Positions 1 to 64,000 of a stretch of 64,000 nt of DNA are shown here, in pieces. How positions within the stretch are numbered: position 1 is the first letter of the stretch; each line of letters opens with the position of its first letter. The translations under genes and the position numbers were made by a program. This stretch comes from Nostoc linckia z4 (lineage in GTDB: Bacteria > Cyanobacteriota > Cyanobacteriia > Cyanobacteriales > Nostocaceae). Location of the stretch: the NCBI RefSeq assembly GCF_002608075.1, contig NZ_LAHA01000036.1, forward strand, positions 1-64,000, given 5' to 3'. The notes beneath the pieces are model-generated. The model ran no database searches. It was not told the DNA's origin and was given only the letters and a program-made list of their open reading frames with translations.

Positions 1-43
1 GGTCTCCCCCATCTCCCCACCTCCCCCATCTCCCCACTCTCCA

Positions 44-718
44 CTAACTTGGCGGATTTAACCGATAGCCCATACGATGTACGGTTTCTATCCAATCTTT
101 GATACCAATAGTTTGTAGCCGTTGGCGTAAACGGCGAACTAAGGTGGTAACTGCGTTACTTTCTGGTTCTTCTCCCCAATTCCACAGGGCTTGCTCAATT
201 TGACCGTGAGATAAGACTTGGCGGGGATGACGCATCATATATTCCATGAGTTGAAACTCGCGGCTAGAAAGCTGAGTTGTTAGGGAACCGCGTTCAAGTA
301 TCAAGTTGGATAAATGAAGTTGCAAATCGCCCAAGGTGAGTATATCTCCTTGCCACATTGGCGATCGCCTTCCCAGTGCCCGCACCCGTGCCAATAATTC
401 CAGCACATCCACGGGCTTGACTAAGTAATCGTCGGCTCCAGCATCTAAACCTTTGACTTTATCGGAAACAGTGTCTTTGGCTGTCAACATGAGTATGGGA
501 GCTACTTTACCTGCGTGTCGGTAGGTTTGACACAATTCTACGCCACTGACTTTGGGCAACATCCAATCTAAAATTAGCAAATCATAATCTTTGCGTAGGG
601 CAAACCACTGTCCTGTTTCGCCATCAGTCACTGCATCTACTATATGCCCCGCTTTTAACAATGCTGCTCTTAGTGGCTCTAACTGCGATGCGTCATCTTC
701 TACTAGTAAGATCAACAT
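44..718 (-). CDS. OmpR/PhoB-family response regulator (RppA-like)
   Basis: Two-component response regulator, 224 aa, the usual family length. The receiver domain (about residues 1-115) shows the acidic pair E7-D8-D9, the phospho-acceptor D51 in a LILDWMLP context, T79 and K101 (LVKP). The C-terminal winged-helix DNA-binding domain (about 125-220) ends with the typical VHRMGYRL stretch. A partner histidine kinase is not visible and could lie below position 1, since the gene is transcribed towards the window edge. The overall sequence resembles the cyanobacterial RppA group, which senses redox or metal status, but that assignment is from memory of the family and the symbol is therefore withheld. 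Signal and targets cannot be read from the sequence. Confidence 0.93.
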   Translation of the reverse strand: MLILLVEDDASQLEPLRAALLKAGHIVDAVTDGETGQWFALRKDYDLLILDWMLPKVSGVELCQTYRHAGKVAPILMLTAKDTVSDKVKGLDAGADDYLVKPVDVLELLARVRALGRRSPMWQGDILTLGDLQLHLSNLILERGSLTTQLSSREFQLMEYMMRHPRQVLSHGQIEQALWNWGEEPESNAVTTLVRRLRQRLQTIGIKDWIETVHRMGYRLNPPS

Positions 719-807
719 TCCATTTGCTTAAGTTGCTGTCTTTGCTTACTTCCTAGTTTTAGGATTAAGGTGAAATAACACAGAAGTAACAGTAAGTATT
801 CTATCTC

Positions 808-1215
808 ATGCTTTCCATGCAGCAACTTCAACGTTTTCAAGTGTTGCGATCGCTGGGGTTTGTGTTTTGGTTGTCCTTACCCGTGATTGGACTAGTTTTT
901 TGGCTGGGAAGCGGCTTTGTTGGAGATCGAATTTTGAGTCGCTATCATTTCACCAAAAAATACCTGCTAGCCGATACTCAATCATCACGGCAAATGACAA
1001 AAAGAGTAGCGGCCATAGAAGTGCAAATCCTCAGACAACAAGGAATTTCACGGGTGAACGTTAAAACCAGTAACTCAGTTCTCAAAAGCATAGTATTTGA
1101 ATTTCCCATCACCGATATGAACCAACTTCAAGCCACTCTCAGTCAGGAGTTAGGCTTACCACAGGATCGAATCAAGGAACTGATTGTGGACGTGGGTGGG
1201 GGAGTGGGGGAGTAG
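808..1215 (+). CDS. Small membrane protein of unknown function
   Basis: Hypothetical protein, 135 aa, divergent from the response regulator with about 90 bp between the two starts, so they may share a regulatory region. One strong transmembrane segment lies near residues 14-35, followed by a soluble part with alternating hydrophobic residues. The C-terminus (VDVGGGVGE) is encoded by the first units of the neighbouring G-rich repeat, and the stop codon lies inside that repeat, so the original 3' end may have been replaced. An alternative start at 817 is possible. I do not recognise the family. Confidence 0.7.
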   Translation: MLSMQQLQRFQVLRSLGFVFWLSLPVIGLVFWLGSGFVGDRILSRYHFTKKYLLADTQSSRQMTKRVAAIEVQILRQQGISRVNVKTSNSVLKSIVFEFPITDMNQLQATLSQELGLPQDRIKELIVDVGGGVGE

Positions 1216-1504
1216 GGGAGATGGGGAGATGGGGAGATGGGGAGATGGGGAGAGGGGGGAGACAAGGGAGACAAGGAGAGAAGTCTGAGCGGAGGTTTCC
1301 GACCATCAGGATGGGGAGAGGGGGGAGACAAGGGAGACAAGGAGAGAAGTCTGAGCGGAGGTTTCCGACCATCAGAACTTCGGAGAGAAAGATTGCTACC
1401 TTGTCTACCTTGTCTACCTTGTCCTCTTCCCATGCCCCATGCCCCATCCCCAATGCCCAATGCCCAATGCCCCATGCCCCATGCCCAATGCCCAATGCCC
1501 AATG
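1204..1504. repeat. Compound short tandem repeats between genes
   Basis: Three repeat types abut: (i) a GGGGAGAT heptamer/octamer run at about 1217-1250, (ii) a 66-bp unit present twice in tandem (1244-1309 and 1310-1375) containing GACAAGGGAGACAAGGAG, and (iii) a CCCAATGC/CCCATGC run at about 1430-1504. The same third type recurs at 12862-12917 and 56047-56075. Open frames across it on both strands are low-complexity and not considered genes. Confidence 0.9.
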
Positions 1505-2050
1505 AAATGTAGCAAAAAGTAACTAGCTATTGGTGTTCAGAAATAAATTTAAATTTTTAATAATTTATCTAATATTTTGGATACATTTTAAAAACAAAAT
1601 TATCAAAAATTTTCAATTATGTTAAAAAATCAACAAATAATCAGGACATTAAGGGTTTTGAAAACGAGTGAATTAGTTTCTCCTAAGGTAAGTAAGTCGG
1701 CACAATAAAATCAAACTGTGTAAATAAAAGTAAACAAGGCTCAAATTCTTTCCCCTCGTACTTTTTGCTCACTGCTACCTGCCTATTCGTAACTACAATT
1801 ATTTACGCCTACTGACTTAACTCAGCACTGGGTTTAATGATAACAGCTGCGTTGGATGTTGTTTTCGCTGTTAGTGACCATGGCACTTGAGCATCGAGTA
1901 AAACATTTAATTATAATCAGAACAGCGATCGCCATCACAAACTAGCTGGAATCGGCTAATCCTCAAACATCAAAAATCTAGTTACTGGTTTGCCAATTTG
2001 GCAATATTTTTCGGATTTTTTCCGAAAAGTAATTAGCCAAACTTGTAGTT
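1505..2050. other. Gene-free AT-rich stretch with two hairpins
   Basis: No credible gene. Two adjacent perfect inverted repeats stand out: TTGCCAA-T-TTGGCAA at 1990-2004 and TTTTCGGA-N5-TCCGAAAA at 2008-2028, just upstream of the candidate RNA gene. They could be a protein-binding site or the end of an unseen transcript. The rest holds nothing I can name. Confidence 0.5.
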
Positions 2051-2056
2051 TATGAT
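2051..2056 (+). promoter_or_regulatory. Possible -10 box (TATGAT) of the RNA candidate
   Basis: TATGAT about 7 nt before a likely start near 2063. No convincing -35 hexamer is visible; the two hairpins at 1990-2028 occupy that area. Inference only. Confidence 0.3.
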
Positions 2057-2062
2057 GCGAAC

Positions 2063-2258
2063 CATCGGAATGTATTTAGAGGCAAGTCTTAACAGGGAAA
2101 CCCACGCGTCATAGTGTGGGGTTGTGACAAGGACACCGTTTAAAATCGTGCTTTGCGTCTCGTAAAAACATCTTTTTTAAACTGTACCTCAGACCCAAAA
2201 CTCAAGTTTTTCATCGCTGTTCCCGGTTAAGACTTCCCTAATTCAGTAGGGCATTTTC
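2063..2258 (+). ncRNA. Candidate structured RNA of about 195 nt (6S-like in outline)
   Basis: The 5' segment 2081-2099 pairs with 2220-2237 in an about 17-bp closing stem (AAGTCTTAAC with GTTAAGACTT plus GGGAA with TTCCC, one bulge and one mismatch). Inside lies a second hairpin near 2101-2120 (CCCAC...GTGGG). A CCCTA/TAGGG hairpin followed by a T-run closes the region at 2236-2258. A long closing stem, open interior and this size match the outline of bacterial 6S RNA, but I could not confirm conserved 6S sequence, so the identity is a guess. A leader for the gene at 2309 is the alternative. Confidence 0.45.
2236..2258 (+). terminator. Probable intrinsic terminator of the RNA candidate
   Basis: Stem CCCTA (2236-2240) with TAGGG (2247-2251), 6-nt loop, then CATTTTCT. 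The stem is short, and its first two bases also take part in the closing stem of the RNA. Confidence 0.4.
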
Positions 2259-2308
2259 TCCCAAACACTCTTCGTATTGCACAACTTTTTTTTAACAGGA
2301 GTTAAGCT

Positions 2309-2932
2309 ATGACGCAGCGACTGACTCAAGAGGAATTAGCACAAATAGTCACTGAAGTTGAAAGTCTGCAAACGCGTCGAGAAGCAGAATTAGACCAGCA
2401 ACAAGTTAAAGAAATTTTACAGGAGATGAACTTACCGCCTGAGTTACTAGATGAAGCTATAGTTCAGTTGCATCGTCGTCAAGCCCTTTCAGTGCAACAA
2501 CGTCAAAATCGATGGATTACCTCTGGTGTGGTGGCATTATTAGCAGTGGTGAGTGCATCTACAATATTTGTCATCCAACAACAAAATTCTGCACTTGCTC
2601 GTGTTTCTGCTCAACAAGACCGCATCACTTCAGCACAAAATAATAGCAGTAATTTAAATACAATTTCTCGCCAAAATAATGCAGAAGTTTTTTATCGTGT
2701 CACCTTGAAGGATGCACCTTTGGGTAAAAAACTAACTCTTTCGTGTAATTGGTTAGATCCAAAAGGTAAAATTGTCAAGCAAAACAACTATCAAACCCGC
2801 GAAATTAATACCTCAGTTTGGAATACTCAATGTCGCCACACGATTAATTCAGCTGCAACTGTTGGCAAATGGCAGGTGCAAATGTTCTTGGAAGGGCGTC
2901 AAATTAGCAACGAAACTTTTCAAGTGAACTAG
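2309..2932 (+). CDS. Membrane-anchored protein, DUF3859-like C-terminal domain
   Basis: Hypothetical protein, 207 aa, preceded by an AGGAG ribosome site (2299-2303). Residues 1-65 are a charged, Q-rich helical region. A transmembrane segment spans about 70-90. The C-terminal 85 residues form a beta-rich domain with an LSCNWLDPKGK motif and two cysteines, resembling the family annotated as DUF3859 (recognised from memory). This domain probably lies outside the cytoplasm. The gene ends 7 bp before the asparagine-synthetase-like gene, so the two are probably co-transcribed. Function is unknown. Confidence 0.75.
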   Translation: MTQRLTQEELAQIVTEVESLQTRREAELDQQQVKEILQEMNLPPELLDEAIVQLHRRQALSVQQRQNRWITSGVVALLAVVSASTIFVIQQQNSALARVSAQQDRITSAQNNSSNLNTISRQNNAEVFYRVTLKDAPLGKKLTLSCNWLDPKGKIVKQNNYQTREINTSVWNTQCRHTINSAATVGKWQVQMFLEGRQISNETFQVN

Positions 2933-2939
2933 TCCAATT

Positions 2940-4739
2940 ATGGACAACATCCCACATCATTTTCTTGGATATTGGGGTTACGGCGCTCAACATTGGTTGG
3001 AAGCGCTGTTAAGTGATGTTTTGCAAAACCTCTCCTCTAGGAGGGGAGAGACTTTTTTCCCTTCGCAAGCAGAGTTAGATGTGGTTTTTACAGATACACC
3101 AGAAAATCATCTGCTTCCTGTTTGCAATGTTATTTATATAGGACGGGATAAAAATTATTCACCGTTAAAAAATCAAATTGCTAGTGTTTCGGCCTCAGGA
3201 ATATTCAGTGCGCCAGATGCTTGGGTAAGTCTAGAAAAAAGTAATTGCCTAATTTTGGGTAGAGAACCTTTCGGAAAAATGCCTTTGTATTGGACTGTCC
3301 AAAGACAAGTAATTTGGTTTGCAACTCAATTAAAACTTTTGTTACCAATTTTGCAAGAACCAGATGTGAGTATTCCTGGTTTATATGGTTATAGTTGTTT
3401 TTCCTATGTTCCCACACCTTTAACTCCTGTGACTGGAGTTTTTGCAGTTCCGGCGGGCACTGAATTGATTTGGCACGATGGCAATTTAAATAATCTGCAA
3501 ACACCAAAATCTCGAAATATTAATTCTTGGCGACAAGCCCCAGAACAGTTAACAGATGAAACTACAGCAATTCGAGAATTACAAATCCTGCTGAAAAATT
3601 CCATTACAGAACAAATTGCCGATTTTAGCCATGAGCCTGTGGGGGTGTTTCTCTCTGGCGGACTTGATTCTTCTGTGGTGGCGGCGTTACTGGTGCAAGC
3701 AGGGGTAAAAGTTTGCGCTTACACTTTGGATTTTGGTAACGTAGGGATTCCAGAATATCCCTATGCCGAACAAGTCGCCCAATTTCTCAAAATTCCTTTA
3801 GTAAAAGTAGCAGCACAGCCAAATCATATTAAAAATGCTTTAATTCCTACGGTGAAAGCATTGGATTTGCCTTTTGGTGATGGCGTGTGTGTTCCGTTGT
3901 ACCTGCTATTTCAAAGAGCGAGAGAAGAAACTCAGATAATTTTTAATGGGGAAGGTGGAGATCAATTATTTGCAGGTTGGACGAATAAACCTTTAATTGC
4001 CGCAGGAATTTATCAGTCAGCAAATCCCGCCGGCGAGGAAACTTTTATCCAGCAATATCTCCGGACTTTTCATCGTCTTTGGGGCTATGAATCTCAAGTT
4101 TATCAACCAGAAATATATGGCGAAATCGAGAATTTGCATCCTGAAGATTGGTTGTTAACGGCTCTCGATGCTACTGAATGTCCTGCTTTGCTGCATCGTC
4201 TCCGGCGTGCCAGTTTAATGCTCAAAGGAGCGCAGAATATCCATCCTCGTGCTAGTGCTTTGGGATTGGCTCATGGATTGTGGGTGCGATCGCCTTTTTG
4301 TAACCTAGATTTAGCACAGTGGACATTTCGTTTATCTGGAGAACTTTGCTTACAAGGAGCTTGTGAAAAATATATCCTCAAACGTGCTGTGGAAAATTGG
4401 CTACCCCCTGAAATTGTTTGGCGACAAAAACGTGGTATGGGAGTTCCCTTAACTTCTTGGTGTTTTAATGATTTGTGGCATCAAATTGGTGTGTGGCTTA
4501 ATCCAGAAACACTCAATGCTAACAATCATTTTTATCCCCACATCGCCGCCCAAATAGTTGAAGGTAAATTGGGAGGTGCTATTCAAGGTAGGCGAATTGG
4601 TGAAATTCTCTGGTTATTAATTATGTGGCAACTTTGGCGATGGCAGTTCTTAAATGAAAACTTCAGCAAACAATCATGGAATCATCCATTTTGGTTACCC
4701 CCTTGGTTGTGGAGGAATTATAAGCGATGGCAAGCTTAG
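2940..4739 (+). CDS. Asparagine-synthetase-like amide ligase without glutaminase cysteine
   Basis: AsnB-family protein, 599 aa. The C-terminal two thirds form the ATP-pyrophosphatase synthetase domain with SGGLDSS at about 239-245 and NGEGGDQLF further on, so an adenylating domain looks intact. The N-terminal Ntn-type domain begins MDNIPHH and lacks the nucleophilic Cys2 of true glutamine amidotransferases, so it should not release ammonia from glutamine. Family members with this loss (for example beta-lactam synthetases and lasso cyclases) form amide bonds on other substrates. About 12 residues near 30-41 are encoded by a palindromic genomic repeat (CTCTCCTCTAGGAGGGGAGAG-type, 3029-3060). 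The 3' end overlaps the next gene by 13 bp, which implies translational coupling. The substrate is unknown. Confidence 0.88.
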   Translation: MDNIPHHFLGYWGYGAQHWLEALLSDVLQNLSSRRGETFFPSQAELDVVFTDTPENHLLPVCNVIYIGRDKNYSPLKNQIASVSASGIFSAPDAWVSLEKSNCLILGREPFGKMPLYWTVQRQVIWFATQLKLLLPILQEPDVSIPGLYGYSCFSYVPTPLTPVTGVFAVPAGTELIWHDGNLNNLQTPKSRNINSWRQAPEQLTDETTAIRELQILLKNSITEQIADFSHEPVGVFLSGGLDSSVVAALLVQAGVKVCAYTLDFGNVGIPEYPYAEQVAQFLKIPLVKVAAQPNHIKNALIPTVKALDLPFGDGVCVPLYLLFQRAREETQIIFNGEGGDQLFAGWTNKPLIAAGIYQSANPAGEETFIQQYLRTFHRLWGYESQVYQPEIYGEIENLHPEDWLLTALDATECPALLHRLRRASLMLKGAQNIHPRASALGLAHGLWVRSPFCNLDLAQWTFRLSGELCLQGACEKYILKRAVENWLPPEIVWRQKRGMGVPLTSWCFNDLWHQIGVWLNPETLNANNHFYPHIAAQIVEGKLGGAIQGRRIGEILWLLIMWQLWRWQFLNENFSKQSWNHPFWLPPWLWRNYKRWQA

Positions 4740-6160
4740 ATAAAAGTCACGAGTTAGGAGTTAAGAGTCATTTTCCCCATGTCCCCATGTCCCCATCTCC
4801 CCCATTCACTCAAGAACTTGCTCAAGAGTTACTGAATCACTACGGTTCTCCGCTTTATGTTTATGATGGCGATCGCTTATGCCAAACTATTGAATATATT
4901 ACTCAGGCAGTCAGCTATCCTCGTACACAATTTCGCTTTGCCAGCGTCACTAATGGTAACATTGCGCTGTTAAAAATTTTTCGCTCTGCTGGCTGGGGAC
5001 TCCACGCCAATACACCAGGAGACATTTATCTAGGTTTGCAAGCAGGTTTCAATCCCAGTGAAATTGTTTACAGTGGTAGCAATCTAAACCACGCAGAGAT
5101 GACACAAGTCCTGAATTGGGGAGTCACAACTCTCAATTTAGATAGTTTGGATCAATTACAGTTGTGTTGCCAAATCTTGACAAATAAAGTTAGCAAAAGC
5201 ACACTAAACCAAAATAATCCCCCCATTTCCCCACCCCGCTTGGGTTTACGCGTTAATTTACCGGAAATTACCGGAGATAGCCGCATTGGCGTTTGTCCTG
5301 AAGAATTTGCTCAAGCCATTGCTTTAACTAATGAAGTTGGACTAAAGCTGAGTGGTTTACATTTCTATCGGGGGACGGGAACTAATGCCACAGCAGCTTT
5401 CACTGAGGTAATCGATAAATTAATAGCTACAGCACAACTATTACCAGATTGGGAATATTTGAATTTTGGTGGTGGCTTTGGCTATCCCTATCAGCACAAC
5501 GCAGTGGGGTTTGATTGGGAAAAATTTGGTGCTGAGTTAAGCAAGAAACTTACCTGTTTACCAAAGAAAATTGATTTGGTAATTGAACCGGGACGAGCTG
5601 CGATCGCGGGATGTGCAACTTTGCTTGCTGAAGTTGTTTCTGTAAAATGGCAAAAAGACAAACAAATTCTCGGAGTTGACACCACCGTTGCTAATCTTTC
5701 AGTACCTCCAGTACACGGTGGACATCGAAAAATCATCACTTGGGAAAGAGGACAAGGAAAAACAAAATCCTTGGTTGATGAAGTCCCCATTCCCCACTCT
5801 CTATTCACAACTGATGTTTGCGGTAACACAACTTACTCAAGAGATTATCTCGGAAAAAATTGCCAACTCCCAGCATTAAAAATTGGTGATGCTATTGCCA
5901 TTTTAGATGTGGGAGCCTATGGCTATGCTATGTCATCTCACTTTTTACACCGTCCTAAACCGGCGGAAGTTTTGTTAGAAAATGGCAGACATCGCCTAAT
6001 TCGCCAACGGGAAGATTACAATGTTCTATTGGCAAATCAGGTGTTGGTTGAAGAAGAATACAGAATTCAGAAGTCAGAAGTCAGAATTCAGGATTCAGAA
6101 TACAGAAGTCAGAAGTCAGAATTCAGGATTCAGAATTCAGAATACAGAATCAATGGGTAG
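4727..6160 (+). CDS. DAP/ornithine-decarboxylase-fold protein with altered PLP site
   Basis: Fold-type III (alanine-racemase-like barrel) protein related to LysA and group IV decarboxylases, 477 aa. Phosphate-binding glycines (GGGFGYPY), EPGRA, and a C-terminal half with VCGNTTYSRD and DVGAYGYAMSS are present. At the place of the usual YAxKAN motif it reads FASVTN, so the Lys that forms the Schiff base with PLP appears to be Val74. It may be a non-catalytic partner or use different chemistry. The first 25 residues include translated CCCCATGT repeat, and the last about 35 (RIQNSEYR-type) are translated CAGAATTCAG repeat, so both termini have been extended by genomic repeats. Tightly linked to the upstream ligase gene. 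Confidence 0.82.
   Translation: MASLDKSHELGVKSHFPHVPMSPSPPFTQELAQELLNHYGSPLYVYDGDRLCQTIEYITQAVSYPRTQFRFASVTNGNIALLKIFRSAGWGLHANTPGDIYLGLQAGFNPSEIVYSGSNLNHAEMTQVLNWGVTTLNLDSLDQLQLCCQILTNKVSKSTLNQNNPPISPPRLGLRVNLPEITGDSRIGVCPEEFAQAIALTNEVGLKLSGLHFYRGTGTNATAAFTEVIDKLIATAQLLPDWEYLNFGGGFGYPYQHNAVGFDWEKFGAELSKKLTCLPKKIDLVIEPGRAAIAGCATLLAEVVSVKWQKDKQILGVDTTVANLSVPPVHGGHRKIITWERGQGKTKSLVDEVPIPHSLFTTDVCGNTTYSRDYLGKNCQLPALKIGDAIAILDVGAYGYAMSSHFLHRPKPAEVLLENGRHRLIRQREDYNVLLANQVLVEEEYRIQKSEVRIQDSEYRSQKSEFRIQNSEYRING
6058..6154. repeat. CAGAATTCAG/CAGAAGTCAG repeats inside and after a gene
   Basis: About ten degenerate 9-11-bp units alternate between CAGAATTCAG and AGAAGTCAG. They encode the repetitive C-terminal tail of the decarboxylase-fold protein. 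Such repeats are normally intergenic in this genome. Confidence 0.8.
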
Positions 6161-6278
6161 GGGATTGAGACCCGCCACTGATTGTTTGCGTAGCGTCTCA
6201 CCTTGGGAGAAGATTACCCAAATCTTAGATTTAACAGGACATGATATCAAGATTCACTACTAATATTCAATCAAAATT

Positions 6279-7580
6279 ATGAAGTGTATTAAATGTGGAA
6301 CTGATAATAAATTAAAAGACCGGACAGCTAATCAAGGTCGCTGTGTAAAATGCAATCATCCGTTTGCTTTTGAACCGATGAGTATGAATAAAGTCAAAAT
6401 TACTGACCCGTTATTCGCCAAAATTTTATCTGATATTTCGGCTAATAACACTTTATTTTTTACACCTAAACAATTATTTTATTTGTTAAATATGCGGATT
6501 GTCAGTAAGTCATTTTCCTCTGTGTTCAGCTTATTGATAGGTTATTTAATATTCAGCATACTTATAATTTTTTGGTCGGCTCAGATAACTACTGGCAATC
6601 AAGATATTATCGCCTTGTTATTATTTATTTTTAACGCTATTTATATTTTGAATATTTTTCAAAATAGCGATTCTCATCAACTTAATGCCAAAAGTCGCAG
6701 AGCAAATGCTAGAGCATTACAAATTGTTGGAATCATCATTTTAGGGGGAGGAATTTCTGGGAGCATATTGATTATCAATTCCTTTTATGCCTTTACTTTG
6801 AGCGTCGTTTTGGGAATGGTATCGATATATTTGGGAACTCAACAGCTACAAAATTCTGGACTATCAACCCAGGAATTTTTATTTTCTCAAAACGAGTTTG
6901 AAAATTGGATCGAACGCTGGCGACAAATCAATGGTTTAATTGTTAAAATTCTTCCTTCACCACGAGAAGACAATACCCTGACTACATTTAATCCAGATGT
7001 TACTGCATACAGTTTTGATAGATTAATCGTTTGCGATCGCGCTACAATTGCTCAACTATTAATCGCTAATAATTTCCATTTTGAAAACAACTGTGCAATT
7101 CTGAGCATCACTGGTTATCCTCAAGGCATTTTTCAAACTATGATGCAAATGCTACGCCGAAATCCCGATTTGAAAGTTTATGCACTTCATGATTGCAGTC
7201 CCCAAGGAATCGGTTTAGTTCACCATTTACGCAGTAGTCCTAGATGGTTTCAAGATAGCGACATTATAATTATTGATATTGGACTGACACCACGTCAAAT
7301 TATTGCTGCTAAACGTGGAATGTTTATTCAAACTTCTTCAGAATCAGCACAAGCCGCCAAAAAATTAACTACAGAAATCCGTCAAATTTTATCTGCTGAG
7401 GAAATAGAATTTTTAGAGTCAGGTAAATTTGTCGAATTAGAATCTTTTACTCCCCAAAGGCTAATTCAAATTTTGCAAAAACGTATTGCTGATAGCCAAA
7501 ATATTGAAAGTTCTGACAGTGGTTTATTTTTAACTGGCGAGACAGGAAATGATATCTACGTCGTTCAAAGTTTTGGTTAA
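6279..7580 (+). CDS. Zinc-ribbon membrane protein, paralogue 1
   Basis: Unrecognised protein, 433 aa. The N-terminus has a zinc ribbon (CIKCG at 3-7 and CVKC near 22-25). Four hydrophobic segments lie between about 75 and 185. The C-terminal cytoplasmic half carries AYSFDRLIVCDR, a LLIANNFHFE stretch and KVYALHDCSPQG. The order of D-R-D and H-D-C-S elements recalls a TOPRIM/TopoVI-A-like phosphotransfer fold, but this is structural guesswork. The next gene (7705-9141) is a clear paralogue. The pair sits between two asparagine-synthetase-like genes, which suggests a shared process, possibly sensing or regulation at the membrane. No function is assigned. Confidence 0.75.
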   Translation: MKCIKCGTDNKLKDRTANQGRCVKCNHPFAFEPMSMNKVKITDPLFAKILSDISANNTLFFTPKQLFYLLNMRIVSKSFSSVFSLLIGYLIFSILIIFWSAQITTGNQDIIALLLFIFNAIYILNIFQNSDSHQLNAKSRRANARALQIVGIIILGGGISGSILIINSFYAFTLSVVLGMVSIYLGTQQLQNSGLSTQEFLFSQNEFENWIERWRQINGLIVKILPSPREDNTLTTFNPDVTAYSFDRLIVCDRATIAQLLIANNFHFENNCAILSITGYPQGIFQTMMQMLRRNPDLKVYALHDCSPQGIGLVHHLRSSPRWFQDSDIIIIDIGLTPRQIIAAKRGMFIQTSSESAQAAKKLTTEIRQILSAEEIEFLESGKFVELESFTPQRLIQILQKRIADSQNIESSDSGLFLTGETGNDIYVVQSFG

Positions 7581-7704
7581 TATCAAATTCAAATTTTATT
7601 CTTCTTCATCATCATAATTGTTTACAAATACCCAACTAATTATTCTGAAACAAACCTCTGCATACCTTTATCAAAACTTCCAACAATCTAGCTAAATAAT
7701 TAAC

Positions 7705-9141
7705 ATGAAATGCATTAAATGTGGAATTGATAATAAACTTAGAGAGCGAAAATTAAATTCGGGTAAATGTAAAAATTGTAGTCATCGATTTGTATTTGAA
7801 CCCACTAGTCACACTAGCCGTAAAAATTTAACAGATCAATTTTTTGCAAATGCGATCGCTCAAATTTCTGCTAACAATACTTTATACTTTACTGTCGGTC
7901 AATTCAAATATTTTATCGATAGAAAATTCACACCAAATACAAAACCAAGCATCATAGAGTCCAAACAAATCAACATTCATCGCATCAATTTTAATCTCTG
8001 CTTTGGTATCAGTGTATTAGTGTTTTTACTTTATACTGTTTTGAATATTTATGCTCATCTAACTTTAGTCAAACTAAATATTAAAATTACTCCCTTCAGT
8101 GTCAAATTTTTCTTATTTTTGCTTACTTCTTTTTTAGCTTGTTTCTTCAAAATTCAAGATGCTGCTAATTCATCATCCTCTGATGAAATGAGGTCTCAGC
8201 GCCTTCAACCAGATACAAATATCTTTAGCCAATTACTCAAAGATGTATTAATATTAATTATAGGCATCATCTTGAGCCAATTTTTTTATTTTTCTAATAA
8301 TTGGTCTTATATTTTATTAGGAATAATCGCAATATATTTGGGAAGATATATATCAAATATTTCCATTTATTTAGGCGATTTAATAAAAGGAAATCGGGCT
8401 GTAATCAAAGTTACTCAGAAAATATATAATCCTGGATGGTTTAATAATCAATCAATTTATGAATTGATGAATCCCTGGCAAAAAACCAATGGTTCGATTA
8501 AAAAATTACTTTCTGATGTTTATAAAACAAATATAAAAAATGTCAATATAAATAATGATATTACTGCTTATAGTTTTGATAGATTGTTAGTGTGTGATAG
8601 TGATATTATTGCTCAATTTCTCATTGCTAATAATTTTCATTTTGAAACAAATTGTGCCATATTCAGTATCACCAAATATCCCGAAAGTATCTTTGAAATT
8701 ACCATGCAAATGCTCCGCCGCAATCCTGATTTGAAAGTTTATGCATTACATAATTGTAGTCCTGGAGGAGTTAGCTTAGTGCATTATCTACGTTCTCATG
8801 ATGAATGGTTTAAAAATAGTGATGTAAAAATTATTGACCTTGGGATATTGCCACGTCAAGTACTCAAAAGCCAGAAAATATGGATTAAAAGAACCGAAGA
8901 ATCAGCATCACAAGCTCAACAATTATCTACACAAATTCAACAAAGTCTGAGGTATGAAGAACTCAAATGGTTAATGGATGGTAATTTTGTTGAATTAGAA
9001 TCCTTGCAGCCACAAAAATTAATTCAAATCGTAAACCGTAGCATTGCTGCAAATCAAAATTTAGATATTAATGATGACAACTTGATTAGTATAAATGACG
9101 GAAGTAGTACATTCTATAACAGTATTGAAAGTTTTGGTTAG
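7705..9141 (+). CDS. Zinc-ribbon membrane protein, paralogue 2
   Basis: 478 aa, same architecture as the preceding gene: zinc ribbon (CIKCG...CKNC), several membrane segments around residues 95-215, then a C-terminal domain with AYSFDRLLVCDSD, QFLIANNFHFE and KVYALHNCSPGG. The Asp of the HDCSP motif in paralogue 1 is Asn here (HNCSP). If that motif is catalytic, the two copies would differ in activity. Both end in an S-FG tail (QSFG, ESFG). The central membrane part is longer and more diverged than the C-terminal domain, consistent with tandem duplication followed by divergence. It converges with the downstream minus-strand ligase gene. Confidence 0.75.
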   Translation: MKCIKCGIDNKLRERKLNSGKCKNCSHRFVFEPTSHTSRKNLTDQFFANAIAQISANNTLYFTVGQFKYFIDRKFTPNTKPSIIESKQINIHRINFNLCFGISVLVFLLYTVLNIYAHLTLVKLNIKITPFSVKFFLFLLTSFLACFFKIQDAANSSSSDEMRSQRLQPDTNIFSQLLKDVLILIIGIILSQFFYFSNNWSYILLGIIAIYLGRYISNISIYLGDLIKGNRAVIKVTQKIYNPGWFNNQSIYELMNPWQKTNGSIKKLLSDVYKTNIKNVNINNDITAYSFDRLLVCDSDIIAQFLIANNFHFETNCAIFSITKYPESIFEITMQMLRRNPDLKVYALHNCSPGGVSLVHYLRSHDEWFKNSDVKIIDLGILPRQVLKSQKIWIKRTEESASQAQQLSTQIQQSLRYEELKWLMDGNFVELESLQPQKLIQIVNRSIAANQNLDINDDNLISINDGSSTFYNSIESFG

Positions 9142-9164
9142 CGTTATCAGTATCAACTTTACTA

Positions 9165-10892
9165 CTACTTTTTATTTACCTGTAACCAAATTTCTAAGCT
9201 GACCAATAACCACAGTTTAACGCCGTAGCGTCCCCAAATATCGCCTTTATAGTCTAGCCAATCTCGTATTAATGATTGATTAAAATAAGGTGCGATCGCA
9301 CTTTTATTATCTAACAATAACTTTCTCGCTTCTCGTTGCCAATACTTGCGAAAACCCATCTGTACGGGTACCATCATGCCACTTTTGGGACGATGAATAA
9401 TCGCCTCTGGTAAAATATCAGCAACCGCTTGTTTGAGTACTGCTTTTTCTTCTACCCCTGAAAGTTTATACTTTGGAGGAATCTGCATACTCAAGTCAAC
9501 AACTCGCTGGTCAAAAAGTGGCGATCGCCCATGTAAATTTGCTGCTTGAGTTAAGTTATTCACCTTTGTTAAAATATGGTCGGCTCCCTTAAATTTGATA
9601 TTTAAAGCCATTAACTTATTTAAGTAATTCACATCGGAATTTAAATCAGACGAAAATACATATGCTTCTGTTTTCACTGCTGTCCAAACATCTGATTTCA
9701 AAAGTTGTGGCAAGTCTAAGGCACACTTTTGAAACGCAATCAGATATGCTTGTAATGAATCTTGATTATTAATTGAACCATATAAACTATTCATCAACAT
9801 CGGCTGATTTTTCGGGCCGCCAAAACAAGGATCGCCACCTTCACCATTGAGGATAACTTGCACATTTTCCCGTGCCATTTTTCCTAAAAGGAAATTTGGC
9901 ACTGTCAGCGGATCGCCTATAGGATCGTCAAGATACGCCATTGTTTGGGGTAAGCATTCCCACATATCTTTAAAAGTAATTTCCAGAATGTGGTGTTGAG
10001 TTTGACAATGTTCGGCCACCAAACTAGAAAACTCTAATTCATTGGGACATTCAGTACCAAAATGAATCGAATAAGTATGTACTGGGTGATGATGAAACTT
10101 TGCTGCTAAAGCTGTGATACTGCTAGAGTCCAAACCACCAGAAAGGAAAACACCAACAGGTGCATTTTGCGGTAAATATTCTCCAACAACTTGATTTAAA
10201 AGAGAACGCAAGCGATGGCCATGCCATACTAAAGATTCATCCTCCCCTGTAATCTGCTGTTGCAATTCCCAGTAACTATAAACTTTGTTTGCAGACACTT
10301 CCATAACAGTTCCCGGACGCACTTCTCGCACCTGTTCCCAAAGTGTGCGTTCTCCCGGTACGAAGGCGCAACAGAGATAATCCCGCAACGCCACCAAATC
10401 CACATCCTTTGAATGATAAGATGCGATCGCTCGCATTTTTGGCGCAATGGCGCGAATTGTACCAGTAGTAGTGTAATACAGAGTCCGGCTACCAATGCGA
10501 TCGCGTCCCAACCATAATACTTGCTGATGGCGATCCCAAATGACTAACCCAAACATCCCCTCCAACAATTTCAGACATTCACAACCAAACTTTTCCCAAA
10601 GTTCAGCAATCAATTGACAATTGTTTTCAGAAAAATTATTTGCATCAACTTTCAATTTTTGCAGCAACTCCAGCCGATTAGTTAACCATACATCACCGAC
10701 TACTACAAATTGTTCTGTAGAACTGAGTGCAAATTGTTCACTAGTCAGCGCAGAAATCACAGCAAACTTGTCATCTCGCCAAACTACATCTGCTGTGAGA
10801 CTATTTAATTTTCCCCAAACTACATACCAGCTAGAATAAACATCAATCGGTGAAATATTAGATTGAAAATTTTTGAAAATATTGAATAGCAT
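9165..10892 (-). CDS. Second asparagine-synthetase-like ligase without glutaminase cysteine
   Basis: AsnB-family protein, 575 aa, on the opposite strand to the first ligase. The synthetase domain shows SGGLDSS at about 251-257, NGEGGDPCF, and a C-terminal KSGMMVP stretch equivalent to the KRGMGVP of the first ligase. The N-terminus begins MLFNIF without Cys2, so the glutaminase half is again non-functional, although its fold (FGLVIWD, GRDRIGSR) is kept. Two Cys-less family members within 8 kb around the zinc-ribbon pair argue for a specialised amide- or peptide-forming pathway rather than asparagine supply. Lasso-peptide cyclase is one possibility by family, but no precursor, RRE or transglutaminase-like partner is seen. 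Confidence 0.86.
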   Translation of the reverse strand: MLFNIFKNFQSNISPIDVYSSWYVVWGKLNSLTADVVWRDDKFAVISALTSEQFALSSTEQFVVVGDVWLTNRLELLQKLKVDANNFSENNCQLIAELWEKFGCECLKLLEGMFGLVIWDRHQQVLWLGRDRIGSRTLYYTTTGTIRAIAPKMRAIASYHSKDVDLVALRDYLCCAFVPGERTLWEQVREVRPGTVMEVSANKVYSYWELQQQITGEDESLVWHGHRLRSLLNQVVGEYLPQNAPVGVFLSGGLDSSSITALAAKFHHHPVHTYSIHFGTECPNELEFSSLVAEHCQTQHHILEITFKDMWECLPQTMAYLDDPIGDPLTVPNFLLGKMARENVQVILNGEGGDPCFGGPKNQPMLMNSLYGSINNQDSLQAYLIAFQKCALDLPQLLKSDVWTAVKTEAYVFSSDLNSDVNYLNKLMALNIKFKGADHILTKVNNLTQAANLHGRSPLFDQRVVDLSMQIPPKYKLSGVEEKAVLKQAVADILPEAIIHRPKSGMMVPVQMGFRKYWQREARKLLLDNKSAIAPYFNQSLIRDWLDYKGDIWGRYGVKLWLLVSLEIWLQVNKK

Positions 10893-10963
10893 ATTAATAA
10901 TTAACGTGCGATAACTACCGCATTAAATTAAGTATTTTATACAGCAGAATAATAGACAATGCC

Positions 10964-11389
10964 CTAATTTTCCAGCGTCCAATCTTCAAACTTTAACTCA
11001 AGTACGCGGCAAAAATCACGTTGATTCCGCGTTACCAAAATCCCGTTATTGGTAATTGCAATTGACGCTATTCGTAAATCTTGAGTTCCAATACGAATTT
11101 TTTGTCGCCGCAGTTCTGTATAGCAATTAGCAGCTTCTTGATTGTAATCAAGTACGTTAATAGTTTTAAAATCTTTCAAAGTTTCATTTAATTGTATGTA
11201 CGCAAATACTAATGATTCTTGTGAATCGGCTCTTCTAATCCGATTCATCCTTCCATACATTTGTTCTTCAAAGGTAACAATTGTGGTAGCTAATTGTTCT
11301 GTAGGGATTGTATTTACACGTTGAACTACTAATAAATGCGCCCTTTGAAAAAGTGAAAAAGTATCTGTATCCAGTATCCAAAAATTCAC
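10964..11389 (-). CDS. PIN-domain ribonuclease toxin (VapC-like)
   Basis: 141 aa, full length for VapC-type PIN toxins. The acidic residues expected for the metal site are visible: ILDTDTF near the start, an E in TFEEQMYG, and D residues in GTQDLRIA and NQRDF. It overlaps the upstream antitoxin gene by 4 bp (ATGA), the classic toxin-antitoxin arrangement. Known members cleave tRNA or rRNA when freed from the antitoxin; the target here is unknown. Confidence 0.85.
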   Translation of the reverse strand: MNFWILDTDTFSLFQRAHLLVVQRVNTIPTEQLATTIVTFEEQMYGRMNRIRRADSQESLVFAYIQLNETLKDFKTINVLDYNQEAANCYTELRRQKIRIGTQDLRIASIAITNNGILVTRNQRDFCRVLELKFEDWTLEN

Positions 11390-11763
11390 TTAATTTCTTC
11401 CTCCAGATCTAATTGGCGATAATACTCTTCCATTTCTGCATCCAGTTCCTGCCGATATGCTTCAATATCCGCCAGCATATCATCGAATTGTGGGTCATCT
11501 TTATACTTACCAGCAAATTTCATCCAAGGATGTTCTGATTTTGCCGCTTCTATTTCTTGAGTTACTATTTCGACATTTTGAAAGCGAGAATTCACAAGTT
11601 CGTGTAAATTTTTTAGAGCTTCTTCCCGCGTTGCACTAAATACCTGACAATCTGGTAAACCCCAAACTGTTGCTTGATATCCGTTTTCTTTTGCTTCAAC
11701 TAATACTGAATAGTTCAATTTTGATGATGAATCAACTGTATTTTTCAGCAAATTACTAGTCAT
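11386..11763 (-). CDS. Antitoxin of the PIN toxin (HicB-like N-terminus)
   Basis: 125 aa, first gene of the pair. Residues about 18-60 (YSVLVEAKENGYQATVWGLP followed by EALKNLHELV) match the HicB-like partial RNase-H fold often used in antitoxins. The acidic C-terminal half (about 80-125) probably wraps the toxin. No clear DNA-binding domain is visible, so autoregulation is uncertain. The 5' flank is made of ATTAGTC repeats (11775-11810). Confidence 0.75.
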   Translation of the reverse strand: MTSNLLKNTVDSSSKLNYSVLVEAKENGYQATVWGLPDCQVFSATREEALKNLHELVNSRFQNVEIVTQEIEAAKSEHPWMKFAGKYKDDPQFDDMLADIEAYRQELDAEMEEYYRQLDLEEEIK

Positions 11764-11819
11764 AAAATACCTCTAGTCATTAGTTATTAGTCATTAGTCA
11801 TTAGTCATTGGTTATGAAT

Positions 11820-11945
11820 CAATACAGTTCAGATAACCAGTATGAACTTCCGTGGTCTGGGAAAAGGTTAAGGGCTAAGAGTTACAAGGATGTATTTGAA
11901 ACCTTTCCCCTTTCCCCTTTCCCCTTTCCCCTTTCCCCTTTTGAA
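11820..11945. mobile_element. Partial MITE-like copy, one end only
   Basis: Starts with CAATACAGTTCAGATAA and contains GGGAAAAGGTTAAGGG and ATGTATTTGAAACC, matching the reverse complement of the complete element at 19235-19349. The right end dissolves into a CCCTTTCCCC run and lacks the second terminal repeat. It overlaps the 3' end of the neighbouring minus-strand gene. Confidence 0.65.
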
Positions 11946-12468
11946 GTTCGACATTCTCAACATTTGGTATCGCTTGTAACTGAGAAATTCCAGCGATCGC
12001 ATCGACAATATTACCTGAACGGGGACGCAACCAGGCCGCGTTTGGTGCATAGGCGAGACTTTGCTCTACCTCGTAACCTGCTCCATTGATGGCTTCGCGC
12101 TGAGATTCTACATTAATACCTCCAGCAAAACGAATGAACACTAGCCCAGTTGGTACAGCAAGGGAACCATTGGATTCTAGTGTATAAACTGGACTCAATG
12201 TATTTTTTTCAGATTGATTGGGTTCGCCAGAAAAAATTGCGCTTGCTCCTTCATTGAGTTGTAAAATCGCTCCTGGAGACACCGTACCAGGTTGATTGTA
12301 ATGTATTGCATAGTACCCAGGTTGACGAGTGTAGGATACAGCAGAGCCATTGCTGTCAACGCGAATTTTTTGGGGATACTCAGAAAAGTAATCTTGTTGG
12401 AATCTCACTTCAGCGATCGGGGGTAGAGAATATATTGTCAAAAAATACTCAGCAGGAAAATAAATCAT
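11875..12468 (-). pseudogene. Truncated protease-prodomain-like gene ending in a MITE remnant
   Basis: Open frame of 197 aa. Residues about 105-175 (GLVFIRFAGG...YAPNAAWLRP...NVENVEL) resemble the propeptide region of the adjacent PrcA-like protease (LFVKF...YARNAYFVSAP). No peptidase domain follows. The last 23 residues (KGKGERGKGKG...) are encoded by the MITE remnant and purine repeat, so the native 3' end is lost. It may be a surviving stump of a second subtilase on the opposite strand, or a free prodomain-type inhibitor with a replaced tail. Confidence 0.5.
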
Positions 12469-12937
12469 CTTTCTGAAGTTCTAATGATGTTATAGCGTTT
12501 TTTAGTGGCATGAAATACAAATCTTTATTACATAGCAATCCGATTTGATTTCTGAACTTACTCGTGAAGCTAGGGAATAGGGAACAGGAAACAGGTAAAA
12601 AGGAATAAAAATGTACTGAGTTTTTTTCACCAAATAAAATATGAGTCCTAATATATGCCCACTAATAGTGAAGATTCATAAATCAACCTGACTTTTAATC
12701 CCTCTTTTCTGGAAAGAAGAATTCAAGACTTGTATGAAGTTAGAGAGATTAAATTCTGCTTAAGCTATATCTTTTCTTTGCCCTAATTCAGATATAACAC
12801 ATGAAAATCGATAAGGGAGATGAAGGAGCAGGGAAGCAGGGGAGATGAGTTTTTCCCCTCTACCCCATGCCCAATGCCCAATGCCCAATGCCCCATGCCC
12901 CATGCCCAATGCCCAATAAATATTAGGAGATGAAATT
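12469..12937. other. Gene-free stretch upstream of the protease
   Basis: AT-rich, no gene seen. A GGGAACAGGAAACAGG-type run is near 12574, and CCCAATGC/CCCATGC repeats occupy 12862-12917, immediately before the AGGAGATG ribosome site (12925-12932) of the protease gene. Confidence 0.7.
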
Positions 12938-14926
12938 ATGGTTGAAGTTCGCTATGGCGGCCAAAATGGTCAACGTTATGAGCTTGCTATTAGTGATGAA
13001 CACATTGTAGTTCGTACCGAGAACCGCAGTTCTTTGGTGGCTCAAAGGCCTTTTGAAGTTGTACCTGTATCTATTGCGGCTCGTAGTATTCTCAATCAAT
13101 TTGAGTTAACAACGCGGTTTCGACAAGCTGGTGTAGAAGTTCTGCGTGCGAAAGTTCCACTTCAAGGAACTGCTTTGCGCGATCGCGCCAGGTCAATTCT
13201 CAATGATGAACCGAAGGTTGAATTTGCAGGACGGGTTCTCGTCGATCCTAGATCCCAAGAACCTGTAATTTATACGGAAAACCTCTTTGTTAAATTCGAT
13301 AATCGCCAAGATTCAGGGGTATGTGAGGAAGTTTTAGGACGTTATAACTTAACAATTAAACGCAAACTTGGGTATGCCCGCAATGCTTATTTTGTCAGCG
13401 CACCTGTCAATACTGGTTTAGCCATCTTTGATATCAGCCAAACACTTCTCAATGAACCTCTAGTAGAGTTATGTCATCCGGAATTAGTGCGTGAATTACG
13501 CCCACGTCAAATTTTTCCCCAGCAGTGGCATCTCAAGCAAACAACAATTAATGGTAAAGTTATCAACGCCCATGCCAATGTTGAGGCGGCTTGGAAATTA
13601 AGCGATGGTACGGGAGCGACTATTGCAATTATCGACGATGGCGTGGATCTCGACCATGAAGAATTCCGTTCCTCTGGAAAAATTGTTGCTCCCCGTGATG
13701 TGACGCGTAAAACAAACGATCCCAGACCAGGAAATGAGGATCATCACGGCACAGCCTGTGCAGGAGTAGCCTGTGCAAACGGTAACTTTGGTGCATCTGG
13801 TGTTGCGCCTGGTGCAAAATTGATGCCAATTCGTTTAGCTTCGGCGCTGGGATCGCAAAACGAAGCTGATGCTTTTGTTTGGGCGGCTCAAAATGGTGCT
13901 GATGTGATTTCTTGTAGCTGGGGCCCCGCAGATGGTGTTTGGTTTGAAGCAAAAGATCCTTTACACAACCAAAAAGTGCCTCTACCTGACTCCACAAGAC
14001 TAGCGATCGATTTTGCAATTAATAATGGACGTAACGGCAAAGGCTGTGTAGTTTTGTTCGCTGCTGGTAATGGTAACGAAAGCGTGGATAACGACGGTTA
14101 CGCCAGCTACCAAAATGTCATTGCTGTGGCAGCTTGTAACGACTACGGCACAAGAAGCGCTTATAGCGACTTTGGTAAAGCAATCTGGTGCGCCTTTCCC
14201 AGTAATCATGGTGATACTTCTCAAACTCCTGGAATTTGGACGACCGATCGCTCTGGTAAAGTCGGCTATAACTCTGGTAAAGTCGGTTTGGGTGATAACG
14301 TAGGTAATTACACAAATGAATTCGGTGGAACCTCTAGCGCTTGTCCGGGTGCAGCTGGTGTAGCAGCCTTAATCATTGGCAGAAACCCAAATCTGCGTTG
14401 GGATGAAGTGCGAGATATCATTAAACGCTCCTGCGATCGCATCGACCAAGCCGGAGGTAAATATGATGCTAACGGCCGCAGTCCCTTCTACGGTTACGGT
14501 CGAATCAATGCTCTCAAAGCTGTAGAATTAGCCAAGCCAAATCAACCATCACCCATCGGCATATTCCAAGCAGTGCAAGATGTACCAATTAACGACTTGC
14601 AAACATCAAAATTACAATTAGCGATCGCCAATACCAACTTGGTAAAATCGATCAAAGTGAGCGTAGACATCGAGCATACTTACATTGCCGACCTTATAGT
14701 TACACTCAACCCCCCAGCCCAAACAGGCGTATCTCCCATAATTCTCCACGATCGCCTTGGCGGATCTTCAGATAACATCAAAACAACCTATGACGAAGTG
14801 AACACCCCCAAACTTGCTGCCTTTAAAGGTAAAAATCCCCAAGGAAATTGGACGCTGGAAGTACAAGATAAAGCTAATCTAGATACCGGAAAAATTCGCA
14901 GCTTCACCATCGAAATAGCGTTTTAA
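12938..14926 (+). CDS. prcA: Calcium-dependent subtilisin-like protease (PrcA type)
   Basis: S8-family serine protease, 662 aa, the length I recall for the calcium-stimulated PrcA of Anabaena. A propeptide-like region covers about 1-200. The catalytic domain carries Asp near 233 (IAIIDDGVD), His near 270 (HHGTACAGVACANG) and Ser near 466 (GGTSSACPGAAG). A proprotein-convertase P-domain covers about 545-662 (beta-rich, SIKVSVDIEHTYIADLIVTL). No signal peptide is evident at the N-terminus. The start follows a good AGGAG site. Its physiological substrates are not established by the sequence. Confidence 0.9.
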   Translation: MVEVRYGGQNGQRYELAISDEHIVVRTENRSSLVAQRPFEVVPVSIAARSILNQFELTTRFRQAGVEVLRAKVPLQGTALRDRARSILNDEPKVEFAGRVLVDPRSQEPVIYTENLFVKFDNRQDSGVCEEVLGRYNLTIKRKLGYARNAYFVSAPVNTGLAIFDISQTLLNEPLVELCHPELVRELRPRQIFPQQWHLKQTTINGKVINAHANVEAAWKLSDGTGATIAIIDDGVDLDHEEFRSSGKIVAPRDVTRKTNDPRPGNEDHHGTACAGVACANGNFGASGVAPGAKLMPIRLASALGSQNEADAFVWAAQNGADVISCSWGPADGVWFEAKDPLHNQKVPLPDSTRLAIDFAINNGRNGKGCVVLFAAGNGNESVDNDGYASYQNVIAVAACNDYGTRSAYSDFGKAIWCAFPSNHGDTSQTPGIWTTDRSGKVGYNSGKVGLGDNVGNYTNEFGGTSSACPGAAGVAALIIGRNPNLRWDEVRDIIKRSCDRIDQAGGKYDANGRSPFYGYGRINALKAVELAKPNQPSPIGIFQAVQDVPINDLQTSKLQLAIANTNLVKSIKVSVDIEHTYIADLIVTLNPPAQTGVSPIILHDRLGGSSDNIKTTYDEVNTPKLAAFKGKNPQGNWTLEVQDKANLDTGKIRSFTIEIAF

Positions 14927-14939
14927 GCCAATTATACGG

Positions 14940-15218
14940 CTACGGTATACACACAAGTCTCTTGACCTGCACGTTTGTTGCATCGCCTTGCAATTTTGTT
15001 GCATCACCTTGCACGTTTGTTGCATCGCCTTGCACGTTTGTTGCACCGCCTTGCACGTTTGTTGCATCACCTTGCACTTTTGTTGCATCACCTTGCACGT
15101 TTGTTGCATCGCCTTGCACGTTTGTTGCATCGCCTTGCACTTTTGTTGCATCCAAGAGCAAAAATTAACCTTTTCTGCCTTACATAACAATTTTAAAAGA
15201 CTTGTGTGTATGCGGTAG
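14940..15218. repeat. 21-bp tandem repeat array bounded by a 21-bp inverted repeat
   Basis: About nine contiguous units of 21 bp (TTGCACGTTTGTTGCATCGC core) run from about 14966 to 15152. They vary at two sites (ACG/ACT/AAT and TCG/TCA/CCG). The array is flanked by inverted copies: CTACGGTATACACACAAGTC (from 14940) and its near-complement ending at 15218 (18-19 of 21 positions match). Open frames across it reflect the period-7-codon structure and are not taken as genes. Confidence 0.85.
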
Positions 15219-15257
15219 CGCGTTTTAGGAGAGGGAAGTTGAGAGGGTAAGGTTTGT

Positions 15258-15890
15258 CTAACTCACGTTGTTGGCAGACAGTGTAGCAAGTCGTTGAAAT
15301 GCTGATGGTGTCGGACTATTAGCCAAGTGTTGGCGTATCACCTCAGCACACGCACCCGGACTTAACAACGAAGTATCGACTTCAAGGTCATAGATACCGG
15401 GGATATGGACTTCACGTTGCCATAACTCAACTGGATTTGGCACGGCTGTATTAACCGCCTTCCACCCCGTGTTTTGCCGTCTTTGGATAATAATCTCAAT
15501 GGGGCAGCGAACGCCCACGAACAAGACAGGCAATCCGTTTAAACGTCGGGCACTATCGGCGAGAATGCCCCGGTGAATTGCGTATGCGTCATGATGTCCG
15601 ACATCAACCACCACATTCAGTCCCAAGCGACTGTGGGCAGCAATGGATTCATACATAGCGCTGTATAAAATCGGAACCAGGGGTTCGACATCTGGGCGTT
15701 CTCCCCCTGGCCGCAAACCAATTCCAGGCAGGTAGCGTGCGGGAGTCATTTGCATAAATCTATCAACACCCAAGTTCATCCATACCCCATCAAACGTCTC
15801 TTGAATTACTGCAACAATGCTCGACTTTCCCGATCGCGGCGCACCATTCAAGATAATAATCCGTCCTAGCTCCTGTGTCTCTCCCACCAT
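15258..15890 (-). CDS. Chloramphenicol-3-O-phosphotransferase-like kinase
   Basis: P-loop kinase, about 210 aa from the start chosen here (MVGETQ). The N-terminal Walker A reads GAPRSGKSS after IIILN; then come NLGVDRFM, a VVVDVGHHD strand and CPIEIIIQRRQNT. The order matches the CPT-like family, which phosphorylates chloramphenicol in its producer; cyanobacterial members probably act on another small molecule. A longer frame to 16022 exists, but its extra 44 residues are translated purine repeat, so the internal ATG is preferred. Lone gene next to thiC. Confidence 0.8.
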   Translation of the reverse strand: MVGETQELGRIIILNGAPRSGKSSIVAVIQETFDGVWMNLGVDRFMQMTPARYLPGIGLRPGGERPDVEPLVPILYSAMYESIAAHSRLGLNVVVDVGHHDAYAIHRGILADSARRLNGLPVLFVGVRCPIEIIIQRRQNTGWKAVNTAVPNPVELWQREVHIPGIYDLEVDTSLLSPGACAEVIRQHLANSPTPSAFQRLATLSANNVS

Positions 15891-15924
15891 CACACTCCTC
15901 GCATTCTTTTCTAGTATGTTTACG

Positions 15925-16035
15925 GGGGAGTGGGGAGATGGCTTCGCCAAAGGGCAAAGGGCAAAGGGGAAAGATCCCTCATCACCCTTTACCCTTTTCC
16001 CTTTTCCCTTTACCCTACCCAAAGGGTTTTACCCC
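15925..16035. repeat. GGGAAAAGGG/CCCTTTTCCC inverted repeat block
   Basis: AAAGGGCAAAGGGGAAAG and, shortly after, its complement CCCTTTTCCCTTTACCC form a long imperfect hairpin between the CPT-like gene and thiC. Same family as the blocks at 17600, 28410 and 32455. Confidence 0.6.
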
Positions 16036-16050
16036 ATACCCAAATACGAA

Positions 16051-17424
16051 TTAACTTTGGCTCACAGTTTCTTTTGCTAAAAACTTCTCTAATTCTGTCA
16101 GCGCATCGGCATCAACTTTGGTTTGCATTGGGCAGAATTTCGGGCCGCACATGGAACAAAATTCAGCAGTTTTATAAATGTCTGCTGGCAGAGTTTCATC
16201 ATGATATTCCTTAGCTCTTTCGGGGTCTAGTGCTAATTCAAACTGACGGTTCCAATCGAAGTTGTAACGGGCTTTGGAAAGTTCATCGTCTCTGTCCCTT
16301 GCACCAGGGCGATGTCTAGCAATATCAGCTGCGTGAGCTGCTATTTTGTAAGCAATCAACCCATTCCGCACATCTTCGGCATTTGGTAATCCTAAATGTT
16401 CTTTTGGTGTCACATAGCACAACATTGCTGTACCGTACCATCCTGCCATCGCCGCACCGATCGCTGAGGTAATATGGTCATAACCGGGAGCAATGTCTGT
16501 TACCAATGGCCCCAAAACATAGAAAGGTGCTTCAGAACACTCTTCCATTTGTTTGCGGACGTTGAACTCAATTTGATCCATTGGTACGTGTCCTGGGCCT
16601 TCCACCATCACCTGTACATTATGTTCCCAGGCTTTGCGGGTTAGCTGTCCCAAGGTTTTCAATTCAGCCAATTGTGCTGCATCCGAGGCATCATGAGTAC
16701 AGCCAGGACGCAGGGAATCTCCTAAACTGAAAGAGACATCGTATCTTTTGAAAATTTCAATGATGTCCCGGAAGTGGGTGTAAAGCGGGTTTTGTTTGTG
16801 GTGATGCAGCATCCACCGTGCTAAGATTCCGCCTCCGCGAGAAACAATACCAGTGATGCGGCTTCTCACCAAGGGCAAATGCTCAATCAAAATCCCGGCG
16901 TGGATGGTTTGGTAGTCCACCCCTTGCTGGGCGTGTTTTTCGATGACGTGGAGAAAGTCATCGGCGGTTAGCTTTTCAATTGTGCCGTGGACGCTTTCTA
17001 AAGCTTGGTAAACTGGCACTGTACCAATGGGAACTGGGGAAGCCTGGATAATGGCGGTGCGAATTTCATCCAAATTGCCGCCACCTGTAGACAAATCCAT
17101 AACAGTATCAGCACCGTACTTCACTGCCAGATTTAGCTTATCCACTTCTTCTTGAAGATTGGAAGAATTAGGTGAAGCGCCGATATTAGCATTTACCTTA
17201 CATTTAGAAGCGATGCCGATGCACATCGGCTCTAGGTTAGTGTGATTAATGTTAGCTGGGATAATCATTCTTCCCCGCGCTACTTCCTCACGAATGAGGT
17301 CAGCAGGCAAATTTTCCCGTTGGGCGACGTAGTGCATTTCTTCGGTGATAACACCTTGGCGTGCATAATGCATTTGAGATACATTACTCTGCCCACGCCG
17401 CTTAGCAACCCATTCTGTTCTCAT
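16051..17424 (-). CDS. thiC: Phosphomethylpyrimidine synthase ThiC
   Basis: Radical-SAM enzyme that converts aminoimidazole ribotide to HMP-phosphate, the pyrimidine half of thiamine. 457 aa, typical of cyanobacterial ThiC. Signature segments: [16 protein letters not shown]-like ([14 protein letters not shown]), [27 protein letters not shown] and the C-terminal iron-sulfur motif [11 protein letters not shown] (CxxCxxxxC). A TPP riboswitch lies directly upstream (17446-17522), so expression should fall when thiamine pyrophosphate is plentiful. Confidence 0.97.
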
Positions 17425-17445
17425 ATTGAATTCCTCAGTAAACAG

Positions 17446-17522
17446 CTTCCCTCCGCTGGTATTACCCAGACTCAGGTGTTAAGGGTGTGATCTCAGCCTG
17501 ATGATGTAGGCACCCCTAGCAT
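17446..17522 (-). promoter_or_regulatory. TPP riboswitch (THI box) upstream of thiC
   Basis: Read on the minus strand: CTAGGGGTGCC, then GGCTGAGA, ACACCC, ACCTGA, CTGGGTAATACCAGCGGAGGGAA in consensus order. These are the P1/P2/P3 and P4/P5 landmarks of the thiamine-pyrophosphate aptamer. It ends 22 nt before the thiC start, consistent with control of translation initiation. Confidence 0.96.
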
Positions 17523-17599
17523 GGTTGTTGATTGTAGCACCTTGCTTATGGTTGCGATCGCAGGTGTTAACAATTCCTGAGGTGAGAAGTAGGGGGCAG

Positions 17600-17693
17600 G
17601 GGGTAAGGGAAAAGGTTAAAGGTTAAAGGGAAAAGGAATAAATTTAATCTTTCCCTTTCCCTTTACCCCTTTCCCTTTACCCCTTTCCCTCCT
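17600..17693. repeat. Inverted purine/pyrimidine repeat block
   Basis: GGTTAAAGGTTAAAGGGAAAAGG, a short ATAAATTTAATC centre, then CCCTTTCCCTTTACCC. The same block with the same centre (TCAATTTAATC) occurs at 32455-32533, so it is a dispersed palindromic repeat rather than simple low complexity. It lies at the 3' end of the hydrolase gene and could act as a terminator. Confidence 0.75.
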
Positions 17694-18707
17694 TCATTTA
17701 TATGGATTAATGCACTTGAGATCCTCACAGCCAAAACCTTGAGTCATCATTGCAGATAGTTGTTGGGAAACTTGAGCATCGAGGTTTAATTCTCGCATAA
17801 TTTGGTCAGAGGCTTGTCCTTGGGCAATTCGCTTTGCCATTTGCTCAAACTCTAGCCAAGTCAAATCACTTTCAACAAATGCTTTCGCAAGGGTAATTAC
17901 TAATTCCTCATAATCATTGTCTTCTATTTTTGTCATCATTCGGTGTTCGATGTGCAGCGAATCATCGAAACAGTAATACCAGGATTTTGGTTGCTGGTTA
18001 AGTACTTTGAGGAAAAAATCCTGATGTTTGGAGCGACTAACAGCACTATCGGCTTCACTAGATACCATTAACATAGGGGCACAAACAGAGGTTTGAGCCT
18101 TTTCTAAAATCTCCTTTGCCAATTGAAGAAATATCCGTAACGCCGGAAGACGAAAACCTTTATAACCAAAATTCCCAGGTGCATCTTTGTTAAACCATTC
18201 AAAGTAAATGGGCAAGATCTCCATCAGTGCATCGAATATTGAGTAACGACTACCGAAAAAAGGCGCGAACAATAAAGTGCGGTCAATTTCCAAGGGATGT
18301 TCTAAACCTAACCAAGCAGCTAAAGTTCCACCTGATGATAATCCACCAATTACAACTTCTTTGCCTAATGTTTTTGCAATCTGCAACCATTCCAGAAGAA
18401 ATTGTTGATATATCTGAATATCTGTTGGTAGTGGTGGAGGATTTTGACGACTCCAGTTGCCTGAACGCCCATGACCTGGTTGTAAAGGTATTAAAACGTT
18501 ATATCCTTTGTTAAAGAAGGCTTTACCCAGCGGCTCAAACTGGTAAGGCCCTGCTGTAAAACCATGCAAAAACAAAAAAACTTTTGATGTGGAGTCAGGG
18601 TGAATCAAAAATTTAGAACGGCAAGCTTCATTTTTGAGACCTACTGTCGATTCTAGTTGGTGAACTTGCTCCAGGATTTCTACTGTTTTTTGAATGCCAA
18701 TTTTCAT
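17694..18707 (-). CDS. Alpha/beta-hydrolase (esterase/lipase-like)
   Basis: 337 aa. FLHGFTAGPYQ supplies an oxyanion-hole HG motif. The nucleophile elbow is GGLSSGG (GxSxG). Asp in SSEADSAV and His in DDSLHIEHRMM complete a plausible triad. A C-terminal extension of about 60 residues (about 275-337) is helical and not part of the core fold. No signal peptide, so probably cytoplasmic. Substrate unknown; the closest general types are carboxylesterases and monoacylglycerol lipases. Confidence 0.82.
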   Translation of the reverse strand: MKIGIQKTVEILEQVHQLESTVGLKNEACRSKFLIHPDSTSKVFLFLHGFTAGPYQFEPLGKAFFNKGYNVLIPLQPGHGRSGNWSRQNPPPLPTDIQIYQQFLLEWLQIAKTLGKEVVIGGLSSGGTLAAWLGLEHPLEIDRTLLFAPFFGSRYSIFDALMEILPIYFEWFNKDAPGNFGYKGFRLPALRIFLQLAKEILEKAQTSVCAPMLMVSSEADSAVSRSKHQDFFLKVLNQQPKSWYYCFDDSLHIEHRMMTKIEDNDYEELVITLAKAFVESDLTWLEFEQMAKRIAQGQASDQIMRELNLDAQVSQQLSAMMTQGFGCEDLKCINPYK

Positions 18708-18896
18708 TTATCGCTAAGCTATAAATTTTTGTAAACAACACAACCAGCGCAGAAATTAAAAAGTCTGGTCAAATGTTTATCATAGCAAGGTAAATGAAGG
18801 CCTCGGTTATTTCGGATAATCTAGCACTCACGAGTTAAAAGAGGATGGTTGTTTTGAGTGCGTTAATGACTTAAATTAGTACACAATTTACTCAAA

Positions 18897-19140
18897 CGAG
18901 AAAGCAAAAGCTGATTTTACTTGAGGAAAACACCAAAATGAGAAAGCAAACTGGAATTTGAGAAAGCAAAAGTTATTTTTACTTAAGTAAAACAGGAAAA
19001 CGAGAAAGCAAAAGCTGATTTTACTTAAGGAAAACACGAAAATGAGAAAGCAAACTGGAATTTGAGAAAGCAAAAGTTACTTTTACTTAAGTAAAACAAG
19101 AAAATGGCAAAGCAAACTGGCATTTGAGAAAGCATTTCCA
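18897..19140. repeat. 104-bp tandem repeat, about 2.3 copies
   Basis: Unit 1 starts at 18898, unit 2 at 19002, and a partial third follows at about 19106. Each unit holds GAGAAAGCAAA three times and the palindrome TTTTACTTAAGTAAAA or a variant. The region is gene-free and downstream of no obvious gene. Confidence 0.85.
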
Positions 19141-19234
19141 AAAAATGAGAAAGAAATTAAGTATTTTACTTATTGAATTTGACTATAATTTATGTTTTTG
19201 ATGAAGTAACTAAGTATGCACATCGGTGTAGAGG

Positions 19235-19349
19235 CAATACGGTTCGGTTAAAGGGGAAAAGGGAAAGGTTTCAAATACATACTTTACCCCTTACCCCTTA
19301 ACCTTTTCCCAAACCACAAGGGAAGTTCAGCTTATCCGAACCGTATTGC
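19235..19349. mobile_element. MITE-like element with 13-bp terminal inverted repeats
   Basis: Ends are CAATACGGTTCGG (19235-19247) and CCGAACCGTATTG (19336-19348), perfect complements. The flanks are direct copies of GTGTAGAGGC (19226-19235 and 19350-19359), compatible with a 9-10-bp target duplication. The inside is non-coding GGGAAAAGG/CCTTTTCCC sequence. A partial relative is at 11820-11945. It would need a transposase in trans; none is in this window. Confidence 0.8.
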
Positions 19350-19482
19350 GTGTAGAGGCGATCGCCAAGCATAACTGAGATGCAATCATCTATTAAGTTA
19401 AACTACGTCTTCGCAATCCATTCGCTATGGCAAGAGTTATATTCTTAATTATCTCAAATATCCTGCCGATCTTACTTAAAAT

Positions 19483-19608
19483 ATGAGCGATCGCATTTCT
19501 ATGATTGCCAATAACCTTAATTTAACTGGTTTGGATCGAAGGTCAATTTCTGGTACATTTGATGATAGAGTTAGGGCTGTCAGCGTAGGTAAAATTGTTG
19601 ACAAATAA
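19483..19608 (+). CDS. Possible small protein of 41 aa
   Basis: Open frame ATG to TAA starting MSDRISMIANNLNLTG. The HIP1-like GCGATCGC site is within codons 3-5. It has no obvious ribosome site and I do not recognise it; it may be a gene remnant. Offered because the surrounding 1 kb (18708-19733) has no other coding candidate. Confidence 0.25.
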   Translation: MSDRISMIANNLNLTGLDRRSISGTFDDRVRAVSVGKIVDK

Positions 19609-19733
19609 TTCTTTAGGCAGTGGCAAGAACGGGAGGAGAATAATAACTTCTAACTCCCAATTCTTAAGTTCTAACTCAGCACTCTTGCAAAACAGAGGGC
19701 ACACCAAAAAAAGCAAAGATTATATCAGCCACT

Positions 19734-21707
19734 TTGACTTCTGCAATACAAGCATATTTGATGGCTAAATCAATTGTTTCAACAAAAAGGCTCAGCAAAC
19801 AGTTCATCCGCTGGTTGCTGGAAGAAAATAGACAAAAGCGGCAAGGGCCTTTCCCCAAGGAAACATCACATCGCCAGCATCCTTGGTGGCAGGTGATGTG
19901 CTTGACTGGTGTAGATTATTTCTCGACTCTAGGCTATCAACCTGGAATTGCAGCACTGGCAGCTGGCGCTCTTTCTCCTGTGGCAACGCTGATTTTAGTT
20001 TTGCTGACGCTGTTTGGTGCATTGCCTATCTATAGACGCATTGCCGCCGAAAGTCCTCATGGAGAAGGATCTATCGCCATGTTAGAGCGTTTACTCTCCT
20101 GGTGGCAAGGCAAATTACTGGTATTGTGTCTACTGGGCTTCGTAGCAACGGACTTTATTATCACCATTACTTTATCGGCTGCTGATGCTACCGCCCATAT
20201 TATCGAAAATCCCCTAGCTGCAAATTGGCTTCACGATCAAACTATCGCTATTACTTTGATATTAATTGCATTACTAGGGGCAGTTTTCTTGAGAGGTTTC
20301 AAAGAAGCCATCGGTATTGCAGTGTTGTTAGTGGGAGTTTATTTGCTGCTCAACTTGATTGTGGTTAGCGTCGGCTTGTATCATATCGTAGCTCGCCCAC
20401 AAGCGATCGCCGATTGGCAAACTGCCTTATTTGCCCGCAATTCTAATCCTTTGTTACTCGTCGGTTTAGCTCTTTTGGTATTTCCCAAATTAGCGCTGGG
20501 ATTATCAGGCTTTGAAACTGGCGTCACCGTTATGCCCTTGGTTAAAGGTAGTAGCAGCGACACTCATCAGTATCCTAGAACCAGGATTCAGAATACACGT
20601 AAGCTGCTGACTACTGCTGCTGTGATTATGAGTTTCTTTTTACTCACCAGTAGTTTTATAACTAGTCTACTGATTCCCGCCCCAGAATTTGCAGAGGGAG
20701 GCAAAGCCAACGGACGCGCCCTTGCTTATTTAGCCCATCTTTATTTAGGCAATAGCTTTGGTACAATTTACGATTTAAGCACGATTTCTATTTTGTGGTT
20801 TGCTGGTGCATCAGCAATGGCGGGACTACTAAATATTGTGCCTCGTTATTTGCCGCGCTATGGTATGGCTCCCAATTGGGCACGAGTCAGCCGACCTTTA
20901 GTGTTAGTGTATACAGCGATCGCTTTTATTGTCACAATCATTTTTCGAGCTAATGTCGAAGCTCAAGGCGGGGCTTATGCAACTGGCGTGTTAGTGTTGA
21001 TTACCTCAGCCGCCTTTGCCGTCACCTTATCAGCTCGCCGTCACCGAGAGAAGCGCGCAACCTTGATCTTTGGCATCATTACAGTGTTGTTTGTGTATAC
21101 CACTGTAGTTAATATCATCGAAAGACCAGAAGGGATTCGCATTGCTGCATGTTTTATCGGTGGAATCATTTTCACTTCCTTGATTTCTCGCGTTTGGCGT
21201 TCCACTGAACTGCGAGTCGAGCGAATTGAAATTGATGATATTGCCCAGCAATTCATCGCCGAAGAAAGCCGGGGAGCAATACGAATAATTGCTAATCGTT
21301 TGAATACAGGGGATATCGAAGAGTATTCTTACAAAGAGAAAGAGGTACGCGAAGACAACCACATACCAACCGACGATCCAATTTTGTTTTTAGAAATTCT
21401 AGTGTCAGATGCTTCGGAATTTGCCGAGGTGATTAAAGTCAAAGGCGTGCAAGTTGGAGATTATCGCATTTTACGTGCCCAGAGTGCCGCAGTACCCAAT
21501 GCCATCGCCGCTTTATTATTGTACATTCGCGATCGAACAGGTAAAATTCCCCATGCTTACTTCGGTTGGGTAGAGGGAAACCCCATACAATACTTACTGC
21601 GTTTTATTTTATTTGGTGAAGGTGATATAGCCGTCCTCACCCGTGAAGTACTCCGTCGCGCTGAAAAAAATCCCGAAAGCCGTCCTGGCGTGCATGTTGG
21701 AGGATGA
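19734..21707 (+). CDS. APC-superfamily permease (amino-acid or potassium transporter type)
   Basis: Integral membrane protein, 657 aa, with about twelve hydrophobic segments between residues 55 and 500 and a hydrophilic C-terminal domain of about 150 residues. [12 protein letters not shown] early in the protein is the unwound first-helix signature of the APC fold. The large size and C-terminal soluble domain recall the KimA/YdaO branch of high-affinity potassium importers, but an amino-acid permease cannot be excluded. A start at 19761 (MAKSIV) is an alternative. Single gene. Confidence 0.8.
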
Positions 21708-21778
21708 AGGAATGAACGGGGAATAGGCAACAGACAACCAATAACTTTTCTTATTGCCTATTGCCCATTGCCTAGTGC

Positions 21779-22222
21779 CTATTTACTGAAAGCGTCCTTA
21801 ATGTTATCAACAGTGCGTTGAACAGCATTTTTGGTATCGTCTACTGCCTTTTGTGTGCGAGCTGCATCTTCATCTGCTCTTTGTTGGATGCGGGCTGCAT
21901 CTCTTTGTGCCTTGCGGCCAACAAAGCTACCATTATCCGTTGCTTCGTCTACTTTATTAGCATTGCTTCTTGCTGCTTCTTTGAGCTTATCTCGTGTATC
22001 TCGGACGAAATTTTTGGTGCGTCCAGCATCTTCACTAGCTTTACCTTTAGCATCATCCAAATCAGCAGATGCAATTAAGTTTGTTGTTGGACTAGCCATT
22101 GCTGAGTTATTGACAACAAATCCACCATGCCAAATAAAAGCGATCGCTGATACACAAAACAATGTTGTAGCTACCCAACGTCCTACAACAGAAAGCCCCT
22201 TTGTAAAATAATTCAGTTTCAT
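21779..22222 (-). CDS. Secreted/anchored Ala- and charge-rich repeat protein
   Basis: About 147 aa from MKLNYFTK. A signal-like segment (about 12-35) is followed by a long amphipathic, Ala/Lys/Asp-rich helix region with repeated DAAR/DTRDKLKEA units, resembling stress-associated LEA-like or CsbD-like proteins. The 20 codons upstream in the longer frame look spurious. Probably periplasmic or membrane-anchored. Function unknown. Confidence 0.6.
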   Translation of the reverse strand: MKLNYFTKGLSVVGRWVATTLFCVSAIAFIWHGGFVVNNSAMASPTTNLIASADLDDAKGKASEDAGRTKNFVRDTRDKLKEAARSNANKVDEATDNGSFVGRKAQRDAARIQQRADEDAARTQKAVDDTKNAVQRTVDNIKDAFSK

Positions 22223-22512
22223 AGAACACAATGTCCGTTTGCTTTTGTACTTTATATTTACTCCATCTGGTTCATGAGCCAAATCACTCCCAAGATAGAG
22301 GTTATGTCATCATAAGTTATCAAAAAAATTCGCTCTTTTAATAGATTTCAATAGTACTCAATTAAGCCTAAAGTTAATAGCAGAACATTTCAAACTTTTG
22401 CTATATTTTCTCATTACCACAACTGTCCATCAAAATGGGCTTCATAACTCCTCGACTCAAAAAACTCCGCGAACCTCTGCGTTAACCTTTGCGAACCTTT
22501 GCGTTAAAAAAA

Positions 22513-23103
22513 TTAAGCTTTCGTACACAATCCCAAATGAATTTGATAAACTTCTGGCGTATTGATATCTAATAAAACAGAAGATTCATCAAACTCTACC
22601 TTGCAAATTTCCTGATAAAATTCTTGGATAACTTGACGTAAACCGAGAGTCTCTTCTCGAATATTTTCTAAATGCGATCGCATTTGATTATCAAATAACA
22701 ATGGATGCCCCATTTTGCCTTGATACGTCGGTGCAGTAATCAACGCTGAATTATTTTCGTGTGCTAGTAATAATGTTTGGTAAATTTCTAATTTTCTCGG
22801 TTGGTCAACTGCTGAAATTGCCAACACATCAAAGTCTTGGGGAACATGTTTGAACCCTGCCAAAATCGAGGTTGTTTTCCCCGCATTACTATGAGGATTA
22901 ATTACACTTAAACTCCCAACAAGACAATCTTTTTGTTTGTGGCTATTGTGTAAACCTAGCACTACCACAGGGGTAAAACCTAAACTTAACCACTGTTCTA
23001 GTTGATAAGTTAATAATGTTTTACCTGCACCCCAAGGAAGTGAAGTTTTACAAGTACCCATGCGGGTAGATTTTCCGGCTGCAAGAACAATAGCAAAGTT
23101 CAC
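22513..23103 (-). CDS. MocA-like molybdopterin nucleotidyltransferase
   Basis: 196 aa, the usual size of the MobA/MocA group. The N-terminal nucleotide-binding motif LAAGKSTRMG and the downstream Lys in TSLPWG are present. SAVDQPR replaces the usual DQP signature region, and TAPTYQGKMGHPLLF is typical. These enzymes attach CMP (MocA) or GMP (MobA) to molybdopterin. The neighbouring xdhC on the same strand favours the MocA role, serving xanthine-dehydrogenase-type enzymes. Confidence 0.82.
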   Translation of the reverse strand: MNFAIVLAAGKSTRMGTCKTSLPWGAGKTLLTYQLEQWLSLGFTPVVVLGLHNSHKQKDCLVGSLSVINPHSNAGKTTSILAGFKHVPQDFDVLAISAVDQPRKLEIYQTLLLAHENNSALITAPTYQGKMGHPLLFDNQMRSHLENIREETLGLRQVIQEFYQEICKVEFDESSVLLDINTPEVYQIHLGLCTKA

Positions 23104-23217
23104 AAATTAAATATAAGACTCCTATTTACAGCGTTTTATCAAGTGGCCATACGCCCTCACAATTCCCGAATTTCTCACCTTATTTATGATAAAAAGCAAG
23201 CCTTGATTCCCCATTCC

Positions 23218-24177
23218 CTACTCCCTAGATAAAAAATTTCCCGTTCCACCACGGCGCACTTTAATTAATTCAGCACAAATACTAACAGCAATCTCTTCTG
23301 GTGTTAAAGCACCAATATCCAAACCAATTGGTGCATATATTTGATTAAAAAATTCAGTTGAACAACCTTCAGCTTGCAGTGTTTTATATACAGTGTTGAC
23401 TCGCTTTTTGCTACCAATCATCCCAATATATGGCAATTGATAATTAGATAATAGCCGTAAAGCAGCTAAATCTTGGAGATAACCTCTAGTAACTAAAGCA
23501 ACATATAAATTAGTATTTTTATTTAATATTTCTTGAATTGAGTCGATGGGTTCCGCTAGCACCAGCGATGCATCGGGAAATCTTGCTTTTGTGGCAAAAT
23601 CAGGGCGATCGTCTTGTACAATAACTTGAAAACCTGCTATTTTAGCTATTTGCGCTAGGTAAATTGCAATATGTCCTCCACCAATAATTAAAAGTCTTGG
23701 CGGTGGTACTAAAGTTTCAATTAATCCTGTGTTGTGTAATGATGCAATTACGTTTGTTTCTGGGATTAAATAAGGTTTTTCATCTGTATTAAATGGAGTG
23801 ATAATTGTTGCCGAATATCCAGATGTTAATTTATCTATAATTTTATTGACTAAATTTAAGCTTTGAGAGCCTGACCACAATTCCAATAATACCTGCATTG
23901 TGCCGCCACAAACACCTTGAGTTTCTCGTTGAAGTACGCCAGATAAATCGATTTCTACAAATTGCTTTTTACCGATTTTTAGTAATTGCAAAGCTTGTTG
24001 ATAAACTTTTGCTTCCCCAGCACCACCGCCAATTGTTCCCACGGTTTTACCATCAGCATCAACGAACATTTTCGCGCCTACTTCTCTGGGTGTGGAACCT
24101 TTCGTATTAGTGACAGTGGCTAGAACTGCCGCACTATTTTTTAATGTTTTTGCTAGTTGTTGGTAGAACTCAAGCAC
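23218..24177 (-). CDS. xdhC: XdhC-family molybdenum-cofactor insertion/sulfuration factor
   Basis: 319 aa. The N-terminal XdhC/CoxI domain has TNTKGSTPREVGAKMFV, GTIGGGAGEA and GVCGGTMQVLLE (a Cys within the CGG motif). The C-terminal Rossmann domain begins LLIIGGGHIAIYLAQIA and has QDDRPDFA. XdhC proteins bind and sulfurate molybdenum cofactor for xanthine dehydrogenase. The apparent partners here are the downstream MocA-like gene and the upstream nucleoside-type permeases. No xanthine dehydrogenase subunit lies in the window. Confidence 0.93.
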   Translation of the reverse strand: MLEFYQQLAKTLKNSAAVLATVTNTKGSTPREVGAKMFVDADGKTVGTIGGGAGEAKVYQQALQLLKIGKKQFVEIDLSGVLQRETQGVCGGTMQVLLELWSGSQSLNLVNKIIDKLTSGYSATIITPFNTDEKPYLIPETNVIASLHNTGLIETLVPPPRLLIIGGGHIAIYLAQIAKIAGFQVIVQDDRPDFATKARFPDASLVLAEPIDSIQEILNKNTNLYVALVTRGYLQDLAALRLLSNYQLPYIGMIGSKKRVNTVYKTLQAEGCSTEFFNQIYAPIGLDIGALTPEEIAVSICAELIKVRRGGTGNFLSRE

Positions 24178-24294
24178 ATGATTAGTAATCTCTAATTAAC
24201 TATTTAAATGAAGTTGAATCACTGAAAACTTAAAAATCTATCTTTTTGGAAATCACCCTTATTACACTAACCCTAAATCACCAATGACTAATAA

Positions 24295-25221
24295 CTAATG
24301 ACTAGATCTAAAAGATTGTCCTAATGATGCAGGCGTCTCTAATTTTATGCGTGTATTATCTCGTGAGATAAACACTAATACCAAGATAGTAACTAGGTAA
24401 GGTAAAGAAGACAAAATATCAGGAGAAATATTAACTCCTAATCCTTGGAGTATTAATTGTATAGCACCAACGCCGCCAAATAAGTATGCACCAAGAAGGA
24501 TTCTCTCAGGTTTCCATGTGGCAAACACAACTAATGCGATCGCAATCCATCCTCGTCCACCAGTTATATTTTCCGTCCAGAGGGGCGTATATGCAAGGGA
24601 AAGATAACCCCCCGCTAACCCAGCCATGGCCCCACCAAACATTACCGCCAAATAACGAACTCTGTTAACAGGTAAACCCAAAGCCTCAGCAACATCAGGT
24701 GACTCGCCAATACTCCGCAACACTAAACCCGCGCGGGTACTTCGTAAAAACCACCAAACCGCTATCACTAAAACGACTGAAGCATACACCAAAATATCTT
24801 GATGAAATAAAACTTCACCCAAAAGCGGAATAGATTTTAAAATCGGGATGTCAACAGGTTGTATTCCGGTAATTGTCTTACCCACATAACCTGTACCAAT
24901 AAAAGCGCTGAGTCCGGAACCAAAAATACTTAGGGCTAAACCTGTTGCCACTTGGTTGGCAGTTATAGTAATTGTTAATAATCCATGAATGAGAGCGATC
25001 GCTATTCCCGATATGATTGCGATGGATAATCCAAAGTAAATATTATCTGTTACTGAAGCAGCAATAAAACCAGCCACAGCTCCAACTAACATCATTCCTT
25101 CAACACCAAGGTTTAACACCCCTGATTTTTCAGTGATTAATTCACCTAATGCTGCAAAAATCAGAGGTGTTGCTGCTCGTATGCTATCACTAATGATGAA
25201 ACTGATGGTTTGGATATTCAT
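24295..25221 (-). CDS. ABC transporter permease, nucleoside/BMP type (NupQ/YufQ-like)
   Basis: 308 aa with about nine hydrophobic helices. GELITEKSGVLNLGVEGMM near the N-terminus is the hallmark of this permease branch (BPD_transp_2), which pairs with Bmp-family binding proteins for purine nucleosides. The partner permease is at 27272-28327. The start overlaps the 3' end of the deacetylase gene by 32 bp, so the two are co-transcribed. The binding protein and ATPase are not in the stretch seen. Confidence 0.88.
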   Translation of the reverse strand: MNIQTISFIISDSIRAATPLIFAALGELITEKSGVLNLGVEGMMLVGAVAGFIAASVTDNIYFGLSIAIISGIAIALIHGLLTITITANQVATGLALSIFGSGLSAFIGTGYVGKTITGIQPVDIPILKSIPLLGEVLFHQDILVYASVVLVIAVWWFLRSTRAGLVLRSIGESPDVAEALGLPVNRVRYLAVMFGGAMAGLAGGYLSLAYTPLWTENITGGRGWIAIALVVFATWKPERILLGAYLFGGVGAIQLILQGLGVNISPDILSSLPYLVTILVLVFISRDNTRIKLETPASLGQSFRSSH

Positions 25222-26134
25222 GATTTGTGACTATAGGTGATACTGGTGTGACCAAATTTTTTTCTTGGGCTTGTATTTCCAGTAGTTCGGGTATTGTCAC
25301 AAATTTATAACCTTGTGCCTTTAAACCATCGATAATTTGCGGTAAAGCTTGGACAGTGCGAGAACGATTTCCGCCACCATCATGCATTAGTACAATTGCT
25401 CCTGGTTTGGCATTTTTTAGTACATTTTTGACCATCTTTGCCACTTGAGGTGAAGGACGTTCAGCGTCTCCCAATACTTCTGACCACATAATGACAGTAT
25501 ATTTCTGAGTTTTAGCATAGTCGGCTAATCCATTATTTAAAAAGCCACCAGGGGGACGAAAGAGAGTAGTTTTCACTCCTGTAGTTTGATAGATGATGTC
25601 TGCTGTAGTATTTATTTCATTAGCCGCACTCACTACATTCATACGGCGATAGGAATGATGCCATGTATGGTTACCAATTACCTCCCCATCAGCTGCAACT
25701 TGCTTGGCAACCTGGGGAAAGTATTTTACCATTTGCCCAATCATAAAAAACGTAGCTTTAATCTGATTTTTCTGTAAAATTTCTAATATCTGCGCTGTAT
25801 TTTTAGGACTGGGACCATCATCAAAAGTGAGGGCGATGACTTTTTCAGTTGGTTTGAGTTTCCCTTGATAAATAACTGTTCCCTGAAATTTGTTCGGTAC
25901 TTGATTTATTTGATTTGCTGTTGAAAAGACAGCTTGTGCAGAGCCAATGATTGCTTTATCATGACTTACTTTCTCTTTTTCACCTTTTAACGGTTGAATT
26001 CCCAATAAATAATTAAGTTTTGTTGTATCTAGCAGCAAACTTATACCTAAAGTTGTAGTACAAGTCGCTAACGTAATAATTATCAATTTTAAACTTACAG
26101 ATAATTTTTCCTTAGACACATTCAATCTCCTCAC
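25190..26134 (-). CDS. Polysaccharide deacetylase (NodB domain)
   Basis: 314 aa. An N-terminal signal/anchor segment (about 12-35) is followed by the NodB domain: LTFDDGPSPKN (catalytic Asp and metal Asp), GNHTWHHSY (metal His pair), FRPPGG and VLMHDGGGNR. Acts outside the cytoplasm on N-acetylated polymers such as peptidoglycan or exopolysaccharide. It lies between the two halves of the ABC transporter, which is unusual. Confidence 0.92.
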   Translation of the reverse strand: MRRLNVSKEKLSVSLKLIIITLATCTTTLGISLLLDTTKLNYLLGIQPLKGEKEKVSHDKAIIGSAQAVFSTANQINQVPNKFQGTVIYQGKLKPTEKVIALTFDDGPSPKNTAQILEILQKNQIKATFFMIGQMVKYFPQVAKQVAADGEVIGNHTWHHSYRRMNVVSAANEINTTADIIYQTTGVKTTLFRPPGGFLNNGLADYAKTQKYTVIMWSEVLGDAERPSPQVAKMVKNVLKNAKPGAIVLMHDGGGNRSRTVQALPQIIDGLKAQGYKFVTIPELLEIQAQEKNLVTPVSPIVTNHEYPNHQFHH

Positions 26135-26216
26135 TTTATTATTTTTGATTATAATTTGCCATTCATAACTAGCTAATACATATTTATTACAGCTTACAAC
26201 AACATCAGGTATGCTT

Positions 26217-26798
26217 TTAGTATATTTCTGTTTCTAAGACAACACCTTCATACAGCAATTCTATAGGAAACTCAAATTCAATGCTTGATAAGGTGATGGT
26301 ATCTCCAGCAGTATAACGACAATAAAGCCACATTCTTCCTTCTCCCCGACAGTAACGCTCAACGGAGATTTTTTCGGAGTCAATCAAGATATATTCCTGT
26401 AAACTGGGGATTGTCAGATAGTAAGTGAATTTTTCCCCTCTATCTTTAGCACTTGTACTAGGAGAAAGAACTTCGACAAGCAACTTGGGGTTTTGAATAA
26501 ATTTGCGGGCGTTGATGTCTTGAGGGTCACAACTGACGATAACATCAGGATAGTAGTACTGATTCTGAAAATTGGCTTGCACTTTTACATCTGACACATT
26601 CACTCGGCAACCCCTAGAACGCAGATGAGGACGTAGAGCAGTGTAGAGATTTAAAGCAATGTCATTGTGGGGAATTGTACCACCTGTCATGGCAAACACT
26701 TCGCCATAGACATATTCATAGCGAACGTCTTGCTGAGGTTCCCATTCCAGATATTCCTCAACGGTCATTTTTTGGGGTTGCTGGGGGATGGCTATCAT
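26217..26798 (-). CDS. Uma2-family endonuclease-fold protein
   Basis: 193 aa, standard for the cyanobacterial Uma2 family (DUF820). MTVEEYLEWEPQQDVRYEYV opens the fold. PDVIVSCDP, LLVEVLSPST and EYILIDSE supply the Asp, Glu and following positions of a PD-(D/E)XK site. The family is hugely expanded in filamentous cyanobacteria and its role is unclear. Its position between transport genes suggests insertion. Confidence 0.88.
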   Translation of the reverse strand: MIAIPQQPQKMTVEEYLEWEPQQDVRYEYVYGEVFAMTGGTIPHNDIALNLYTALRPHLRSRGCRVNVSDVKVQANFQNQYYYPDVIVSCDPQDINARKFIQNPKLLVEVLSPSTSAKDRGEKFTYYLTIPSLQEYILIDSEKISVERYCRGEGRMWLYCRYTAGDTITLSSIEFEFPIELLYEGVVLETEIY

Positions 26799-26914
26799 AC
26801 CAAGATTTTATAAGCTTGGATTGATTGTAGCTAAATAGTGCTAATTAATAAGTTTTTAACTAATTTAGAATTTACGCAAAAACTCTTTGAAACTCTTATT
26901 CCTCCGTGTCCTCT

Positions 26915-27080
26915 GTCTTGAAAAGTTCAGATGCCTGCGGCAACCCCTTCGGTGTACGCCGGAAGCCGGCGCTCCGACTTTTCGCTGCGTTCTCTGTGGT
27001 AGCCTGCGGTAAGCCGCTGACGCTCCTTCTCTGCGAGACGCTGCGCGAACGTCGCTACCGCTTCGCTAATGCGTCTACGA
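26915..27080. repeat. Dispersed GC-rich repeat with inverted relative at 53.0 kb
   Basis: CTTGAAAAGTTCAGATGCCTGCGG followed by CCCTTCGG and ACTTTTCGC closely matches the reverse complement of 53015-53091. It then continues into CGCTGACGCTCC/GCGAACGTCGC elements. GC-rich against the AT-rich surroundings. The rest of 26799-27271 has no gene. Confidence 0.75.
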
Positions 27081-27271
27081 TTTTCCGTTATACCAATTCA
27101 CCAAAATATTGATACACATACAATAACCTGTAGGGGCGAACGGCTGTTAGCCCTTACGCTTGTATTTGTATCATTTATAAAGTGAAATGGTACTACCTGT
27201 GCGTAATTCCTGTAATTCACAAGTCAGGAGTCAGAATTGATAATTCATCATTTAGACTAGGAAATTAATCT

Positions 27272-28327
27272 TCATTTAATTATTAATCTGTTGTAAATTA
27301 GTATGTCTGCTGCTAAAACAAAAAAGAATAAAATACCTTGAAACATTCCAGCTAAAGCTAAAGGAAGTCCCAATTTAATTTGTACTAATTCGCTGCCTAC
27401 ATACAAAAGTGCTATGAGTAAACTAGATAAAATAATACCCAGTGGATTTAATCTACCGATAAAAGCAGCAATAATAGCAGTGTAGCCGTAACCAGGAGAA
27501 ATACTAGGGCGTAGTTGACCAATAGGGCCTAACACTTCGCAAACACCAGCTAAACCTGCTAAGCCACCGCTAATGAGGAGAGTTAGCCAGATAATGCGAT
27601 CGCTATCTATCCCAGCATATACCGCAGCCTTAGCACTAGAACCAATTACCCGGACGCTGAAACCAAAAAACGTTTGTCGCAATACTCCCCAAATTAACAC
27701 AGCCGCCACAACTGCGAAAATTACACCTAAATGCAACCTTGTACCAGCAATTAATGGTTGTAAGCTAGCAAATTTACTAAAAGGTGCAGATTCAGGAAAG
27801 TTAAATCCTTGGGGATCTTTTAATACCCCATGTACCAAATAATTTAAAACAGAAATTGCTATATAATTTAACATCAAACTTGTAAGAATTTCGTTCGTAT
27901 TAAATCTCACCTTCAGCCAAGCAGAAATACCTGCCCAAATAGCACCACCCAACACGCCAGCAATTAAGCTCAGTAGCAATAAACTATAATTATTAATACT
28001 AGGAAAACCTAAAGCTACAGCACTACCACAAATCGCGCCGATAGTAAACTGTCCTTCTGCACCAATATTCCACACCTTACCTTGAAAACACACCGATAAA
28101 CCAACAGCAATTAATAAAATTGGTGCTGCCTTGACAGTTAATTCTGACAATCCATAAAAGTTGGTTAAAGGCGAAATTAATAAAGTTTGTAAAGTAGCGA
28201 TCGGCGGCTTACCCAGTGAATAAAATAATATAAATCCCAGAATCACCGTTGCCAGTATTGCAACCATAGGTGATAAAACTTGCCATATTTTCGACGGGAC
28301 ACTACGGGGTTCAAGTTGAATGAGCAT
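27272..28327 (-). CDS. ABC transporter permease, nucleoside/BMP type (NupP/YufP-like)
   Basis: 351 aa, about ten membrane segments. LPILIAVG-type (APILLAVGLSVCFQGKVWNIGAEGQ) and the downstream SGGLAGLAG motif define the first permease of nucleoside-type BPD_transp_2 systems. First gene of a leftward run: this permease, Uma2, deacetylase, second permease, xdhC, MocA-like. The molybdo-factor genes hint that the imported solute is a purine handled by a molybdenum hydroxylase. Confidence 0.88.
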   Translation of the reverse strand: MLIQLEPRSVPSKIWQVLSPMVAILATVILGFILFYSLGKPPIATLQTLLISPLTNFYGLSELTVKAAPILLIAVGLSVCFQGKVWNIGAEGQFTIGAICGSAVALGFPSINNYSLLLLSLIAGVLGGAIWAGISAWLKVRFNTNEILTSLMLNYIAISVLNYLVHGVLKDPQGFNFPESAPFSKFASLQPLIAGTRLHLGVIFAVVAAVLIWGVLRQTFFGFSVRVIGSSAKAAVYAGIDSDRIIWLTLLISGGLAGLAGVCEVLGPIGQLRPSISPGYGYTAIIAAFIGRLNPLGIILSSLLIALLYVGSELVQIKLGLPLALAGMFQGILFFFVLAADILIYNRLIIK

Positions 28328-28384
28328 AAATGTAAATTAGAAACTATTTATAAAGTAAATCTTAAGTAGTGGGGTGGCAAAGCT

Positions 28385-28520
28385 AAAATAGACTTCTTGC
28401 AGAAGTCGGGAAAAGGAGAAGGGGAAAGGGGGAAAGGTTTGGTATTTTTCCTTTACCCTTTAACCTTTTCCCTTTTCCCACCTCTTGCAAAAAGTACTTT
28501 TGCAAGAGGTCTAATGTAGC
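28385..28520. repeat. Palindromic repeats in a gene-free stretch
   Basis: A GACTTCTTGCAGAAGTC palindrome near 28391, purine/pyrimidine inverted block at 28410-28480, then a perfect CCTCTTGCAAAAAGTACTTTTGCAAGAGG-type palindrome at about 28491-28519 (14-bp arms). 28525-28650 is a further GC-rich dispersed repeat (AACCCAACACCG end). No gene is seen between 28328 and 28718. Confidence 0.75.
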
Positions 28521-28662
28521 CAAAAATTGTAGGTTGGGGCAGCCCTGCGTTGGACGGGTTAAGAGGCTTGTAACGCTAACGCGGAACTCATAGGGTAGCA
28601 AGTGGCGTTTGAACGAAGTGAAACCCAACACCGACTAAGTACGGTAAAACCATTTTGGCAAT

Positions 28663-28687
28663 AAAAAAACCCGCATAAACGGGTTAA
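28663..28687 (-). terminator. Intrinsic terminator
   Basis: On the minus strand: AACCCG-TTTATG-CGGGTT followed by TTTTT. It lies just downstream of the peroxiredoxin remnant and would end transcripts from the thioredoxin-like gene and the remnant. Confidence 0.85.
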
Positions 28688-28718
28688 TTGTTAGTTCATA
28701 TTGTCAATCTTGAGAAAC

Positions 28719-28833
28719 TTATACGGCAGAGAAGTAACTTTTAGATTTGACGCCATCGGGAACCATTGTTCGATCTCCTTCTTGCCAACCTGCTAGACAA
28801 ACTTCATCAAGATGAGTTTGCACGTATTCAGGT
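28719..28833 (-). pseudogene. C-terminal remnant of a 2-Cys peroxiredoxin
   Basis: Minus-strand frame reads PEYVQTHLDEVCLAGW, then EGDRTMVPDGVKSKSYFSAV and stop. This is the last about 36 residues of a typical 2-Cys peroxiredoxin, including the resolving cysteine in EVC(P/L)AGW. The catalytic N-terminal part is absent: the sequence upstream is the 3' end of the thioredoxin-like gene. The loss of an about 160-codon 5' part suggests a deletion or replacement that placed a different gene before the old 3' end and terminator. Confidence 0.8.
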
Positions 28834-28841
28834 ATTAAAAA

Positions 28842-29280
28842 TTAGCTATTTTCGATTATACGGTTGATGAATTCAAATGCTTGTGAGGGGTAATTTGGAT
28901 TAATATATATTCCCTGTAACGGTCGACCGTTTTTGACGACAGTAATTCCTGGGAAAGGTGGGTATATTCGTGGTGCGAGAATAGTGTTGTAAATGTATCC
29001 ATTCTCTTCAGCACTGCCTACAGCAAGTTTGTATTTATCACCATAAGTCTTTTCAACTTCAGATTTTAACTTTGTTTTGACATCTTCAGGGAACGCATCC
29101 GAAACCAAAAGTACAATTACAGTCTTGTCGGATTTTAATAATTCGCTTTCAAAATTTCCTTCATTAACGGTCACCCAATTAGCCGCCATCGCTGGTGATG
29201 GCAAAAACATCAAGGTACTTACAACCACAACTAACAACACTGATACTAAGCGTCGTCCGAATTTAGCAATACTTTTCATG
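28842..29280 (-). CDS. Exported thioredoxin-fold-like protein
   Basis: About 146 aa from MKSIAKFGRR. Clear signal peptide (residues 1-33, AMA-ANW cleavage site). The mature part resembles a thioredoxin fold without CxxC (VIVLLVSDAFPEDVK, GITVVKNGRPLQGIY), so a redox role is unlikely. The frame extends upstream to 29342, but the later ATG in front of the signal peptide is preferred. Its 3' end abuts the peroxiredoxin remnant by 8 bp. Function unknown. Confidence 0.75.
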
Positions 29281-29340
29281 ATTTTCTCTACGTAAATCGA
29301 AAACTTCGTAAAGAACTTAACATGACTGAAAAACAGATGC

Positions 29341-29402
29341 AAGGACAGTTAAGACACTTAAGCAGAAATATAAGGACAGATAAGACACTTAAGCAAAAAT
29401 AT
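29341..29402. repeat. 31-bp direct tandem duplication
   Basis: AAGGACAG(T/A)TAAGACACTT at 29341 and again at 29372, period 31. It is directly upstream of the exported protein gene. The rest of 29403-29692 holds only an AAGCACTTTAGTGCTT palindrome (29634-29649) and no gene. Confidence 0.8.
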
Positions 29403-29692
29403 ATTGCGATTAGTGGTCTATTAAGTTTGAATTGATGGATAAATTCGGTTAAGTTGGAGGCGAAGATCTTCTGTAGTAAATCGCTAGTCGATGTCTGTGA
29501 GTTGTTCCGTGAGCGATAAATTTTAGTATCAGAACTTTGGCCTCCTGTTTTTAATTGAGATAGTGTGAGTCTGGTAGATTGTGCGCGAGTACCAACTCAC
29601 GGCCTATCGCAAAAGTTTTGAGAGGTTTGTAGTAAGCACTTTAGTGCTTAAAAAAGCAAAGACTAAAGTCCTGAATACAAACGCCCCATTTT

Positions 29693-30316
29693 TTACTTCT
29701 TTGCTTGTATAACTTGCAAACTACCACCTGCATACAAAGTTGGCTTACCCACCTCAAACCCAGTTTCTGTTAACAAACCAGGTAAATCAGTTTTTAATAA
29801 TTCCCAAGCCGTTTCTGTCTCAAACAACAACAAAAATAGTGATACTCCAGGCCAAAATATGGGATTTGTGGGAGCGTGAAAATCTATCAGAGTAAATACT
29901 CCTCCTGGCTTCAACACCCGATAAACTTCATTAATAATCTTTCGTAATTGCTGGGGTTGCATTTCGTGTAGTGCAGCGCTGGTATGCACCACATCAAACA
30001 GATTATCTGCAAATGGCATTTCCTCAGCAAAAGCTTGCACGTAAGAAGCTGATGGTACATTTTGCCGTGCCCGTTGCAAGGAAAAAGGCGAAGCATCTAG
30101 TCCTGTTACATTTTGTGACAGTTTTACCAAAAATTGTGTTGTTTGGCCACTACCGCAACATAAATCTAAAACCTGAGTAGCTGAGTCAATTGTTAAGCCT
30201 TGCAAAGCAAGTTGTCGAAAACGACCTTCACCACCTACACTTAAGGCTGCTAAACGAGAAATACCGTCATATAACCACTGATAGCGGTAACTCCAATCTC
30301 TTAAAATTGTTGCCAT
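29693..30316 (-). CDS. Class I SAM-dependent methyltransferase (UbiE-like)
   Basis: 207 aa. SAM-binding motif I VLDLCCGSGQTT, motif II GLDASPFSL, then FDVVHTSAALHEM and VLKPGGVFTLIDFH. General resemblance to MenG/UbiE methyltransferases of quinone and other lipid pathways. Divergent from hemH with 94 bp between starts. Substrate unknown. Confidence 0.88.
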   Translation of the reverse strand: MATILRDWSYRYQWLYDGISRLAALSVGGEGRFRQLALQGLTIDSATQVLDLCCGSGQTTQFLVKLSQNVTGLDASPFSLQRARQNVPSASYVQAFAEEMPFADNLFDVVHTSAALHEMQPQQLRKIINEVYRVLKPGGVFTLIDFHAPTNPIFWPGVSLFLLLFETETAWELLKTDLPGLLTETGFEVGKPTLYAGGSLQVIQAKK

Positions 30317-30410
30317 TGCATATTTCCTTGCTATTAAGCTTTATATTTAATAAAGATATATTGTTAACATTAGTAAAAAACCTGAAAAGTATCGGGGGAA
30401 AGTAACTGCT

Positions 30411-31577
30411 ATGGGTCGTGTAGGCGTCTTATTACTCAATCTCGGTGGCCCCGATAAGCTAGAGGATGTGGGGCCGTTTTTGTACAACCTATTTTCCGAT
30501 CCGGAAATTATTCGCCTACCGTTTCGTTGGTTGCAAAAACCCCTAGCTTGGTTCATAGCCACCCGACGAACCAGAACATCTCAAGAAAATTATAAGCAAA
30601 TTGGTGGCGGTTCCCCACTGCGGCGGATTACAGAAGCCCAAGGTGAAGCCCTCAAAGAACAATTAAGTTATTTAGGGCAACAAGCTAATATTTATGTGGG
30701 AATGCGTTACTGGCATCCGTATACAGAAGAAGCGATCGCCCAGCTTACCCAGGATAATGTAGAACAGCTGGTAATCTTGCCACTTTATCCCCAGTTTTCT
30801 ATCAGTACCAGTGGTTCCAGCTTCCGGCTTTTAGAAAAGCTTTGGCAACAAGACCCCAAACTTCAACGCATTGATTACACCGTCATTCCTTCCTGGTACA
30901 AACAATCAAGCTACCTGCAAGTAATGGCGGAACTCATAGCCCAAGAACTCGAACAATTTCCCAACCCAAATGACGTTCATATCTTCTTCAGCGCTCACGG
31001 AGTCCCCAAAAGCTACGTTGAAGAAGCAGGCGACCCCTACCAACAAGAAATTGAGGAATGTACTGCCTTAATTATGGAGACCCTCAATCGACCCAATGCC
31101 CACACCTTGGCTTATCAAAGTCGCGTCGGCCCAGTGGAATGGCTGCAACCTTATACTGAGGATGCCCTGAAAGAACTAGCCGCACAAGGTGTGAAAGATT
31201 TGGTAGTCGTACCCATCAGTTTTGTTTCAGAACACATTGAGACACTACAAGAAATCGATATTGAATATCGAGAAGTGGCAGAAGAAGCAGGAATTCACAA
31301 CTTCCGTCGCGTACCAGCTCCCAATACCCATCCAGTATTTATTAACGCACTAGCCGAATTAGTGATTGATGCGCTGAAAAACCCCAGTTTCAAGCTGTCC
31401 CAAGCAGCCCAAATGAAAAAAATGGTGAAAATGTATCCCCAAGAACGTTGGGAGTGGGGTCTCACCACTAGCGCCGAAGTGTGGAACGGTCGCATTGCCA
31501 TGCTGGGCTTCATTGCCTTAATCATCGAGCTGATTACCGGTCAGGGTATATTGCATATGATTGGAATATTGCAATAA
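30411..31577 (+). CDS. hemH: Ferrochelatase with chlorophyll-binding C-terminal helix
   Basis: Inserts ferrous iron into protoporphyrin IX, the last step of heme synthesis. 388 aa, longer than bacterial HemH because of a cyanobacterial CAB/LHC-like tail. [15 protein letters not shown] opens the fold, [18 protein letters not shown] carries the conserved His, and [16 protein letters not shown] the conserved His/Glu. The tail has [12 protein letters not shown] (ExxNxRxAMxG chlorophyll-binding motif) and one transmembrane helix, so it is membrane-attached. The gene ends directly in a heptamer repeat. Confidence 0.97.
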
Positions 31578-31740
31578 AGGGGAAAGGGTAAAGGGTAAAG
31601 GGTAAAGGGGAAAGGGGAAAGGGTAAAGGGTAAAGGGTAAAGGGTAAAGGGTAAAGGGTAAAGGGCAAAGGGTAAAGGGTAAAGGGTAAAGGGTAAAGGG
31701 CAAAGGGTAAAGGGCAAAGGGAAAAAGAAAGATCCCTCCT
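31577..31740. repeat. AAAGGGT heptamer array, about 22 copies
   Basis: Nearly uninterrupted (GGGTAAA)n with occasional GGGGAAA and GGGCAAA variants, immediately after the hemH stop. It is followed by the complementary CCCTTTAACC run at 31741-31766, so the transcript could fold back. Long open frames across it are artefacts of the seven-base period. Confidence 0.92.
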
Positions 31741-31787
31741 TTTCCCTTTAACCTTTCCCCTTTTCCCCAATCCCGATTCCCGATTCC

Positions 31788-32339
31788 CTACTCCCTAATC
31801 ACCACTCCCTGGCGATACCAGTCATACCACTGCTTAGCGCTACGAACTGCAAACCACAGCAAAATTAAAGCAATTAATCCTCCTTGCCAGGGAGCATCAA
31901 AGGCAAAAAGTACCAGAGCAATACATAAGGTATCTTGAAGAAATACTGCCCATAAGGGTAAGCCGCGTAACCTATAGAACCAACCCACTTGAACTAGCTG
32001 GAGTACTAAAGCTAACAAACCACCAGTTAAGCCAATCAGCCAGTGTGGTGTTGCTGTGGCAGAAGCTACCGCTAGCCCCATAATTGCCCCCACAAGGGGA
32101 GACATTAATAACTGAATCATTTGTAGGAGTCTTTGTCCCCATAGTTTCTTTGAGGCTAATAATTCAACTAACGACCAACTGGTAAGGCAGGTTAATAATA
32201 TTGGTGGAGAAATATGAGATAAAATTGGAACTTGCGACCACAAATTGCTTCCCTGCAACAGTCCAATAATCAGCAAAGGTATGCCTATTCTCATTCCTGC
32301 TGCCGCAGAAGCAGAGAGCGTAGCTAGGATTTCAATCAT
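31788..32339 (-). CDS. DUF4126-like integral membrane protein
   Basis: About 183 aa from MIEILATLS. Five or six hydrophobic helices with SASAAAGMRIGIPLL near the start and a PLVGAIMGLAVASA segment, matching the family I know as DUF4126. A longer frame to 32447 adds 36 residues that do not look like the family. Function unknown. It stands alone and converges with hemH. Confidence 0.75.
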   Translation of the reverse strand: MIEILATLSASAAAGMRIGIPLLIIGLLQGSNLWSQVPILSHISPPILLTCLTSWSLVELLASKKLWGQRLLQMIQLLMSPLVGAIMGLAVASATATPHWLIGLTGGLLALVLQLVQVGWFYRLRGLPLWAVFLQDTLCIALVLFAFDAPWQGGLIALILLWFAVRSAKQWYDWYRQGVVIRE

Positions 32340-32454
32340 CAAAGCACTCGCAGCACGAATAAACAAGTAAGTATTTGTTATGTATACTACCCACCGTTGT
32401 TGGTAATTACAGCAGCAGATTAGAAGTATTTTTTGGGCATGGGGCATGGGGGAA

Positions 32455-32533
32455 GCAGGGGAAAAGGTTAAAGGTTAAAGGGAAAAGGAATCAATTTAAT
32501 CTTTCCCCTTTTCCCTTTACCCCTTTCCCTTTC
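32455..32533. repeat. Inverted purine/pyrimidine block, second copy
   Basis: GGGAAAAGGTTAAAGGTTAAAGG, centre ATCAATTTAATC, then CTTTCCCCTTTTCCC. The same arms and centre as 17600-17693. At the 3' end of purB. Confidence 0.75.
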
Positions 32534-32544
32534 CCCAATAAGAT

Positions 32545-33840
32545 TTAAATTCCTAACCGTTGGTAAACTTCTTCTAAGTGCCGCAGATGTTGTTGGGGGT
32601 CGAAACACACCTCTAGTTCTGCTGGGGACAATTTTTCGGTAACGCGGGGGTCTTTGCTAATTAAGTCTTGGAAATTGCCTTCTGGCTTGTTCCAAGCGGC
32701 GTGGGCGCTTCCTTGAACGATCGCATAAGCTTCTTCACGGCTCAATCCCTTGTCTATCAAAGCTAGTAGCACTTTTTGACTGAAGACAACGCCGCCGTAG
32801 CAATTGAGGTTGCGTTCCATGTTCTCAGGATAAACCAGCAGGTTTTTCACTAACTCAGTGATTTCTACCAGCATAAAATGAGTCAAAATGCAACTATCTG
32901 GTAAAATTACCCGTTCTACGGAACTGTGGGAAATATCCCGTTCGTGCCATAAGGCAACGTTTTCCAAGGCTGCACCGGCATGGCTTCTCACAAGTCGTGC
33001 CATTCCTGTGAGCCGTTCGGAACGGATGGGATTGCGCTTGTGTGGCATGGCTGAGGAGCCTTTTTGTCCTTTGGCGAAAAATTCTTCGACTTCTAGAACG
33101 TCTGTTTTTTGGAGATTGCGAATTTCTACCGCAAAGCGTTCGATGGATGCCGCTAATAAAGCTAATTGTTGCACGTAGTCGGCGTGGCGATCGCGGGAAA
33201 TTACTTGTGTTGACGCGGTATCTGGTTGCAGTCCGAGTTTTTGGCAAGCGATGGCTTCTATTCGCGGTTCGACGTTGGCGTAGGTACCCACTGCACCAGA
33301 AATTTTACCCACGGCAATGGTTTGACGCAGAATTCTCAGGCGTTCTTGGTGTCGCAAAACTTCCGCTAACCAACCGGCTAGCTTGAAACCAAAAGTGATC
33401 GGTTCGGCGTGAATACCGTGCGATCGACCAATCATCACTGTATGACGATGCTCCTGTGCCTTTTGGCGAATCGCACCAATCAAATCTTCCACACGTTGCA
33501 ATAATACATCCAAACTAGCAACCAATTGCAGTGCTAAAGCTGTATCCAGTACATCGGAACTAGTTAATCCCAAGTGAATATAGCGTCCGGCATGTCCAAC
33601 ATATTCATTGACATTTGTCAAGAAAGCTATTACATCGTGGCGAACTTCAGCTTCAATTTCTAGCACCCGCTTTGGATCGAAATTTGCCTTTGCTTTAATT
33701 TCCTCAACAGCCTCAGACGGAATGTAACCCAACTCAGCCTGAGCCTCACAAACTGCGATTTCTACTTGCAGCCAGGTTTTTAACTTATAGGCTTCACTCC
33801 ACAAATTACCCATTTCGGGCAGAGTATAACGCTCAATCAC
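32545..33840 (-). CDS. purB: Adenylosuccinate lyase
   Basis: 431 aa, the normal length. Catalyses two fumarate-releasing steps in purine synthesis (SAICAR to AICAR, adenylosuccinate to AMP). The fumarase-superfamily signature GSSAMPHKRNPI is present, as are HLGLTSSDVLDT and GRSHGIHAEPITFG. Cytoplasmic homotetramer by family. The C-terminus ends normally before a repeat block. Confidence 0.97.
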   Translation of the reverse strand: MIERYTLPEMGNLWSEAYKLKTWLQVEIAVCEAQAELGYIPSEAVEEIKAKANFDPKRVLEIEAEVRHDVIAFLTNVNEYVGHAGRYIHLGLTSSDVLDTALALQLVASLDVLLQRVEDLIGAIRQKAQEHRHTVMIGRSHGIHAEPITFGFKLAGWLAEVLRHQERLRILRQTIAVGKISGAVGTYANVEPRIEAIACQKLGLQPDTASTQVISRDRHADYVQQLALLAASIERFAVEIRNLQKTDVLEVEEFFAKGQKGSSAMPHKRNPIRSERLTGMARLVRSHAGAALENVALWHERDISHSSVERVILPDSCILTHFMLVEITELVKNLLVYPENMERNLNCYGGVVFSQKVLLALIDKGLSREEAYAIVQGSAHAAWNKPEGNFQDLISKDPRVTEKLSPAELEVCFDPQQHLRHLEEVYQRLGI

Positions 33841-34097
33841 AATCTGGCACAGAATACAACGGTCATATTTTACAGTTTATTTAGCATATAGGAATCTGAT
33901 TTGATTTGTGAATTTGCTTGTTCAGGTGGGAAATGGGGAATAGGCAATGGGCAATAGGCAATCAGAAAATGTAAATGAAAAATCTGACAGTAAAATTATT
34001 ACCGTCAGCCGTAAGTAGCCATGTCTACGACGGGCTACGCCCAGCTTTTTTGCTTTGACGAATTAATTACATACCCATTAACTTGACTTTTGAGCAA
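33841..34097. other. Intergenic stretch without recognised feature
   Basis: AT-rich with an AATAGGCAATGGGCAATAGGCAAT repeat near 33938 and a short ACGGGCTACGCCC palindrome-like segment near 34028. No gene. Confidence 0.6.
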
Positions 34098-35129
34098 CTA
34101 AAAATGCTGGTTTCTTCTTTTATATCTCAAGCGTTTGGGTTTGGTAAAATTGCGAATTAAGCGGCTGATTAATTTAGAAAAAGACTGTTTATTATTACTT
34201 TGCTTTTTCTGAGGAGTATTGTTGCTGTTTGTTGTTTGATCGGTAGAGGTTTTCTCATCCAGAGGTATAGCATGTTTAGTAGGTGTAATTCCACTTCCAT
34301 GCCTCCTAGAATATACTTGAGTAAACTCAGCACCAAAAAAAAGAATTTGTGCTGCATAATTAACCCAGGCCAAAATCACCACTAGGGAACCCGCAGCACC
34401 ATAGGTGGAACCAAAACTACCATTCCCTAAATATTGCCCTAATAAAAATCTGCCAATGGAAAATAAAAATGAAGTGAGACTAGCTCCAATTAAAACATCA
34501 CTCCAAGCAATTTTGACATCTGGTAGAACTTTAAAAATTAGTCCGAATAGGAATGTAGTAATGACAAAAGAAATAATGAAATTGAGAATTTGCCAGAGAA
34601 AATCAACACCTGGTATTAAATTACTAAAGTAAGTGGCTAATGCTGCTAAAGCTGCACTAATGATCAGAGATACCAAAAGTAAAAAACCAATACCTAACAC
34701 CATTGCAAAGGAGAGAAAGCGTAGGCGAATCATGTTAGTTACAGTGCGTCCGGGTTTCGGTTTGACTTCCCAAATTGTATTAAGAGAATCTTGCAATTCA
34801 GTAAATAAACCAGTAGCACCTAACAGCAAAACTCCAACACTAATAATCGACGCCATCATACCAGTTTGTGGTTTGTTAGCATTCTGAATGGCTGTTTGGA
34901 TGAATTCTGCTCCAGACGCCCCGACTAAACCTTGAATTTGTCGGACAATTTCACCCCTAGCGGCTTCTTCTCCATACACCGCACCAGCGATCGCAATTAC
35001 AATGATTAGCAATGGTGCAATAGAAAAAATCGTGTAATAAGCCAACGCTGCGGCTAACCGAGAGGCTTTATCCTCACTCCATTCCTGAAAAGTCTCTTGG
35101 AACAACTTCCAAATCGCCTGCAAATTCAT
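34098..35129 (-). CDS. YihY/BrkB-family inner-membrane protein
   Basis: 343 aa with six to seven hydrophobic segments between about 30 and 260. The N-terminal SRLAAALAYYTIFSIAPLL and the GAAGSLVVILAWVNYAAQILFFGAEFTQVY block are diagnostic of the family once called ribonuclease BN. The tail from about 280 is polar and lysine-rich. Role unresolved in bacteria. Confidence 0.92.
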   Translation of the reverse strand: MNLQAIWKLFQETFQEWSEDKASRLAAALAYYTIFSIAPLLIIVIAIAGAVYGEEAARGEIVRQIQGLVGASGAEFIQTAIQNANKPQTGMMASIISVGVLLLGATGLFTELQDSLNTIWEVKPKPGRTVTNMIRLRFLSFAMVLGIGFLLLVSLIISAALAALATYFSNLIPGVDFLWQILNFIISFVITTFLFGLIFKVLPDVKIAWSDVLIGASLTSFLFSIGRFLLGQYLGNGSFGSTYGAAGSLVVILAWVNYAAQILFFGAEFTQVYSRRHGSGITPTKHAIPLDEKTSTDQTTNSNNTPQKKQSNNKQSFSKLISRLIRNFTKPKRLRYKRRNQHF

Positions 35130-35300
35130 TAAGCCAGTCTCCTTCTAGGGGATGTTTTTTAGTCCCTGATATATTGGATACTGATTTGCTAATGAGGCAC
35201 ATCTTCCCCAGGATATTACTGTAGCTGACTTGAGGAGGAATTCCGAGTTGTACTGCGATATATTGACTCCTGACTTGTGATTCTGAATTCTGACTCCTTT

Positions 35301-35918
35301 TTACTGCATTCTGTCAATTGTGCGATATTGAATTGCTTCTGCTACATGATTCGGTCTTAGCTCTTCCTCGGCTGCTAAATCTGCAATCGTCCGTGCTACT
35401 TTGAGAATGCGATCGCTTGCTCTTGCAGATAAACCTAATTTTCTAATTGCCGTTTCTAATAAATTGCGACTTCCATCATCTAGCTTGCACCATCTTTGCA
35501 AATGATTACTTTGCATTTGGGCATTGCAACGCAGATTTGCTTCTGTTTGAAAACGATTAATTGCGCGATCGCGTGCTTGTTGTACTCGTTGACGCACCGA
35601 TGTTGATGCTTCTCCTGTGGGTTGTTGGGTAATTTCTTCTGGTTTTAAGCGATTCACCGCCACTTGTAAATCAATTCGATCCATCAACGGCCCAGAAAGT
35701 TTTGCCCAATATTGCTCGCGTTGCCTGGGAGAACAAGTACACTGTTGGATAGTATCGCCATAATAACCACAAGGACAAGGGTTGGTACTCGCCACCAAAG
35801 TAAACTGCGCGGGAAACATCACTGATAATTTAGTACGGGAAATCGTCACAAAACCATCTTCTAAAGGTTGACGCAGAAATTCTAAAACATCGCGTTTAAA
35901 TTCCGTCAGTTCATCAGG
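35301..35918 (-). pseudogene. comM: comM 3' half, separated from its 5' half by the island
   Basis: C-terminal 205 residues of ComM/YifB (Mg-chelatase-like AAA+ protein): DELTEFKRDVLEFLRQP (Walker B Asp-Glu), TLVASTNPCPCGYYGD, SGPLMDRIDLQV and the Mg_chelatase_C region. It lacks the N-terminal domain and Walker A. The open frame continues to an ATG at 35978 inside the island, adding 20 foreign residues, so a fragment could be translated but would not bind ATP. Native sequence begins at the codon for the residue before Asp-Glu (35916-35918, CCT). The 5' half is at 52001-52915. Confidence 0.95.
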
Positions 35919-35930
35919 ATATTTTATATA
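35919..35930 (+). repeat. Left terminal inverted repeat of the island
   Basis: ATATTTTATATA directly after the comM codon pair for Pro/Leu-Asp. Complementary, with one mismatch, to the right end at 51989-52000. Confidence 0.7.
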
Positions 35931-36172
35931 GTTATTTTTTATAACCCTTGCAAAATAAGCTTTGTAGCTGTATGACATTCATATAAACGATAAATAATAC
36001 CTTTTTCCTGTACATTTCTCTTACATTCAAATAAGACACGCAATTTTGACCAAACTGTAATTAACATTACCCGATGGCTTTGTTTATACCAAGGTAAGTA
36101 GTAGCAAAAATGCTACCCCAATGGGACTCGCCACCTTAAAACATAAATGGCTCAAAAATTCAAGTGTAAGAC

Positions 36173-36790
36173 TCAAAAATATACGATTGATAAAAAGCTG
36201 CGATCGTTAAAACTTGAATTAACTTTACGAATTACCGTAGCATTCTTGTCAATATAATCAAGTAAATCTGGTTGCCGTTCTAAATCATCTTTAAAGATAA
36301 TGGGTGGACAGGCAAGATGGTTATCGTCAAATCCTTTATCTCTCCAAGCACGACGTGTAATTTTTGGTAGAGCTACAATAACTCTGGCTGCAACCTTATT
36401 ATTAAGTAATAAATTTTCGTCACAGCGATTTATGATAGCAAGCGCTTGTTTTTCAGCTTGCTCGATGGGAGCGAGGTATTTGCTGTGAAAACTAGGTATC
36501 ACTTTCCATTGGTTAGCCTTAATGTTTTCAATATCATTGATATCGATAAATTTAACTTCGATAATTGCTAACCCCAAATTCTTGCTAAGAATTAAAATAT
36601 CCATCTCACGGCGAGTTTGTTCCTCGTGGGAGAAAGCGCGATACCCCCATATTGCAATCCCTTCTCCTTGGGTCAAGTTCTGACGAAGTGTGTCCCAAAC
36701 AATTCGTTCGCCTTGATAACCTGCTCCACCAATTGACTCAGTTTCAATAAATTTCCAAGTAACAACTTGGCTATTAGTAGCTGTAACCAT
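36173..36790 (-). CDS. NERD-domain nuclease-like protein
   Basis: 205 aa. GGAGYQGERIVWDTLRQNL, EMDILILSKNLGLAIIEVKF give the NERD (nuclease-related) pattern with Glu, Asp and ExK of a PD-(D/E)XK core. NERD domains are usually joined to helicase or kinase domains; here the domain stands alone with about 90 extra residues. Leftmost island gene, reading towards the comM 3' half. Possibly the nuclease arm of a defence or DNA-processing module. Confidence 0.75.
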   Translation of the reverse strand: MVTATNSQVVTWKFIETESIGGAGYQGERIVWDTLRQNLTQGEGIAIWGYRAFSHEEQTRREMDILILSKNLGLAIIEVKFIDINDIENIKANQWKVIPSFHSKYLAPIEQAEKQALAIINRCDENLLLNNKVAARVIVALPKITRRAWRDKGFDDNHLACPPIIFKDDLERQPDLLDYIDKNATVIRKVNSSFNDRSFLSIVYF

Positions 36791-37029
36791 AAATATAGCT
36801 AGTTAGTTTATATAAAATATTGCTGACATTGTAATTTAATTGTCAGTTAAAAATTTTATGCTGGAACGTTTGTACAACAATAAATTATTTTTAACTATTA
36901 ATTTATAAAATGTCTACTTGAAAAAGCTAATTAAATATTTATAGATATTTGATACACCATCTCAATTATTGGGAACACTAAAATTAACCTTTTGCCGCTA
37001 TAAGTGTATTTAATGGGTGTGTCTGGATA

Positions 37030-37395
37030 ATGAACAGTCTTTTAAAAATACCATCCCTGCTGTTCGGACTGATAAAGTCAAAATCTGAGAAATTTGAAAT
37101 CGAATGCTACGGTCAAAGCGATAGCGGACAGGATGCAGAGCAAATTCAACAAATTATGGAGTGGTTGTTTGCTAGCCTAATGAATGCAGGATATTTTGGT
37201 AGGTCGCATTTAATTTGGGATTTAGGCGATCAGGATTGGAAACAAATAGCGGTAACAGGGCTGCTAAGAGATGAGCCAGTATTTTTATATCGCTGCAATG
37301 ACAGACCTTCTTTACCACCTGAACACTGTTGCTGGCGCTTAATGACAGAATATCCATCTTTGAGAATTTATCAGTTGGAAGTCTTGGAGCGGTAA
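37030..37395 (+). CDS. Hypothetical protein
   Basis: 121 aa, ATG start with the stop close to a convergent small gene. Moderately hydrophobic N-terminus, then a mixed region with WLFASLMNAGYFGRSHLIWDLGDQDWKQI and several Trp/Cys residues. No family recognised. Island cargo; coding status supported by length and balanced composition only. Confidence 0.55.
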   Translation: MNSLLKIPSLLFGLIKSKSEKFEIECYGQSDSGQDAEQIQQIMEWLFASLMNAGYFGRSHLIWDLGDQDWKQIAVTGLLRDEPVFLYRCNDRPSLPPEHCCWRLMTEYPSLRIYQLEVLER

Positions 37396-37399
37396 ATTA

Positions 37400-37597
37400 T
37401 TATTCCATCTTTATCAAGCGAATTTCAGCATTGATAGGTTTCAATCCAGACACCCAGGATAGCAGTTTGGCAAGCCATCCCCAATGATCATTAGAATGTT
37501 GTACACTCCTTGTTGCGTCTAGCAAGGCTTGTTGAGTATGATAATTTTCTAGCCAATCAAGTCTTGGCTTCACGAGGACGATCTCGCTCATTCCCAT
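37400..37597 (-). CDS. Small hypothetical protein
   Basis: 65 aa, convergent with the preceding gene with 4 bp between stops. Trp-rich centre (NDHWGWLAKLLSWVSG). No ribosome site evaluated as strong; no family recognised. Confidence 0.4.
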   Translation of the reverse strand: MGMSEIVLVKPRLDWLENYHTQQALLDATRSVQHSNDHWGWLAKLLSWVSGLKPINAEIRLIKME

Positions 37598-37911
37598 TGA
37601 GCCATCTTCTTGAGCTTTACTTTGTATTCATTGATCAAAGTAACTTTATAAGTTTTTGTCATAAATTTTGAACTATTCTAAAATTAGCTTCTGTCAACAT
37701 ATAATCTATTCGGAGAAGATGCTTTTGGGATTTTTGCACAGATGCAGTAATCATAAGTGATTAGCCGAACATTATATAAAGCACGACGCCTACAAAATTT
37801 TGTAGTGCCGCCTGCTAAACTAGTCTCTTCACTGCTTGCTCTGGCATAGATAAACAATTGTAATGATTTTTGAGGCTATTTTTTATCTGAAGTCCATTAA
37901 ATATCTCGGCA

Positions 37912-39279
37912 TTATTGACCTAAAAAATCTTTTGAGAGAAGTGTTAAAACTCTTGAGCCAGTTCTCAAAGGAATAGAAGCATAAGAATGGGCTAAGGCAA
38001 CAGGAATAACAGCATCTTTGTAGAGTGCTGTTCCAATACGGTCTAATAATGCCAAGCTATCAGGCAAGATTTGATAATATATTGGGTTATGTGGATCATT
38101 TACTGTCTGGCTTAGTTTAGGAATAGTTATTGTTAACAACTGCTCAGTAGCAGTTTTATAAAAGAATTTTTGACCATAGTAAGTTTCGTAGCCGTAAATA
38201 GAGTTTGATAATGGTCTGGAAGCTAAAATATGTTGGTAAATGTAATTATCAGGTAGTAACATCAGGTTCTGAGGTGGAATATGCTGTTTAATAGCAGCAG
38301 CATGTTCAGCAAATTGACCACCCTTTTCAATACCTATAATTAGGGGAGGTTTTAACCGCTTTTGTGTTAATGATTCTTGTAGTTCATGCAGAAATCTCAG
38401 GATGGGAGCATGAAGCCAAGCTTGTGGGCCAAAAATAGCAAGTGGGCCATCCATAATGCAAGACACAGATCCTAGAGTTCGTGGCTGCCGCTGCCAAAGA
38501 AAATACAAGTATCCAACCATTGTAATATGTTCAAGGCAGCTCATTAAACGATTAAGGGCAGCTTCATTTTTCTGCTCTTCCGATACTTCTTCGTGTACCC
38601 TCAGTGCATCCGTAGGAAACAATTGCCCACCGCAAGAAGGACAGACAGTTCCAGTAAAAGGCACATCAATATCTCTACTAGAACATGAATGGGAAGCAGA
38701 GCAACGAGCAAGAATTACTCCATTATTGCGAGAGTTTTTATTACTGCGTTCCACTAAAAGCTTGAATATGTTAAGGAGGGAAGTACCTTCGACTGTATAG
38801 CTCTCAAAAATATCAAATATTTGCGCTCGCCAGGAATCTTTGACAGTTGGCATATCAAGACGACAGACGTTAGATCCCGGAAGCACTATAGAATATAAAG
38901 CTTCTTTGGTAGCTGTTCGGACAATAGCTGGGTCAACTAAGTGTTCTCGTCCTTGATTAAGAATTTGTTCTAGATTCACTAAAATACCAGCAATTTGTAC
39001 ATAGCCAATTCGAGTACTCGGAAAAGCTTTTTTGGTAACTACTTCTTGGGGAGAGCCATCAAAAGAAAAAACCCAGCGAATAGAAGTTTCTGTTGTGCCA
39101 AGCGTATTTGCGCTAATAAGGAGGCTAGAATCAATTTTAAGGTTTTCTTGATCGTTATAAATGCGAAAGCTTCTTAGGCTTTCTTTAATTAACTCGTTCT
39201 CTGCTATAGGGACATGACCAATACTTCTAGAACGTTCAAAGCCGCCAGATTGATTCAAATAAGGCATGATATTCCCCAT
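37912..39279 (-). CDS. NurA-like nuclease with zinc ribbon
   Basis: 455 aa. WVFSFDGSPQEV near residue 75 matches the first metal-binding Asp motif (DGS) of NurA 5'-3' nucleases, followed by RIGYVQIAG. A second acidic motif, IMDGPLAIFG, is near 276, and IGIEKGG near 312. A CxxxxxC...CPSCGG zinc ribbon is near 195-220. The upstream gene encodes a HerA-like hexameric ATPase, the known physical partner of NurA in archaeal end resection and in several bacterial defence loci. I infer a HerA-NurA complex. Confidence 0.8.
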   Translation of the reverse strand: MGNIMPYLNQSGGFERSRSIGHVPIAENELIKESLRSFRIYNDQENLKIDSSLLISANTLGTTETSIRWVFSFDGSPQEVVTKKAFPSTRIGYVQIAGILVNLEQILNQGREHLVDPAIVRTATKEALYSIVLPGSNVCRLDMPTVKDSWRAQIFDIFESYTVEGTSLLNIFKLLVERSNKNSRNNGVILARCSASHSCSSRDIDVPFTGTVCPSCGGQLFPTDALRVHEEVSEEQKNEAALNRLMSCLEHITMVGYLYFLWQRQPRTLGSVSCIMDGPLAIFGPQAWLHAPILRFLHELQESLTQKRLKPPLIIGIEKGGQFAEHAAAIKQHIPPQNLMLLPDNYIYQHILASRPLSNSIYGYETYYGQKFFYKTATEQLLTITIPKLSQTVNDPHNPIYYQILPDSLALLDRIGTALYKDAVIPVALAHSYASIPLRTGSRVLTLLSKDFLGQ

Positions 39280-39440
39280 TTAGTATCTAAGTAAAGACAG
39301 TATTTTAGACTTAAGCAACCTGTGATGTAAAAACTAACTTAAGCCTGACTGAGCAAGAAATAGAGAATAAATTAAATAAATTTTTGCTTAGTCAGGCTTT
39401 CGCTTACTAATAACTTTAGTAATTTCGGTAAAGCCCTGTT

Positions 39441-41627
39441 TTATGGCTCTGGTGTCGAGGTGTTTAAAGATTTTATTGCCAGATTACTAAGACAAGCAGC
39501 GCGTGCTGCTAAAATTTTAGCTTCGTCAAACAGATCAATTTGTGTAGGAATAATGTAGCGACCACTACGGGTTTTTATACGTGCAAACCCTACATCTTCT
39601 GATTTCAACGTCAAATCACTGAAATCTTGAAAATCGTAATATTTAGAAAGCTCTTTAACCTCTGCATGGTTATTCAAATGCGTTACAAGCCAATTAGATG
39701 TATTAGAAAGAATAAATGGGTCAACACTACTAACTTCTTGGGTAGCATAAATTAGACCAATTTTATATTTAGCGGCTTCTTTAGCTAGACGCACATAAGG
39801 GTCAGCTTCTTCAGGAACATTCATGCGATCGCGATTAAATAAGCGATGGGCTTCTTCAATATAAATTTGAATTTGGTGTGGCTCATCTCCAGCAGAAAAT
39901 CGGCGTGAAGCATCTTGTACTATATAATTTATTATTCTTTCAGAACAAAACTTAAGAATTGTTTCAGAGCCTAAAGAAAGGTCTATGATAACTATTTTAC
40001 CTTGCACTAACTCTTGAAGAACTGCTTCAGCATAGTCACTTGTGCTGACAAGTGAATGATAAACACGTAGTGGTTCTAATAAACGAAAACCAGTACCAAC
40101 AGAGCCTTTGAACAAAGCTAAAATTGCCTCTAATTCAGCATCTAACCAATCGCTAAAAAGGTTTTCTATATCCGATGCTTCTTTTGCTGCTCTTAGCTCA
40201 TCTTGAGTAGGAGTAGGATTTTTTTTATTGGCAGCTTTTGCTGTATTTTTAGCATTATCAATAGCAGTAGAGTGAGCAGCCAGGAAAGCTTGCCAAAAAG
40301 AAACTAAGTTTTGTTTGTTTAAAGTTAATATTCCATTACTAACTGTTTTTAATTGGGCTATATCACTTGGTAAAGATTGGTTTATTTGTGCTAAAATGCT
40401 AGCATTAACAGCAATAGTGATATTAAAATTATCAGGAACTAAAAAATTAGCTTTTGCAAGCGTGGCATACAACGCAGCACGTCTTCTTCTGGCTCTTTGA
40501 TAAGCCCCGCGATCAGTTTGCTGATCGGCAGGGCCAATAACGTCCGCAGAAAGAAAACTTCTAATATAGTTTGATGTCTGGCTCCTTGGGTTTAAATAAG
40601 CAGTTATAATTGCCCAAGTTACATCTATAGTGTCATTTGAATAAAAATTAGAAGCCAATGGTCTAATTCCAGGTTCGACACTATTGATACCATATCTAAA
40701 TACTGTTACAAATTCATGCCCAATTTGGCTCAAAGCTGTCCGATCTTGAACGTTAACATTAGCATATTCACCTGCTGGATCAAACAAAAGTTGACCAATC
40801 GTTTGTCCTGTTTCAGCAGCATACTGGCAAACAGCAGTAGCAATCGTTTTCATGGTATTAGACTTACCTAGTCGAGTCATACCAAAAACAGCAGTTTTTA
40901 ATGCCACAAAATCTTTAACATTAACCCTTACAGGTACTGCAACGTCCTGAGGGCGTCCAGCATTCATTCGGGATCTTCGATTGGTAGAACTATATCGTAC
41001 TGTCCCAATTTGTATACGTCTTGGGGAAGTATTAGTATTCTGACGTTCTAGCTCTTCTGCTTGTGTAATCTCTGGATAACTTGTTATTATTGCAAGACTT
41101 TGACCATAAGGTTTATAAACTTTATACCGACTGGATGAATAAAATGTTTCAATATCGCTACCGAACTCCAAAATTGTTTTTGGGCCTACTTCTAAGTCAT
41201 AAAAGGTTCCTAAAACTTTAGCCTTGAGTGCAGAAAATTGAATTTCGTTACGAGTCAATACATCTAAAATTGCTGGTGTTGTTGCAGCAGTTGTTGAACC
41301 ACTAGTTTCAATCATTGTTCGCATAGCTTCAGAGCGTACTTGTACTAACTCCGACTCAGCAGGAAGTGGTGCTGGGTTAACAACGCGTAACAAAATTATT
41401 TCTTCATCATCTGCATCTAATGCTTCATTTGGAGTTAATGCTGTAGCAAGCAGAAAGCAATGTTGTGGAATTCCTCCTGCTTGCTTTTTCCATAAATCAT
41501 TAGTTAAGACAAGGCACTCATTGTAACCCATAGTATAAATACCACCTACAAGAGTAGCATCAGATAATAATGATCTAATTAGAAGTTCTTCGTTAATAAT
41601 TTGAGACCCAAGAGACATATTTAGCAT
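39441..41627 (-). CDS. HerA-like FtsK/HerA-superfamily DNA translocase
   Basis: About 728 aa from MLNMSLGSQ, chosen because AAAGGA sits 8 nt before it; the frame is open further upstream. N-terminal HAS-barrel-like region, then Walker A FGMTRLGKSNT near 250, Walker B IYIEEAH near 587, and LIYATQEVSSVD. A long insertion (about 370-470) contains a charged helical stretch. Forms hexameric rings by family. Expressed ahead of the NurA-like gene, 161 bp apart. Confidence 0.83.
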   Translation of the reverse strand: MLNMSLGSQIINEELLIRSLLSDATLVGGIYTMGYNECLVLTNDLWKKQAGGIPQHCFLLATALTPNEALDADDEEIILLRVVNPAPLPAESELVQVRSEAMRTMIETSGSTTAATTPAILDVLTRNEIQFSALKAKVLGTFYDLEVGPKTILEFGSDIETFYSSSRYKVYKPYGQSLAIITSYPEITQAEELERQNTNTSPRRIQIGTVRYSSTNRRSRMNAGRPQDVAVPVRVNVKDFVALKTAVFGMTRLGKSNTMKTIATAVCQYAAETGQTIGQLLFDPAGEYANVNVQDRTALSQIGHEFVTVFRYGINSVEPGIRPLASNFYSNDTIDVTWAIITAYLNPRSQTSNYIRSFLSADVIGPADQQTDRGAYQRARRRRAALYATLAKANFLVPDNFNITIAVNASILAQINQSLPSDIAQLKTVSNGILTLNKQNLVSFWQAFLAAHSTAIDNAKNTAKAANKKNPTPTQDELRAAKEASDIENLFSDWLDAELEAILALFKGSVGTGFRLLEPLRVYHSLVSTSDYAEAVLQELVQGKIVIIDLSLGSETILKFCSERIINYIVQDASRRFSAGDEPHQIQIYIEEAHRLFNRDRMNVPEEADPYVRLAKEAAKYKIGLIYATQEVSSVDPFILSNTSNWLVTHLNNHAEVKELSKYYDFQDFSDLTLKSEDVGFARIKTRSGRYIIPTQIDLFDEAKILAARAACLSNLAIKSLNTSTPEP

Positions 41628-41750
41628 AATTTTTCCTTTATTAATCAATTTTGCGTAACAAATCAACTTTAAATTTGCACTTATTAAGATGCAATGACTA
41701 AACCCATTGCATATACGAAACCTGAACAAGCATAAAACTTTTAATTCAAA

Positions 41751-41999
41751 TTAATTTAATAAATATTTCGCCAACAAGCTCTCTCCTTTAGAACCCATTG
41801 ACTCTAATATCCCCTCAATCTTCTCCATTGCTAATGGTGAGGGTTTATAATGTCCGTTTTCCCAACGATTAATTGTGCTATATCTGACGTTTAGATTGAT
41901 AGCAAATTGCTCTTGTGTAAGCCCAGCCAATAGCCGCATTTCACGAAGTAACTGTCCTACCTCTGGCTGGTTGATAGCTAAGGGTTTTCTAATAATCAT
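41751..41999 (-). CDS. Xre-family helix-turn-helix regulator
   Basis: 82 aa. LREMRLLAGLTQEQFAINLNVRYSTINRWENGHYKPSPLA is a complete HTH_3 domain. First gene of the HerA-NurA group, divergent from the methylase genes, so it is placed to control both directions from the 42.0-42.7-kb gap. Confidence 0.88.
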   Translation of the reverse strand: MIIRKPLAINQPEVGQLLREMRLLAGLTQEQFAINLNVRYSTINRWENGHYKPSPLAMEKIEGILESMGSKGESLLAKYLLN

Positions 42000-42671
42000 T
42001 AACCTCTAAACTTGATTCACTAGCTTAAAATAGCAGGTGCTATACCATTTGGTACATCATACCCGCATTGACACTCATAAACCAGGAATACTAAATTTTG
42101 ATACAAAACTTTACGGCTCTTTAGTATCTGTGATTCCAAACTTTTAGTTAATTCTCATAACTTGGCTTTAGAATCCAGTTTAAAAGCCTAAATCTGGCAC
42201 ATAAGCATAAAATGCTAAAAATAATAAATGCTATTATTATCTAGCAAAAGTTTTAAGCTTTTTAGAATACATATTCAGCATACTAAATAATGAAGAACCA
42301 ACTTTATATACCTATTTAAAATAGGCTTAGACATTTTCAATAATATTTAGCAATAATATATTTATTATTTTAGGTTATGTCAAAACTGTAAAAAATTAAT
42401 TTATTAAGACATATAAATTTGTGTATTACAAGTATTTAAAATTTGGGCAATACAATAAATGTTCAAACCTCAAGTATACTAGTAATAAACTATATAATAA
42501 ATACTTAAAATTATCAATACAAGCGTTAAACTTATTTAATGGTTGTATTAAGAATACTAGTTGCATCTCCTCCATACTAGTAAATAATTGTATTTATATA
42601 AAATAAGTTTTCAAAAGGGTAAGCCGAAAAAAATTCTTATAACACTTGGATCGATTTGGAATACAATTATT
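42000..42671. other. Very AT-rich divergent intergenic region in the island
   Basis: 670 bp between the Xre gene and the methylase operon. Extremely AT-rich, with many AATAAT/TATTTA runs and no convincing gene (open frames here have skewed composition). A control region for both directions. Given the island-encoded DnaB helicase, an origin is conceivable but no iterons were identified. Confidence 0.4.
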
Positions 42672-42884
42672 ATGGTAGATCAATTTGATTGTAATAATAT
42701 AGATAATAATTTTAGAGCATTTTTAGAAGGATTATGTCAAGCTGGTTTTGGAAATTTACCTATTTCAGTGTTATATCAATTTTATTTGTATATTTTTGAG
42801 ACATTCACATATATTCCTCTTCCTTTTGATGATAATTGGGAAGAAGTGTTAAACCTTGCAGAAGAAGTATTTGTAGGAGATTAA
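42672..42884 (+). CDS. Small acidic protein coupled to the methylase
   Basis: 70 aa, MVDQFDCNN start. Its stop overlaps the methylase start (TAATG), which is strong evidence for translational coupling. Acidic, with aromatic-rich centre (LYQFYLYIFETFTYIPLPF). No family recognised; could modulate the methylase. Confidence 0.6.
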   Translation: MVDQFDCNNIDNNFRAFLEGLCQAGFGNLPISVLYQFYLYIFETFTYIPLPFDDNWEEVLNLAEEVFVGD

Positions 42885-43762
42885 TGAGTTTTAAACGTAT
42901 TTATAGATCACCTCTTCGTTATCCTGGAGGAAAGCAAAAAGATGTTCCATTTTTATCTCAGTTTTTACCTCATTGTCAAGAATTTAGAGAACCTTTTTTA
43001 GGAGGTGCTAACGTACTTATTTATGCTGTGGAAAACTCTTTAGCAAAAAGCTATTGGGGAAATGATTTAAATACTTCACTAATAGATTTTTGGCAACAAG
43101 TTAAACTTGATGCATATCAACTAGCGAATATAGTTGAAGAAATTAGAGAAGAATATAAAGGAGAGCAAGGGAATTGTAGAGAATGGCAAATTTTCCGCAA
43201 AAGATTTATGTCTAAACTTAATAAATTAACTAATAACCAATTAAATACAGCAGCTAAGTTTTTTATATTAAATCGTAGTACATCTAGTGGCTCCTCTGAA
43301 TGTGGGGGTATGACTCAAGCTGCATATTGTCAACGCTTTACATTATCTAGCATTGAAACATTAAAAAAAATGATGGGTGTTTTAGAAAATGTTGATTTTA
43401 CTAATTTAGACTATGAGGAAGTTATAAAAGCTCCAGGAAAGGAAGTATTTATTTTTTTAGATCCACCTTACTTTTCTTCTAAGGCTTCTGGTTTGTACGG
43501 GAAAAATGGCAACCTACACAGAACATTTGATCATCAACGTTTATCAAACCTATTAAAAGATTGTCCTCATGATTGGTTAATGACAATTGATAGCTGCCAA
43601 GAAATTAAAGAATTATATGGTTGGGCTAAACAATTAGAATGGGAAAAAGCTTATGGTATGACTAACTTTGGTGGACGAAAATCTAAACGGGGTGAAGAAT
43701 TACTTGTAGCTAATTTTACTATTGGAAATTTAAATAAAAAGCAATATATACAATTATCTTAA
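42884..43762 (+). CDS. DNA adenine methylase (Dam/D12 class)
   Basis: 292 aa from MSFKRIYR. RYPGGKQK near residue 12 (SAM-binding FxGG-type motif), FREPFLGGANV, and FLDPPYFSS near 192 (catalytic DPPY) identify an N6-adenine methyltransferase of the alpha/D12 class. No cognate restriction gene of known type is adjacent; the gene at 43.9 kb is a candidate. The recognition site cannot be predicted. Confidence 0.92.
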   Translation: MSFKRIYRSPLRYPGGKQKDVPFLSQFLPHCQEFREPFLGGANVLIYAVENSLAKSYWGNDLNTSLIDFWQQVKLDAYQLANIVEEIREEYKGEQGNCREWQIFRKRFMSKLNKLTNNQLNTAAKFFILNRSTSSGSSECGGMTQAAYCQRFTLSSIETLKKMMGVLENVDFTNLDYEEVIKAPGKEVFIFLDPPYFSSKASGLYGKNGNLHRTFDHQRLSNLLKDCPHDWLMTIDSCQEIKELYGWAKQLEWEKAYGMTNFGGRKSKRGEELLVANFTIGNLNKKQYIQLS

Positions 43763-43905
43763 AGTTAGAGTAATACTTTTTGCTTTTATTCATCAAATTG
43801 TCACAATAAGTGCAGTAAATAATAAAAATTAACAAAATAGGCATAACTTATGAACAATTAGTCGTTGCTGAATTACAACACTGGTCGAAGTTAAGTGGAG
43901 CAGAG

Positions 43906-44469
43906 GTGGAGCATCTTGGCCATGATGGAGATACTGGCGATATTCTGGTCAAGTTAACAAATAAATCTCTTGTGGCAATAGAACTGTCAATAGTCATTGA
44001 AGTTAGAAGCCGACCCTCAAAACCTTTTGGTCGCCAAGCAATCACTCAACATTTACAATCAGCAATGGTACGGCGTTCTGCAAATTCGGCAATTTTTTTA
44101 AGTTATTCTCGTGAGGGATTAGCGCAGGAAATTGGTGATTGGGCAGAGGGAGTTTCTGAGTCAGGTTATTGGATCGCCACAACTCATCCATTTTTAATTA
44201 TTGCTATCCGCTTTTTGGTGATCCAGCAAAGGTTAAATAAATTGCGTACTTTTGAATCAGAACTCGATGTGGCTGCTGTTGAACAACAAATTCAGCAAAT
44301 TCGTACAGCGTTGGGACGAATCAGAACTATAAAAAAATCTCTGACAGAAATTGGGAAGAGTGCATTTGTAATTAAAGTTGAGGCAGATGCACTAAATGCA
44401 GATATTCAATCGGCATTAAAATCAATTGAGCAAATGCTAAGTTTTGTTTCAAGCGAAGGTATTGCCTAA
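43906..44469 (+). CDS. Possible restriction-fold protein, 5' end unclear
   Basis: 187 aa from a GTG start. The frame is open to about 43819 and reads ITYEQLVVAELQHWSKL before the GTG, but there is no ATG, so the start is either a rare codon or lost. GDTGDILVKL...IVIEVRSRPSK could be the D...ExK of a PD-(D/E)XK nuclease fold. A hydrophobic segment (HPFLIIAIRFLVI) and a helical C-terminus follow. Third in the rightward group after the methylase. Confidence 0.5.
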   Translation: MEHLGHDGDTGDILVKLTNKSLVAIELSIVIEVRSRPSKPFGRQAITQHLQSAMVRRSANSAIFLSYSREGLAQEIGDWAEGVSESGYWIATTHPFLIIAIRFLVIQQRLNKLRTFESELDVAAVEQQIQQIRTALGRIRTIKKSLTEIGKSAFVIKVEADALNADIQSALKSIEQMLSFVSSEGIA

Positions 44470-44595
44470 CAATTGAAATGGAGTACTCCTGCAATATCCG
44501 TCAACCCAATAACCCACCCAGGATTTTTTAATTCAGCAAATGACTTAAGTTATAAGGTATTAACACAGGCAGTTTAAGTGAATTAGTTATTTAAA

Positions 44596-45906
44596 TCAAA
44601 CTGTGATGTTACGAAATTCTCCAATAGTAGCATCAAAAAGAACTTTACAAACTCCAGTAGCACCATTTCGATTCTTTGCTACGTTAATTTCCATTACACC
44701 ATTATCTGAGGTATTAGAATTATAATATTCATCTCGATAAAGAAGCAGTCCTACATCCATATCCTGTTCTATATCTCCTGAATCCTTGATATCTGCGATT
44801 GTAGGGCGTTTATCAGTCTGATTTTCGACACCCCGATTAATTTGTGCTAATGCCACAAAAGGGCAGCTAAATTCTTTTGCAAGGTCTTTAAATGCACCAG
44901 AAAATTTCCCAACTGCTTGCGCTCGATTCGAGGCTGCTCTGTCTCCTAATTTTTGGATGTAGTCCATGACTATCAATCCTAAATTCCCTCTTTCAAACTT
45001 AATTCGACGCAATGCAGAGCGCATTTTAGTGGGATTCTGGAGGCTAGCTGGTGTATCATCAATAATGATAGGTAAGCTATACAATACCTCCAAAGCTTTA
45101 CGAAGTTTAGCTATTTCACTTTTATAAACTTTGTTATGAATCAGCCGATGAGAGTCAATTTTAGCGTGCATTGCTAAAAATCGCTTCGTTAGCTGTTCTT
45201 TATTTGTCTCAGCACTGAAAAACACTACGGGAAGATTGTAGGTTAGAGCAATGTGATTTACAAAATGACAGCCGAGCCAAGTTTTTCCCATTGAAGCTCT
45301 GGCTGCAATCACGATTAAATCTTCATTCAGCAATCCACCCATTAATTTGTCTAAGTCCATTAATCCTGTGGATAAAGCAGGGGTTACTTCCTGCCCTAAT
45401 TGCTTCACAATCAAGGCTAGAGAATTGCTAATTGCTTCTGGGCTAAATTTATCAACTTTATTTTCTGTAATTTTGAATATTTTATCTTCTGATAAGTCAA
45501 TAATGTTCTCTAAATCAATAGTAGTGTCAAAACCTAGCTCAACAATTTTAGTTCCTGCTTCAATTAATTGGCGGCGTTTATACTTTTCTAAAACTAATTC
45601 AGTATAGCTATCTATATTGTCTGTTGATACTTTATTATTGGCTAACTGGGCTAGTTTATTTCGTCCGCCAACGTTTCTCAGCAGCTTGTGGTCGGACAAC
45701 CAACTGCCAACAGTCGTTATGTCTGTTAGCTTATCTTGATAATATAATTCTACAGCTGCTTTATAAATTCGTTGATGGGCAGATAAATAAAAAGCATCGA
45801 CAGGAAGTTTATCAACGATTTTACTAATAGCACTAGCATCTAGCAAAATACTGCTTAGTATGCTTTCTTCGGCATCTGTATCCTGTGGGAGAAATTTATC
45901 AGTCAT
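44596..45906 (-). CDS. DnaB-like replicative helicase
   Basis: 436 aa, near the normal DnaB length. The N-terminal domain opens DTDAEESILSSILLD. The RecA-like domain has ARASMGKTWL (Walker A) near 206, VVFFSAET, and VMDYIQKL (Walker B). QINRGVENQTDKRPTIADIKDSGDIEQDMD is the typical C-terminal signature. Last gene of the recombinase operon, overlapping the upstream gene by 8 bp. It suggests the island drives its own replication after excision, or loads helicase on recombination intermediates. Confidence 0.92.
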   Translation of the reverse strand: MTDKFLPQDTDAEESILSSILLDASAISKIVDKLPVDAFYLSAHQRIYKAAVELYYQDKLTDITTVGSWLSDHKLLRNVGGRNKLAQLANNKVSTDNIDSYTELVLEKYKRRQLIEAGTKIVELGFDTTIDLENIIDLSEDKIFKITENKVDKFSPEAISNSLALIVKQLGQEVTPALSTGLMDLDKLMGGLLNEDLIVIAARASMGKTWLGCHFVNHIALTYNLPVVFFSAETNKEQLTKRFLAMHAKIDSHRLIHNKVYKSEIAKLRKALEVLYSLPIIIDDTPASLQNPTKMRSALRRIKFERGNLGLIVMDYIQKLGDRAASNRAQAVGKFSGAFKDLAKEFSCPFVALAQINRGVENQTDKRPTIADIKDSGDIEQDMDVGLLLYRDEYYNSNTSDNGVMEINVAKNRNGATGVCKVLFDATIGEFRNITV

Positions 45907-46834
45907 TGGGTTGACTAAAAATACTACTTAAAACTTTCAGTTCTTCTAGTGAAGCCAATTCTTCCTCTATTGTTGACTCTGTATAATTCCAATTATCTGT
46001 TGTATAGCGATTAGATATGGGCTTAAGTATTTTATTTGGTACAGATTCTTTATTAATTGCTGCATATAGCCATTTACTAGAATTATTAATTTTAGCGCCT
46101 TCATTTATGGCTTCTTTTAAAGCTTCAATTGCATTGATAACAACAGATTCTGGTTTTGATTTAATCTGCTCCTGAAAGGTTTTATTAAATGGAATATTTA
46201 GCAAGGATAACTCGTTTTTAACTTGTTCCAGAAAGCTGAATGGCTGAGGTTTTAATTCATCTTTGTGATTTTTAGATGTTTTAACACTAATTGGTACAAC
46301 ATTATCTCCTTGAGCAGGTAGATTTTGTACAGGTAAATCAACTACCTTTCCTTGGGCAGTAAGCGAAGAACCTTGCAATTCTTTAATTACAGTTCGTAAA
46401 CGCTTTACCTCATCCTCTAAGTCTACAACCTGTGCAGCCTGTGCTAGAAGCTCTTTGTTCATTCGCCGCTGCTCATCTAGTATTGTTTGCAATCGCTTAT
46501 TTGATGCTTTGAGTTTTTCTAGTTCATTTTCTAATACATCAATGTTACGTGCAGTGCGTGGTTTCTGGGTGGACTCCTTCTGTTGTTTCTGTGCTTGTTC
46601 AATTTCATTACGCAGGTGTTTGTTAACAAAGCCAACACTGAAACCAGTTCGCCTCGCCACCTCATTCTGGCTAATAGTGACACCCTGATCTTGCATTTCC
46701 TGAATGACAGCTTTAGCAGAAATAACTCTCTCTTCACGTTCACGGGCAGAACGTTCTCGCACCTGTTGACCATGACGGTTACGTTCTGCCTCATCCCAGT
46801 TTCGGTGAATTTGTCGCTTTATTGTCTCGCTCAT
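45899..46834 (-). CDS. Helix-turn-helix/coiled-coil partner of the recombinases (TnpC/DUF6262-like)
   Basis: 311 aa. After a basic N-terminus comes a predicted HTH (ISQNEVARRTGFSVGFVNKHL, about 55-76) and a long coiled coil (about 80-155). The layout matches the DUF6262/TnpC-like proteins that accompany tyrosine-recombinase groups. The C-terminal 150 residues are specific to this protein. It overlaps the third recombinase gene by 44 bp. Confidence 0.7.
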   Translation of the reverse strand: MSETIKRQIHRNWDEAERNRHGQQVRERSAREREERVISAKAVIQEMQDQGVTISQNEVARRTGFSVGFVNKHLRNEIEQAQKQQKESTQKPRTARNIDVLENELEKLKASNKRLQTILDEQRRMNKELLAQAAQVVDLEDEVKRLRTVIKELQGSSLTAQGKVVDLPVQNLPAQGDNVVPISVKTSKNHKDELKPQPFSFLEQVKNELSLLNIPFNKTFQEQIKSKPESVVINAIEALKEAINEGAKINNSSKWLYAAINKESVPNKILKPISNRYTTDNWNYTESTIEEELASLEELKVLSSIFSQPND

Positions 46835-49265
46835 CTGCTCCCTCTAGTGCATCAATAATACTCTCTAGAGCGTTTACAATTTGTTGATAACTTTCATAAA
46901 TTTCTGAAGAGCCCTGACTAAAGGCAATCTCCTCTTTTATTTTTAATTGCTCAAGTTGAGATTTGTAATGGGAAAGTTTATCGGCAGAAGCAACATGAAA
47001 ACCGCAGGTGTAGCAGCGTCCAAAACGGGGACAGAATTCACGGAAGGAGCAGTAGCCATAAAGGGGTTCCCCGTTGAGCATTTTTAGCCCATCCAATTCG
47101 TGTAATTCTGGATTCTGGCGCAGGCTTTCAGGATTTAGGCTTTCAGGATTGCTATCGTAGGGATAAAATTTCTGATCAACATTTGCCATTACAGTAGCTA
47201 CATCCAGCAGTTGACCAGGCTCATAGCGCGTATAGTGCTGCTTTGTAGTGCTTTGACGGCGGTGTTTAAGCCACCTACGGACAAAATTTAGGCTATAGCC
47301 AATGTTTATAAGTTGTGTTGCTCGTGATGGCCGTAGAATAGCTCCAGTGAAGTTTACCAGTTTTCCGTTGCTGTCTAAGATATTACATTTTTCGATGAGA
47401 GATTTAATGACTTTAACCATAGGGTTAGCAGGAGCTACAACTATTGGCGGGCGTTTTATAGCTTTCATGCGTGGATAGTTTGGATAACCAGTTATCCCTA
47501 ATCCCTGATAATGGCAGAAAAGGTAAGGATAGTCATCACCAAAAAGTTGATTAATGTAAGTTTTCTGCTTTTTAATAAGGTGAACAATCTCAGTTGGAAC
47601 GGGTAGCCTATGTTCGTCTGATTGTTTTTGACGCTCAAACTCCACCCACCAAATAGTCCCGTCCTGGTCGAGCTTGCAACAGTCTTTAAGAAGATAGCAC
47701 AGTTCGCTTGGACGTGTACCAAGATGAAAACCTAGCATGAACATTAGCTGTAGTGGTTCTGGTAAAATATGAAGATTCTCTATAATTGCCTCGATAACAG
47801 AGTCTTCTAATGGATCAGGTTCTTCATTGAAAAGCTTTGGAAAGTCAAAAGAAATAATTAGTGTAGATGGAGTGATAAAATTCTGCGTTTCATTTCCCCA
47901 GTTAAAAAAATTGGACAGTTGGGAAAGAGTCTTGCTGAATGTACTATCTGCTAAATTGCAAAGTCCTTGATTGTAATAAGTTGCTAGCAAATTTCGGTCT
48001 ATTTCCTCCATACAAGTTACGTCCTGCTGTTCAAGAAACCGCCCAAAAGGCTTAAAAATATCTATGTCCGTATACAATGATGTTGCTTTTATGCCAGAAT
48101 TGATACGCCAAATGAAATAAGTTTTAAGCAAATTTACGAACCATTTTGAACCACAGTTAGTAAAGTTTAGAAATAAGGCCTTTAATTTGTACTCCTCAAT
48201 GCCTGGATAGAGTTCTCGGAAATCCCACTTGTCTTTCTCAAACTCCCAAGGCTCAGAAGGGATTGTTTTTCCAAGCTTTCGTCTTATATTATTATTCCAG
48301 TCTTTTCCTTCTCCCCTAAACTGTTGACCACAACCTAAGCAAACCATTGTTTTTATTTGCTTAGAGCTTCTATTGTCATAATGCTTGCCCTTTAACACTA
48401 CCTCATTTTGCTTACAATTCGGACAAGAAATATTGTCTATAATCAGCAACCCTGAGTCATCCCAATAGCTATGTATAACTTTACCTTCACGGTAAATGTT
48501 TTTTTTCTCTCTACGGCCCAAAGTAAAGCTCTTGCGACATTTCTTACATAAGCATATCTGGACAATTCCATATTTACGTTCTGTAGGGCTTCCATGTTTA
48601 ATAGTTTCAGAACTCTCGCAGTATGGACAATTTACACCCGTAGGTTGAGCTTTAGTTTTCTTAGCACCCAAAGTAAAGCTCTTGCGACATTTATTACACT
48701 CGCATTTCTGGACAATTCCATGTTTGCGTTCTGTAGGGCTTCCATGTTTAACAGTTTCAGAACTCTCGCAGTATGGACAATTTACACCCGCAGGTTGAGC
48801 TTGAGTTTTCTTACCGCCCAAAGTAAAGCTCTTGCGACATTTATTACATAAGCATGGCTGTACAATTCCATGTTTGCGTTCTTTAGGTCTTTCTTTTTTA
48901 ATAGTTTCAGAACTATCACAGTATGGGCAATTTACACCCGCAGGTTGAGCTTGAGTTTTCTTACCGCCCAAAGTAAAGCTCTTGCGACATTTATTACATA
49001 AGCATATCTGGACAATTCCATGTTTGCGTTCTGTAGGGCTTCCATGTTTAATAGTTTCAGAACTCTCGCAGTATGGACAATTTAAACCCGCAGGTTGAGC
49101 TTGAGTTTTCTTACCGCCCAAAGTAAAGCTCTTGCGACATTTATTACACTGCCATCTCTGGACAATTCCATGTTTGCGTTCTTGAGGTCTTTGTTTTTTA
49201 AAAGTTTCAGAACTATCACAATATGGGCAATTTACACCCACAGGTTGAGCTTTTCTTTGACTCAT
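46791..49265 (-). CDS. Third tyrosine recombinase with five tandem zinc ribbons
   Basis: 824 aa. Residues about 4-253 are five 50-residue zinc-ribbon repeats (CPYC...CNKCRKSFTLG each, InsA-like), then a sixth divergent ribbon (CPNC...CLGCGQQF) near 285-320. The recombinase domain follows: first Arg in GFHLGTRPSELC, LKH near the end and a Tyr in HYTRY near 678. The HxxR triad position reads AILR, so the usual His appears replaced by Ala. Extra cysteines occur near 755-770 (CSFREFCPRFGRCYTC). Probably binds the ends of the island. Confidence 0.88.
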   Translation of the reverse strand: MSQRKAQPVGVNCPYCDSSETFKKQRPQERKHGIVQRWQCNKCRKSFTLGGKKTQAQPAGLNCPYCESSETIKHGSPTERKHGIVQICLCNKCRKSFTLGGKKTQAQPAGVNCPYCDSSETIKKERPKERKHGIVQPCLCNKCRKSFTLGGKKTQAQPAGVNCPYCESSETVKHGSPTERKHGIVQKCECNKCRKSFTLGAKKTKAQPTGVNCPYCESSETIKHGSPTERKYGIVQICLCKKCRKSFTLGRREKKNIYREGKVIHSYWDDSGLLIIDNISCPNCKQNEVVLKGKHYDNRSSKQIKTMVCLGCGQQFRGEGKDWNNNIRRKLGKTIPSEPWEFEKDKWDFRELYPGIEEYKLKALFLNFTNCGSKWFVNLLKTYFIWRINSGIKATSLYTDIDIFKPFGRFLEQQDVTCMEEIDRNLLATYYNQGLCNLADSTFSKTLSQLSNFFNWGNETQNFITPSTLIISFDFPKLFNEEPDPLEDSVIEAIIENLHILPEPLQLMFMLGFHLGTRPSELCYLLKDCCKLDQDGTIWWVEFERQKQSDEHRLPVPTEIVHLIKKQKTYINQLFGDDYPYLFCHYQGLGITGYPNYPRMKAIKRPPIVVAPANPMVKVIKSLIEKCNILDSNGKLVNFTGAILRPSRATQLINIGYSLNFVRRWLKHRRQSTTKQHYTRYEPGQLLDVATVMANVDQKFYPYDSNPESLNPESLRQNPELHELDGLKMLNGEPLYGYCSFREFCPRFGRCYTCGFHVASADKLSHYKSQLEQLKIKEEIAFSQGSSEIYESYQQIVNALESIIDALEGADERDNKATNSPKLG
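48500..49252 (-). repeat. Five 150-bp coding repeats
   Basis: In-frame tandem repeats of exactly 150 bp within the third recombinase gene. Copies are highly similar at DNA level (for example CTTGCGACATTTATTACA recurs in four), so they are recent expansions or kept uniform by conversion. Confidence 0.92.
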
Positions 49266-49277
49266 TATGTATCTCTT

Positions 49278-50723
49278 TTACTGTTGCAAGCTAACAATGA
49301 TAGGGTTGAGAATACTGATGAAATGACGAGCGCTATTAGCGCGACGACTGTCTGATTGATTGTTCTCCAGACATTTATCTAATAACTGTTCGTTCGTCTG
49401 TTTTATCTCTATTAATTTAAGTAAATGCTCCTGTGTAAAGCGAATATGTTCACAACTTAAACATACATATTCAGACTGGCATTCTTTAATAATGTCAGGT
49501 CGAGCGCAAAGTCCTAGTTCCACCTGTCTAGCTGCCCATTCTTCACGAATGAATTCACTATCTTGGTCTGTAAAATAAATAGTAGTCCGTTCTCCATCTC
49601 TGTTTACTAGCACTCTCTCTATACGCTTTTCCTGCTGTTGTGGTGAAACGTAAACATACGAGTCCTGCATATCGGGATTAGTATGTCGTAACCCATGCTG
49701 AATTAAATCTGGGCGTTTACCCATACGATCAGCGACTGTTGCATAAGTGCGTCGAAACATGTGAGTCGTTACATACGGCAGTTTGCCATCATTAGTACGA
49801 ATATCGTTTTCTTCAATAAGCGATTTTAGTATCCGATTAAGTTTTTTCCCTACTTGTTTAATTTGCTCTTGATGGTACTCAAAAATGAGTGGCCAACCTT
49901 GATTAGAAAACTGTGGCCTACGGCTTTTCCAGTTGGGAAACAACCACGGGAATGTGTCCCCAAAATGCTCCCGGACAAATGCCTGCTGTTGATGCACTAG
50001 CGGTATCAATTCTTCAGGTATGTCTTGCTCTTGTTCTATGTCATTTTGTTTACCTGTACACAGACGGATTCGGTCTATCTCCTTGCGTCTCCTTAAGCAA
50101 TCCAAAGGAATTTTAGAAAGTTCTATACTTCTAGTTCCCAACGCCTCATGTAACTTGAAGATGAGATAGATAGGTTTCTCTAGTTGTTCCAAAGCTAAAT
50201 CAATTTTATATTTAACCTCCTCTGGGATAATGTTAGGAGATTTCGCTTGTTTATTAGAGCGCGAACTCCATTGAATTTTAAACTGAATACAATCTAGTTC
50301 TTTTAGTACAGAAAGGAATCCTAAAAGACCACCTTTTATTACTGGGTTTACACTTTCTGCCCACTCTTGCACAACTTGATAATTTAATACAGATACTGTG
50401 ACATAGCCCTGATTAACCAACCAAACACTAAATCTATTCACTGAATTAATAATAGTCTTTAACCTAGATAGGCTCCACCGCCGATTTCCGACCGCAATAA
50501 GTGTTGCCAGCTTAAGTAAATCTTTCAACCAATCTAGAGTAATTCCCTGAAAATTTATAGTCTGACGTCCGATTATATGTGCCTGTTCTCTCAGTAGAGG
50601 TAAGTCCTGCTCTATATTCCAGATATCTCGTTGCAACTTTACATCAGTGATATATGTAGATGCTATATTTCCAGGATCAGAAAGTATTTCAAACAGTTGT
50701 GCCTCTTGTAATGCTAGGGTCAT
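49278..50723 (-). CDS. Second tyrosine recombinase
   Basis: 481 aa. Catalytic elements: Arg in ALGTRSIELS, His-x-x-Arg in HMFRRTYATVA, His in GLRHTNPDMQDSY and the Tyr in DSYVYV near 355. Additional CLSCEHI motif near 425 may form part of a metal site. Overlaps the first recombinase gene by 4 bp (ATGA) and ends 12 bp before the third. Confidence 0.92.
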   Translation of the reverse strand: MTLALQEAQLFEILSDPGNIASTYITDVKLQRDIWNIEQDLPLLREQAHIIGRQTINFQGITLDWLKDLLKLATLIAVGNRRWSLSRLKTIINSVNRFSVWLVNQGYVTVSVLNYQVVQEWAESVNPVIKGGLLGFLSVLKELDCIQFKIQWSSRSNKQAKSPNIIPEEVKYKIDLALEQLEKPIYLIFKLHEALGTRSIELSKIPLDCLRRRKEIDRIRLCTGKQNDIEQEQDIPEELIPLVHQQQAFVREHFGDTFPWLFPNWKSRRPQFSNQGWPLIFEYHQEQIKQVGKKLNRILKSLIEENDIRTNDGKLPYVTTHMFRRTYATVADRMGKRPDLIQHGLRHTNPDMQDSYVYVSPQQQEKRIERVLVNRDGERTTIYFTDQDSEFIREEWAARQVELGLCARPDIIKECQSEYVCLSCEHIRFTQEHLLKLIEIKQTNEQLLDKCLENNQSDSRRANSARHFISILNPIIVSLQQ

Positions 50724-51934
50724 TTTCCTTCTGTTACACGTTCCATTTCATTCAACATTTCAGCCTCGTCAAAGGAATGCTCGTAAATATCTAAGGTTGT
50801 AGCGATTGACTTATGCCCCAATTGTCGTTGTACACTCTTTGCTGTCTTCTCTTGATCTTGCCCTTTTTCCCTTCCCTTACGAATGTTGTGAGTTGCAAAG
50901 GTGTGCCTGAACAAGTGCGGATATACCCTTGTTATGTCGATATCTGTTTTTTGATGAAGTCGTTTTAGTAACTTGTTTAGATTTTGCGGTTCTAATGGTT
51001 TACCGTAACTGGGTGAACCTTTATGTAAAACGACGAAAACCATGTCATGTCCCAAATTTTTGACAACATCATGGGGATAATCGATATCAGAGTATTTACT
51101 AAGGATTTTGCAAAACTCTCGATTTGTCATAAGTCCAGCTAAAGAAAGTTCGCGTTCCCGACCTTTAGCATAAGCATGATTAATATTGTCTCGCCGTACT
51201 ATCTTCAGTGTTCGAGCATTCCAATCTATATCAGACCAATGAAGCCCCAGTAGTTCACCTTTCCGCATACCAGTGTCAGCCAGGAGCCAAAGGATTAGCT
51301 TGTCTCGATCTTGGTAACAGGCATCAATCAGGGTATGCACTTGATCAGGGGTTAAACAACCAGGAAACTTTTCCCGCTCCTTATTTTTTACCAACCTGAC
51401 TTTAACAGGTGACTTTTTTCTGTAGCCTGCAAACATCCCACTTTGCTTCTCTCTACGGAATTTGCTATATACGCACAGATTTTTGTCATCAAAAGTTTTT
51501 CTCCTGACGTGAAAATCATAGAATTGCACCACAGCAGTCAATGCTAGGTTCACTGTAGATTCGTTACGTGGAACCAAGATATTTTCTGAGTTAGAAGAGA
51601 CAAAATTTTCATCAAGCAGCAACCCACCAGTTAAATACCAGTGGTTGAACTCAGCCATTTCCTCTAGATCAAAGTCCTGCCAGTTAAGCACTTTTATGTC
51701 TAGATATTTCCAGAAATCTTTAAGCTTCTCTGCGTATGTCTTAATTGTTCCGACAGCAGAACCGCCTAATTGCTTAAACCGCAGAAACTGCTCAACAGGT
51801 TTAATAACCTGATAATTATCATCTACCAGATGCCACCGAACTAATTCTTTACCGTCCGGTAGGCGTTGTACTGAGTCCAGAACTTTAGCCACTATGAATA
51901 CTGTGAATAGCGTGAATAACTTACTTAAAAGCAA
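50720..51934 (-). CDS. First tyrosine recombinase
   Basis: 404 aa, canonical XerC/D-like layout: SAM-like N-terminal domain (about 45-160), Arg in DTGMRKGELLGL, HLFRHTFATH, LGHKSIATT and Tyr in LDIYEHS near 383. Promoter-proximal gene of the operon, starting 66 bp inside the right end. The first 15 codons are hydrophobic and may not be used; GTG at about 51892 (VAKVLDS) is a plausible true start. Confidence 0.92.
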   Translation of the reverse strand: MLLSKLFTLFTVFIVAKVLDSVQRLPDGKELVRWHLVDDNYQVIKPVEQFLRFKQLGGSAVGTIKTYAEKLKDFWKYLDIKVLNWQDFDLEEMAEFNHWYLTGGLLLDENFVSSNSENILVPRNESTVNLALTAVVQFYDFHVRRKTFDDKNLCVYSKFRREKQSGMFAGYRKKSPVKVRLVKNKEREKFPGCLTPDQVHTLIDACYQDRDKLILWLLADTGMRKGELLGLHWSDIDWNARTLKIVRRDNINHAYAKGRERELSLAGLMTNREFCKILSKYSDIDYPHDVVKNLGHDMVFVVLHKGSPSYGKPLEPQNLNKLLKRLHQKTDIDITRVYPHLFRHTFATHNIRKGREKGQDQEKTAKSVQRQLGHKSIATTLDIYEHSFDEAEMLNEMERVTEGK

Positions 51935-51988
51935 GTCTACACGATTAATGGTAATGTTGTTGTTGTTTTTTTGAATAGATAGTTAATG

Positions 51989-52000
51989 TATATAAAACAT
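51989..52000 (-). repeat. Right terminal inverted repeat of the island
   Basis: Minus strand ATGTTTTATATA, 11 of 12 identical to the left end. It abuts the last native comM codon (TTT, 52001-52003). Confidence 0.7.
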
Positions 52001-52915
52001 AAATAATATGCCATTGTGAGATAATGATATTTCCCCAGGACGAGGAAAGCTACCACCACCTACCAGAGAGGGGCCGGATGCTGAGTGATGGGGACTGCGA
52101 AAAGGGCGATCGCGTACTAAAGAACCACGATTTTTCAATAAACCAGCCACCGAATGAATTCGAGTCACCTCTAAAGATTCAGCAAAACTCAAAGGCGGCA
52201 AAATTCCCGGTAAACGCCGCGCTAACATAGTTTTACCGCTACCTGGCGGCCCGACAAACACCAAGTTATGCCCGCCGGCCGCAGCAATTTCTAAGGCACG
52301 ACGCGCATGAGTTTGTCCTTTAACATCTTGTAAATCTGGTGAATGTACAGACGTTACATGTAACGTCTCTAAATTATCAGCAATCTGCACAGGTTTGTAA
52401 CGCCCTGGATTATTTAAAAAGTCCACCACATCCGAGAGATGTTGGCAACCATAAACAGCCAAACCTTCCACCACTGCTGCTTCTTGGGCATTATCAGCAG
52501 GGAGAACTAAACCTATAATTCCCATCTTTTGGGCAGCAGCAGCGATGGGTAATACACCAGCCACTGGACGCAAACTGCCATCCAGTGATACCTCACCTAA
52601 AAATAGATAATCTCCTAATAAATCAGCGCTAATTTGCTCAGAAGCCGCCAAAATTCCCACACTAATAGGTAAATCGAAACAGGGGCCTTCTTTGCGTAAA
52701 TCGGCCGGAGTTAAATTAATGACAATTTTTCGCATAGGAAAGGCGAAACCTGCATTTTTCAGGGTTGCCTTCACTCTTTCTCTTGATTCTTGAATCGCTG
52801 AATCTGGAAGCCCCAAGACAACAATTCCCGGTAATCCTCCTGAAACATCGACTTCCACGCCTACTTTAACAGCATCGATACCAACAATTGATGCACTCCA
52901 GACTCTAGCAAGCAT
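52001..52915 (-). pseudogene. comM: comM 5' half, interrupted by the island
   Basis: N-terminal 305 native residues of ComM: Lon-protease-like S5 domain (GLPGIVVLGLPDSAIQESRER) and the start of the AAA+ domain with Walker A GPPGSGKTML and FRSPHHSASGPSLVGGG. It ends at NGILF, where LDEL is expected; the frame runs only 5 more codons into the island (MFYIH, stop at 51983). Together the halves give 510 residues, the normal family length. ComM is a branch-migration helicase needed for efficient natural transformation in other bacteria. Confidence 0.95.
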
Positions 52916-53014
52916 TTTTTCTATAACACTAAACCTTTAGCATCTCTAGCAGATGAGTCTGGAAATTGGCATGGGTGAAACCACACAGACAATTTTGAGA
53001 GTATTTTAGATTTT

Positions 53015-53091
53015 GCGAAAAGTTAGAGCGCAGGCTTCTGGCGTAGACCCGAAGGGACTTGCCGCAGGCATCTAAACTTTTCAAGACGGAT
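53015..53091. repeat. Dispersed repeat, inverse of 26.9-kb copy
   Basis: GCGAAAAGTTAGAGCG ... CCGCAGGCATCTAAACTTTTC, the reverse complement of the 26915-26985 repeat with scattered changes. Sits between comM and the rplU-rpmA operon. Confidence 0.7.
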
Positions 53092-53165
53092 TTTAGATTT
53101 TGGATTTTAAATTGAGAAATCAAATTAAGGGCGGGGCAAATGGTCGTTTGTCCCCACCTTATTTT

Positions 53166-53447
53166 CTAGCTTGCTACTTCTTCAGTAGCGGTTGCCACTG
53201 AGTAAATACTAACTTTTTTACGGGTTTTGCCCTTTCTTTCAAAGGTGACTACACCGTCGATTAAGGCAAACAAAGTGTCATCGCTACCAATACCGACATT
53301 GTTACCAGGGTGAAATTTAGTGCCACGCTGACGCACGAGAATATTTCCTGCACGTACAACTTGACCGCCATAGCGCTTGACGCCTAGACGTTGGGCGTTA
53401 GAGTCACGACCGTTGCGTGTACTACCTGTTCCTTTCTTATGAGCCAT
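53166..53447 (-). CDS. rpmA: Ribosomal protein bL27
   Basis: 93 aa. [17 protein letters not shown] start and [12 protein letters not shown] are diagnostic. Large-subunit protein reaching the peptidyl-transferase centre. No N-terminal processing extension of the Firmicute type. 37 bp downstream of rplU, the universal order. Confidence 0.98.
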
Positions 53448-53484
53448 GATTTCCTTGTTATTTATCTACGTTATCTTTTCTCTA

Positions 53485-53889
53485 TTATTCTGCAACGGTT
53501 TCCGCTTCTTGAGCAGGAGTGTCATCTACAGCAGGACTTCCATCGGTTGCAGCTGAAGCAGTAAACACCGCACCATTAAGACTAATGGAGTCAATGAAAA
53601 GCCTGGTAACTTCTTGGCGATGTCCGCGTTTTTTGCGGGTTTTCTTTTTCGGCTTCATTTTGTATACCAGGACTTTACGATCTCTAAAATGTCGCAGTAC
53701 AGTCCCTTCTACAGTTGCACCTGATACTCGTGGCTGTCCAATGGTGACTTCGCCATCATGCTGGAGCAATAATACTGTATCTATTGTAACTTTTTCATCT
53801 GCTTGCACAGGAAGCAGTTCGATGTCGTAAAACCGTCCTGGCTCTACTCTGATTTGTTTGCCACCAGTTTCAATAATTGCGTAGGTCAT
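53485..53889 (-). CDS. rplU: Ribosomal protein bL21
   Basis: 134 aa; the core of about 105 residues (MTYAIIETGGKQIRVEPG, KMKPKKKTRKKRGHRQ) is followed by an acidic Ala/Asp tail (about 112-134). Binds 23S rRNA together with L20. First gene of the rplU-rpmA operon. Confidence 0.97.
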   Translation of the reverse strand: MTYAIIETGGKQIRVEPGRFYDIELLPVQADEKVTIDTVLLLQHDGEVTIGQPRVSGATVEGTVLRHFRDRKVLVYKMKPKKKTRKKRGHRQEVTRLFIDSISLNGAVFTASAATDGSPAVDDTPAQEAETVAE

Positions 53890-54244
53890 GGAATTGTCCT
53901 TGAAGTTGCCGTACAGGTAGCTGGTTTTCCCAGCTTTTGCAATATGTCTACCTGTTCCGAGCGGAATTAGACAGACAATCTATAATCGTATTCTATTTAA
54001 AGGGTCTAAGTCAATAAAAGGGAACAGGGAAAATTCAGCCACGCCACTTGCGGATAGGGTTTCAACCCTTCGGCTGACGCTCACGGCAAAACGTACCTTA
54101 CAAAACAAAGACTATACCAATTTGAAAAAAGAATGATACAGATGGATTTTCAGAATCGAAATGTACAAAGCAATTCCTAATCCAAAATCTAAAATCTAAA
54201 ATCCAAAATGGTATTATTTTGTGGTAGTTAGGGGTGGGTTTTGA
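53890..54244. other. Intergenic stretch between gnd and rplU
   Basis: A GC-rich repeat fragment (CCCTTCGGCTGACGCTCACGG) near 54067 and AATCTAAAATCTAAAATCC repeats near 54183. It should contain the rplU promoter; none stands out. No gene. Confidence 0.5.
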
Positions 54245-54273
54245 TAAAAAAATGACTCTGAAATTCAGAGTCA
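54245..54273 (-). terminator. Intrinsic terminator of gnd
   Basis: Minus strand TGACTCTGA-ATT-TCAGAGTCA (perfect 9-bp stem) followed by TTTTTT. 66 bp beyond the gnd stop codon. Confidence 0.88.
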
Positions 54274-54338
54274 CTCTCAAAATTGCAGTTGAAAACGCTT
54301 TAAACTTTCACAATATGCTGGTGTATGAGTGCGAAAGC

Positions 54339-55772
54339 CTATTTTTTATCAGCTTCAGCAATTGGTACCCATTCAGTGTGGAAGGTTCCTGGCTTATCGA
54401 GACGCAGGTAAGTGTGTGCGCCGAAGTAGTCGCGTTGTGCTTGAGTGAGGTTTTGGGGTAGGCGATCGCGGCGATAGCTGTCAAAATAATCCAAGGATGC
54501 GCTAAATGCGGGTACTGGAATTCCCAGTGTTGCAGCTGTCGCAATCACTTCCCGCCAAGCAGTCTGTCTGTCGAGAATTGTCTGCTTAAATTCGGGAGCT
54601 AACAGCAAGTTAGGCAAAGCTGGATTTTCGTTAAAAGCCTTCTTAATCTTATTCAAAAAGCGAGCGCGAATAATACAACCACCTTTCCAAATCCGCGCCA
54701 TTTCGCTCAGATTCAAATTCCAGTTATATGTTTTTGAAGCTGTAGAAAGTAGCGCCATACCTTGGGCGTAAGAACAGATTTTTGAGCAATAGAGAGCATC
54801 GCGTACTTTGTTGATAAAGTCCTTGGTTTGCCCGCTATACTTGCCACTGGGGCCTGTGAGGACTTTAGATGCTGCTACCCGTTCTTCTTTGATAGAAGAT
54901 ATAATCCGGGCATTCACAGCCGCTGTGATTGTGGGAATCGAAACTCCCAATTCCAATGCAGTTTGCACAGTCCAGCGTCCAGTTCCCTTTTGACCAGCTG
55001 CATCAACAATCAAGTCCACCAGGGGTAGATTTGTATCTGGGTCAATGTAAGGGAAGATATTCTTCGTAATCTCAATCAAAAATGAATCGAGTTCGTCGGT
55101 GGTGTTCCATTCAGCAAACACTTCATGTAGCTGATTATGGTCTAGTCCAGCAGCATTTTTCAGCAAGTCGTAGGCTTCAGCAATTAGCTGCATATCGCCA
55201 TACTCAATACCGTTGTGTACCATTTTGACATAGTGGCCAGAACCACCGGGGCCAATGTAGGTTACACAAGGGCCGTCATCGACTTGGGCAGCAATTTTGT
55301 TGAAAATTGGTGATAGATATTCGTAAGAACTAGTTGTACCACCGGGCATTAGTGAAGGGCCATTTAGCGCTCCTTCTTCACCACCACTGACACCCATACC
55401 AAGATATCGCAGTCCAGTAGGTTCTAATTCTTGAGTGCGTCGTTCTGTATCTTCAAACCAAGAGTTACCACCGTCGATAATGATATCGCCTTCATCTAGC
55501 AAAGGTCTGAGTTGAGCAATCACCGCATCCACTGGCTTACCAGCTTGCACCATCACCAGGATTTTGCGGGGACGTTCCAATGAGGCGACAAATTCTTCTA
55601 GGGTAAAAGCGGCTTTGACGTTCCGTCCTGGCGCACGCTGCGCCATAAAAGCATCCGTTTTTTCTCGCGAGCGGTTGTAAACTGCAATTGGGAAGCCATT
55701 ACGCTCGACGTTTAGAGCGATATTCTCACCCATAACGGCTAATCCAATCACACCAAAGCTTTGTAGTGTCAT
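54339..55772 (-). CDS. gnd: 6-phosphogluconate dehydrogenase, decarboxylating
   Basis: 477 aa, full length. GLAVMGENIALNVERNGF (NADP-binding Rossmann), GGNSWFEDTERR, MVHNGIEYGDMQLI (catalytic Lys/His region: GSGHYVKMVHNG) and DYFGAHTYLR. Produces ribulose-5-phosphate and NADPH in the oxidative pentose-phosphate route, which supplies reductant in the dark and in heterocysts. Confidence 0.98.
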   Translation of the reverse strand: MTLQSFGVIGLAVMGENIALNVERNGFPIAVYNRSREKTDAFMAQRAPGRNVKAAFTLEEFVASLERPRKILVMVQAGKPVDAVIAQLRPLLDEGDIIIDGGNSWFEDTERRTQELEPTGLRYLGMGVSGGEEGALNGPSLMPGGTTSSYEYLSPIFNKIAAQVDDGPCVTYIGPGGSGHYVKMVHNGIEYGDMQLIAEAYDLLKNAAGLDHNQLHEVFAEWNTTDELDSFLIEITKNIFPYIDPDTNLPLVDLIVDAAGQKGTGRWTVQTALELGVSIPTITAAVNARIISSIKEERVAASKVLTGPSGKYSGQTKDFINKVRDALYCSKICSYAQGMALLSTASKTYNWNLNLSEMARIWKGGCIIRARFLNKIKKAFNENPALPNLLLAPEFKQTILDRQTAWREVIATAATLGIPVPAFSASLDYFDSYRRDRLPQNLTQAQRDYFGAHTYLRLDKPGTFHTEWVPIAEADKK

Positions 55773-56103
55773 AAATTTGTTTGGCTAACTCTTGCAGATC
55801 CTTTCATCTTTTAGGGTAGTCCGAGATTTTCGTCGATCTCCTAAAGAAGACCTTAAGAGTTGATCTCAACGACAAAAATCCACAAGTAACACAGATAATT
55901 AATTTTAAGTTGTATCTAAATCAACAATTGATAAAAGGAAATGGGGAATGGGGAGATGCGGTTCGACTTCGCTCACCAACCGGGAGACAAGGGGACAAGG
56001 AAAATAACTTCTAACTCCTAACTCCCAACTCCTAACTCCCAACTTCTAATGCCCAATGCCCCATGCCCCATATCCAATCCCTAGTCAAAGGAGTAACCGA
56101 ATA
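55773..56103. other. Repeat-rich intergenic stretch
   Basis: Upstream of both gnd and ycf66 (divergent). 55937-55999 is GGGGAATGG/GGGAGACAAGG purine repeat. 56000-56075 has TAACTCCTAACTCCCAACTCC and CCCAATGCCCC runs. No gene. Confidence 0.7.
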
Positions 56104-56844
56104 ATGCTGGCATATGTCCTAGCTTTGGTGGTCGGTCTTGGTAGTTTAGCCATTTACATTGCAGCGTTCTTTTTCCCAGAAATCCACCGCAAGAATGATT
56201 TTATTTGGAGCGGTGTCGGGTTGTTCTATGCCTTAGTTTTATGGGTGTTTGCACCGCGCATTTCTGGGGGGTTATTGCTCGGTCATGTGGCTAGTGTCGC
56301 TCTTTTGGTGTGGTTTGGCTGGCAAACTCTTTCGTTACGTCGCCAACTAACACCACAGGCGCAACAAACCCAAGTGCCTAGTCCTGAGACGGTGAAAACT
56401 GGCATTCAGGAACAGGTGAATAAATTGTCTCTTCAGGAGAGGGTAGCTCAGTTGCAACAGGATATTGGTAGCACTTTGAGTGGCGTGAAAGACAAGGTGC
56501 AACAAAGTGTGGGTCAAAAGACATCCACAACAACCAAACCTGAAGACATTACTTCTGTATTAACTGAGCAACCTGCTGTTGAGATTATCGACAATACTAC
56601 TGCCACACCAGAACAACCAGCACAAGAGACAGTTAGTAGCGACACCGAAGCAAAAAGCGAGAGTGTACCAGAAGCAATTCCACCAAATCCTCCTTCCTGG
56701 GAATCGGTAGAAGCAGCCCAACCAGATACCGAAACTGAGAACAAGGAAAAGATTCCCGTAGAGGAAATTGCTCCAGATGCATCTCTGGCTCCCCCAGCCG
56801 AAACGCCACCGGATGCAACACCACCAAATAATCCGGGTAGTTAA
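56104..56844 (+). CDS. Ycf66-family membrane protein
   Basis: 246 aa from MLAYVLALVV. Three hydrophobic segments in residues 1-85, with FPEIHRKNDFIWSGVGLFYALVLW typical of Ycf66, then a hydrophilic, Pro/Thr/Glu-rich tail. The frame extends 16 codons upstream into CCCCATGCC repeat, which is rejected as start. Conserved in cyanobacteria and some plastids; role unknown. Confidence 0.87.
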   Translation: MLAYVLALVVGLGSLAIYIAAFFFPEIHRKNDFIWSGVGLFYALVLWVFAPRISGGLLLGHVASVALLVWFGWQTLSLRRQLTPQAQQTQVPSPETVKTGIQEQVNKLSLQERVAQLQQDIGSTLSGVKDKVQQSVGQKTSTTTKPEDITSVLTEQPAVEIIDNTTATPEQPAQETVSSDTEAKSESVPEAIPPNPPSWESVEAAQPDTETENKEKIPVEEIAPDASLAPPAETPPDATPPNNPGS

Positions 56845-57055
56845 ATCAAGTGAAACCCAACGTTATGTTTAAGTTAATGTTGGGTTTTACTAAATTCTGC
56901 TATCTATCGAGCGAACAACATTAAAAAAGCGATCGCTCTAGTTATTATGGCCTAAGTAAACTACTGAAACTGTTACTATTAGCTTTTGAGGAAAATCAGG
57001 TAAAAATACTATAATTTGCTAAAAGCGTAACTTAATCCTAATCCTGAAACGCAAA

Positions 57056-58318
57056 ATGGCAGAAGTATCGCTCAAGGTATTCTGTTCTTACTCTCACAAA
57101 GACGAACCTCTACAGGATGAACTAGATAAACATTTGAGTCCCTTTATACAAAGTGGTATTATTTCTACTTGGCACGATCGCAAAATCCTGCCTGGTGAGG
57201 AGTGGGATGACGAAATTAAGAAAAATCTGAAGACAGCTGACATTATTCTGTTGCTCATTAGTTCAGACTTCCTCGCTTCCAGATACTGCTGGGAAGTCGA
57301 AGTTAATACAGCAATAGAACGCCATAAAGCTAGAGAGGCTTGTGTTATTCCAATTATTCTGCGAAGCGTTTATTGGAAGTACCCACCATTAACCCTAGCT
57401 CAAATTCAAGCTTTGCCTAAGAATGCCACACCTGTGATCTCGAATTCTTGGCATAATCGAGATGAGGCATTCACAAATGTAGTTGAAGGAATTTGGAATG
57501 CGGCTGATAAATTAATCGAGGCGCGTAAACAAAAACTCAAGCAGCAAGAAGAAACCGAGAATTTACAAAGACTAAGAGAACAAGAAGAAACACCGAAACT
57601 GGAACTACAACAAGCAGAAGAAGCCAACAGACAATTGAACGAAGCAGACAACCTGCAACGACTACGAGAAACGGTAGAAGTCGAGAGGCAGCAACAACAG
57701 GAAACTGAAAGGCTGCAAAAAATAAGAGAACAAGAAGAAGTTGAGAGACTGCAACAAGAACAGCAATCTCCTAGTAATGAGCTGTCCTCTGAGAAGTGTG
57801 TGGACTATACGCGTTTGCGTGATTTGCTCAGAGATGGTGTGTGGATAGAAGCGGATCGAGAAACTCTGGCAGTTATGCTCAAAGCTTCTGGGAGCGAACA
57901 AAACACTTCGCTCGATCTTGGATCTATTAGTAAGCTTCCCTGTACTGATTTACGCACCATTGACCAACTGTGGGTAAAATACAGTAATGGACGTTTTGGA
58001 TTTAGCGTGCAAAAACGCATTTGGGAAAGCCTAGAAGACTACGACACCTTTAGCGATCGCGTCGGCTGGCGGAAGTGGACAAAAGTTGTAGTTAACAAAT
58101 GGTTTGGATTAAAACAACAAACCGAAAAACAAATTAAATGGCTAACATACTCAGACTTCACGTTCGACATAAGTGCCCCCGAAGGACACCTTCCGATTTT
58201 AGTCCCCCGTAGCGTTTGGGGTCAAGAAGTATGTGTTTTTTCCGTCCTTGGTCTCTTCCGTCATATGAATACCTGTGAACTTCAACATATAAGTCTTACA
58301 AAAAATTGTAAATATTAA
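57056..58318 (+). CDS. TIR-coiled-coil-GUN4 fusion protein
   Basis: 420 aa. The TIR domain (about 1-145) has KVFCSYSHKDEPL, ISTWHDRKILPGEEW and ISSDFLASRYCWEVE, the last with Glu in the family's catalytic helix position. A Gln/Glu-rich coiled coil spans about 160-240. A GUN4 domain follows (CVDYTRLRDLLRDGVWIEADRET to about 385), the tetrapyrrole-binding fold of the Mg-chelatase activator. The final about 25 residues diverge and overlap a truncated toxin gene. Such proteins may link tetrapyrrole or light status to TIR signalling. Confidence 0.88.
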   Translation: MAEVSLKVFCSYSHKDEPLQDELDKHLSPFIQSGIISTWHDRKILPGEEWDDEIKKNLKTADIILLLISSDFLASRYCWEVEVNTAIERHKAREACVIPIILRSVYWKYPPLTLAQIQALPKNATPVISNSWHNRDEAFTNVVEGIWNAADKLIEARKQKLKQQEETENLQRLREQEETPKLELQQAEEANRQLNEADNLQRLRETVEVERQQQQETERLQKIREQEEVERLQQEQQSPSNELSSEKCVDYTRLRDLLRDGVWIEADRETLAVMLKASGSEQNTSLDLGSISKLPCTDLRTIDQLWVKYSNGRFGFSVQKRIWESLEDYDTFSDRVGWRKWTKVVVNKWFGLKQQTEKQIKWLTYSDFTFDISAPEGHLPILVPRSVWGQEVCVFSVLGLFRHMNTCELQHISLTKNCKY

Positions 58319-58412
58319 CTTGTTGACTTCGTGCTAAACGTAAAATTTTACCTGGTATACCACCCCAAAGCAAAGCCGAAATCCAAACGTTAACGTCGAG
58401 CACAATTTTCAT
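58296..58412 (-). pseudogene. PIN-family toxin truncated after 38 codons
   Basis: MKIVLDVNVWISALLWGGIP and onward to VNIYNFL, then TAA. This is the conserved start of a PIN-family toxin (about 140 aa when intact) with its first metal Asp. The rest is missing; the sequence beyond is the 3' end of the TIR-GUN4 gene. ATG overlaps the antitoxin stop (ATGA), preserving the operon junction. Confidence 0.82.
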
Positions 58413-58681
58413 TCTTTAGACCATAACTCCTGCCGCACTTCCTTAACGATTTCATGAATTTCTTCTAAGCTTGGTTGATTATAATCGGGTTCCAGTGCAT
58501 CCATTTTTTCGATAAATTCATCTAAATTTACACTCGGCTTGGAGATTTTTTTTAATACAATTTCTTCATCTGTAATAGTCGCAAGATATTCATCACCGGG
58601 GTGAAGTTGAGCCTGAACTTCTGCGGAAAGTTTCAATTGATCCTCTGCTGTAACTTTCACTAAAATATCTGTCTTTATCAT
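58409..58681 (-). CDS. AbrB-like antitoxin, orphaned
   Basis: 90 aa. The N-terminal 50 residues (LVKVTAEDQLKLSAEVQAQLHPGDEYLATITDEEIVLKK) form an AbrB/MazE swapped-hairpin-type DNA-binding fold. The acidic C-terminus would bind the toxin. Its partner toxin is truncated, so it may persist only as a regulator or anti-addiction factor. Confidence 0.82.
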   Translation of the reverse strand: MIKTDILVKVTAEDQLKLSAEVQAQLHPGDEYLATITDEEIVLKKISKPSVNLDEFIEKMDALEPDYNQPSLEEIHEIVKEVRQELWSKE

Positions 58682-58762
58682 GGAATTGTCGCTCAGAAAT
58701 CACATCATATTGTTATATTGACAAATTATTCAGAGAATGTATATCAACACAATTAAACGTAA

Positions 58763-60121
58763 TTAACACCAAGTTTGCACAACTCTACCCTGTAATTGTT
58801 GTCCTAACCAAGGTGTATTTTGTGAAAGTGTATGCAGGTTTTTCCTTTCAACTTTCCAAATTTGTTGTGGGTCAAATAAAATCAATTCTGCTGGTTGATG
58901 AGGGGTAATTGCATTGATTTTCTGGGTCAAGCACTTGGCTGGATTACTACTCAATGCCCGCCATAACTCTAATGCTGTAAATTCCCCAGTTTCCACAAGA
59001 TATTGCCACAGTAAAGGCAATGCTAACTCAAAACCGATCGCTCCAGCTGGTGCTTCAGCAAAAGCCTGGACTTTCTCTTCGTAAGTATAGGGTGCATGGT
59101 CAATGGCGATCGCATCTATCACCCCTCCTCTTACCCCCGCCCGCAACGCCGCTACATCATTGACGTTACCTAAAGGTGGGTCTAAATGCAGGCTAGAATT
59201 ATAACTCTTAATTGCTTTGGTGTCAAGTAAAAGATGCATCCAAGTGGTGCTGGCAGTGATGGGTAAGCCAGTGGCTTTGGCACAAGCGATTAATTCCACA
59301 CTGCGGGCTGTGGAAACGCGCATGATATGTACTGGCGTACCGATCGCTGCAACTAATTCTATCAAAGCAGCGATCGCACTTGTTTCGGCGCTGGCGGGTA
59401 CTGGCGGTAAACCTAAGCGCAAGGCTTGGACACCTTCTCTGATTACACCATTTGCAGCTAATTGGCGATCGCAAGGCCAAAATGCAACAGGTTTCCCCAA
59501 CGGCTGTAAATACTCTAACACCCGTTGCACCAGCGCTAAATTTTCCCACGGCTTACCATCAGTAAAACCAACAACCCCAGCCGATGCTAAATCCGCCAAT
59601 TCCGTCATTTGCTTTCCAGCAACATCCAAGGTGATAGCGCCCCAGATATAAAGCAGAGGGACAGAATAAGACGCGGGAAATGAGAGACGCAAGGACGCAA
59701 AGAAATCGTTGATAGCATTCCCGTGTCCTCGCGTCTCCTTGTCCCCGCGTCCCCGCGTCCCCGTGTCTCCTTGTCCCCCTCTCTTATTCTGCAACTGGCT
59801 CACAAGGGCAGGATTATCAATAGCTGGGGATGTATCGGGTAATATACTAACTCTAGTAAAGCCGCCAGCAGCAGCAGCTTGCAAAAAAGACACAAGAGTT
59901 TCCCGTTCTTCAAACCCTGGTTCGCCGGAGTGGCTGTATAAATCCACTAACCCAGAACCAAGAACTAACCCTTGACAATCTCTAATTTGTGTATCAGTAC
60001 TGATGTCAGAAATATGCGAAGCTACTGCTTGGATATAACCATCAGCAATTAGTACATCAAATATTTCATCAGTTTCGGAAACCGGGTCAATTACCCGTAC
60101 TTGTTGTAGCAGTTCAATCAT
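58763..60121 (-). CDS. Dihydroorotase-like protein lacking most metal ligands
   Basis: 452 aa, amidohydrolase fold related to PyrC. The metal-binding HxH is YSH (VDLYSHSGEPGFEERET). The next His positions read FWPCD and HIMRVST instead of the HxE and HVST patterns; the Asp of IAIDHAPYT is kept. It is therefore probably inactive, like the PyrC' subunits that support aspartate transcarbamoylase in some bacteria. About 25 residues near 112-137 (GGQGDTGTRGRGDKETRG) are translated GTCCCCGCGTCC repeat inserted in frame. Confidence 0.8.
   Translation of the reverse strand: MIELLQQVRVIDPVSETDEIFDVLIADGYIQAVASHISDISTDTQIRDCQGLVLGSGLVDLYSHSGEPGFEERETLVSFLQAAAAGGFTRVSILPDTSPAIDNPALVSQLQNKRGGQGDTGTRGRGDKETRGHGNAINDFFASLRLSFPASYSVPLLYIWGAITLDVAGKQMTELADLASAGVVGFTDGKPWENLALVQRVLEYLQPLGKPVAFWPCDRQLAANGVIREGVQALRLGLPPVPASAETSAIAALIELVAAIGTPVHIMRVSTARSVELIACAKATGLPITASTTWMHLLLDTKAIKSYNSSLHLDPPLGNVNDVAALRAGVRGGVIDAIAIDHAPYTYEEKVQAFAEAPAGAIGFELALPLLWQYLVETGEFTALELWRALSSNPAKCLTQKINAITPHQPAELILFDPQQIWKVERKNLHTLSQNTPWLGQQLQGRVVQTWC
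59720..59785. repeat. Intragenic CCGCGTCCC repeats
   Basis: TGTCCTCGCGTCTCCTTGTC then CCGCGTCCCCGCGTCCCCGTG units inside the dihydroorotase-like gene, in frame and translated as a Gly/Arg/Asp-rich loop. Confidence 0.8.
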
Positions 60122-60129
60122 AAAACTTT

Positions 60130-60540
60130 TTAATTATGAGTTAGCAGTGAGGAGTTAGGAGTTAGGAGTTAGGAGTTGGAAGTGAGGAGTTAGGAGTTGG
60201 AAGTGAGGAGTTGGGAGTTGGGAGTTGGGAGTTAGGAGTTGGGAGTTGGGAGTTGGGAGTATTTGTTTTTTCTTCATCACTTCTAACTTGATTCCTTGAT
60301 TTCTTACTTCTAACTTTTTTCGTCAATCCCAACTTATTCCTAATTTTTGACTCTTGACTCTGAACTTTATTCCTAATTCTTAACTACTCACTACTAACTT
60401 GTAATTCTTAACTCCTAACTTCTAACTTTATTCCTAATTCTTAACTACTCACTACTAACTTGTAATTCTTAACTCCTAACTCCTAACTTTATTCCTAATT
60501 CTTAACTACTCACTACTAACTTGTAACTCCTAACTCAGCA
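60130..60540. repeat. GAGTTAGGAGTTGG heptamers and a 60-61-bp triple repeat
   Basis: 60135-60260 is a GTTGGGA/GTTAGGA heptamer series. 60366-60530 holds three copies (starts near 60368, 60428, 60489) of a unit beginning TTATTCCTAATTCTTAAC and holding ACTCACTACTAACTTGTAA. The two halves are roughly complementary (GGAGTT versus AACTCC). No gene. Confidence 0.88.
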
Positions 60541-60543
60541 CTC

Positions 60544-61896
60544 CTACAACGCCCCGGCTGCTGTTTTATCTAATACGCCTCCACCTAAATGAGTGGTGAT
60601 GTTCATTGCTTGCAGTGCTGGTAAACCATCTAATCCAGAAGGATAGTCAATAACACTAACAGCGCCATTGCCTTGACGAAAATTCCAGAAATTTTCTAAG
60701 GGTAAACCAAGAATGTGACAAAGTAAAGTTTTATTTGTCGCATCATGAGCTACTACTAAAATTGTTTTGAATTGATTAGTTAAGGCTGTCTCCACAATTG
60801 ATTGCCAAGCTGCAACGCTACGTTCCCATACTTGTTGCAAATTTTCCCCTTCAGGCATTTGGACTTCGGCTGGGACTAACCGCCAACGCTGCAATTCTCC
60901 AGGAAATTCTTGCTCTATTTCTGTTTCTAATTTTCCTTCCCAAAGTCCGTGGCTAATTTCTCTTAAACCACTTTGTAAGTCTAACTTCACGCTTGGGTGA
61001 TGTTTTAAGATAATTTCTGCTGTTTCTTTTGGACGTAGCATTGGGCTACTTACAGCATAAGCGATCGCTACTTTTTGCAGAAATTCACCTGCTTTTTGCG
61101 ATTGTTGTCTACCGTTATCGTTAAGGGGGACATCAATTTGTCCTTGAAATCTGGTTTGGCGATTCCAGTCTGTTTCCCCGTGACGCACTAGCAGCAACCT
61201 TACTCCTTGATGTTCTGGTCGGAGGGAGGGTAGAGTTTCTCCGGTGTGTTGCGTCTGGTTCAAAGATTCTAACTGCACTGGTTCCCCCAGTCCCCCAGCA
61301 AAGTTTAGGACACTAATACCACAGTTGGATTGCTGTACTGAATGGTAACGACTAGGGGAAATTCCCAACGCTGTGCTAATCAAGGCGCGATTAATACCGT
61401 TATGTCCCACAATCAGAATAGTTTCGCCTTGATGCTGGGATAATATTTCTTGCCAGAACTGCTGCGCTTGTTCGTATAAAGCCAGAACCGGAAAATGTTC
61501 TCTTGTTCCTTGTGCGTCATTGAGTACCATCCGCAGTTCGTGGGGTCGTTCGTGCCAAGTGCGGTAGTCTTCAGCCAATTTTTGCTTGACTTCGGCTGTC
61601 AGCATTCCTTCCCATAAAGGCAAATCGATTTCTAGCAGCAAATCAGAAACTTGCACCACCGCAGACTCTCCAGCACTGGAAGCTAACTCACTGTGAATAA
61701 TGTCTGCTGTATGTTTTGCTCGTTGCAAGGGACTGCTGTAAATCGCATTAAACGAAAGATTACTCAGGGCTTTGCCTAGTTTACTGGCGTCGTTACGGCC
61801 TTTTTCGGTTAATGTTGACGCATCAGTGCGCCCTTGGATACGCCGCTCGGTGTTATAGCTGCTTTGACCATGACGTACTATGATGACACGAGTCAT
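60544..61896 (-). CDS. Two-domain histidine phosphatase (phosphoglycerate-mutase-like)
   Basis: About 450 aa from MTRVIIVRHG, preferred over the upstream ATG at 61950. Two tandem histidine-phosphatase domains: RHGQSSYN with GHNGINRAL (about 1-215), and RHGETDWN with AHDATNKTLL (about 230-420). Both catalytic His pairs are present. Cyanobacterial proteins of this type are annotated as phosphoglycerate mutases, but cofactor-dependent mutases have one domain, so a phosphatase with another substrate is as likely. Confidence 0.88.
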   Translation of the reverse strand: MTRVIIVRHGQSSYNTERRIQGRTDASTLTEKGRNDASKLGKALSNLSFNAIYSSPLQRAKHTADIIHSELASSAGESAVVQVSDLLLEIDLPLWEGMLTAEVKQKLAEDYRTWHERPHELRMVLNDAQGTREHFPVLALYEQAQQFWQEILSQHQGETILIVGHNGINRALISTALGISPSRYHSVQQSNCGISVLNFAGGLGEPVQLESLNQTQHTGETLPSLRPEHQGVRLLLVRHGETDWNRQTRFQGQIDVPLNDNGRQQSQKAGEFLQKVAIAYAVSSPMLRPKETAEIILKHHPSVKLDLQSGLREISHGLWEGKLETEIEQEFPGELQRWRLVPAEVQMPEGENLQQVWERSVAAWQSIVETALTNQFKTILVVAHDATNKTLLCHILGLPLENFWNFRQGNGAVSVIDYPSGLDGLPALQAMNITTHLGGGVLDKTAAGAL

Positions 61897-61987
61897 CGCA
61901 AAAAGCCCTCCTGTATCTAGACGACTAATTTTACTGCAAAATGATTGCAAAATTATCCACTAGGGAAAGCGGATTTATTGAAATTAG

Positions 61988-62012
61988 TCATTGGTCATTG
62001 GTCATTGGTCAT
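61988..62012. repeat. TTGGTCA short direct repeats
   Basis: ATTGGTC repeated three times upstream of the regulator gene. Low complexity. The wider gap 61897-62235 otherwise holds the shared block at 62014 and the possible operator. Confidence 0.7.
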
Positions 62013-62013
62013 T

Positions 62014-62055
62014 AGGGAACTCCAAAAAATAAATTATTCTGGTTGGAGTCGTTGA
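62014..62055 (+). promoter_or_regulatory. Conserved block shared by tetR and devB upstream regions
   Basis: AGGGAACTCCAAAAAATAAA and the following TTATTCTGGTT recur as AGGGAATTCCAAAAAATAAA and TTACTCTGGTT at 62850-62891, at comparable distance upstream of the next gene. A duplicated leader or a common protein-binding region. Confidence 0.5.
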
Positions 62056-62205
62056 CTGCTAAATGCTGACTGTCAACCGTTGACGGTCAACAGTTAACAA
62101 TCTTGTGTGGAATATTTTTTTACTTCTAAGTCCCTAAACTCCTATCAATGTTCGATTTAAATCAATCCCTTGACACAGGGGAATCGATTTGTTTATATAA
62201 AATAT

Positions 62206-62215
62206 AACGACCGTT
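62206..62215 (+). promoter_or_regulatory. Possible TetR-type operator
   Basis: AACG-AC-CGTT inverted repeat within TATAACGACCGTTCGATA, 21 bp before the regulator start. Position and symmetry fit autoregulation; not seen in the devB leader. Confidence 0.4.
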
Positions 62216-62235
62216 CGATATAAATAAATTGAACC

Positions 62236-62805
62236 ATGCCTAAGATTGTCGATCGCGACCAGTATCGTAAAGAACTGCTCGCTAAGTGCTTTGATTTATT
62301 TGCTGAAAAAGGTTATGGTTCGATTACGATGCGCCAAATTGCTGAAGGAGTAGGGGTTTCCACGGGGACGTTGTACCACTATTTTCCTAGCAAACAAAGT
62401 TTATTTGAGCAACTAGCCCAAGAAATATGCGAGGAAGATGTCAGTGCAGCTTTAGCTGAATTGGAAGGAGCGCAAACGCTACAAGAGGCAATGGAAGCAC
62501 TAGGAAGATATCTGGCAAACAATGAAGACTATTTTGTGAAGTGGACTTATATTTCAATAGATTTTTGCCAGCATCAAGATACTAATAATATACAGGAAAA
62601 TAGTATTTTTAAGCATACTAATAAGCAGTACCAGCAGGCTGTTTGTGATTTTTTTGGCGTTCAAGATCCAGTTTTAGCTTCCTTTGTATTGAGTTTTATC
62701 AATGGTTTAATTCTGGAAAAACTATGGGGGAATAAAACGATTGATTTTATTGAACAATGTACATTGTTAGGAAAAATGTTAACGGCATATTTGCCACAAT
62801 CATAG
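62236..62805 (+). CDS. TetR-family transcriptional regulator
   Basis: 189 aa. N-terminal HTH (GYGSITMRQIAEGVGVSTGTLYHYFPSKQSLFEQL, about 22-57) is a clean TetR_N domain; the rest is the helical ligand-binding region. Located before a DevB-like exporter gene in the same direction, as is common for these operons, so it probably controls the exporter. Confidence 0.92.
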   Translation: MPKIVDRDQYRKELLAKCFDLFAEKGYGSITMRQIAEGVGVSTGTLYHYFPSKQSLFEQLAQEICEEDVSAALAELEGAQTLQEAMEALGRYLANNEDYFVKWTYISIDFCQHQDTNNIQENSIFKHTNKQYQQAVCDFFGVQDPVLASFVLSFINGLILEKLWGNKTIDFIEQCTLLGKMLTAYLPQS

Positions 62806-62849
62806 CAACTAATCATTTAAAATAAATTGATGGATAATTCACCGGATTT

Positions 62850-62891
62850 AGGGAATTCCAAAAAATAAATTACTCTGGTTAAAGCGTTAAC
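62850..62891 (+). promoter_or_regulatory. Second copy of the shared upstream block
   Basis: AGGGAATTCCAAAAAATAAA followed by TTACTCTGGTT; pairs with 62014-62055. 150 bp before the exporter gene. Confidence 0.5.
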
Positions 62892-63040
62892 AGCCAACAA
62901 TAGAATATTTTTGCTTTATCAGCACCTTAACCATGAAATAAATCACGAACGTATGTGGCAAATCTCAAAACATAAACAATTTTTGCTGCAATTTTAGATT
63001 AAACATAAAAACTAAAATTGTCTGGCAAAGACAAATTTTT

Positions 63041-64000
63041 ATGAGAATAAAAGAAATGGTTAAAAACGTATCATTCAAAGGCAGGAATAAAGGGTTAATT
63101 GCATTAGTAATTACGGCAACTGCAATTACAGGTGGAATTGTGTTTTATGGAATTTCTCAATTTGGACAGGTAAATAAAACTGCCTTATCTGAGCCGGTAG
63201 AAACTACACCAGAAATTCAAAAAGTGACTGCCTTAGGACGACTAGAACCAGAAGCCGAGGTAATTAGCTTGTTTGCGCCCTTGGCTTTGGATGGCGATCG
63301 CATTGCCCAAATTTTAGTCAAAGAAGGGGATGGCGTTGGATCTGGACAAGTGGTAGCGATTTTAGACGCCCGCGATCGCTTGCAAGCAGCCGTCCTCCAA
63401 GCCCAAAAACAAGTCAAAGTCGCCCAAGCAAAACTCGCTCAAGTCCAAGCCGGAGCCAAAGTAGGAGAAATCAAAGCCCAACAAGCAAGTGTTGAGCGCC
63501 TGCAAGCCCAGTCCGAGGGAGATATCACAGCCCAACAAGAAGCCATCGCCCGCATCGAAGCACAATGGCAAGGAGATAAAATTGCCCAAGAAGCAACCAT
63601 TAAGAAACTAGAAGCAGAACTGAAAAATGCTGAAGCTGAATATCAACGGTATCAGCAGTTATTTTCCCAAGGAGCAGTTTCTAATTCTTTGTATGACAGC
63701 AAAGGCTTAACAGTAGAAACAGCCAAACAGCAACTAGACGAAGCCAAAGCAGTTCTCAACCGCATTAACACCACCGCAACCAAACAACTCGCCGAAGCCA
63801 AAGTAGCACTCGCCCGTACCAACGCCACCGGTAACAAGCAAGTCAGCGAAGCCAAAGCCACACTCACAAGTATTGCAGAAGTTCGAGACGTAGATGTTGC
63901 TGCTGCTAAGACAGAAGTGGAAAATGCGATCGCCACACTCAAACGTGCCGAAACCGAGTTAGCCGGAGCTTACATCAAAGCACCAATAGCCGGACAAATC
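63041..64000 (+). CDS. DevB-like membrane fusion protein of an ABC exporter, partial
   Basis: First 320 residues, open at the window end. One transmembrane segment (about 20-40), then VTALGRLEPEAEVISLFAP, the DevB/HlyD lipoyl-domain start, and a long Ala/Gln-rich coiled-coil hairpin (about 105-300) returning to a lipoyl half (AYIKAPIAGQI). In heterocyst formers DevBCA with a TolC-like protein exports envelope glycolipids; several paralogues exist, so the cargo here is uncertain. devC and devA equivalents should follow beyond 64000. Confidence 0.9.
   Translation, partial: MRIKEMVKNVSFKGRNKGLIALVITATAITGGIVFYGISQFGQVNKTALSEPVETTPEIQKVTALGRLEPEAEVISLFAPLALDGDRIAQILVKEGDGVGSGQVVAILDARDRLQAAVLQAQKQVKVAQAKLAQVQAGAKVGEIKAQQASVERLQAQSEGDITAQQEAIARIEAQWQGDKIAQEATIKKLEAELKNAEAEYQRYQQLFSQGAVSNSLYDSKGLTVETAKQQLDEAKAVLNRINTTATKQLAEAKVALARTNATGNKQVSEAKATLTSIAEVRDVDVAAAKTEVENAIATLKRAETELAGAYIKAPIAGQI

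Follow-up and report, generated by a model that had tools for sequence, protein, structure and literature searches.

In several proteobacteria, comM is a known docking site. In Acinetobacter its disruption lowers transformation (PMC11472951), and self-protection of an element through insertion into comM is a hypothesis published for other organisms (PMC4774983, PMC11472951), as far as the accessible parts of these papers go. Both junctions of GInt islands carry imperfect 10-11-nt direct repeats (PMC5385486), and the word cyanobacteria is absent from that paper's main text. For the SEs, the available part of PMC10214605 gives a 6-bp rule, by which the 6 bp of the target lie at attL and the imported 6 bp at attR. 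Here we describe an island in Nostoc linckia z4 that, judged from its gene set, belongs with the Tn554/SE/GInt group of multi-tyrosine-recombinase islands. As far as we have searched the literature, new features are a cyanobacterial comM-specific variant of these islands, the coupling of a DnaB helicase with the recombination operon, and the repeated targeting of comM within one family.

The split comM gene

In the window, the 64,000-nucleotide stretch of DNA analysed here, the open reading frames give comM as two complete, collinear halves on the minus strand:

51998..52915, minus strand: comM 5' half, codons 1-306, with Walker A (GPPGSGKT); the frame continues into the island (ORF to 51983)
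35301..35915, minus strand: comM 3' half, restarting at Asp-Glu-Leu-Thr-Glu-Phe (35915); the last codon ends at 35304, stop at 35301-35303

The split point lies exactly before the Walker B Asp-Glu, which opens the C-terminal half. In silico joining of the flanks yields a single 510-codon frame (...GILFMDELTEF...); this is exactly the frame that would result if the island and 6 bp were removed. The preliminary description was thus right in placing a 510-residue ComM here in two collinear halves of the same strand with nothing missing, cut just before Walker B and with Walker A in the N-terminal half, and its loss of ComM ATPase function is the expected consequence of the split. Only its ORF limits were slightly too long: positions 51983-51997 and 35922-35978 are island read-through, and 35916-35921 are the 6-bp footprint.

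The C-terminal half has one match in its own genome at E <= 1e-30. A second intact comM, which had been named beforehand as evidence against the proposal, was sought in this genome by C-half and ChlI-domain searches, and none was found; the only other ChlI-domain match, a 511-codon ORF on contig C40, also matches DnaB_C, a domain pair from which we infer RadA. The insertion recurs at the identical nucleotide in three further assemblies, in one of them on a 7.7-Mb contig, and because the junction is identical in these an assembly artefact is unlikely. Values of dN/dS were 0.023-0.099 for split comM versus 0.048-0.136 between intact copies, revealing no relaxed selection, which can be read either as recent insertion or as incompletely lost function. 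The comEC gene of this genome is intact (807-codon frame).

Organization of the island

The island and its parts are as follows:

35922..51997, minus strand: island, 16,076 bp; 36.7% GC versus 43-46% in the comM halves; same ends in three further genomes
51978..51997, minus strand: left end TTTTATATACATTAACTATC; its first 9 bp recur inverted at the right end
50720..51934, minus strand: tnpA, tyrosine recombinase, 404 aa, catalytic boxes present
49278..50723, minus strand: tnpB1, second tyrosine recombinase, 481 aa, boxes present (R198, H321, R324, H347, Y), Pfam score slightly below cut-off
46791..49265, minus strand: tnpB2, 824 aa, tandem zinc ribbons and tyrosine recombinase, Tn554 TnpB homologue
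45899..46834, minus strand: TnpC-like protein (DUF6262 by Pfam), 311 aa
44596..45906, minus strand: DnaB-type replicative helicase; start overlaps tnpC by 8 nt; in 3/3 full-length copies
43906..44469, plus strand: 187-aa ORF, no family match; relative in another genome (G186)
42836..43762, plus strand: cargo, D12-class adenine DNA methyltransferase (domain search)
41751..41999, minus strand: cargo, small helix-turn-helix protein (domain search)
39441..41729, minus strand: cargo, HerA-type ATPase (domain search)
37912..39279, minus strand: cargo, NurA-type nuclease (protein similarity, 25% identity, E 7e-33, to an annotated NurA)
37030..37395, plus strand: 121-aa ORF, from the ORF list only
36173..36790, minus strand: cargo, NERD nuclease-related domain protein (domain search)
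35922..36214, minus strand: conserved right end, about 292 bp, 80-93% identical to three other copies

By its sequence the island thus consists of recombination genes plus dnaB at one end, exchangeable cargo and a conserved far end. The full copies share base 1 to 7,453-7,960 and the last 292 bp, with an unshared middle, and the cargo differs among the three of them. The terminal 200-400 bp at the far end have a GC content of 30-32%.

TnpB2 is homologous to a protein annotated as Tn554 transposase B (E 4e-14), and a TnpB2 profile built from both comM families described below matches 13 solved chains, most of them from tyrosine recombinases or zinc-ribbon proteins. It keeps the catalytic Arg and Tyr, and the His of its HxxR box is replaced. 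Neighbours of TnpB relatives are annotated as DUF6262; a direct tblastn search with the TnpC-like protein reached four cyanobacterial plasmids only and not Tn554 TnpC. Coupling of DnaB with the recombination operon is also seen on two distant cyanobacterial plasmids, and dnaB adjoins the gene in the DUF6262 position in L173 and L174. In a DnaB tree of 34 rows, the branches of L182 and L153 are long; L182, which may be an ORF extracted wrongly, clusters with the island copies. The cargo probably consists of anti-phage genes. Its NurA-like protein shares 37% identity with an archaeal plasmid protein whose neighbour is a DUF87 ATPase; it gave no family match in profile scans and none among the solved chains in a profile search.

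A Tn7-like island of the AbaR/Tn6022 kind, or a Tsy transposon, would occupy the same gene and the same Walker B region, and Tsy, too, works with a pair of tyrosine recombinases, of which one has a zinc-finger region at its N terminus (PMC10293859). We consider such an origin quite improbable: no Tn7-type (tnsA/B/C, tniQ) or GIY-YIG genes were found among the 11 island proteins scanned, each with at least one of Pfam, NCBIfam and PHROGs; there are three recombinases where Tsy has two; the DUF6262 gene comes after the zinc-finger recombinase, not before it; and inverted ends are present.

Distribution and other insertions in comM

With up to 3 mismatches allowed, the left end was found in 4 of 217 family genomes, spanning two GTDB genera, once in each and always at the same comM position. 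An island between Walker A and Walker B, as first proposed, is borne out, and it is site-specific. Nostoc sp. FACHB-110 is a named carrier of it.

A census of comM covered 192 genomes and was completed by closer reading of 19, 14 and 33. Full-length frames occur in 165 of the 192, a number obtained by subtraction, and the 16-kb-type island in 4. In another 4 (G183, G028, G047, G136) the gene is interrupted at that same position and one half adjoins a large serine recombinase, so that islands of this class also occupy the Walker B site; G106 is split there too, on a 3.7-kb contig with no recombinase visible. A distantly related, second tyrosine-recombinase family, with a plain three-gene layout lacking DnaB, inserts at the Walker A codons and splits 3 copies (G191, G098, G023), and comM of G187 is broken near this second site. 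The remainder comprises other breaks or decay in 5 (G188, G175, G014, G063, G141), short frames near contig ends in 3 (G142, G056, G065) and comM unmatched in 6 (G002, G061, G082, G135, G155, G161), three of the last being less than 90% complete. In the comparison with relatives proposed earlier, three share the island and other islands hit the same gene in some. Separate halves with unrelated sequence between them, listed beforehand as contrary evidence, do exist to the letter; as these are other precise insertions at the same or a second site, they strengthen the idea of targeting.

On an Acaryochloris plasmid, umuC is occupied by a related island whose ends are the same; it has no annotated DnaB and was the only close match when a plasmid donor copy was sought. 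As none is annotated there and the second comM family has none, not every member of the group needs DnaB. Multi-copy relatives with element boundaries, whose 6-mers could not be read with confidence, occur in G083 and G146. The searches for relatives scored up to 9, 4 and 4 first-look candidates per genome, so weaker relatives may have escaped. A phage origin was considered and rejected: five distant TnpA matches at 26-31% identity came from phage records, and none from viral contigs.

Ends and 6-bp footprints

Two 6-bp segments flank the island:

51998..52003, minus strand: attL 6 bp, TTTATG, host Phe-Met codons
35916..35921, minus strand: attR 6 bp, TATCCT, unlike comM and different in each of four insertions

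All 32 comM copies uninterrupted at the Walker B site have the form TTYYTN, in a count whose search pattern fixed the Phe codon and left the second codon free. The attL TTTATG differs from it by one base, which is absent from these 32 copies. The tnpA-side 6-mers of the four insertions (TTTATG, TTTCTA, TTTTTG, TTTTTG) fit TTYYTN in three cases, the far-side 6-mers (TATCCT, ATGTCG, TGCAAA, CCATCC) in none. That the latter are all different and unlike comM suggests that the four copies may be separate arrivals from non-comM donors. By eye, a clear 9-bp inverted repeat of the ends is present in three of the four copies; the AT-rich ends also permit short direct matches, which may arise by chance.

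In the second family the tnpA side is host-like in 3/3 (TTGATT, TTGATA, TTAATT), although TTGATA itself does not occur in the count of 36 intact copies. On the far side, 2/3 are foreign and 1/3 is comM-like (TTGATT). The 6-mers of the umuC island, GCTTCC and GCTTCT, are one base apart. The SE rule fits the comM insertions, with the one base of the window's attL, the far-side TTGATT of the second family and the umuC 6-mers as exceptions, and because of the last two a foreign far side is not universal in the group; the comparison leaves out the multi-copy relatives in G083 and G146.

These data also bear on whether the island is a developmentally excised interruption element, as in nifD, hupL and fdxN, with comM restored in some cell type. 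Both halves are open without a sign of relaxed selection, the 510-codon frame is exactly recoverable, and serine-recombinase islands, a class that includes many interruption elements (PMC4874684), use the same site in four other genomes. Nevertheless, we find this very improbable. The gene set is that of Tn554, SE and GInt instead of a lone xis recombinase; SEs form no empty site, according to the accessible parts of PMC10214605 and PMC9345347, and for GInt an empty site was seen in some strains only (PMC5385486). The patchy presence (4/217) together with the differing far-side 6-mers indicates recent separate arrivals, and comM is missing from Table 1 of PMC4874684. Only one comM C-half, and no second intact comM, was found in each of the four carrier assemblies, although a draft assembly could miss one, and no circle junction was found in any of them. 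The regulated excision offered in the preliminary description is therefore unsupported.

Proposed explanation

The reading that we prefer, with a probability of roughly 85%, is a comM-specific mobile island of the Tn554/SE/GInt group that moves and protects itself in the following way. The recombinases would circularize the island by joining its ends, and the circle would take along the 6 bp of the old tnpA-side flank; DnaB may assist a copying step. The circle would then insert into comM, so that the target's 6 bp end up on the tnpA side and the imported 6 bp at the opposite junction. With comM split, ComM ATPase activity would be lost and recombination of imported divergent DNA reduced, so that the host would lose a route for replacing the island by an empty allele; the cargo in turn may protect the host against phages. 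Exact ends in four genomes and the clear separation of shared and variable parts in the full copies support this reading; against it, no copy was seen moving and a catalytic histidine is missing from TnpB2. That the island disables transformation to protect itself is plausible, and the idea fits the repeated targeting of comM and the intact comEC.

It is a realistic possibility, if somewhat short of even odds, that comM is merely a conserved, dispensable docking site and that the loss of transformation is a side effect from which the island gains nothing. Only the final step of the mobile-island reading is challenged by this, and the odds of the two overlap. The insertions strike DNA coding for the most conserved motifs, Walker B for this island and Walker A for the second family, the same point has been made for TnsF (PMC10293859), and a related island uses umuC. 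On the other side stand the choice of comM within one family by elements of two unrelated recombinase classes and, in the accessible part of PMC4774983, the repeated targeting of competence genes elsewhere, both of which fit either reading.

An extension of the mobile-island reading, which we hold to be rather unlikely, is that this clade adopted its own replicative helicase. DnaB would be a fifth, translationally coupled transposition gene driving copy-out, and the comM copies would have come from a non-comM home, with the imported 6 bp, foreign in 4/4, as a return address. Such an island might lead a two-niche life as Tn7 does; comM would be its vertical home and would at the same time block curing by transformation.

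In a family of heterocyst-type cyanobacteria, comM now emerges as a docking site at two motifs for three element families of two unrelated recombinase classes, and the chromosomal-curing hypothesis becomes testable in a photosynthetic group. The link of DnaB to Tn554/SE/GInt-type operons offers a handle on their copy-out step, and the 6-bp footprint a readable trace of an insertion's last home.

Comparison with known systems

The parallel with the comM islands of Acinetobacter drawn in the preliminary description holds. Tsy and Tn6022 share with our island the Walker B region of comM and a protein of the zinc-finger tyrosine-recombinase type (TnsF; PMC10293859), but differ in gene set, order and ends. 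In Tsy, a YRec and a small HTH protein lie upstream of the TnsF-like zinc-finger recombinase, unlike here in order and number, and Tn6022 is Tn7-like with target duplications. The heterocyst interruption elements (PMC4874684) share the host group and an interrupted gene, but have a xis recombinase, direct repeats and developmental excision.

Closer are the GInt islands (ginABCD; PMC5385486), in which three tyrosine recombinases and a small protein related to TnpC occupy one end, the cargo varies, the far end is short and AT-rich, the exchange is staggered by 6 nt and site specificity is strong. Judged by layout, both the GInt-type operon (three tyrosine recombinases and one small protein) and the tripartite arrangement of operon, cargo and short AT-rich far end are present here. 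In contrast to GInt, the target is comM, the ends form an inverted repeat around 6 bp, and dnaB intervenes in 3/3 full copies where GInt cargo directly follows ginD. GinC is reported without the first arginine, perhaps not a defining trait; all three recombinases here keep it, and TnpB2 instead lacks the HxxR histidine.

The SEs, as seen from the available parts of their descriptions, resemble the island in layout by the order recombinase, second gene, large recombinase and TnpC-like gene and by inverted ends, so that intA-tfp-intB-srap and the genes here show the same order of kinds. However, Tfp has no recombinase motif whereas the second protein here has a complete one, the SEs are reported from Gammaproteobacteria, and those parts mention no DnaB. 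Tn554, finally, comprises tnpA-tnpB-tnpC only, a three-gene layout that the second comM family also has, and targets radC, whereas one extra recombinase and dnaB are found in our island; Tn554 and our island share TnpB homology, a DUF6262-type neighbour, one specific target gene and, by the available part of PMC10214605, a 6-bp footprint.

A recurrent island in comM

The two parts of comM lie on the same strand, collinear and complete, and are broken just before the Walker B Asp-Glu, as the preliminary description held; the coordinates and a scripted join of the flanks, which yields a single 510-codon frame, agree on this point:

52915-51998, minus strand: comM 5' part, codons 1-306, containing the frame up to the island
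35922-51997: island of 16,076 bp interrupting comM
35916-35921: extra 6 bp between the island and the comM 3' part
from 35915 downward, minus strand: comM 3' part, beginning at the Walker B Asp-Glu

The halves themselves had been recognized correctly, with lengths slightly too long because both open reading frames read into the island. An intact comM elsewhere in the genome was looked for and not found: the C-half matched once, and the other ChlI-domain match falls in an ORF with a DnaB_C match as well, which we infer to encode RadA. The dN/dS of split comM is 0.023-0.099 versus 0.048-0.136 for intact copies, a likeness that fits either recent insertions or residual use. Since comEC is present in the genome, DNA uptake may persist.

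A search with the comM C-half in 192 genomes of the family showed comM to be split in this way in three others: G186, of the same genus (TnpA identity 96%), G164, of a different GTDB genus (82%), and G184, whose copy is a 2.6-kb remnant. The island measures 16,076 bp in the window, 12,421 bp in G186, 16,775 bp in G164 and 2,574 bp in G184. Its left end, sought with up to three mismatches in 217 genomes, occurs in exactly these four, as a single copy each and every time in comM. Close TnpB2 relatives (65-78% identity) were found in two of 216 other genomes, again G186 and G164, and more remote ones (29-34%) in ten further genomes. The comM insertion is real, site-specific and recurrent. Two genomes, G083 and G146, hold multi-copy relatives outside comM (L141-L147); L143, the copy examined from G083, shows its four genes in the same order and carries little cargo.

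Gene content and DnaB

The three full copies agree over 7.5-8.0 kb at the start and 292 bp at the end, with unrelated sequence in the middle. The initial shared stretch forms an operon whose gene overlaps are similar among the copies (tnpA/tnpB1 -4, tnpB1/tnpB2 +12 to +23, tnpB2/tnpC -44, tnpC/dnaB -8 to -20). The tyrosine-recombinase boxes, identified by motif, are kept in TnpA and TnpB1; TnpB2, which carries zinc ribbons in tandem, retains Arg and Tyr but not the HxxR histidine. Among the matches of TnpB2 is a protein with the annotation Tn554 transposase B (E 4e-14). The fourth protein is DUF6262, and DUF6262 neighbours are frequent beside Tn554-type TnpB matches.

The cargo comprises a D12 methyltransferase, HerA-type, NurA-type and NERD proteins in the window, a C5 methyltransferase and a Z1 protein in G186, and type I restriction genes in G164; the family names point to defence genes, none called as a complete named system. 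The HerA-NurA pair occupies 37912-41729, and its NurA has 37% identity to a protein encoded on a haloarchaeal plasmid (L175), next to genes for a DUF87 ATPase, a DNA methyltransferase and an HTH protein.

All three full copies carry dnaB. It also adjoins the gene in the TnpC position on Stanieria and Chondrocystis plasmids (annotated as two pieces in the latter); these DnaBs are about 60% identical to that of the island, their TnpB2 relatives just 26% and 30%. In a 34-row tree, the four island DnaBs (window, G186, G164, Stanieria) form a group (support 92/69), and a single row on a long branch lies next to it. Across 386 genomes drawn from the phylum (E 1e-110, up to four candidates scored per genome), matches besides the window's own were all at most 47% identical. 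Among the DnaB loci L153-L160 and L177-L205, tnpC lies beside DnaB only at the island's own locus. Neither the element of the second comM family nor the umuC island, both described below, shows a DnaB. The main text of PMC9345347 mentions neither helicase nor dnaB, both DnaB terms count 0 for PMC10214605, and titles and abstract openings from a literature search of limited range and terms gave no published link of DnaB to such elements.

Junctions and other elements in comM

The tnpA-side 6 bp of the four insertions are TTTATG (window), TTTCTA, TTTTTG and TTTTTG; the far-side 6 bp are TATCCT, ATGTCG, TGCAAA and CCATCC. In all 32 comM copies uninterrupted there, matched with a pattern requiring Phe ahead of it, the second codon is YTN. 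Three of the four tnpA-side 6-mers fit this comM form, that of the window having one mismatch, and none of the far-side ones does. The footprint follows the SE rule, by which, as reported in PMC10214605, the target 6 bp pass to attL and the donor left flank to attR. Far-side sequences unlike comM suggest four separate arrivals from donors with a non-comM flank; donor copies of the comM insertions were sought and none was found. A circular form would flank the 6 bp with a 9-bp inverted repeat in three of four copies.

Within umuC of the Acaryochloris marina plasmid pREC1 lies a relative of the island (L162, 7682-17616) that interrupts the gene at conserved codons and itself carries an IS4-type insertion. 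Its termini are nearly identical in sequence to the comM island ends, and its junction 6-mers, GCTTCC and GCTTCT, look like those of a umuC-to-umuC move.

A second family, a three-gene tnpA-tnpB-tnpC element in opposite orientation, occupies the codons preceding Walker A in G191, G098 and G023. Its TnpA is 33-37% identical to that of the window, which makes it a distant relative. Its tnpA-side 6-mers (TTGATT, TTGATA, TTAATT) are host-like; of the far-side ones (TTGATT, TCAAAA, TAGATC), the first is also comM-like. In G023, the comM halves are on two contigs and the boundary on the tnpA side is less distinct.

In four genomes comM is broken at the Walker B site with a large serine recombinase, of a class unrelated to tyrosine recombinases, next to one half; these enzymes were recognised by domain scans in G183 and G028 and by sequence likeness in G047 and G136. 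The halves are 60 kb apart in G183, 42 kb in G028 and on two contigs in G047. The G136 recombinase frame has only 353 codons, and the surroundings of the comM C-half in that genome include phage portal and terminase genes. On G136 contig C1, where the recombinase adjoins one half and phage genes the other, the halves lie at 6,387,290 and 962,445; taken as a circle, the 7.09-Mb contig would place them some 1.67 Mb from each other. At the start of the G183 and G028 islands (L082 and L080), the comM frame continues directly, at the N-half junction, into a stretch resembling a signal peptide and then a nuclease-like domain; these frames have 546 and 490 codons, and that of L080, which was scanned, matches Pfam SNase. 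A nuclease that is possibly secreted, beside a broken transformation gene, is suggestive.

Locus L068 of G005 holds an intact comM (16093-17625) and an extra 3' half (1106-1726), which begins with the Walker B site and is 95.3% identical to the intact gene, as if an element had delivered a replacement 3' half or comM had been regained. Extra comM 3' fragments also occur, near or away from the main gene, in G129, G120, G066, G149, G019, G056 and G106; they are possibly scars of older insertions, and some may be contig-end effects.

Excision and relation to known elements

Excision restoring comM, as for the nifD, fdxN and hupL elements, had been put forward as an alternative fate. The four carrier assemblies, drafts in which rare forms would be missed, contain one comM C-half apiece and yielded no circle junction. 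SEs form no empty site, GInts show one in some strains only (PMC5385486), and comM is not among the interrupted genes of heterocyst formers in Table 1 of the PMC4874684 survey. Regulated restoration is thus possible but unlikely for the island; the question is better put to the serine-recombinase islands that share its site.

Insertions in comM, often bearing defence genes, lower transformation in Acinetobacter (PMC11472951); mobile elements in competence genes have been proposed to be protected against curing, with comM insertions tallied in several proteobacteria (PMC4774983); and TnsF of Tn6022 and Tsy recognises comM Walker B DNA (PMC10293859). Self-protection through comM is therefore already a known idea, and the carrier here is another kind of element in another phylum. 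We keep the island outside GInt, SE, Tn554 and Tsy, because each of these has at least one feature that the island lacks or does not clearly show; we regard it as a new, comM-directed form within the Tn554/SE/GInt group.
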